Below, one piece after another: positions 1-21,175 of a DNA stretch of 21,175 nucleotides; positions within the stretch are counted from its first letter, which is position 1, and each line of letters starts with the position of its first letter. The stretch spans positions 1-21,175 of IMG/VR virus record IMGVR_UViG_3300042905_005706. The stretch is one strand, 5' to 3'. The stretch is from a virus. The notes under the pieces are model-generated. The model was not told where the DNA came from. It made no database searches and saw only the letters and a program-made list of their open reading frames with translations. Made by a program: the position numbers and the translations under genes.

Positions 1-389
1 ATAGGAGTATCGGAGACGACGGGGCCTGAAGGCGGGCCGTCGGCGAGGGAGTGTGTGATAAGGCTTTCGAGGGAGGAGAGTTTCTCGAACTTTTCGCGGG
101 AGAGTTCTGCTGCTTCGAGTGCGAGGGCGTTCTTTATGTTGGAGTTGTCCATTTCGAGCTGCACCCGGGCGGCGGTAAGCATATCCTTCTCGGAGTATTT
201 GCCGTCGATATTCTCGATAATCTCCGCAACTCGCCGGGCTGTTACGCCCTTCTGTTCCGCCGACACCGGCCACCGCTCCCGTACAGACTTGCGAACAATC
301 GACAAAAACTCTCTTGCCGGAACTCCTTCTATTTGCCCCACTTGCAGTTCCCCCTTACCTCGAAATGCAGCAGCAAAATCTACCGCCAA
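1..389 (-). CDS. Phage protein, possibly terminase small subunit-like (3' end beyond window)
   Basis: The minus strand is open from 389 to the left window edge, about 129 codons, with no stop, so the C-terminus is missing. I place the start at the TTG at 389: an in-frame TGA lies just upstream, and AAAGG sits 8 nt before the TTG. The next start options are GTG or ATG codons further inside. The protein is charged and helical. A middle block RERWPVSAEQKG is followed by a helix with TAARVQLEMDNSNIK and a coiled-coil-like LSREKFEKLSSLES stretch. Helical repeats of this sort occur in small DNA-binding or terminase small-subunit-like proteins near the late genes of some phages, but I see no decisive motif. 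The repeat-rich non-coding stretch upstream would fit a packaging site, which is inference. The call of a real gene is fairly sure; the function is weak. Confidence 0.6.
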   Translation of the reverse strand, partial: MAVDFAAAFRGKGELQVGQIEGVPAREFLSIVRKSVRERWPVSAEQKGVTARRVAEIIENIDGKYSEKDMLTAARVQLEMDNSNIKNALALEAAELSREKFEKLSSLESLITHSLADGPPSGPVVSDTP

Positions 390-457
390 GTCTTGTACCT
401 TTTGTCAGGGTATGATACGCTAGGCGTGGGTTGGCCGGACTATGCGTACTACCACGC

Positions 458-473
458 GGTATTAACCAATACC
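458..473. repeat. GGTATT-N4-AATACC dyad
   Basis: Perfect 6-bp inverted repeat with a 4-bp spacer, GGTATTAACCAATACC, 69 bp upstream of the start of the leftmost gene. It belongs to a family of such dyads in this window (2917-2935, 3730-3747, 4034-4043, 5008-5034, 11634-11645). Confidence 0.5.
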
Positions 474-653
474 CTGTTTGCACTGTACCACGCTGCCCCG
501 TTTTCGAAAACCGTTGTAACGAAATTTTCACTTTGCCACTTCGAAAACGACTGTGCCCTGTACCCAGTTGTGCCGGCACAATCACCACCACCGAGGGGGT
601 GGGATTCAAAACCTGAGTGTGGTCAATATCCAGAAGGGGGTGGGGGCTCCATG

Positions 654-760
654 CCACTGGGTGTTCCTCCTGATGGTCAATCACCTTTCCAGTGGTGGTG
701 AAATGGTCGTGCTGCCTGTCGTGGGTCGGATGCCCTGCCACTGGGTTAACGGTCCAGTGG
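654..760. repeat. Cluster of four CCAGTGG heptamers in alternating orientation
   Basis: CCACTGG occurs at 654-660 and 738-744, and CCAGTGG at 689-695 and 754-760, forming two convergent pairs within 107 bp. The second pair encloses GTTAACGGT and extends into a longer imperfect stem with one bulged base. This could be an operator or packaging-site cluster; function unknown. Confidence 0.5.
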
Positions 761-801
761 GCAGGGTAAAGGAGAAAAGGGTTGTAGGCTGTCACATAGA
801 T

Positions 802-1128
802 TCAGCCTGGCAAGGGTAAGGGGTCTTTATCCTTAAGTGTTTTAAGAATGTTTCTAACGGTTATCATGCTTTGATATTTTGTTTTGATCGCATAAGAAAG
901 CGTGTCGTGCAAGTCACTACGGGTTTTCCAATCGAGTTTATGAGTGGCAGTGTTGTCGTGACTAATTGCGTTTGATGCGCCTATTATCACAAAGTGATAA
1001 CGAATTGCGCGTTCCGTCATCATCATAACTTGATCCATATTAGTTGATGTTGTTTGTCTGGTGTCAATTATCGACTCGATAATCTGTTTGCGGTACCGGT
1101 CTTTAATCATTTTCTTGTATCGTGTCAT
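802..1128 (-). CDS. Hypothetical phage protein, basic
   Basis: A 108-residue protein I do not recognise. The ATG at 1128 is preceded by GGAGAGG eight bases upstream, a good ribosome site. The protein is basic at the N-terminus (MTRYKKMIKDRYRKQ), contains MDQVMMMTERAIRYH and ends with KDKDPLPLPG. It is more A/T-rich in codons than its neighbours. It is transcribed as a single gene after a 195-bp leader region that holds a copy of the 19-bp upstream element (1190-1208) and three GGA triplets close to the start. It is the last gene before the gene-free stretch on its left. No catalytic motif, signal peptide or membrane segment is visible. Confidence 0.75.
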   Translation of the reverse strand: MTRYKKMIKDRYRKQIIESIIDTRQTTSTNMDQVMMMTERAIRYHFVIIGASNAISHDNTATHKLDWKTRSDLHDTLSYAIKTKYQSMITVRNILKTLKDKDPLPLPG

Positions 1129-1189
1129 CTGTCAGCCTCTCCGGCTTAGGGGTTTTGTTGTTTCCGGTGCCATTTGTTCCGGTGCACTT

Positions 1190-1208
1190 CTTACCGATAC
1201 TGTCAAGG
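1190..1208 (-). promoter_or_regulatory. 19-bp upstream element, copy 1
   Basis: On the plus strand CTTACCGATACTGTCAAGG; on the transcribed strand this gives TTGACA followed by TATCGGTAAG. It lies 62 bp upstream of the ATG at 1128. It shares an extended match with the copy at 2899, including the following TGCACCGGA. Confidence 0.65.
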
Positions 1209-1264
1209 CTTCGCGGGTTCCTGTCGTTCCGCGTTCCTGCCTGCCTGGGGTTGCGCGTATGTTA

Positions 1265-1290
1265 GCCCGGGTGCGTGTGTGCATCCGGGC
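1265..1290. other. Hairpin in leader region
   Basis: GCCCGGGTGC faces GCATCCGGGC around a 6-base GTGTGT loop (ten pairs with one wobble). It lies between two minus-strand genes. On the minus strand no T-run follows, so it is not a normal intrinsic terminator. A similar hairpin sits in the sister intergenic region at 2974-2992. Confidence 0.5.
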
Positions 1291-1307
1291 GCGTATATGC
1301 AAAAAAA

Positions 1308-1334
1308 GAGCAAAAAAGATTTTTCAATCTTCTC
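1308..1334 (-). terminator. Weak intrinsic terminator
   Basis: On the minus strand AAGATT, loop GAAA, AATCTT is followed by a run of T, overlapping the last codons of the gene ending at 1324. The stem is short and A/T-only, so termination would be weak. Confidence 0.35.
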
Positions 1335-1662
1335 CGATTGCTGCCAAAACTGCGCGGCGGGCGCGGGTTCGGATTGTCTCGGCCGCGTCTCGTGCGTCCT
1401 GGATTATCTGCGCGGCGTGTCGTTTTGCGCGTTCGATCTCGTCATTTTTCTCCTTTATCTTGCGTTGCTCCCACTGTGTTACTTCGTCAATGCGCTCTTT
1501 GCAAAGTGTTGTCATTGCTTCGAAGGATATCGGAAAAATATCCTGGCGTATCATTTCTTCCAGATACGGTATCTGGTCGGCTATGTAGGGCCCTAAGTAC
1601 GAATTGGGCCCTAATTGCTGCGCTGCTGTTCTCAGAATTTCTATCTCTTCTGCTTTCGTCAT
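1324..1662 (-). CDS. Hypothetical phage protein with C-terminal coiled coil
   Basis: A 112-residue protein. The ATG at 1662 is chosen because AAAGGGAAC lies just upstream; an upstream GTG would add seven residues. The N-terminal half reads LGPNSYLGPYIADQIPYLEEM, a compact helical region. The C-terminal half (about residues 60-110) is a continuous charged helix rich in E, K, R and A, likely a coiled coil ending RARRAVLAAIGED. It lies 14 bp downstream of the small zinc-site-like gene and probably shares its transcript. I do not recognise a family with confidence. Confidence 0.75.
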   Translation of the reverse strand: MTKAEEIEILRTAAQQLGPNSYLGPYIADQIPYLEEMIRQDIFPISFEAMTTLCKERIDEVTQWEQRKIKEKNDEIERAKRHAAQIIQDARDAAETIRTRARRAVLAAIGED

Positions 1663-1676
1663 CGTCGTTCCCTTTC

Positions 1677-1874
1677 TCACCAATTAGAGTCCGGCATATT
1701 CCAAGCTCGGGAAAATGCTCGGGCTCTCTCAAGCTCAAACTCGGTTTTGTAAAGTGTCGAGTCCTGGCAATATGCGGCGCGTCTGCGCTTGTCGTAGAAA
1801 ATCGGATCGCCTTTTTTTATCGGCTTATTCGTTTCGGCGCATGTTCCGCCGAATTTTGCAGTCATAAAATACAT
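1677..1874 (-). CDS. Small protein with possible Cys metal-binding fold
   Basis: A 65-residue protein. The ATG at 1874 has AAGGAG eight bases upstream; a GTG three codons earlier is possible but would bury that site. The pattern FGGTCAETNKPIKKGDPIFYD, then RRAAYCQD, resembles small phage and bacterial proteins in which a cysteine pair and a 'KGDPIxYD' turn form a zinc-finger-like unit that signals nucleic-acid or protein binding. Only two cysteines are visible here, so metal binding is uncertain. It is followed closely by the coiled-coil gene and preceded 13 bp away by another small gene, suggesting one operon from 2395 down to 1324. Confidence 0.75.
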   Translation of the reverse strand: MYFMTAKFGGTCAETNKPIKKGDPIFYDKRRRAAYCQDSTLYKTEFELERARAFSRAWNMPDSNW

Positions 1875-1886
1875 TTTCAGCACTCC

Positions 1887-2117
1887 TTATTTCAGGGGTA
1901 AAACGCGGCGGTTCTGTCTTAATGCTTGAATGTTCAGCCGCATATAATATTTGTCCTGCTCAATGCTTTGAACGTAGTCGCGCAGTCGCCGGTAGTTCAA
2001 GCGGGTTTCGGACATTGAAAAATAGCAATGAATATGCGCGTCGATCCAGTTTCTGCACTCGCGGATATTTCCGCGCAGTCTGGCTATCTCTGAAAGATAG
2101 TATTCGTCCTCTTGCAT
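1887..2117 (-). CDS. Hypothetical small helical protein
   Basis: A 76-residue protein of unknown function. I prefer the ATG at 2117 because AGAGGG lies six bases upstream. An ATG at 2132, overlapping the stop of the upstream gene as ATGA, would add five residues and would be translationally coupled. The sequence is tyrosine- and arginine-rich (SEIARLRGNIRECRNWIDAH, then RRLRDYVQSIEQDKYYMRL), predicted all-helical, with no membrane segment. It is in the middle of a four-gene run of tiny genes. Confidence 0.7.
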   Translation of the reverse strand: MQEDEYYLSEIARLRGNIRECRNWIDAHIHCYFSMSETRLNYRRLRDYVQSIEQDKYYMRLNIQALRQNRRVLPLK

Positions 2118-2128
2118 GTTATTCCCTC

Positions 2129-2395
2129 TCATCCTGGCAAGTTGTATGAAGGTGTCAGTTTAGCGCGTTCGATTGCTCGCCGGTGTTGTGTTTTATCGTT
2201 TTGATAGTGTTCTCTTTGTTCTGCTGCGGCTAGGGTTTCCCCCTCTGTGTCGTACCATATCGCGTTCTTGCGGTGCATCCTCATTAATGATCTCGCGTGG
2301 CTGGCGTATATTTGCCATAAAACGCGCTTTTCTGTTGTTTGGTTGTGCAAGTGAATCAAAACGATTCTGACTTTCTCACGTTTCCAGCGTGTCAT
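2129..2395 (-). CDS. Hypothetical small basic protein
   Basis: An 88-residue, strongly basic protein beginning MTRWKREKVRIVLIHLHNQ and containing several Arg and His residues; possibly nucleic-acid binding, but no known motif is visible. The ATG at 2395 has AAAGGAAC about ten bases upstream. The stop overlaps a possible start of the next gene. It is the first gene of the 2395-1324 run; upstream (2396-2456) is a short GC-rich spacer without a copy of the 19-bp element. Confidence 0.7.
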   Translation of the reverse strand: MTRWKREKVRIVLIHLHNQTTEKRVLWQIYASHARSLMRMHRKNAIWYDTEGETLAAAEQREHYQNDKTQHRRAIERAKLTPSYNLPG

Positions 2396-2456
2396 ATATC
2401 AAGTTCCTTTCTGGGGCCCTTGCGGACCCTCCGGGGTTGTGTGTGTTGGGGTTGGG

Positions 2457-2849
2457 TTATCCTGGGAAAAACTGGCTGCAATATCGTTCTATTGCTTCGT
2501 CTTCTTCCGTGGTTGTGTCATAGAAATCAATCCAGCCGGTTCCCCAATCTTGATATTGCAATCTACAATCTGTAGGACTGTCGCAATTATCAAACTTGCC
2601 TAAAATGCGCACTGCTGGGCCGCCGGTGCATAACAAAATATAAAACTCTTCGCGTTTTAAATCTTCGCCTGGATTTGTCCAGCCCGATCTAATCTGAATC
2701 TCCAGCGCGTCCTCCTGAATTGCTTCTGTGGCTTCGTCGTGCTTTTTCCAACTGCCGGACTCTTCTGCATCGGTTAAAGCTGCAATCAGTTCTACGATGC
2801 TATCAAGCTGGGCGCGGGCTTGGTCTTTTGCGTGGTTTGTCTCGGTCAT
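2457..2849 (-). CDS. Hypothetical acidic phage protein
   Basis: A 130-residue acidic protein. The ATG at 2849 follows an excellent GGAGGTAA ribosome site. The N-terminal 50 residues look helical (QLDSIVELIAALTDAEESG); the C-terminal part is a beta-rich domain with FYILLCTGGPAVRILGKFD and WGTGWIDFYDTTTEEDEA. I have seen similar 'VRI.G..D......LQYQDWGT.W' proteins among phage accessory genes, but assign no function. Its 185-bp leader holds a 19-bp element (2899-2918), a perfect dyad (2917-2935) and GGA triplets. It appears to be a single-gene unit. Confidence 0.78.
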   Translation of the reverse strand: MTETNHAKDQARAQLDSIVELIAALTDAEESGSWKKHDEATEAIQEDALEIQIRSGWTNPGEDLKREEFYILLCTGGPAVRILGKFDNCDSPTDCRLQYQDWGTGWIDFYDTTTEEDEAIERYCSQFFPG

Positions 2850-2898
2850 TGTATTACCTCCGTTTATGGTTGCCGGGCGTTGTTGCTCCGGTGCATGT

Positions 2899-2918
2899 CT
2901 TACCGATATTGTCAAAGG
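2899..2918 (-). promoter_or_regulatory. 19-bp upstream element, copy 2
   Basis: Plus strand CTTACCGATATTGTCAAAGG; the transcribed strand has TTGACAATATCGGTAAG. It lies 50 bp upstream of the ATG at 2849 and overlaps the GGTATTAAC dyad by two bases. It has one extra A compared with the other copies. Confidence 0.65.
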
Positions 2919-2935
2919 TATTAACTGTTAATACC
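2917..2935. repeat. Perfect 19-bp palindrome, likely operator
   Basis: GGTATTAAC T GTTAATACC: two 9-bp arms around one central base, directly abutting the 19-bp upstream element. Perfect symmetry and position suggest a dimeric regulator site. The regulator is not identified. Confidence 0.6.
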
Positions 2936-2973
2936 TGGGGCACTATGAAACGAGAGCGGGCGGGATGTGCCTA

Positions 2974-2992
2974 CCCGTGCGATATGCACGGG
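2974..2992. other. Hairpin CCCGTGC/GCACGGG
   Basis: Perfect 7-bp stem with loop GATAT between the genes ending at 3035 and starting at 2849. On the minus strand it lies after a T-rich stretch rather than before one, so it is not a standard terminator. It is the counterpart of the hairpin at 1265-1290. Confidence 0.5.
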
Positions 2993-3034
2993 CGGCGCGT
3001 GTATATAAAAGAGGAAAAAGAGAAAAGGGGAAAA

Positions 3035-3316
3035 TCAGGCGGGCGGTGTTGTGGCTTTGTCAATAGCGTCTAAGGCCTGTTTTAATGCCGGTTCTTCCCA
3101 GATCATGCCGTTGGCATTTGCTTCTTTTACAAGAAAACGCAATGCTGCCAACAAATCCGGCGCGGCTGCAATCAGTCGTGCGTCTGCATCTGTGGCGACA
3201 AAACGCGCAACAGTCGATGCCTTGTCGTAAAAACTACCACGCCAAACACTGCGGCTAAGACGGTTTTCATATTCCGGGCCAACTTGCCAAGGCCCTGGGG
3301 TATAGTTCGCACTCAT
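3035..3316 (-). CDS. Conserved phage protein of the TPGPW / DARLIAAAPDLLAAL type
   Basis: A 93-residue protein. It begins MSANYTPGPWQVG, and about residues 44-62 read DADARLIAAAPDLLAALRF. These two motifs are typical of a widespread family of small early proteins in temperate phages whose role is not known. The ATG at 3316 has AAAGG nine bases upstream. A 19-bp element lies 76 bp upstream (3392-3410), inside the 3' end of the neighbouring gene. The C-terminal part is helical (ALKQALDAIDKATTPPA). Family recognition is from the motifs only. Confidence 0.85.
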   Translation of the reverse strand: MSANYTPGPWQVGPEYENRLSRSVWRGSFYDKASTVARFVATDADARLIAAAPDLLAALRFLVKEANANGMIWEEPALKQALDAIDKATTPPA

Positions 3317-3375
3317 TTACTTGACCTTTCGTTGAAGTGTGGGCGGAATGAACCACCCACAAGTGATTGTTGTTG

Positions 3376-3705
3376 TTAAACCGACAATACGCTTGCCGAC
3401 TCTGCCGAGACCTCTTCAGGCACAGGCGGCACATATGGCACATCAAACTCATACCAATGTTCTGTTCTGGCGCAGGTATTGCTTACCCGTTCCGTGCGGT
3501 AGCACACCTGATAACACTCTCCATGAAAAAGAAGAAATTCTGGTCGATTGCGCGGTTGCAAATGAGAGCGAAGAATCTCGACAAGCTCTGTCTGCACTGC
3601 TTGAAGCTGCGAGTAATAAGGCTCTGTAAATTTGTTTCTCGATGCGGTTCGCAAAGCTACATCGTAACCTGACAACAACTCGCCGATCTTTTCTGCTAAG
3701 GTCAT
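3376..3705 (-). CDS. Hypothetical phage protein
   Basis: A 109-residue protein. ATG at 3705 with AGGAGA well placed upstream. The N-terminal half is helical (MTLAEKIGELLSGYDVALR, then LQAVQTELVEILRSHLQ); the middle has FLLFHGECYQVCYRTERV, a likely beta hairpin. The last residues, ESASVLSV, are encoded by the 19-bp upstream element of the next gene, so the C-terminus may be shaped by a DNA signal rather than by protein function; the next gene upstream ends in SASRLSV for the same reason. No function is assigned. Confidence 0.72.
   Translation of the reverse strand: MTLAEKIGELLSGYDVALRTASRNKFTEPYYSQLQAVQTELVEILRSHLQPRNRPEFLLFHGECYQVCYRTERVSNTCARTEHWYEFDVPYVPPVPEEVSAESASVLSV
3392..3410 (-). promoter_or_regulatory. 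19-bp upstream element, copy 3
   Basis: Plus strand CTTGCCGACTCTGCCGAGA, 76 bp upstream of the ATG at 3316 and inside the 3' end of the upstream gene. The TGCCGA hexamer is repeated with a 9-bp period. Confidence 0.65.
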
Positions 3706-3729
3706 CTGACTGTCTCCTGTTAGGATACT

Positions 3730-3747
3730 GGTATCTACCGTTAATAC
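3730..3747. repeat. Degenerate GGTAT/AATAC dyad
   Basis: GGTAT and AATAC arms with an 8-bp centre, 25 bp upstream of the ATG at 3705. A weaker member of the GGTATT/AATACC family. Confidence 0.35.
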
Positions 3748-3753
3748 TGCTAC

Positions 3754-4014
3754 TCAAACTGACAACCGACTTGCCGATCCTGCTGAGGCTTGGGCGTCTG
3801 GATGATCCCAGCCCAACGACTCAATCAGTTCGATCTTCTCCGCGATCTCCTGGCCTTCTGCTGCCTGCTCGCACGCTGAGAAAGGAAGAAGGAAGGATTC
3901 ATGAGAAGAAAGAAAAGAATCAATCTCTGTCTCTCTTGACTGCAAAGCCAGCAAAAGCGGGCCGCGGTCGAGTTCGTGCATCTGCCTTATTTCCTGCAAG
4001 CTGGGCCACTGCAT
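3754..4014 (-). CDS. Hypothetical phage protein
   Basis: An 86-residue acidic protein. ATG at 4014 with AAGGGT seven bases upstream. Mostly helical: LDRGPLLLALQSRETEIDSF, a hydrophobic turn FLLPFSACEQAAEG, then EIAEKIELIESLGWDHPD. The end, SAGSASRLSV, is encoded by the 19-bp element. A GGTTAATACC half-dyad lies 20 bp upstream of the start and an intrinsic terminator of the preceding gene lies at 4046-4073, so the gene probably has its own promoter in a 56-bp gap or is fed by read-through. Function unknown. Confidence 0.7.
   Translation of the reverse strand: MQWPSLQEIRQMHELDRGPLLLALQSRETEIDSFLSSHESFLLPFSACEQAAEGQEIAEKIELIESLGWDHPDAQASAGSASRLSV
3770..3788 (-). promoter_or_regulatory. 19-bp upstream element, copy 4
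   Basis: Plus strand CTTGCCGATCCTGCTGAGG, 65 bp upstream of the ATG at 3705, within the last codons of the upstream gene. After the element a TTGTC-GTTT-like sequence follows, shared with copy 3. Confidence 0.65.
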
Positions 4015-4033
4015 GTTTTACCCTTTTTGTTCT

Positions 4034-4043
4034 GGTTAATACC
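4034..4043. repeat. GGTTAATACC site
   Basis: A single copy of the GTTAATACC arm seen in the dyad family, 20 bp upstream of the start at 4014. Confidence 0.35.
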
Positions 4044-4045
4044 GG

Positions 4046-4073
4046 GGATTAAATGAGGGGGAATGCCCCCTCA
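4046..4073 (-). terminator. Intrinsic terminator
   Basis: On the minus strand TGAGGGGG, loop CATT, CCCCCTCA, then TTTAA. Perfect 8-bp GC-rich stem that includes the TGA stop of the gene ending at 4071. The T-run is short, so strength is uncertain. Confidence 0.6.
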
Positions 4074-4370
4074 CGCGCACTCGTCGCATTCTAAAACAGC
4101 CGTGTCTTCTTGCACTCTGCCGCAGGTACGACAACGAGGTTCTGGATCGTTCTCGCAGATTGGCTCGGGTTCACCTGGTTCTACTTCTTCCCATTCAGTT
4201 GCGTAAAGGTGGTCTAATGTATCGCCATTCACGCGACGAATTGAATCTGAGAAGAGCGATTCTCCGATCGAAACAGCTTCCTCCCTGCTTTCTGCTCTAA
4301 CGTGGCCGCAATGTTCTTCCTTGTGACCGTAAGCGTTAGATGTCACAAACACGTTGTAAATCTTGATCAT
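4071..4370 (-). CDS. Small protein with C-terminal zinc ribbon
   Basis: A 99-residue protein. The ATG at 4370 has AGGAGAG a few bases upstream. The N-terminal 50 residues form a beta-alpha unit (MIKIYNVFVTSNAYGH, then AESREEAVSIGESLF) of the kind seen in small phage proteins that modify or bind partners. The C-terminus has CRTCGR at about residues 80-85 and CDEC at 95-98, two CxxC pairs that would bind one zinc ion. A zinc ribbon suggests nucleic-acid or protein contact. A 19-bp element lies 46 bp upstream and an intrinsic terminator ends the gene, so this is a clear single-gene unit. Confidence 0.75.
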   Translation of the reverse strand: MIKIYNVFVTSNAYGHKEEHCGHVRAESREEAVSIGESLFSDSIRRVNGDTLDHLYATEWEEVEPGEPEPICENDPEPRCRTCGRVQEDTAVLECDECA

Positions 4371-4415
4371 TTCTCTCTCCTGCGTCTTGGGGTTTGTTGT
4401 TCAGTCAACGTCCCT

Positions 4416-4434
4416 CTTGCCGAACATGCCGAGG
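4416..4434 (-). promoter_or_regulatory. 19-bp upstream element, copy 5
   Basis: Plus strand CTTGCCGAACATGCCGAGG, 46 bp upstream of the ATG at 4370, the shortest spacing in the set. The direct repeat TGCCGA with 9-bp period is perfect here. It sits in the gap between genes, so its conservation is not due to coding. Confidence 0.7.
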
Positions 4435-4436
4435 TG

Positions 4437-4790
4437 TTAATCCTCTTCTTTGTATCGTTTAATCCACGGGTGAATCTCTTTCTCTTTGAACTTCGCAAAC
4501 CTGGGCAGAAACTTGTCGTAGTTCAAAGAAAAAGGTTTCAAATGGTAGCAGTAGGCATCGAGAAAGTTAAAAACAAAAGATTCGAGCGAACGAATCTCCT
4601 GCTTAAATGTTCCTTTGCCATCATTTCGTGGCAGAGTAATAACAAGCCTGGGCCTGTTGTTTGTTACCGTGACAGCAGCAGGAACCTCGAATCGCTTGCA
4701 GACATATTGCCAGCGTTCCAAGTCTTCCGGTTTGATCCCGTAATATCGCGGATCTTCGTCCGAAGGTATATTTTCGCGTTCCATGTTCAT
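4437..4790 (-). CDS. Hypothetical phage protein
   Basis: A 117-residue protein. The ATG at 4790 overlaps the stop of the upstream gene as ATGA and has GGAAACGGA before it, so translation is coupled; a second ATG at 4784 is possible. Features are YYGIKPEDLERWQYVCKRF (helical), AAVTVTNNRPRLVITLPR (beta hairpin), then a helical FVFNFLDAYCYHLKPF and a basic tail FAKFKEKEIHPWIKRYKEED. Partner of a ribbon-helix-helix-like gene in a two-gene operon. No known family recognised. Confidence 0.72.
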   Translation of the reverse strand: MNMERENIPSDEDPRYYGIKPEDLERWQYVCKRFEVPAAVTVTNNRPRLVITLPRNDGKGTFKQEIRSLESFVFNFLDAYCYHLKPFSLNYDKFLPRFAKFKEKEIHPWIKRYKEED

Positions 4791-4993
4791 TCCGTTTCCG
4801 GTGGCCAACGACGCGGCGGCGTTCTCAGGCTGTGTTTTTTCGCATATTCGTTGCAACACAACTCTAAAAACTCGGAAATAGAAAGGCCCGAGTCCGCTGC
4901 CAAACAGCGGAGCCAGTGCCTGTATTCGTTGCTCGTGCGGAACACAACCTGCATAGTGGCGTATTCTCGCACCTTTTTCTTAGGTGTCGGCAT
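4787..4993 (-). CDS. Ribbon-helix-helix-like small DNA-binding protein
   Basis: A 68-residue protein. ATG at 4993 with a perfect AGGAGG nearby. The core MQVVFRTSNEYRHWLRCLA, followed by LSISEFLELCCNEYAKK, fits the beta strand, helix A, turn, helix B order of ribbon-helix-helix proteins; 'RTSNEYRHWLRxLA' is common among phage proteins of this kind. A proline- and arginine-rich tail follows. It could be a repressor of its own operon: an inverted repeat (5008-5034) lies 15 bp upstream of its start. DNA binding is inferred, not shown. Confidence 0.75.
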   Translation of the reverse strand: MPTPKKKVREYATMQVVFRTSNEYRHWLRCLAADSGLSISEFLELCCNEYAKKHSLRTPPRRWPPETE

Positions 4994-5007
4994 AGTATCC
5001 TCCTGCC

Positions 5008-5034
5008 ATCCTGTATTGCCCGTTAATACAGGAT
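5008..5034. promoter_or_regulatory. 10-bp inverted repeat, likely operator
   Basis: ATCCTGTATT, 7-bp spacer, AATACAGGAT. Perfect arms just upstream of the ribbon-helix-helix-like gene. It contains GTTAATAC, linking it to the dyad family. It also lies downstream of ssb, so a transcript hairpin or terminator role is possible, but no T-run follows. Confidence 0.5.
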
Positions 5035-5053
5035 AGCAGAAAAGAAAGAGGGA

Positions 5054-5371
5054 TCAATAGGGCGGTTCGTTGTCGTCAGCGTAGTTGACTCCGGCGGCCG
5101 GCGCGAAGATCTCGACCGTGAGCGCGAACAAAGTCAGGTTGCAATAGCCTTTGTCGTTGATCCGCCCGCCGATCGCACCTTGCACGCAAACCGCATCGTT
5201 GGGCCTGATCTTCTGGAAGTCTTCCGACTTGCCCAGCACTTCGATCGGCTCAGTGCGGTTGGCCTTGCTATTGTGGCTATCCAGAACCACCTTGTAATAG
5301 CTGCCCTGGCCGACTGGAGTGGCCGCGTGACGAGCAATGCCGGAGATGGCGAACGTGTTAATTGCTGACAT
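5054..5371 (-). CDS. ssb: Single-stranded DNA-binding protein (SSB-like)
   Basis: A 105-residue protein, shorter than cellular SSB (about 160-180). It begins MSAINTFAISGIARHAATP, followed by GSYYKVVLDSHN, an OB-fold start, then VLGKSEDFQKIRPNDAVCVQGAIGGRI and YCNLTLFALTVEIFAP, matching the strands in which SSB has '...GDxVxVxGxL' and '...LxAxxIxxL'. The C-terminus DDNEPPY resembles the acidic SSB tail (DDDIPF) that binds replication and repair enzymes. The ATG at 5371 overlaps the exonuclease stop, so the two are translationally coupled. It would coat ssDNA during phage replication and recombination. Confidence 0.8.
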   Translation of the reverse strand: MSAINTFAISGIARHAATPVGQGSYYKVVLDSHNSKANRTEPIEVLGKSEDFQKIRPNDAVCVQGAIGGRINDKGYCNLTLFALTVEIFAPAAGVNYADDNEPPY

Positions 5372-6308
5372 ATTCTGTGTCCTGTTTGGTTGAGGTCAGG
5401 GAAAGGATTGCATCTTCCTTCGGAAGAAAGCGTCGAGAAATCGTTTGCTTTGTGTACTGCTTGGCCAGATCCGGGTAATCGGTCTTAAATCGGGCCGAGT
5501 CGAAAGAGTTCGATACCGACTCTTTCCATGTCACAACTGTCTGGCCTGAATACAAGCCGACTTCGGCCGTATCGAGCCTGTTTTTGACCAGTTTCTCCAA
5601 TACCGCGATCTCGTCGGCAGCAGGAGCATTCCGGCGCTTCAGTTCAGCCAGTTTCCGCAGGTATCCGAGCGTTTCGGCATCGAGATCAACACTCTTGCCC
5701 GACTCTGCCCGGATCGCAGCCTTCAGCTCTTCGCTTTCGGCCGTCTTGGCGTCTTTCGGCACTTCTTCGTTGCCTTGGATGTATCGCTCCCAGAATCGCT
5801 TACATTCGCGAACTGCGTCGATGAACCAAGAAGACTGAAGCGAAGGCGTGATCTCGTAGATCGCGACCTTCAACCCCTCACCATGCAGGCACGCCAGATA
5901 GGCCCGGTCGATACCGGCCACCCAAGCCTGCCAGTTGACCTGGAGCAGGTAGTGTTCTGGCACTATGTCCCAGCTTCGCTGATGCGTCGTTTTGATCTCA
6001 AGGATCGCGCGGTCGTCGCCTTGGCCGATAATATAATCTGGCGTGGCGCTGGCCCAGCCGTCGGCGTGCTGCAAGAAGGGCTCTTCCAGCAGGATATTCC
6101 CGCCGATCAGCTTCAGGGCCTCCATGGCAACACCGTATTGAAGGTAATTGCCGAGGCGGGTACTCTGCGTTTCTTCCCGATCGTCGAACCCTGACTTTTC
6201 CAGCCAGAGCTGGCGAGGGCTGCTCCAAGGCGATATGCCAACCACAATCGGGGCGTCGGAAGCTCCGATCGTGTACCGGCGTCGTTCGCGTTGTTCGTCA
6301 GTCAGCAC
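5358..6308 (-). CDS. YqaJ-type viral recombination exonuclease
   Basis: A 316-residue protein. The start is GTG at 6308 with AAGGAA six bases upstream; longer frames would lack a ribosome site. Family signs are GASDAPIVVGISPW at residues 15-28, GVAMEA near residue 63, PDYII with Asp91, ILEIKTT with Glu104 and Lys106, and PEHYLLQVNWQ with Gln123. These are the PD-(D/E)xK nuclease residues of the YqaJ/lambda Red alpha group, which degrade one strand of duplex DNA to give 3' tails for a strand-annealing partner. It overlaps the small gene upstream and ssb downstream. The likely partner is encoded at 12878-13735. A 19-bp element lies 54 bp upstream. Confidence 0.9.
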   Translation of the reverse strand: MLTDEQRERRRYTIGASDAPIVVGISPWSSPRQLWLEKSGFDDREETQSTRLGNYLQYGVAMEALKLIGGNILLEEPFLQHADGWASATPDYIIGQGDDRAILEIKTTHQRSWDIVPEHYLLQVNWQAWVAGIDRAYLACLHGEGLKVAIYEITPSLQSSWFIDAVRECKRFWERYIQGNEEVPKDAKTAESEELKAAIRAESGKSVDLDAETLGYLRKLAELKRRNAPAADEIAVLEKLVKNRLDTAEVGLYSGQTVVTWKESVSNSFDSARFKTDYPDLAKQYTKQTISRRFLPKEDAILSLTSTKQDTEYVSN

Positions 6309-6603
6309 TGTTTTCCTTCTTTCGTTTCTGGTCAAAAAGGTGGTTAAGGTTCCGCGTTGCTCTTGCCGATCGCGCCGAGGTCTTTGGTAACTCTTTGGGC
6401 ACCTGTGCATACTGGTAGTCACGATCGATCGAAACATCTTCGATCGTCAGCAGATGCGACTTGATGATCTCGCCTTGAAGCCAAAGGTCGTGCCTGGCGG
6501 TAGAGGTGCCATCTTCAAGGTATCGCTTGATCTTGTGGTAAGCGTCTCGCAGCAAGACTACCTGAGCAATCTCCTGCGTCGATCGTTTTGTGGTTTCATC
6601 CAT
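6298..6603 (-). CDS. Hypothetical protein between resolvase and exonuclease
   Basis: A 101-residue basic protein of unknown function. ATG at 6603 overlaps the end of the RuvC-like gene by 8 bases, and its own 3' end overlaps the exonuclease start by 11 bases, so it is embedded in the recombination operon and probably co-translated. The first 60 residues are helical (STQEIAQVVLLRDAYHKIKR, then HDLWLQGEIIKSHLL); the C-terminus is basic and probably disordered (FDQKRKKENSAD). Part of that tail (SARSARATR) is encoded by the 19-bp element of the exonuclease gene. Confidence 0.7.
   Translation of the reverse strand: MDETTKRSTQEIAQVVLLRDAYHKIKRYLEDGTSTARHDLWLQGEIIKSHLLTIEDVSIDRDYQYAQVPKELPKTSARSARATRNLNHLFDQKRKKENSAD
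6362..6380 (-). promoter_or_regulatory. 19-bp upstream element, copy 6
   Basis: Plus strand CTTGCCGATCGCGCCGAGG, 54 bp upstream of the GTG at 6308, inside the C-terminal codons of the overlapping upstream gene. The most GC-rich copy. Confidence 0.6.
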
Positions 6604-7084
6604 GTTTCTTTACCTTGACAGAGCTGGTTGTCTTGATTGCGTGATACATTGCGACCGCGAAAGCTGATCGCTTGTCTGTCGCCCCTCTCAGCGGGTAGAG
6701 CGGGGCTGTTTTGTAAGAAAAAGAGCCGAAGCAATCCTCCAAGCCGGCCCGCAGACTGCTATCGTTCAGCGTGCCCTCCGGGACGAAATGCCGCCCGTAT
6801 TCTCGTCGAGAATAAAGAAAGACGTGGGCATTCTCGCAGGCTGCGATCGCCATGAACCAGCCGATCTGATAACAGGTTTCGATCGAGCTGGCCCCAAAGC
6901 CTTGCCCCTGATAAACCATACCTTCAATCGCGACATCGGCGTTCAGGTCGTCTTGCAAGATGGCTTTCACGTCAGAGTTTGTCGCCTTTTCGGCAAAGAC
7001 AATCTCCCAGTCTTTGTCAGTTTTGTAATCGATCAGACAGACGCCCGACAGATTTGGGCCTGGATCGATCCCTAAGACACGCAT
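6596..7084 (-). CDS. RuvC-like Holliday junction resolvase / RNase H-fold nuclease
   Basis: A 162-residue protein, close to RuvC length (about 170). The ATG at 7084 follows AGGAGGGT, an excellent site; upstream codons are not needed. It begins MRVLGIDPGPNLSGV with the first catalytic Asp at residue 7, then ADVAIEGMVYQGQG with Glu54, and ends with ATDKRSAFAVAMYHA, supplying Asp137 near the C-terminus. This is the order of acidic residues in the RuvC family, which cuts four-way junctions during recombination and before packaging. It is the first gene of the run leading to the exonuclease and SSB. Confidence 0.85.
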   Translation of the reverse strand: MRVLGIDPGPNLSGVCLIDYKTDKDWEIVFAEKATNSDVKAILQDDLNADVAIEGMVYQGQGFGASSIETCYQIGWFMAIAACENAHVFLYSRREYGRHFVPEGTLNDSSLRAGLEDCFGSFSYKTAPLYPLRGATDKRSAFAVAMYHAIKTTSSVKVKKHG

Positions 7085-7184
7085 ATTACCCTCCTGGTGC
7101 TGAATAAATGCCGGGCAGCAACGAGCCACCCGGCGCCTCAGAACTACCTCTTTGTCTATCCATGTGACAGAACAGACCCAGAGC

Positions 7185-7214
7185 CCAGCATGGTGAGTTG
7201 TAGTACCATGCTGG
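7185..7214. other. 10-bp perfect hairpin next to tRNA-like element
   Basis: CCAGCATGGT, a 10-base loop, ACCATGCTGG. On the minus strand it directly follows the 3' end of the tRNA-like element at 7216, so it may stop 3' trimming, guide processing or act as a weak terminator. No T-run follows. Confidence 0.55.
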
Positions 7215-7215
7215 A

Positions 7216-7294
7216 AGTCGCGGCCGGGAATCGAACCTGGCTTGCCTCTTAAACGACCTGATCAACAAAACAGGCGGGCTTATCCAATCGCGAC
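7216..7294 (-). tRNA. tRNA-like element, degenerate or non-canonical core
   Basis: A 79-base stretch on the minus strand. The acceptor ends GTCGCGA and CCGCGAC pair over six of seven positions. The T arm is CCAGG, loop TTCGATT, CCCGG with one mismatch; GGTTCGATTCC is the usual tRNA signature. The 45 bases between do not form a normal D arm plus anticodon arm. The best internal stem is CCTG/CAGG around TTTTGTTGAT, which would give an oversized loop containing GTT, and TTGGATA resembles a D loop. No CCA is encoded. It could be a decayed phage tRNA or an aberrant one; the amino acid cannot be assigned. Confidence 0.4.
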
Positions 7295-7304
7295 GAGTTT
7301 CAAT

Positions 7305-7415
7305 TCATCTCCCCCTCTTGATCGCTTGCATGTACATCACCACCAATGCCGCCATCATGCCCGACAGCGTAAAACAGGCCACAGCGGCGAGGATTGACAA
7401 AGCTGTTTCAGGCAT
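7305..7415 (-). CDS. 36-residue single-span membrane peptide
   Basis: A short gene just upstream of the tRNA-like element on the same strand. The ATG at 7415 overlaps the end of the preceding gene by 8 bases and has GGAAGGG about ten bases upstream. The peptide has a short acidic N-terminus (MPETA), one hydrophobic span of about 24 residues (LSILAAVACFTLSGMMAALV and onward) and a basic end KRGR, giving a likely N-out, C-in single-pass membrane protein. Such peptides in phages can be holin-like, superinfection-exclusion or membrane-stress factors; which one cannot be told. Its size makes the call moderate. Confidence 0.55.
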   Translation of the reverse strand: MPETALSILAAVACFTLSGMMAALVVMYMQAIKRGR

Positions 7416-7680
7416 CTTTTTGAATCCCTTCCAAGCCTTCACCGATCAGTATCTCTTCTGATCTGAACTTGTCTTTCCTGATAAATTCCAGCCGCTGAAT
7501 CTCTCTATCTACATACCAACGTGCTTTTTTCAGATCCTCAATGGCATCGCCCTTTTCACCCGCCCGCCAAATGTATTTAATCGCGTTCCCCCGGCAGTAA
7601 TTGAAGTGTTCTGTGATTTGAATGCACTCTATGCCGCTGGGATGGCTTTGATAGTGAGCAGGGTTGATTGGATCGCTCAT
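7408..7680 (-). CDS. DUF3310-type phage protein
   Basis: A 90-residue protein. HYQSHPSGIECIQITEHFNY at residues 9-28, then CRGNAIKYIWRAGEKGDAIED and LKKARWYVDREIQ, match the DUF3310 family, common small proteins of tailed phages often encoded near nucleotide-metabolism genes; their activity is not known to me. ATG at 7680 overlaps the stop of the upstream gene as ATGA, so it is translationally coupled. It is part of the operon that starts with the CsrA-like gene and includes thyX. Confidence 0.88.
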   Translation of the reverse strand: MSDPINPAHYQSHPSGIECIQITEHFNYCRGNAIKYIWRAGEKGDAIEDLKKARWYVDREIQRLEFIRKDKFRSEEILIGEGLEGIQKDA

Positions 7681-7970
7681 TCCGCTTGCCCTTTCCAGTG
7701 TTCATATTCCCAACCATCGACTAAAGCCTCTCTTTTGTCAGGAATCAAATCTCTGAGTCTTGTCATTGGGTGCGATGCCAGTCTGCCTGTTTTGATGTTG
7801 CGAACTGCCCACACCGGCGGGCTGACGATCCCGGCCTCAATGAGTGCATTGGCAATCTTTTCGATCGGGATTGCCTGGTAATCATTCAGGAACCGCCCGA
7901 AATCGGCATCCATGAGTTCCGCGAATCGTTCGGCCTGCTGTTTGGTGATGTTTTCAGGCTTGATTGCCAT
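7677..7970 (-). CDS. Hypothetical phage protein
   Basis: A 97-residue protein. The ATG at 7970 is preferred because GGAGG lies seven bases upstream; it lies 17 bases inside the upstream gene. Sequence MAIKPENITKQQAERFAELM, FLNDYQAIPIEKIANALIEAG, then VWAVRNIKTGRLASHPMTRL and WEYEHWKG. The N-terminal half is helical and the end has several tryptophans. No family recognised. It overlaps both neighbours, which supports it being a real gene of this operon. Confidence 0.75.
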   Translation of the reverse strand: MAIKPENITKQQAERFAELMDADFGRFLNDYQAIPIEKIANALIEAGIVSPPVWAVRNIKTGRLASHPMTRLRDLIPDKREALVDGWEYEHWKGQAE

Positions 7971-8187
7971 TGCTGGCCTCCAGTTCTTCGCAGTATTTTT
8001 TAGCTTTGGCAAGTGTAGGAAATGTTTTGCGTGATTGATCGCTACTCATAAGACCGGAGCAACTGTTTTCGAGCATGAATGTGCCGTCCCCGCAAACGTC
8101 AATCACCCATGATTTCGGCTCGTCGGCTCCATTTTTTTTCTTGGAGTTGGCGTCCCATTGGCCGAAGCCGTCAAATGTCCAGATCAT
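7954..8187 (-). CDS. Hypothetical small phage protein
   Basis: A 77-residue protein. ATG at 8187 with AGGAT seven bases upstream. It reads as a small beta domain (MIWTFDGFGQWDA, WVIDVCGDGTFMLENSC) followed by a C-terminal helix (LAKAKKYCEELEAS). The pattern 'W...D...GTF.L......S..FPTLAKAKKYCE' resembles small phage proteins of unknown role. It overlaps the next gene by 17 bases. The 48-bp gap upstream contains a short ACGAAA/TTTCGT hairpin. Confidence 0.72.
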   Translation of the reverse strand: MIWTFDGFGQWDANSKKKNGADEPKSWVIDVCGDGTFMLENSCSGLMSSDQSRKTFPTLAKAKKYCEELEASNGNQA

Positions 8188-8235
8188 TTTTTATCCTCGC
8201 TGTTGCTCACGAAATCGGTTTCGTTACCAGACGTT

Positions 8236-8592
8236 TCAGCAGTCGCACCTGTCCTTCAGATCTTCGATCTCTTTCTTTAGGTCGTCGATGATCTTTTGCA
8301 GGTCTATGCAGTTCTTTATTTCTTCAATATGCTGTGCCGTCTGCCAATCTAACTGGTTGATAAGTGCCAGCACCACGGCAGGCGATGCGGCGGCGATGTA
8401 GTCAGCGTCTTTCTCTTCAGGAAGCTGCAAAGTACAGTCAATATACTCGTCGTCATTCCACGGGCCATCGTGTTTTTGGGCGAATCGCAACAGACTTGCA
8501 AGTCCTTGTTGATTCCACGGCCCCTGCGTTGCCGCCTCTGCCTTCTGTCGCAGATCGCTCAAGAGGGCAGGCGTGATTTCAATTTGGCTCAT
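8236..8592 (-). CDS. Ead/Ea22-like phage protein
   Basis: A 118-residue protein. ALLSDLRQKAEAATQGPW at residues 9-26, DADYIAAASPAVVLALINQLD at residues 62-82, then a long coiled coil (IEEIKNCIDLQKIIDDLKKE and onward). These motifs mark the Ead/Ea22 family, early-region accessory proteins of lambdoid and other phages; the lambda member is linked to the switch between lysis and lysogeny. ATG at 8592 overlaps the stop of the coiled-coil gene upstream. The C-terminal DRCDC is unusual. Family recognition is good; function is not well defined. Confidence 0.85.
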   Translation of the reverse strand: MSQIEITPALLSDLRQKAEAATQGPWNQQGLASLLRFAQKHDGPWNDDEYIDCTLQLPEEKDADYIAAASPAVVLALINQLDWQTAQHIEEIKNCIDLQKIIDDLKKEIEDLKDRCDC

Positions 8593-9116
8593 GATTTCAT
8601 CGCTTTCATGCCTTTTATTTCTGATTCAAGACCTCTAATCTTTTCTTGGTTCTTGACTATTTCGCCCATTAAAAAGCCTTTATTTCGGTGCAGATCACTG
8701 TTGGCATGTTCTAGTGATTTTATTTCAAGGGCCTGTCTGTGCATCCCTCTGTTAAGCATCCTTAGCTCCCTTCGCTGGTGCTTAATCCGCCGCTGCAATG
8801 CCGCACGCTGAAACACTTGAGCCGGTATAGCGGTGCTTTCCAGTTGTTTTGCCTTCTCCTCAAGGTGGTGGACATATTTTGCGACCACATTCTGCCAGTA
8901 TGACGCTGATAAAGGTGACTCCATTGCTATCAAATATTCTTTAGCATCTTGCCACGGATCAGATGCTTGTTTTTCAAGTTCGGCAATCTTTGTCTCAAAC
9001 ATTTTGATTCGAGAAATCAAGAAATCATCTGTACGCATGTCTTGATGCGCGATCAATCTTAATGCCGCTTCAAGTGCCGATTTATCAGCTTTCAACTGTT
9101 CAATCTGCTCTTTCAT
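8589..9116 (-). CDS. Coiled-coil phage protein
   Basis: A 175-residue protein. ATG at 9116 with GGGGGAG upstream. Almost wholly helical with heptad patterns: QIEQLKADKSALEAALRLIA, MFETKIAELEKQ, then a basic middle LQRRIKHQRRELRMLNRGM and a final coiled coil IVKNQEKIRGLESEIKGM. The basic segment could bind nucleic acid. It overlaps the Ea22-like gene by 4 bases and follows the next gene upstream by 2 bases, so it is translationally coupled. No specific family recognised. Confidence 0.78.
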   Translation of the reverse strand: MKEQIEQLKADKSALEAALRLIAHQDMRTDDFLISRIKMFETKIAELEKQASDPWQDAKEYLIAMESPLSASYWQNVVAKYVHHLEEKAKQLESTAIPAQVFQRAALQRRIKHQRRELRMLNRGMHRQALEIKSLEHANSDLHRNKGFLMGEIVKNQEKIRGLESEIKGMKAMKS

Positions 9117-9118
9117 TT

Positions 9119-9496
9119 TTACTCCCCCCACACTGGAACGACCTTTCTGTCAATGCTATCGCCGATAGATTCCATAGCATCTTGTTTTGAAAAATACATG
9201 CGATACTTTGTGCTGCCCATGATCCCTCTGGATCTCGCCTCATAATCAGGCTCTCCGGCGGCAATCACAGCCCACAGTGGCTTGTATCCGCCTGCGGCGG
9301 ACTCAGGCTCCTCTGGCGGGTTGCCCTGAATCAAGTTGGTAATCTGATGGGCCAGTGAGTCCAGTTTGGCATTGAGTTGGTCGTTGATCAACTGGATAGC
9401 TTCGTCAGAGACAAGGCCGGGCATGTCTTGTCTGACGTGACGCAGGCTCTCTTTCATGCCCTGAATACGTTTGTACTGTTCAACTAACTCTCTCAT
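9119..9496 (-). CDS. Hypothetical phage protein
   Basis: A 125-residue protein. ATG at 9496 with GAGGA next to it and AAAGG a little further upstream, 3 bases after the thyX stop. The N-terminal 60 residues are helical (MRELVEQYKRIQGMKESLRH, then LNAKLDSLAHQITNLIQ); a linker PPEEPESAAGG leads to a beta-rich end LWAVIAAGEPDYEARSRG with YFSKQDAMESIGDSIDRKV. The end resembles the small 'Kxxx F.s..dA..yi' domains of phage accessory proteins. No function assigned. Confidence 0.75.
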   Translation of the reverse strand: MRELVEQYKRIQGMKESLRHVRQDMPGLVSDEAIQLINDQLNAKLDSLAHQITNLIQGNPPEEPESAAGGYKPLWAVIAAGEPDYEARSRGIMGSTKYRMYFSKQDAMESIGDSIDRKVVPVWGE

Positions 9497-9499
9497 TCC

Positions 9500-10264
9500 T
9501 CAAACCTTTCTAAATGGCGTTGTCACGCCATCTTCGGTTATCTGGTAATCGCCAAAAATGTTTGGTGCCGCATCTTGCAGCTTCTTCATGACCGCAACAG
9601 ACAACCTTTGCATTTCAGCATCTGCATGGATCGAACCTCGCAGCTCGACAAAGTGCCGCCAGGCACGGGCGTTGCCTGTGACAAATATCTTTGTTTCGGT
9701 GCAGTTGGGTAAAACTGACCTTGCAGCCTCGCGGGCCTTCTTGCGACGAAGTGTGGCATCTTGAATTGATTCGTCTTGTAGCAGACTTGCCAGTTTTGAA
9801 TACATAATTTGCGATTCTTTGCAGGACTGCTCCCACAAATCATAGGTGTATCCATTAAATTCATCTTTTTTTATCCCCGGTGGCAACACAAACGCACATT
9901 CCGACTCGTCTACATACCGCTGCGATAACTGCGAGAATCCGAAGCCTGCCCTATGCCGCACCAGTTCATGCGTGAGAGACCGGGAAACTCCGGTAATAAG
10001 CAGGCTGAACACAGCATGCTCCAGCACTGAACCATGTCCGACTTCCAAGATATGCCCGACATACGACTTGTTGCCGCCGGGACGGGGCTTGGCAAAAGAC
10101 ATGTAGCAGAGCCGGCCTGCAATCTCGACAAGCCTTTCAGCTTCGCTGCCAGTGTCGGTCTGCCAGTCCGGCACCCGCTCCGAATGCAGAAATTGCTCCA
10201 GCTCCTCAAAACCCGTTTCCTGAAAACCCACCAGATACACACTTGGTTCAGTAATAATTCTCAT
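9500..10264 (-). CDS. thyX: Flavin-dependent thymidylate synthase ThyX
   Basis: A 254-residue protein of normal ThyX length. It makes dTMP from dUMP using FADH2 and methylenetetrahydrofolate. VGHGSVLEHAVFSLLITGVS at residues 75-94 and VRHRAGFGFSQLSQRYV at 102-118 are the family signature; the second holds the RHR at 103-105 and the conserved SQRY. There are eight residues between RHR and that serine instead of the usual seven (see findings). The later LRGSIHADAEMQRL is the helix that binds nucleotide. The ATG at 10264 overlaps the CsrA-like stop as ATGA, so the two are coupled. The gene would supply dTMP for phage replication whatever the host's own enzyme. Confidence 0.93.
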   Translation of the reverse strand: MRIITEPSVYLVGFQETGFEELEQFLHSERVPDWQTDTGSEAERLVEIAGRLCYMSFAKPRPGGNKSYVGHILEVGHGSVLEHAVFSLLITGVSRSLTHELVRHRAGFGFSQLSQRYVDESECAFVLPPGIKKDEFNGYTYDLWEQSCKESQIMYSKLASLLQDESIQDATLRRKKAREAARSVLPNCTETKIFVTGNARAWRHFVELRGSIHADAEMQRLSVAVMKKLQDAAPNIFGDYQITEDGVTTPFRKV

Positions 10265-10431
10265 TTTGACTTGTCCTCTTTCTTGATACGCGACACCTGA
10301 CAGGCTCTCGGTGCATCCACGCCCAGTTTGATTGCCTGAGCTGAAGTGCATTTAATCTTGAGCGTAATCGGGTCGCACCCAGGCGGCTCCAGACGCACCA
10401 TCTCCCCGTCTTTAACACGCAATACAAGCAC
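10261..10431 (-). CDS. csrA: CsrA-like RNA-binding regulator (phage-encoded)
   Basis: A 56-residue protein, close to CsrA size (about 61). The GTG at 10431 follows a strong GGAGGAAC site. It begins MLVLRVKDGEMVRLEPPG, matching the CsrA start 'MLVLTRKxGE.i.I', and goes on with PITLKIKCTSAQAIKLGVDA and PRACQVSRIKK, matching 'i.v.vl.i.g..vrlGi.APk.v.V.R.Ei'. CsrA dimers bind GGA motifs in mRNA leaders and usually block translation. The RNA-contact Arg near position 44 of CsrA has a counterpart in QVSRIKK. It is first in an operon with thyX (ATGA overlap) and has a 19-bp element 72 bp upstream. Targets are unknown. Confidence 0.85.
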   Translation of the reverse strand: MLVLRVKDGEMVRLEPPGCDPITLKIKCTSAQAIKLGVDAPRACQVSRIKKEDKSK

Positions 10432-10468
10432 TGTCGTTCCTCCGTTGCAAATGCTCTCTGTTGTGCAA

Positions 10469-11140
10469 TCACCACTGCTCGACTAGCAGCTCGTCTTCCT
10501 TGCTTGCCGAGACTGTCGAGGCGGCGGGCCTTGTACGTTTAACAGGCTGGACAGGCTGTTTTTGTGGATTTCGAACAGTATCTACCCACGCCGTAAATAT
10601 TCCGTCCTGAAACTGCAACGGCTTGTCCGGATCAATACTGTTTCTTTTTAACCACTCGCGGTGCCTGTTTCTCGCCGCCAGATTCTCTCGTCGCGCTGCC
10701 GCCATCGCTTCCGGTGATGCCATCGGCACTCCTGCATAGGCCATGCTCGCCGCACAGTCGCATCGATACGCCGCTTTAAACAGTTCGCCAGATCGATGAA
10801 CCTGCTCGACCATCACAACGCCGATTCCGTCGCAAAACTCGCAAACACAATCCGGTACAGCCGGCGAGGCGGCAGGGGCACGATCCTTCTTTGTGCCGAC
10901 CTGAATAAATTCTGCATAAGCTGGCAAAACTGCCCCAATGCCTTTGCCAATTACTGTCAATGAAAAGTCGATTGCAATATCTTTGAGCTGTTCTGTCTTG
11001 CCCAGCAGCTTGCTCTTCGTAAGCAGCTTTTGCCATGCCGGCAACAGGCTTGTGATTGTCCGCTCGACCGCCTCGTTCTCGATGTTGTATCCGCGCGTCT
11101 GGTAGATTCCTTCGACGTATTCGCTGATCCAGTTATCCAT
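10469..11140 (-). CDS. Zinc-finger replication-associated protein, possible helicase loader
   Basis: A 223-residue protein. The ATG at 11140 lies within the last codons of the initiator gene (AAAGGT nine bases upstream), so the two are coupled. The first 80 residues are helical (MDNWISEYVEGIYQTRGYN, then LLPAWQKLLTKSKLLGKTE). Residues around 98-130 have CVCEFCDGIGVV and YRCDCAAS, a four-cysteine zinc site. A basic, disordered C-terminus includes PVQPVKRTRPAAS. No Walker motif is seen, so it is not DnaC-like. By position after an origin-bearing initiator it may be an analogue of lambda P, the helicase loader; that is inference. Its 3' end encodes the 19-bp element of the CsrA-like gene. Confidence 0.75.
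   Translation of the reverse strand: MDNWISEYVEGIYQTRGYNIENEAVERTITSLLPAWQKLLTKSKLLGKTEQLKDIAIDFSLTVIGKGIGAVLPAYAEFIQVGTKKDRAPAASPAVPDCVCEFCDGIGVVMVEQVHRSGELFKAAYRCDCAASMAYAGVPMASPEAMAAARRENLAARNRHREWLKRNSIDPDKPLQFQDGIFTAWVDTVRNPQKQPVQPVKRTRPAASTVSASKEDELLVEQW
10503..10521 (-). promoter_or_regulatory. 19-bp upstream element, copy 7
   Basis: Plus strand CTTGCCGAGACTGTCGAGG, 72 bp upstream of the csrA-like GTG at 10431 and inside the C-terminal codons of the upstream gene (STVSASK). Confidence 0.65.
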
Positions 11141-12035
11141 GTTTGGCTACCTTTCTCTTGGCGGCTTGGGCGGCTAATTCTGCCTCCGCCTTGTCCCACT
11201 CCTTTTGAAAGTCCGCCCACATGGCGTTTCGCTTCGCTTTGCGGGCTGCTCTCGCTTCCTCCTTGGCCTTGTCGGGGTTTTCCCAGTCAAACTTCCATTC
11301 TGTCTTTCGCAAGTAATTGTAGAGCCTTCCAGGCGTCTCGTTGCCCTTGACTCGTTTCAATGCGTATTCGACAAACCCGGAGTCGATCTGGAGCTGGTTG
11401 ACCGAAGCCAGAATCCCGTCTGCATCTGGGCCGAGAATCGACAGCACCTTGTCGCGGAGTCCGGGCGGAAATTTGGGAGCGATCAGCTTGGGTGAATCGA
11501 TCCGCACCGACCGCTGGGGCTGAGGCGGTTTTTCGTTTGAAGGTATTGGGGCGAGAAAATCATCCGGGCTGCTGCTGGTGATCGCACTCTTATCAGCACT
11601 AATACGACTGGTTGTACTCTTATTAAAACCATTGGTATTAATACCTATATAAGAGGGTGGTGTTTTTACCACCTTCAGAGAGTGGTGTTCTTGCCCCCCT
11701 CTGAGAGTGGTGTTTTCGCCACCTTCGGAAAAGCATGGCGTTTTGTCGGATGGCTCGATTATTGTTACTGTTACAACCGAACCTTTTCCCGGAACAACTT
11801 CTCGCGCCCGTTTGATCAGCCCAGCGTCTTCCAGTTCCCGGTAATGGTCTTTGATTCGATCTTCTGACATGCCTCTCAGCTTCGCCACTTTTGCGACCGT
11901 GGGCGTTTCGAACCAGCATCGATGCTGCTGATTGAAGAAGCTGTAGATTGCAAGAATGGTCAGCCTTGCACCATCAGATATGGGCGCATCGAACCAACCG
12001 TGAAACATTTTCGTGTAGCCCGCTGGGTTTCGCAC
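11133..12035 (-). CDS. Replication initiator-like winged-helix protein carrying the origin
   Basis: A 300-residue protein. I choose GTG at 12035, with AAGGAA seven bases upstream; an extension to 12167 would cross a terminator structure. Residues 10-100 form a winged helix: KMFHGWFDAPISDGARLTIL, then ETPTVAKVAKLRGMSEDRIK and HYRELEDAGLIKRAREVVPG, typical of phage and plasmid initiators that bind iterons. The middle (about 105-130) is encoded by three 25-bp repeats. The C-terminal third includes PGLRDKVLSILGPDADGI and GRLYNYLRKTEWKFDWENPD, then a long basic and Ala-rich helix. The layout of DNA-binding N-terminus, origin in the middle and partner gene next is like lambda O. Function is inferred from fold and context. 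Confidence 0.8.
   Translation of the reverse strand: MRNPAGYTKMFHGWFDAPISDGARLTILAIYSFFNQQHRCWFETPTVAKVAKLRGMSEDRIKDHYRELEDAGLIKRAREVVPGKGSVVTVTIIEPSDKTPCFSEGGENTTLRGGQEHHSLKVVKTPPSYIGINTNGFNKSTTSRISADKSAITSSSPDDFLAPIPSNEKPPQPQRSVRIDSPKLIAPKFPPGLRDKVLSILGPDADGILASVNQLQIDSGFVEYALKRVKGNETPGRLYNYLRKTEWKFDWENPDKAKEEARAARKAKRNAMWADFQKEWDKAEAELAAQAAKRKVAKHG
11634..11645. repeat. GGTATTAATACC palindrome in putative origin
   Basis: A perfect 12-bp palindrome at the edge of the iteron block, a member of the GGTATT/AATACC dyad family otherwise found upstream of genes. It may be a binding site shared by regulator and origin. Confidence 0.5.
11652..11726. repeat. Three 25-bp tandem iterons
   Basis: Copies at 11652-11676, 11677-11701 and 11702-11726, each containing GTGGTGTT and a pyrimidine-rich CC end, with exact 25-bp period. 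A decayed fourth copy may follow from 11727. Twenty-five is not a multiple of three, so the repeats encode three different peptides (such as EGGENTTLR, GGQEHHSL and KVVKTPPS). The conservation therefore acts on DNA. GGTG and CACC arms give each copy partial dyad symmetry. Confidence 0.8.
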
Positions 12036-12045
12036 TTTTCTTTCC

Positions 12046-12073
12046 TTGTATTTACCGTATCTTTTTGTATAAT
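12046..12073 (+). promoter_or_regulatory. Sigma-70-like promoter for short divergent RNA
   Basis: TTGTAT (12046-12051), 16-bp spacer, TATAAT (12068-12073) followed by G, on the plus strand. The -10 box is perfect. It points away from the initiator gene, whose start at 12035 is 11 bp to the left. Confidence 0.65.
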
Positions 12074-12079
12074 GAAGTG

Positions 12080-12129
12080 ACGCATGTTCTTTCCGCCTCG
12101 CAGTAATTCGAATACTGCGGGGTTTTTTT
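12080..12129 (+). ncRNA. Predicted ~50-nt small RNA upstream of the initiator gene
   Basis: A short plus-strand unit with the promoter above, about 50 nt of sequence and a strong intrinsic terminator. No reading frame of note is present. It is antisense to the leader of the minus-strand initiator transcript, if that transcript starts upstream. Its position and length recall lambda OOP RNA, which starts next to gene O and runs away from it, and also countertranscribed RNAs that limit initiator synthesis in plasmids. Expression is predicted, not shown. Confidence 0.55.
12096..12129 (+). terminator. Strong intrinsic terminator on the plus strand
   Basis: CCTCGCAGTA, loop ATTCGAA, TACTGCGGGG, then seven T. 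Ten paired bases with one wobble. No plus-strand coding gene lies upstream, so it must serve the short RNA. On the minus strand the same hairpin is followed by no T-run. Confidence 0.8.
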
Positions 12130-12241
12130 ATATCTTGCCGCTCAGAACACGCCTTGTTCCGATACACATTGGATCGTTGCCCGAAAGGTCAATGAGGGCC
12201 GCCACGACAAGAAGCTGCAACCTGGAGAGTCCCGTTTTATA
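12130..12241. other. Spacer between initiator leader and upstream gene
   Basis: No gene or clear promoter is seen. The sequence is the probable 5' leader region of the initiator transcript, if it is not made by read-through from the operon upstream. A weak resemblance to the 19-bp element (TATCGGAACAAGG on the minus strand near 12145-12157) is too poor to count. Confidence 0.4.
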
Positions 12242-12598
12242 CTAATTATCCTTAGTGTCTTGGTCAATACTGTCACCAACAAGCTTAAGTATTGAGTCAA
12301 TTAATTTGTCGGCTTCTCGAACTGACGGCACATTGATGGCGGTAATATTCCAGCCATCAACAATAACGGCGAATATCTCTTTCTGGTTATTGCTTCGCAG
12401 TGCGATTGCGCCGCATATTTCCATTCTGTTCTTTGTAAATTGCCGCGAAACAACTTTGCCGAGGATTCTGGCAAACATGTTTGATACCGATTTGTCTGCG
12501 TATTTCCTGGAAGGCATTAACAATGTGCCCTTATACGCATAAAAATCAAACACGTACTCGACATAGCCGCGAGAGTAGATTGCTGGAACTCCTGCCAT
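12242..12598 (-). CDS. Hypothetical phage protein
   Basis: A 118-residue protein. ATG at 12598 with AAGGGG eight bases upstream; it begins 1-2 bases from the end of the preceding gene. A beta-rich fold is suggested: VPAIYSRGYVEYVFDFYAYK, then MEICGAIALRSNNQKEIFAV and IVDGWNITAINVPSV, with a C-terminal helix ADKLIDSILKLVGDSID. No known family seen. Probably the last gene of the operon that starts with the 14066 gene. Confidence 0.72.
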   Translation of the reverse strand: MAGVPAIYSRGYVEYVFDFYAYKGTLLMPSRKYADKSVSNMFARILGKVVSRQFTKNRMEICGAIALRSNNQKEIFAVIVDGWNITAINVPSVREADKLIDSILKLVGDSIDQDTKDN

Positions 12599-12599
12599 C

Positions 12600-12875
12600 T
12601 CATTGCCCCTTATCTTTAAATGTTCTTCTGTATCGCCTTCTTGCTTCCTTTTCACGATCAACAATCAGGTGAGCAAATACAAAACTGGCGGCCTTGCTTG
12701 TCACTTTTTCGTATCGCCTGAGCAGCATGTCCATCGACTGAACTTGCAGGGAAGCTATCGGAACTGTCTTTTTTATGCCTGGCGGAATGGATTCTATTTC
12801 AGCCAGCGGATGTTTCAGGCTGGTGACGGCCCAGAGGCGACCGTCACCCTTGACCTTTACGATGTCACCGTCCAT
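12600..12875 (-). CDS. Hypothetical small basic protein
   Basis: A 91-residue protein. ATG at 12875, 2 bases after the stop of the annealing-protein-like gene. The start MDGDIVKVKGDGRLWAVTSL has the feel of a small SH3/KOW-type beta barrel ('GDIVKVKG.GRLW.V'), followed by a basic helical tail (REKEARRRYRRTFKDKGQ). This may bind nucleic acid. Its place behind a recombination gene suggests an accessory role. Function not assigned. Confidence 0.72.
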   Translation of the reverse strand: MDGDIVKVKGDGRLWAVTSLKHPLAEIESIPPGIKKTVPIASLQVQSMDMLLRRYEKVTSKAASFVFAHLIVDREKEARRRYRRTFKDKGQ

Positions 12876-12877
12876 GA

Positions 12878-13735
12878 TCAGTACGTCCCGGCATACTCTT
12901 CGCTAGCGGAATTAAGCCGCATCGCAAGATCAGATGCCGTGCGTATCATCGCGTCCTTGTCAGCCTGTTCTGATCCCTCATAGCAGCGTCCAAGTGCCGC
13001 TCCCTTGTCCTTCCACGTGGCCGCTTCCAAGGGGCCAAGCTCGTCCATGTAGTACGGTTTAACGACCTGAAACAATTCCTCGGTAAATGTCGGGAACGAG
13101 AGGCCGTTTTTCTCCACAATATTCTTGATCATAACTCCGAACTTCGGCCCTGAGCTGGCAGCAGCAGGGGCAGGAGCCGGGCTTTCCGGGCTCGGAAGCG
13201 ACTTTGTGACCGGCTCGGTTTCAACAGCGCGGGTCTCAGTTTCGACCTTGCGGGCTTGCGGAATCGTCTCGACTTCGGTTTCATCGAGCATCCCAAGGCC
13301 GCATAAAGATAGCGTAAGACGCCTTTTAGCTTTCGTCTCAGCCTTGAGGTAAGCATTCGCAAGACCCTCTCCTTTGAGTCCACCCAAATACACTGCACCG
13401 CTGGCGACGTCCATACGGCCAGTCTTGTCCTGGCCCTTGACGATGACTGTAAGAACATCGCCGTTTATCTGCTGTTCCATGTCCATCACAGAAACACCGT
13501 ACACTCGGCGAAGCTGCTCAGCACAGTTGCGGTTGGCATACAGGGTCAGTTTGTTATTCAGAACGATATAGTCAAAGGGCTTGGTGAGCGGATTCAGCCC
13601 GAGGCTGTCGCAAACCTGCCGATAGTAAATAGCTCGCTGGTCGTGCGTGAGCTTGGAGAGATCGCCGCCGATCAGCACTCGCTCAATCTCGCCGTACTCA
13701 TTCGACTGCGTAGTTGGCTGTATGTCCTGATTCAT
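12878..13735 (-). CDS. Putative single-strand annealing / recombination protein
   Basis: A 285-residue protein. ATG at 13735 with AAAGGT eight bases upstream (GTG at 13756 is the alternative). Residues 28-75 read LTHDQRAIYYRQVCDSLGLN, then NPLTKPFDYIVLNNKLTLYA and NRNCAEQLRRVYGVSV; later GAVYLGGLKGEGLANAYLKA and ETKAKRRLTLSLCGLGMLDE. These motifs occur in a common phage family in the position of RecT/Erf-type annealing proteins. A Pro/Ala/Ser linker (about residues 178-200) joins a C-terminal helical domain. It is the likely partner of the YqaJ exonuclease, but the two genes are 7 kb apart, which is unusual. A 19-bp element lies 71 bp upstream. Confidence 0.78.
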   Translation of the reverse strand: MNQDIQPTTQSNEYGEIERVLIGGDLSKLTHDQRAIYYRQVCDSLGLNPLTKPFDYIVLNNKLTLYANRNCAEQLRRVYGVSVMDMEQQINGDVLTVIVKGQDKTGRMDVASGAVYLGGLKGEGLANAYLKAETKAKRRLTLSLCGLGMLDETEVETIPQARKVETETRAVETEPVTKSLPSPESPAPAPAAASSGPKFGVMIKNIVEKNGLSFPTFTEELFQVVKPYYMDELGPLEAATWKDKGAALGRCYEGSEQADKDAMIRTASDLAMRLNSASEEYAGTY

Positions 13736-14066
13736 TGTCGTCACCTTTCTTTTCACTGTCTGTTACTGTTAGGTTTTCTGCCGTTTCCGGCTCGTCTGCA
13801 ATCAGCTTGCCGAAGCTGTCGAGGACTCCAATATCTAAAATGAGATTGGGTCTATCCCGCTCGATCAGCTTCCTGTTCTGGTAATCAATCGCGAAGTAAT
13901 GCGTTTTCTTGCCGGTCAGCGTGACAATCGACGGCCGATAGTTCGATTGCAATAAAATCGAAAAGAAATCGCTTTCAAAGGCCGCCCAATGCGAATTGAA
14001 ATACTTGCCCATATCCTCAAGGTGATCAGCCATTCGCATCAGCTCGCCAGATCGTTCTGCCAGCAT
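13698..14066 (-). CDS. Hypothetical phage protein
   Basis: A 122-residue protein. ATG at 14066 with AAAGGAG six bases upstream. The N-terminal helix is MLAERSGELMRMADHLEDMG; a beta-rich middle follows (FFSILLQSNYRPSIVTLTGK, HYFAIDYQNRKLIERDRPNL), then an acidic disordered tail (ETAENLTVTDSEKKGDDNES). It overlaps the start of the annealing-protein-like gene by 38 bases, so the tail is the part that carries the next gene's ribosome site and 19-bp element. No function assigned. Confidence 0.72.
   Translation of the reverse strand: MLAERSGELMRMADHLEDMGKYFNSHWAAFESDFFSILLQSNYRPSIVTLTGKKTHYFAIDYQNRKLIERDRPNLILDIGVLDSFGKLIADEPETAENLTVTDSEKKGDDNESGHTANYAVE
13806..13824 (-). promoter_or_regulatory. 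19-bp upstream element, copy 8
   Basis: Plus strand CTTGCCGAAGCTGTCGAGG, 71 bp upstream of the ATG at 13735 and inside the upstream gene (LDSFGKLIADE). It is the rightmost copy; none is seen from 13825 to the end of the window. Confidence 0.65.
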
Positions 14067-14078
14067 TGTCACTCCTTT

Positions 14079-14118
14079 AAGAAAAGCAGGGCCGGAGTTT
14101 AAATACCCTGGCCCTGCT
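14079..14118 (-). terminator. Intrinsic terminator after the ribbon-helix-helix-like gene
   Basis: On the minus strand AGCAGGGCC, a 16-base loop containing ATTTAAA, GGCCCTGCT, then TTTTCTT. Perfect 9-bp GC-rich stem. It would end the short transcript from the promoter at 14409-14437. Confidence 0.75.
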
Positions 14119-14149
14119 CACCCCCCCCAATCAAAGAATCATCCGGTCA

Positions 14150-14350
14150 TCAAACGGCGACAGGGCCATTAAAGATCTGATTCTTTACAGATTCCGGCTG
14201 ATCCAACGCCCAGATCAGAGCGCGAGAAACCAGCTTGGTTGCAGAGATGTCTGTGACTCTGGACACGCTGCCCGCGACTACTTGCCGCTTCTGCTCGTCA
14301 AAAACTTTGGCGTGTTGCTCTGGTGTCAGCTTGACTGTGATTGAACTCAT
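14150..14350 (-). CDS. Small ribbon-helix-helix-like regulator candidate
   Basis: A 66-residue protein. ATG at 14350 with AAGGAG 12 bases upstream. MSSITVKLTPEQHAKVFDEQ gives a short strand then a helix, with ATKLVSRALIWALDQ as a second helix, fitting a ribbon-helix-helix or related dimer. It has its own sigma-70-type promoter and terminator, and 15-bp direct repeats overlap its -10 box, which would suit autoregulation. Facing away from int and a small plus-strand gene, it is the best candidate in the window for a lysogeny-region regulator, but no HTH repressor or integrase-control motif is proven. Confidence 0.65.
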   Translation of the reverse strand: MSSITVKLTPEQHAKVFDEQKRQVVAGSVSRVTDISATKLVSRALIWALDQPESVKNQIFNGPVAV

Positions 14351-14408
14351 TACTTTGAAATACTCCTTGCTTGTTGAGAAATAGCATCGCCCTGTGCGAT
14401 ACACTTTT

Positions 14409-14437
14409 ACTCTATTTACTCTAAAAGTACTTGTCAA
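14409..14437 (-). promoter_or_regulatory. Sigma-70-like promoter with direct-repeat operator
   Basis: On the minus strand TTGACA (14432-14437), 17-bp spacer, TAGAGT (14409-14414). The plus strand ACTCTATTTACTCTA (14409-14423) is a direct repeat of ACTCTA with 9-bp period covering the -10 region, a plausible repressor site. It serves the gene starting at 14350. Confidence 0.65.
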
Positions 14438-14495
14438 CAATTAAGTAAGAAAATTTTCCGTTCCCTTTTGTATTGACAGCGATATAATTGATTAA

Positions 14496-14517
14496 CCTGT
14501 CGCAACGTCGCGGCAGG
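14496..14517 (+). other. Hairpin in leader of plus-strand gene
   Basis: CCTGTCGC, loop AACGTC, GCGGCAGG, eight pairs with one wobble, 21 bp before the ATG at 14538. It could mask or shape the leader. TTGACA lies near 14474 upstream, but no good -10 follows. Confidence 0.4.
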
Positions 14518-14537
14518 GCTATTCATAGGGGGATTGT

Positions 14538-14789
14538 ATGGCAACAGCAGACACGCCAAAACCAGACAGTGCAACTCGTCTGGTCGCAAACTCGATTTCT
14601 CCGGTGTGCCGCAGGGTAAAAATAATGGCGGCACAACAGGTTCATCGTGGCAACGATGGCACGCTTCAGGAATTTATCAACTATGTGCTTCTTGGCTTAT
14701 CTCAGGAGAAGCAGGATGTCATTGATAAATACTTTGATCGCGGTGAAGCCATCTGGCAAGAAATGCTTGCCGGAAAGATTACCAAATGA
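14538..14789 (+). CDS. Hypothetical protein upstream of attP and int
   Basis: An 83-residue protein, one of only two plus-strand genes. ATG at 14538 with GGGGGA six bases upstream. Sequence MATADTPKPDSATRLVANSI, then VCRRVKIMAAQQVHRG and LQEFINYVLLGLSQEKQDVI, DKYFDRGEAIWQEMLAG. Helical, with no clear HTH. By position beside int and opposite a small regulator it could be an excisionase or int-region regulator, but motif support is lacking. Its stop lies 17 bp from the att core. Confidence 0.7.
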   Translation: MATADTPKPDSATRLVANSISPVCRRVKIMAAQQVHRGNDGTLQEFINYVLLGLSQEKQDVIDKYFDRGEAIWQEMLAGKITK

Positions 14790-14806
14790 TAACAGTTCAC
14801 TCGGTA

Positions 14807-14862
14807 GGGCTTAAAACCCGCTTCGAATCAGAAGGTTGCAGGTTCGAGTCCTGCCGAGTGCA
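14807..14862 (+). other. attP core: 3' part of tRNA-Leu(UAA)
   Basis: GGG, loop CTTAAAA, CCC is the anticodon arm core with anticodon TAA (loop T33, purine 37). CTTC-GAATCA-GAAG is a class II variable arm. GCAGG, TTCGAGT, CCTGC is a perfect T arm, then CGAGTGC and discriminator A. The D arm and the true 5' half are missing, so this is not a working tRNA. It is the segment that restores a host tRNA-Leu on integration. Crossover in the anticodon loop is a known site class for tyrosine integrases. int begins 77 bp away. Confidence 0.85.
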
Positions 14863-14938
14863 TTGTTAGCTTGCCTTGAATTTGTGTTTTATATTGCCTC
14901 TTGTACAGACGACATCTGAGATCTGACAAGAGAATAAA

Positions 14939-16126
14939 ATGGTAGGCTACCAAAGAATCGTCGAATTTACCGTTATGGGACGACATAAAATTGCTATGCC
15001 GAACTACCTTCTGCACCGGCCAACAGGCCAGGCGAGGGTGATTATGAACGGCCGCACAATATATCTTGGTAAGTATGGTAGTCCAGAAAGTCAGGCAAAA
15101 TATCAACAAATTCTGGCACACGTTATGGCTGTAGGCGATCTTCCGGTCATACCGGAAGAATCGATTCTTATTGCCAACCTCGCTGCCCAGTATATCGCCG
15201 CACTCAGGCATGACAATAAAACCGAATCCAACGAACCAGACCAGCAGGAGCGTGGACTGCGAGAACTGGTATTATTGTTTGGTACTCTACCAGCGGAAGA
15301 TTTTACACCAAGTAAACTGATCGCCTTGAGAGCCAAGTGGATTAACAAGCCGCTCGCAAGAGCGACCGTGAATATGTATCACAGCTATGTGATCCGCTGC
15401 TTCCAGTGGGGAGTGGAACAAGAGCTGGTGCCGGCCGATGTCTGGGTCACACTGAAATCAGTTCGCAGGGTCACGGAGTCGAAAGTCATGAAACCGAGAA
15501 AGCTGGTTGAACCGGTGGCGTGGGAGTCTGTGGAGGCGATTCGCCCGTTTGTCTCGTCGGTCGTCTGGGATGCGGTGCAGGTGCAGTGGCTCACCGGAAT
15601 GCGGGCGTCGGAGGTGCTGACCATGACACCGGGCCAGATCGACCGCTCAGACTGGAGCTATCGGCCATCAAGGCATAAGACCGGGTATCGAGGCAAGAAG
15701 CGGGTCGTTTTCCTCGGGCCGCAAGCCCAGAAGATCATAGCGGACTATCTGGATCGACCAGACAGCTCACCCCTGTTCTCGCCCAAAGAAGCTCAGGCAG
15801 AGCGACTGAGGACGATGCGGGAGCGACGCAAGAGCAAAGTGCAGCCATCGCAGATAGACCGATCGAAAGACGATCCGCAGAAGACGCCGGGCGACCAATA
15901 TACAGCCGCTTCTTACGGAAAAGCGATCCGAAAGGCTTGCAAGCGGGCGGGAATTGAACCGTGGGGCACGCATCAGCTTCGACATGCGGCTGCAACCCGG
16001 TTCAGGCAAAGCTACGGGCTGGACGCAACGCAGGCGGCACTTGGGCATTCGCACGCAAAAGTCACCGAGATCTATGCCGACCTGGATCTTTCGAAGGCTC
16101 GCAAGATTGCCGACGAGATCGGTTAA
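14939..16126 (+). CDS. int: Tyrosine recombinase / phage integrase
   Basis: A 395-residue integrase that recombines attP with the host tRNA-Leu gene. ATG at 14939 with AAGAGA upstream; an inner ATG at 14975 is possible. The N-terminal part (about 15-70) is an arm-binding type region (HRPTGQARVIMNGRTIYLGK), then a core-binding helical domain (about 75-175). The catalytic domain has Arg222 in LTGMRASEVLTM, HQLRHAAATRF with His345 and Arg348, LGHSHAKVTEIYADL with His370 and the nucleophile Tyr379. All key residues are present, so it should be active. The stop overlaps the stop of the facing gene in one TTAA. Codon use is like its neighbours. Confidence 0.95.
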   Translation: MVGYQRIVEFTVMGRHKIAMPNYLLHRPTGQARVIMNGRTIYLGKYGSPESQAKYQQILAHVMAVGDLPVIPEESILIANLAAQYIAALRHDNKTESNEPDQQERGLRELVLLFGTLPAEDFTPSKLIALRAKWINKPLARATVNMYHSYVIRCFQWGVEQELVPADVWVTLKSVRRVTESKVMKPRKLVEPVAWESVEAIRPFVSSVVWDAVQVQWLTGMRASEVLTMTPGQIDRSDWSYRPSRHKTGYRGKKRVVFLGPQAQKIIADYLDRPDSSPLFSPKEAQAERLRTMRERRKSKVQPSQIDRSKDDPQKTPGDQYTAASYGKAIRKACKRAGIEPWGTHQLRHAAATRFRQSYGLDATQAALGHSHAKVTEIYADLDLSKARKIADEIG

Positions 16127-16371
16127 ACCTGCCGGTTTTCCTGAATGAATTTCAGCTCGTCCTGCAACTTGCGAATTTCAAATCGCAGGTCACTCTCGAT
16201 GGTATCGCGGCGAACCTTTTCTGCCTTGCCAGCCTCGACCAGAGCGGTAATTGTTTTGTGGCAGTCTTTGATTGCTTTTCGCTGCGTTTCAATTTCAACA
16301 CTTCTTACCCGACTGAAAACAACATTGCAGCCGCACTCGGGGCATTTAACAGTCGTTTTTGGAATACTCAT
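16123..16371 (-). CDS. Small zinc-knuckle and coiled-coil protein
   Basis: An 82-residue protein. It begins MSIPKTTVKCPECGCNVVFS, with one CPEC pair plus another Cys as half of a possible zinc ribbon. A long coiled coil follows (EIETQRKAIKDCHKTITALV, then IRKLQDELKFIQENRQ). ATG at 16371 overlaps the methyltransferase stop by 4 bases (ATGA type), so translation is coupled. The role is unknown; dimerisation through the coiled coil would bring two metal sites together. Confidence 0.75.
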   Translation of the reverse strand: MSIPKTTVKCPECGCNVVFSRVRSVEIETQRKAIKDCHKTITALVEAGKAEKVRRDTIESDLRFEIRKLQDELKFIQENRQV

Positions 16372-17050
16372 CTGCCGCTACTCCGCAAAGTATTTTCAAG
16401 GATTTTAAACGCTGCTGCTGCCACAAGAGGAACCTGTCCATTTCCAGCGGATCTGATTCTGTCCACCCGAGAGGCCAGCCCATCAACCATTCGACAAATT
16501 CCGGGTTCGTTTTCCCAGTCACCAATATTTCTGCGTCCATACAGGACTGAATCAAATTCCGCGTATTCAATTCCGTCTTCTGTTGGGCCTGGTGATAAAC
16601 ACTCTGAAGCATAATCGCGTCCGCAGGGACACTCTTCCGTATCTGGGTCGCAGTCATCCCAGAAGCATATTTGTCGATAGCCCAGAGGTAAAAGCCGATT
16701 CTGGCAATCTTGTCGTTCAATACCACAGGAATCAGATGCTCCGGGTACATGATTACCGCGTTGATTGCCAGTGTGTTTCTCAGGTGCTGTGCAATCCCGC
16801 CGTTGTTCTCTGCATCCTGAACTGTTGGCGTGGGCCAGAATCCAGAGTCTTCGCCTGACGTGACCTGCTCCACATGCGGAAGCCGATAAAGTTGTCCATG
16901 CAGCATCATACCCGCTGTCGGAAAGCTCCCTGAGAACGGTATCGAATCCTTTTCCGAGAAGATTTGGGACGTTCTCAAGAAACACCCATCGCGGTTTAAC
17001 CTGGCGAACGACTCTGACAAGTTCGAAGAAGAGTCCTGATCTTGCACCAC
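16346..17050 (-). CDS. Overlapping-frame protein of the WPTPT / NPxFVEWLMGWPxGWT family
   Basis: A 234-residue reading frame inside the methyltransferase gene in another frame. It starts with GTG at 17050, directly after an in-frame TGA, with AAAGGG nearby. It contains SGSFPTAGMMLHGQLYRLPH, SGFWPTPTVQDAENNGG and NPEFVEWLMGWPLGWTESD followed by PLEMDRFLLW. I recognise these as the hallmark sequences of proteins annotated beside or within phage cytosine methyltransferases. The same DNA also encodes standard methyltransferase motifs, so two recognised families share it. Whether this frame is translated here, and what it does, is unknown. It extends 22 bases beyond the methyltransferase stop. Confidence 0.5.
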   Translation of the reverse strand: MVQDQDSSSNLSESFARLNRDGCFLRTSQIFSEKDSIPFSGSFPTAGMMLHGQLYRLPHVEQVTSGEDSGFWPTPTVQDAENNGGIAQHLRNTLAINAVIMYPEHLIPVVLNDKIARIGFYLWAIDKYASGMTATQIRKSVPADAIMLQSVYHQAQQKTELNTRNLIQSCMDAEILVTGKTNPEFVEWLMGWPLGWTESDPLEMDRFLLWQQQRLKSLKILCGVAADEYSKNDC

Positions 17051-17318
17051 TCAGCCCTTTGCCTTTCCATGCAATCGACAAGTCCTGACATGGCCAGCCG
17101 CCAGCAATCAGATCAACTTTTCCCATCCAAGGCGATCCATCAAAATCCCGAATGTCGCCGTGAATTTCCATCTCTGGAAAAATTCCGTCTGCAACTCTTT
17201 GTCTCAAGACTTTCTGGCAATACCTGTTTATTTCAACGGCACATACAGGCGTATGACCAAGCAATTTTGAGGCAAGCAAGCCTCCGCCAGTGCCAGCAAA
17301 TAAATGTAATTCTTTCAT
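16368..17318 (-). CDS. DNA cytosine-5 methyltransferase
   Basis: A 316-residue enzyme that would methylate cytosine at C5 using S-adenosylmethionine. Motif I is LFAGTGGGLLASKLLG (residues 6-21), motif IV GGWPCQDLSIAWKGKG with catalytic Cys77, motif VI LENVPNLL (114-121), motif VIII RRRLWILAHA (155-164), and motif X near the C-terminus is AGNGQVPLVAAAAF. All key residues are present; the target-recognition stretch between VIII and X is short. No restriction partner is seen nearby, so it is probably an orphan enzyme protecting phage DNA. The ATG at 17318 lacks a clear ribosome site. It is coupled to the zinc-knuckle gene, and its 3' two-thirds are overprinted by another recognisable frame. Confidence 0.92.
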   Translation of the reverse strand: MKELHLFAGTGGGLLASKLLGHTPVCAVEINRYCQKVLRQRVADGIFPEMEIHGDIRDFDGSPWMGKVDLIAGGWPCQDLSIAWKGKGLSGARSGLFFELVRVVRQVKPRWVFLENVPNLLGKGFDTVLRELSDSGYDAAWTTLSASACGAGHVRRRLWILAHANSSGCREQRRDCTAPEKHTGNQRGNHVPGASDSCGIERQDCQNRLLPLGYRQICFWDDCDPDTEECPCGRDYASECLSPGPTEDGIEYAEFDSVLYGRRNIGDWENEPGICRMVDGLASRVDRIRSAGNGQVPLVAAAAFKILENTLRSSGR

Positions 17319-17372
17319 AACAGTTTTGTTTGAGATTACGCGCCGGGCAGGTGATCATCTTGAGCCTGTTCC

Positions 17373-17410
17373 GGCACGCCCCTAGACGCGGCTGAACGTG
17401 GAGGCACGCC
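17373..17410. repeat. Direct repeat GGCACGCC, 30 bp apart
   Basis: GGCACGCCC occurs at 17373-17381 and 17403-17411 in the 191-bp gap upstream of the methyltransferase gene. Spacing of 30 bp is close to three helical turns, so two protein subunits could bind on one face. GTATTAACC lies nearby at about 17458. No further function seen in this gap. Confidence 0.35.
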
Positions 17411-17509
17411 CAACCTGGAATACTGGCCTTCCACCGATCCTAATTTGATTGAGGATAGTATTAACCAGTGCCCAAAGTATAATTAGGCGACGGCGTAGCG
17501 TCAATATTG

Positions 17510-18838
17510 TTAAGTTTCGGTCTGATTACTGTTGATAATATTCCAGTTGTTATTGCTCATGCCGCCATTACAGATGGAATTTCCCCATGAAATTGTAATT
17601 GTGCCGTTTGTGGTGCTGATCAGTGTGCCGCCTGTGCCCCAGTCAGCATATTTGTAAAGCAGGACACTCGCATTGAATGTGTAATATCCGACCGTATCTC
17701 GGGTCGGGCCAAAATCTGCGGAGTGGTAATAGCCATCAAGCGAACCTGATATGGGCAATCCCTGAACCTTTAGCAGGTAATATGGCGTAGTGGTGGACAT
17801 GTTGCCCCAGTTGCCGGGATAAGTGCCGTTGGCAAGATATTTCTTGAAAGACACATACTTGACCGGCAGACCGGAATAGGTTTCGCCGTTTGGGCCGGGC
17901 TCCATTGTGTAGCTGACAGCGGGCACCAGTGGCTCGTTTGTATCGTAGTAGTCTCTGTAGGCAACCTGTCCGGGAAATTGCTGCTCGACGTTAATAACGC
18001 CAATGCCGGGGCAAAAATGGGTCGGGATAATGTCGGCAAGAAACTCGTCCTCATATAGCTCCTTGGGTGCCAGGCCGTTACCAAAATAGCCAACCTTGCA
18101 GTGCGATCCAGTCAGGTTGTATGCCGTCAAAAGCAAGAGATGACTGCTGTTAATCCAGCTCTGACTGGATGCATCCGGTGTTGTTGAGACCACCCCCCAG
18201 AGCTTGGTATAAATCCAGTCAAAAATTTCGCCGGAATTGTAGGCGATGTTTCGCTGAAAATAAACGATCTGATTGTGGCAGGAAGACAGATAGCTCATTG
18301 CGTGAGCCAAACCTGCCTCGTCAAGTGTCGGATTGAGGGTGTGGCACGATAGAATGACCGGATTTTCCGGGAAATTACAGGACAGATAAACATTGCCTTC
18401 CCACCGAAACATTTCAGCTCCCGCAGCACTCGAACTAGAAAAAAAAACCCACTGCGACGTGTCGGCATTCCATTTTGCCGGGTATCTTTTGTCTGTGCCA
18501 ACACTGACGTTTTCATTGTTCAGGCCGGTGGCCGCATACTCCATGAAAGTGGAGCCTTCGCCGGTGTCCGTCCAGACATAACCGCCCGGCCCCAGAGTCT
18601 TAACCTGCCTTCGCCATGAATAGAGAATCTGGTCAAAATAATTGATTTTCTCAGTCAGGCGAATCCAGTAGATTTCGTCTATCTGCTCTGTTTGATCTGG
18701 CGGCTGGATTCTTGAGGGCAGTTCGTAATTGCCCTGGCTCTGCGATGCAAGCTGGTTGATTGCAAGATTGGTGAGCTGGTCGCGGGATCGCTTCAGCTCG
18801 CTTTCGACATTGACCATCCAGCCTTCATTCGGCCCCAT
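17510..18838 (-). CDS. Hypothetical, probably structural or tail-associated protein
   Basis: A 442-residue protein. ATG at 18838 with AGGGGGC just upstream, 10 bp after the preceding gene. The first 80 residues are helical (VESELKRSRDQLTNLAINQL and onward); the remainder is rich in Tyr, Asn, Ser, Thr, Gly and Trp, typical of beta-structured virion proteins, with repeated short patterns such as LSCNFPENPVILSCHTLN and PGQVAYRDYYDTNEPLVPA, and a C-terminus of Asn/Ser/Thr repeats. Eight or so Cys residues are scattered. Its position after a long tail-like gene suggests a tail, fibre or decoration protein. I do not recognise a family. Confidence 0.75.
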   Translation of the reverse strand: MGPNEGWMVNVESELKRSRDQLTNLAINQLASQSQGNYELPSRIQPPDQTEQIDEIYWIRLTEKINYFDQILYSWRRQVKTLGPGGYVWTDTGEGSTFMEYAATGLNNENVSVGTDKRYPAKWNADTSQWVFFSSSSAAGAEMFRWEGNVYLSCNFPENPVILSCHTLNPTLDEAGLAHAMSYLSSCHNQIVYFQRNIAYNSGEIFDWIYTKLWGVVSTTPDASSQSWINSSHLLLLTAYNLTGSHCKVGYFGNGLAPKELYEDEFLADIIPTHFCPGIGVINVEQQFPGQVAYRDYYDTNEPLVPAVSYTMEPGPNGETYSGLPVKYVSFKKYLANGTYPGNWGNMSTTTPYYLLKVQGLPISGSLDGYYHSADFGPTRDTVGYYTFNASVLLYKYADWGTGGTLISTTNGTITISWGNSICNGGMSNNNWNIINSNQTET

Positions 18839-18848
18839 CGCTGCCCCC

Positions 18849-21175
18849 TTAAATGATCATTGGATCGCGTTCGAGCATTTCGTTGAACGAGTGGAAGTCG
18901 TGCATCGGAACACCTGCCCTCGGCCGGGCTGTCGTAAATGAAGCCACCGTAAACGGCTTGCGGTTGCCGGGGAATTTGATTTCGCACGCTGTCATGAGCA
19001 GTGAGCAGTCTTCAAGCCCGCTGCCAGCATTGGCCCGGCATGTTTCGTTGGCGGTGATATTGAACGATTGCAATTTGCCGTTGGAGAGAACGCCCGCATA
19101 GCTCCACTCGGTGGAAGGAATGCCGTCCACCCATGCAAAACCGCCTTGAATTAAGGGCTTTTCCACACTGTCCCAGATGTCTTTGGCGAACTGGTCGGCC
19201 GATGACTGGTCGCGGGCTTCGTACCACTCAGGCAGGGTGACGATCAAATCTCGCTCAATGCCGTATCGTGTTTTGACGGTCGCATTGGATTCACCAGCGG
19301 CAGGCGTCATATTGGCGTCGTAATGCGGATATGCAGCCTCTTGAGTGCCTTCGTAAACCGGGAGCAGCACCTTGATATTGTAAGGCACAATCTGGAATGG
19401 CTGGTTGGTGGAGTTGCCCGTGCCCGTATCCCAAGGCGGCATCTTGTCTGTGTAGGTGCCGTTAGAGCCCGTCACTTCCTGCACGCTGGGCCGGGAAAGC
19501 ACAATGAAATTGTTGACCGGGTTAATCCGAAAACCTGCCCAGAATGCCTGATAAGTATAACTGGCCGACGTGCTGTTGGCGACCCGCTGCCGGTATTCCA
19601 CCAGACATTCGGGATACCAGACTTTTCGCTGCTGATTCACACCTGCGGAAGTGTTTGAGTTGCCGATCTGGCTGAAATTCAGGCCATCAACCGGGGTCGG
19701 GAAAACATTGCCGATCCGCCGAGCCATACCCTTCTGAGTTGTTGTCAGAGGGTTGTTGTTGCTGATGGCGTCGAGATTGATTGTATATCGCCGCCATGTG
19801 GTCGAGCCTTCGCGGGTATAGCCGTAAAGCTCATAGTCGTAGGTGTAGTAGTTAGTCGAGGCGTTGTAATTGGGCGGTCGATCGACGTTGGGGTTGGTGG
19901 TCAGGATCGACCAGTTGACAGACGCATTGGCTTGAGTGTTCTGCGTGATAAGAAACTCGCCCGAATCCTTGCGGATGATCGAATTGGCGGTGCCGCCTGT
20001 GCCGATTTTCCAGAAGTTGCGATTAATCTTGACTCTGGCTTCGCGACGGGAAGCGGTGCCCTTGTCGATCATCGTCAGTTCGTCGGCGAGCCAGTTTTGC
20101 AGGTTGGTGGTATTGGAGCCGGGCAGGTTGCCGCTGGCGGGAATAATCCGAATCTGGTTGGATGGCAGATTGGCCCCGGTGGCATTGGCAAACGTGACAT
20201 TGCCGACCGAGAGCAGAATCCGGCCCCAGGTGAAATTGGCGTGCTGGAAATTGACTTTGGCCTGCGTGTTGGTGGCCCCGGTGTAGTCAAAGAACTCGAC
20301 CATATTGCCGTTGAATTTGCTGTTGTCGGGCGAATCGTCGAGGTTGTAGGCCGGGTTGTCTCGCGGAATATTCCACTGGCAATAGTAAGGCACGACTTTC
20401 GGGCCACCGCGAACCAGCACACGGGAATAGCTGCCAAGCGTGGATTTGGTGTAGTTCAGACCATCGACAATGTTGCTGATCAGGTCGAGATTGTAGGGCT
20501 GATGGTTGCGAAGGTCAGGGAAGCGGATCGTGCCGTCGGGCTGGATGATGACGCTGAAATTGGGGGCATAAGAATCGAGCGTCTCCTGAATGGCTGCGAT
20601 CACATTATCGCCCGAAATGCGAAACTCGAAGGGCGGCACGAGCGAGATATTGTTCAGGTCTGACTCGGTGGCTGATGGCAGGGTGGCAGTCTGGGCTGCG
20701 TCGTTGAGCGTAAAGTTCCCGATGCCCTGCTGATTGAGCCGGTAGGCAACCGAATAACTGGTGAGAATCATGCGGATTGCATCGCCGACCGACTTGCCGC
20801 CGGTGGTCGGCTGATAGTCGTCAAGCAGGGCATTGATGTTGAATCGGACGTTATCAGAGTTGTCGATCGGACTGACAACCGGCACACGTTCTGCCCGAGC
20901 GATCAGGCCGCGAGCTTCGAACGTGTAGGCATACCATGGCGTACCCGAGTTCTCGGTCGGTCGGCATTCATGCACATTGCCGCAGAAAACGAGCGGGATA
21001 TTGGCCTCGCCCGCAGAACTGAAACTGGCAGACTGGTTCGTTCGGCTGTCGAAATAGATGCGAACTTCCGCCCCTTGCAAGCTCCAGACATTATCGGTTG
21101 TAACAGTACCGTTAGAGCTGGTCGGGCTCTTTTGTGGCCCCTTGCCAAGCAGCGCGAACTGGGCCGACGGAGTGC
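18849..21175 (-). CDS. Large probable tail/baseplate protein (5' end beyond window)
   Basis: The frame is open to the right window edge, so the N-terminus is missing; at least 775 codons are present. The visible N-terminal part (EVRIYFDSRTNQSASFSSAG, ANIPLVFCGNVHECRP, WYAYTFEARGLIARAERVPV) is like a beta-barrel tail-hub domain that records an offset from a curve or path, as in baseplate hub proteins ('G.v.......y.f...g'). Later parts include SVGDAIRMILTSYSVAYRLN, NVIAAIQETLDSYAPNFSV and IIQPDGTIRFPDLRNHQPYN, then large Asn- and Thr-rich beta regions. This is consistent with a tail hub or adhesin-like structural protein. Family assignment is tentative. It is followed 10 bp later by the 442-residue gene. 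Confidence 0.7.
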   Translation of the reverse strand, partial: TPSAQFALLGKGPQKSPTSSNGTVTTDNVWSLQGAEVRIYFDSRTNQSASFSSAGEANIPLVFCGNVHECRPTENSGTPWYAYTFEARGLIARAERVPVVSPIDNSDNVRFNINALLDDYQPTTGGKSVGDAIRMILTSYSVAYRLNQQGIGNFTLNDAAQTATLPSATESDLNNISLVPPFEFRISGDNVIAAIQETLDSYAPNFSVIIQPDGTIRFPDLRNHQPYNLDLISNIVDGLNYTKSTLGSYSRVLVRGGPKVVPYYCQWNIPRDNPAYNLDDSPDNSKFNGNMVEFFDYTGATNTQAKVNFQHANFTWGRILLSVGNVTFANATGANLPSNQIRIIPASGNLPGSNTTNLQNWLADELTMIDKGTASRREARVKINRNFWKIGTGGTANSIIRKDSGEFLITQNTQANASVNWSILTTNPNVDRPPNYNASTNYYTYDYELYGYTREGSTTWRRYTINLDAISNNNPLTTTQKGMARRIGNVFPTPVDGLNFSQIGNSNTSAGVNQQRKVWYPECLVEYRQRVANSTSASYTYQAFWAGFRINPVNNFIVLSRPSVQEVTGSNGTYTDKMPPWDTGTGNSTNQPFQIVPYNIKVLLPVYEGTQEAAYPHYDANMTPAAGESNATVKTRYGIERDLIVTLPEWYEARDQSSADQFAKDIWDSVEKPLIQGGFAWVDGIPSTEWSYAGVLSNGKLQSFNITANETCRANAGSGLEDCSLLMTACEIKFPGNRKPFTVASFTTARPRAGVPMHDFHSFNEMLERDPMII

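Follow-up and report, generated by a model that had tools for sequence, protein, structure and literature searches.

Eight copies of a 19-bp sequence stand in front of leftward-transcribed early genes in the virus analyzed here, all in a single orientation, and the question raised by this locus is what kind of signal they carry. The window, meaning the whole stretch of DNA that was analyzed, is a 21,175-base IMG/VR virus record. Sequence comparison suggests that the element is probably a phage control signal common to exchangeable early-gene cassettes.

The phage and its early region

Judged by its gene content, the window belongs to a tailed phage with a plus-strand integrase followed by a leftward early block. 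The presence of the tyrosine integrase (14939-16126, plus strand; PHROG integrase, E=1.1e-37) indicates that this phage is temperate. The early block encodes RecT-like, replication-initiation, CsrA-like, ThyX, RuvC-like, RecE/YqaJ-like, and SSB-like proteins, of which the RecT-like and SSB-like labels are presumed from general knowledge of such sequences. Campylobacter phages encode relatives of the RecT-like protein. Relatives of the window extend beyond its left end, to a large terminase and a putative portal. Megablast analysis of the whole window against phages returns no match, the terminase (TerL) shares only ~27% identity with known terminases, and none of the annotated phages appears to be close. 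Likewise, a search for a host prophage among genome contigs, queried with RecE and TerL, found none. All the sequences used are metagenomic fragments, belonging to three lineages, and their start codons are predicted.

Two small regulators are common to the three lineages. The first is a CsrA-family protein (10261-10431, minus strand; Pfam PF02599, E=1.2e-7, above the curated cut-off); in lineages 2 and 3, its homologues adjoin the same genes. The second is a small protein (4787-4993, minus strand), probably a ribbon-helix-helix (RHH) DNA-binding protein, assigned from weak matches by sequence and fold (Foldseek gave no E below 2.6). The structure prediction of another ORF, 14150-14350, is poor (pLDDT 63).

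An oriented element upstream of early genes

On the minus strand, which is the transcribed one, the element reads CCTYGRCA-N3-TCGGYAAG, and the eight sites listed by the first-pass annotation are all present, in one orientation. From right to left, copy 1 (CCTCGACAGCTTCGGCAAG, 13806-13824) lies inside the 3′ part of ORF 13698-14072, 70 bases before the start codon of the RecT-like gene (12878-13735), copy 2 (CCTCGACAGTCTCGGCAAG, 10503-10521) is found at the 3′ end of ORF 10469-11140, 71 bases before the CsrA-like gene, and copy 3 (CCTCGGCGCGATCGGCAAG, 6362-6380) in ORF 6298-6603, 53 bases before the RecE/YqaJ-like exonuclease gene (5358-6308). Copy 4 (CCTCGGCATGTTCGGCAAG, 4416-4434) is intergenic and precedes gene 4071-4370 by 45 bases. 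Copies 5 (CCTCAGCAGGATCGGCAAG, 3770-3788) and 6 (TCTCGGCAGAGTCGGCAAG, 3392-3410), at 64 and 75 bases from the starts of genes 3376-3705 and 3035-3316, are followed by TTGTCAG and TTGTCGG, respectively. The last two are intergenic, copy 7 (CTTTGACAATATCGGTAAG, 2899-2917) abutting a 21-bp palindrome 49 bases before gene 2457-2849, and copy 8 (CCTTGACAGTATCGGTAAG, 1190-1208) lying 61 bases before gene 802-1128. The gap to the minus-strand start codon amounts to ~45-75 bases in every copy, in agreement with the earlier description.

At no more than one mismatch, the window contains eight sense copies and no antisense copy; the exact IUPAC string first proposed is matched perfectly by four of the eight, and with one mismatch by the other four. 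The chance expectation is 0 in 150 second-order Markov simulations and 0.01 in dinucleotide shuffles, and the enrichment over shuffled sequence is clear. An unsupervised motif search of the window regions upstream of starts, proposed in the first-pass annotation, recovers the element without prior input; an earlier run on longer, start-overlapping regions had missed it, and tighter regions recovered it. Part of the motif work relies on our own scripts, the models being trained on the same sites that they score. As had been reported, no copy exists right of 13824, none being found there at up to two mismatches, and a match with three mismatches at 14004 is at chance level. Column information reveals nothing conserved outside the element in the window. 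The window element is devoid of inverted-repeat symmetry, since its consensus agrees with the reverse complement CTTRCCGAN3TGYCRAGG only at C1, T3, A8, and their mirror positions, and the dyad of the lineage 2 element is imperfect only.

Conservation in close relatives

A search of related phages, also proposed earlier, returns orthologous copies at homologous genes in two members of the window's lineage, the L005/L324 record (hereafter L324; seven sense-strand copies) and L181 (five). Copy 1 has its ortholog at L324 1108, and RecT copies also occur in lineages 2 and 3; copy 2 corresponds to L324 4387; copy 3 corresponds to L324 9929 and L181 1330, and lineage 2 has a copy upstream of RecE. 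L181 was found by pattern scans of all viral contigs, which return mostly chance matches in GC-rich coding DNA. Ortholog comparisons give 13 differences out of 192 at element positions and 186 out of 720 in the flanks (Fisher p=5e-10), a variation four times lower in the element. The element also outlasts gene replacement: after copy 4416, gene 4071-4370 is replaced by an unrelated one in L324, and after copy 2899 the downstream gene differs in L324, the element being kept in both cases. In L181, copy 1190 and its gene are missing together (window about 796-1311 gone). A phage-specific cis-element of early or middle genes, as first suggested, is therefore well supported by recurrence at homologous genes, constraint, and persistence when the downstream genes are swapped. 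Where the element lies, its strand, and its constraint suggest a role linked to the 5′ ends of the early cassettes.

Could a recurrent C-terminal peptide, SAxSAS/R or xGKxxA, mimic a DNA repeat? The copies at 3392, 3770, 6362, and 10503 fall in the same frame (S-A-x-S-A-S/R), so four of the five in-gene copies are not entirely independent of coding, and the copy at 13806 overlies residues xGKxxA, which are conserved in the protein of other lineages too. To that extent, the statement of the first-pass annotation that coding cannot explain the repeat has to be softened. It holds for the three intergenic copies, which contradict a coding origin. The frames also differ, one in-gene copy being in another frame, and the motif persists in the relatives and in lineage 2, where copies often start on the stop codon of the preceding gene or beyond it. 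A coding coincidence is thus barely credible.

Variants of the element in two further lineages

Lineage 2 comprises G003, G005, and G007, retrieved by a terminase search and syntenic in their early regions, together with L353, retrieved with RecE; identity to the window is 56% for RecT and 58% for RecE. The exact 19-mer is absent from this lineage, and a home-made motif search reports TCGGTAWR-N5-TGYC upstream of its early genes, with the core starting 39-64 bases before the start codon. In L344, the pattern YCGGTAWRN5TRNY has 12 matches, all sense and all at early genes, for 0.12 expected. Lineage 3 consists of L361 and L362, syntenic records retrieved with the small RHH-like protein as query (RecT 51%, RecE 48% identity). 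Its element, ATTAN5TYCGGTAA, has five sense matches at early genes for none expected, mostly located 53-62 bases before a start. The lineage 3 site upstream of RecT also contains TCGGTAAG, which is weaker evidence because this stretch encodes conserved protein residues.

The core YCGGYAA is common to all three lineages and the partner half is specific to each, being CCTYGRCA upstream of the core in the window's lineage, TGYC downstream in lineage 2, and ATTAT upstream in lineage 3. The window copies at 3770 and 3392 combine the lineage 1 left half with the lineage 2 right half, at the same spacing as in lineage 2. We do not rely on a model built from TYGRYA half-sites (direct in lineage 1, inverted in lineage 2), because the left half of lineage 3 misfits. 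A reader shared across the lineages is an assumption, as lineages 1 and 3 have partner halves with no apparent resemblance.

Cassette boundaries

In pairwise comparisons (three per lineage, not independent of one another), 19 of the 30 alignment ends of lineage 2 fall in the zone between element and start codon versus 2.7 expected, and 5 of 33 versus 1.8 expected in lineage 1. Several junctions lie no more than a few bases from the element, which, from this pattern, also marks cassette boundaries. If we assume that the repeats merely provide short homology for cassette exchange and have no regulatory role, these counts would follow, as would the swap and loss of cassettes at elements. However, homology alone needs no strict position or strand relative to start codons, and the constraint is position-specific, with a free N3 spacer (8/36 differences versus 13/192 at element positions). 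A linker devoid of any regulatory function is hence very unlikely.

Promoters and the candidate reader

The promoter scan reports a single good sigma-70 site on the minus strand, the putative early promoter TTGACA-N17-TAGAGT (14437-14409), which has a counterpart in lineage 2. Neither an element nor a recognizable half-site is found around this promoter (about 14350-14960). Ordinary host promoters thus seem to be used where expected, and the elements are unlike them. In neither lineage 1 nor lineage 2 is the element followed by a sigma-70 -10 hexamer at constant spacing, which confirms the first reading of the window; an activated sigma-70 promoter is therefore unlikely, which weakens the earlier proposal of an activator site at a host-type promoter. 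A sigma-54 reading (GG-N10-GC) fails as well, the spacing in the element being N8. Middle promoters of the MotA/Mor type have a sigma-70 -10 element at a set spacing, in contrast to the window element. The likeness to the T4 MotA box (PMC2988021) and the Mu Mor site (PMC4390567) is that of a phage-specific element upstream of middle genes. Among the 57 early proteins of these incomplete genomes, none was recognized as an RNA polymerase, the single-subunit T7 type included, as a sigma factor, or as a member of a known family of transcription regulators or activators, so the phage-specific promoter that had also been suggested finds no candidate enzyme in this set. Overall, the initial observation is confirmed and its interpretation partly supported.

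The reading that we favor, tentatively, is that of an orientation-dependent cis-regulatory site, most likely a bipartite DNA site for a phage-encoded DNA-binding regulator. It is consistent with the strict strand bias, the confined start-codon spacing, the constraint, the orthologous copies and related lineage 2 and 3 sites, the survival of the element through gene swaps, and its loss with the gene as a unit, as well as with the lack of a general RNA fold, covariation, or Rfam family described below. Against it, the only good early promoter has no copy or half-site, no known regulator family was recognized among the early proteins and the RHH call is weak, and a fixed relation to start codons equally suits a signal acting at the RNA level.

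For a DNA site of this kind, the first genes would be transcribed leftward from the host sigma-70 promoter near 14437, and an early-made phage protein, for which the RHH-like protein is a plausible candidate, would bind the element copies. Binding would alter transcription entering or starting at each cassette, each copy controlling the early-gene cassette directly downstream, and the core would have remained family-wide as its partner half diverged by lineage. The comparisons establish that the element exists, where and on which strand it lies, that it is constrained, that three lineages have it, and that in lineage 2 it coincides with cassette boundaries. We infer beyond this that the target is DNA, not RNA, and that a protein binds it, and the choice of protein and the effect, activating or silencing, are presumed in the same way.

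Signals at the RNA level

The element might instead be read in nascent or mature mRNA, as an antitermination signal, as a site-specific processing signal yielding a new 5′ end, or as the target of a phage RNA-binding protein that controls translation of the next gene. Copies occur on the transcribed strand only, with cores starting 39-83 nt before start codons and followed by A-rich leaders; in several lineage 2 copies, a hairpin starts with the TGYC half (z about -3 to -6), and GGYA and TGYC can pair in 83% of cells versus 26-55% when slid. All three lineages encode a CsrA-family RNA-binding protein. However, the mean folding z is just -0.2 to -1.1, with little in the window copies, unpaired bases are not enriched in the core relative to random positions, and an Rfam search of the element returns no family. 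Covariation between GGYA and TGYC does not exceed that of shuffles, with no change on both sides, and is not demonstrable because the left arm varies too little. CsrA is dropped as the reader since the core is devoid of GGA, its known target. A nut-type arrangement, with a conserved boxB hairpin beside a linear box, is not seen either, there being no general hairpin or covariation. The antitermination signal proposed at first may still apply, and an RNA-level signal of any kind is possible but less likely than the DNA site.

Comparison with known phage repeats

The cluster A stoperators (L5, TipsytheTRex) are 13-mers bound by a known HTH repressor, also at promoters (PMC9283540). As in the window, they are numerous short asymmetric sites of constant orientation with respect to transcription, located between genes of a temperate phage and existing as lineage-specific variants (PMC9283540). 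Similarly, a lysogen repressor could halt leaking early-operon transcription at the oriented sites described here, and the divergent partner halves would mirror immunity groups; the integrase, the location at early-region gene boundaries, and the absence of promoters at the copies agree with such silencing. In contrast to stoperators, the window element is 19 bp long, bipartite, and restricted to a fixed zone before start codons, a set distance that silencing leaves unexplained. Furthermore, no repressor is recognized, and the early promoter has no copy, while stoperator repressors bind promoter operators too. We consider stoperator-like silencing doubtful, and favor the DNA site of a phage-encoded regulator over it as over the RNA-level signal.

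In cluster K, the SAS directly precedes the start codon, and next to it is the ESAS, a 17-bp inverted repeat (PMC3203893). These are likewise repeated, oriented, linked to starts, and conserved at different gene families, with subcluster-specific ESAS variants (PMC3203893). They differ in position, the window element lying ~45-75 bases from the start codon, and in symmetry, the window element being bipartite and not palindromic as the ESAS is. Cluster O repeats are 17-bp palindromes without orientation bias (PMC4351075), and insertions in cluster M bring their own CR3/CR4 repeat along (PMC7953290). Both resemble the element as multi-copy short intergenic repeats, mostly without promoters (PMC4351075, PMC7953290), whereas the palindromy of the cluster O repeats, their lack of orientation, and a consensus unrelated to ours set them apart. 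The element resembles these phage repeats in the way it works and belongs to no described family.

Significance

A broader proposal is that of a family-wide bipartite expression code, in which most early cassettes have an oriented signal made up of the core and a lineage-specific partner half, and a phage factor initiates or gates transcription independently of any sigma-70 -10. This is speculative and rather unlikely as it stands; if true, cassettes would be exchangeable with their own signal attached. Oriented short repeats before early genes are already known in several mycobacteriophage clusters. The present element adds an independent case, from a phage family absent from the annotated collections, with one half-site kept and the other changed across three lineages. 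This natural series offers a direct route to the reader and its specificity, and it shows how a common control signal could let phages add or swap accessory genes.

Sequences adjoining the repeated element

Upstream of two intergenic copies of the 19-bp element, elements 1190 (1190..1208, minus strand) and 2899 (2899..2917, minus strand), lies a pyrimidine-rich tract and then a GC hairpin (window about 1225-1305 and 2958-3030); on the transcribed strand, a normal terminator would have these two parts in the opposite order. Element 2899 is abutted by a perfect 21-bp palindrome, AGGTATTAACAGTTAATACCT (about 2917-2937), and GTATTAAC is also found near 3740 and 4040. The minus strand of L344, a lineage-2 record with a related element, carries strong hairpins at element sites (reverse-complement 13765, 14116, 15754, and 16609), which start with the element's right half and stop short of the start codon; hairpins from this half are limited to some lineage-2 copies. 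The syntenic lineage-3 record L361 contains neighbouring duplicated gene cassettes (3532-4283, ~75% identical), with TCGGCAAG near the same point in each.

Other genes and the integrase region

The phage encodes a CsrA-family protein (Pfam PF02599; window 10261-10431, minus strand), and homologues are encoded in the equivalent part of both L344 and L361 (2751-2939 in the latter); csrA is reported from ~1% of phage genomes (PMC7366521). A C5-cytosine-type DNA methyltransferase gene (16368-17318, minus strand; PHROG_363, E=3.8e-65) is located between the integrase and tail genes. Adjoining the integrase gene is a tRNA-like 3' half (about 14796-14862; plus strand CACTCGGTAGGGC...GGTTCGAGTCCTGCCGAGTGCA), probably the attachment site. 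At the matching place, L344 displays a different tRNA-like end. The tRNA-like 3' half beside the integrase may serve as a pointer to host identity.
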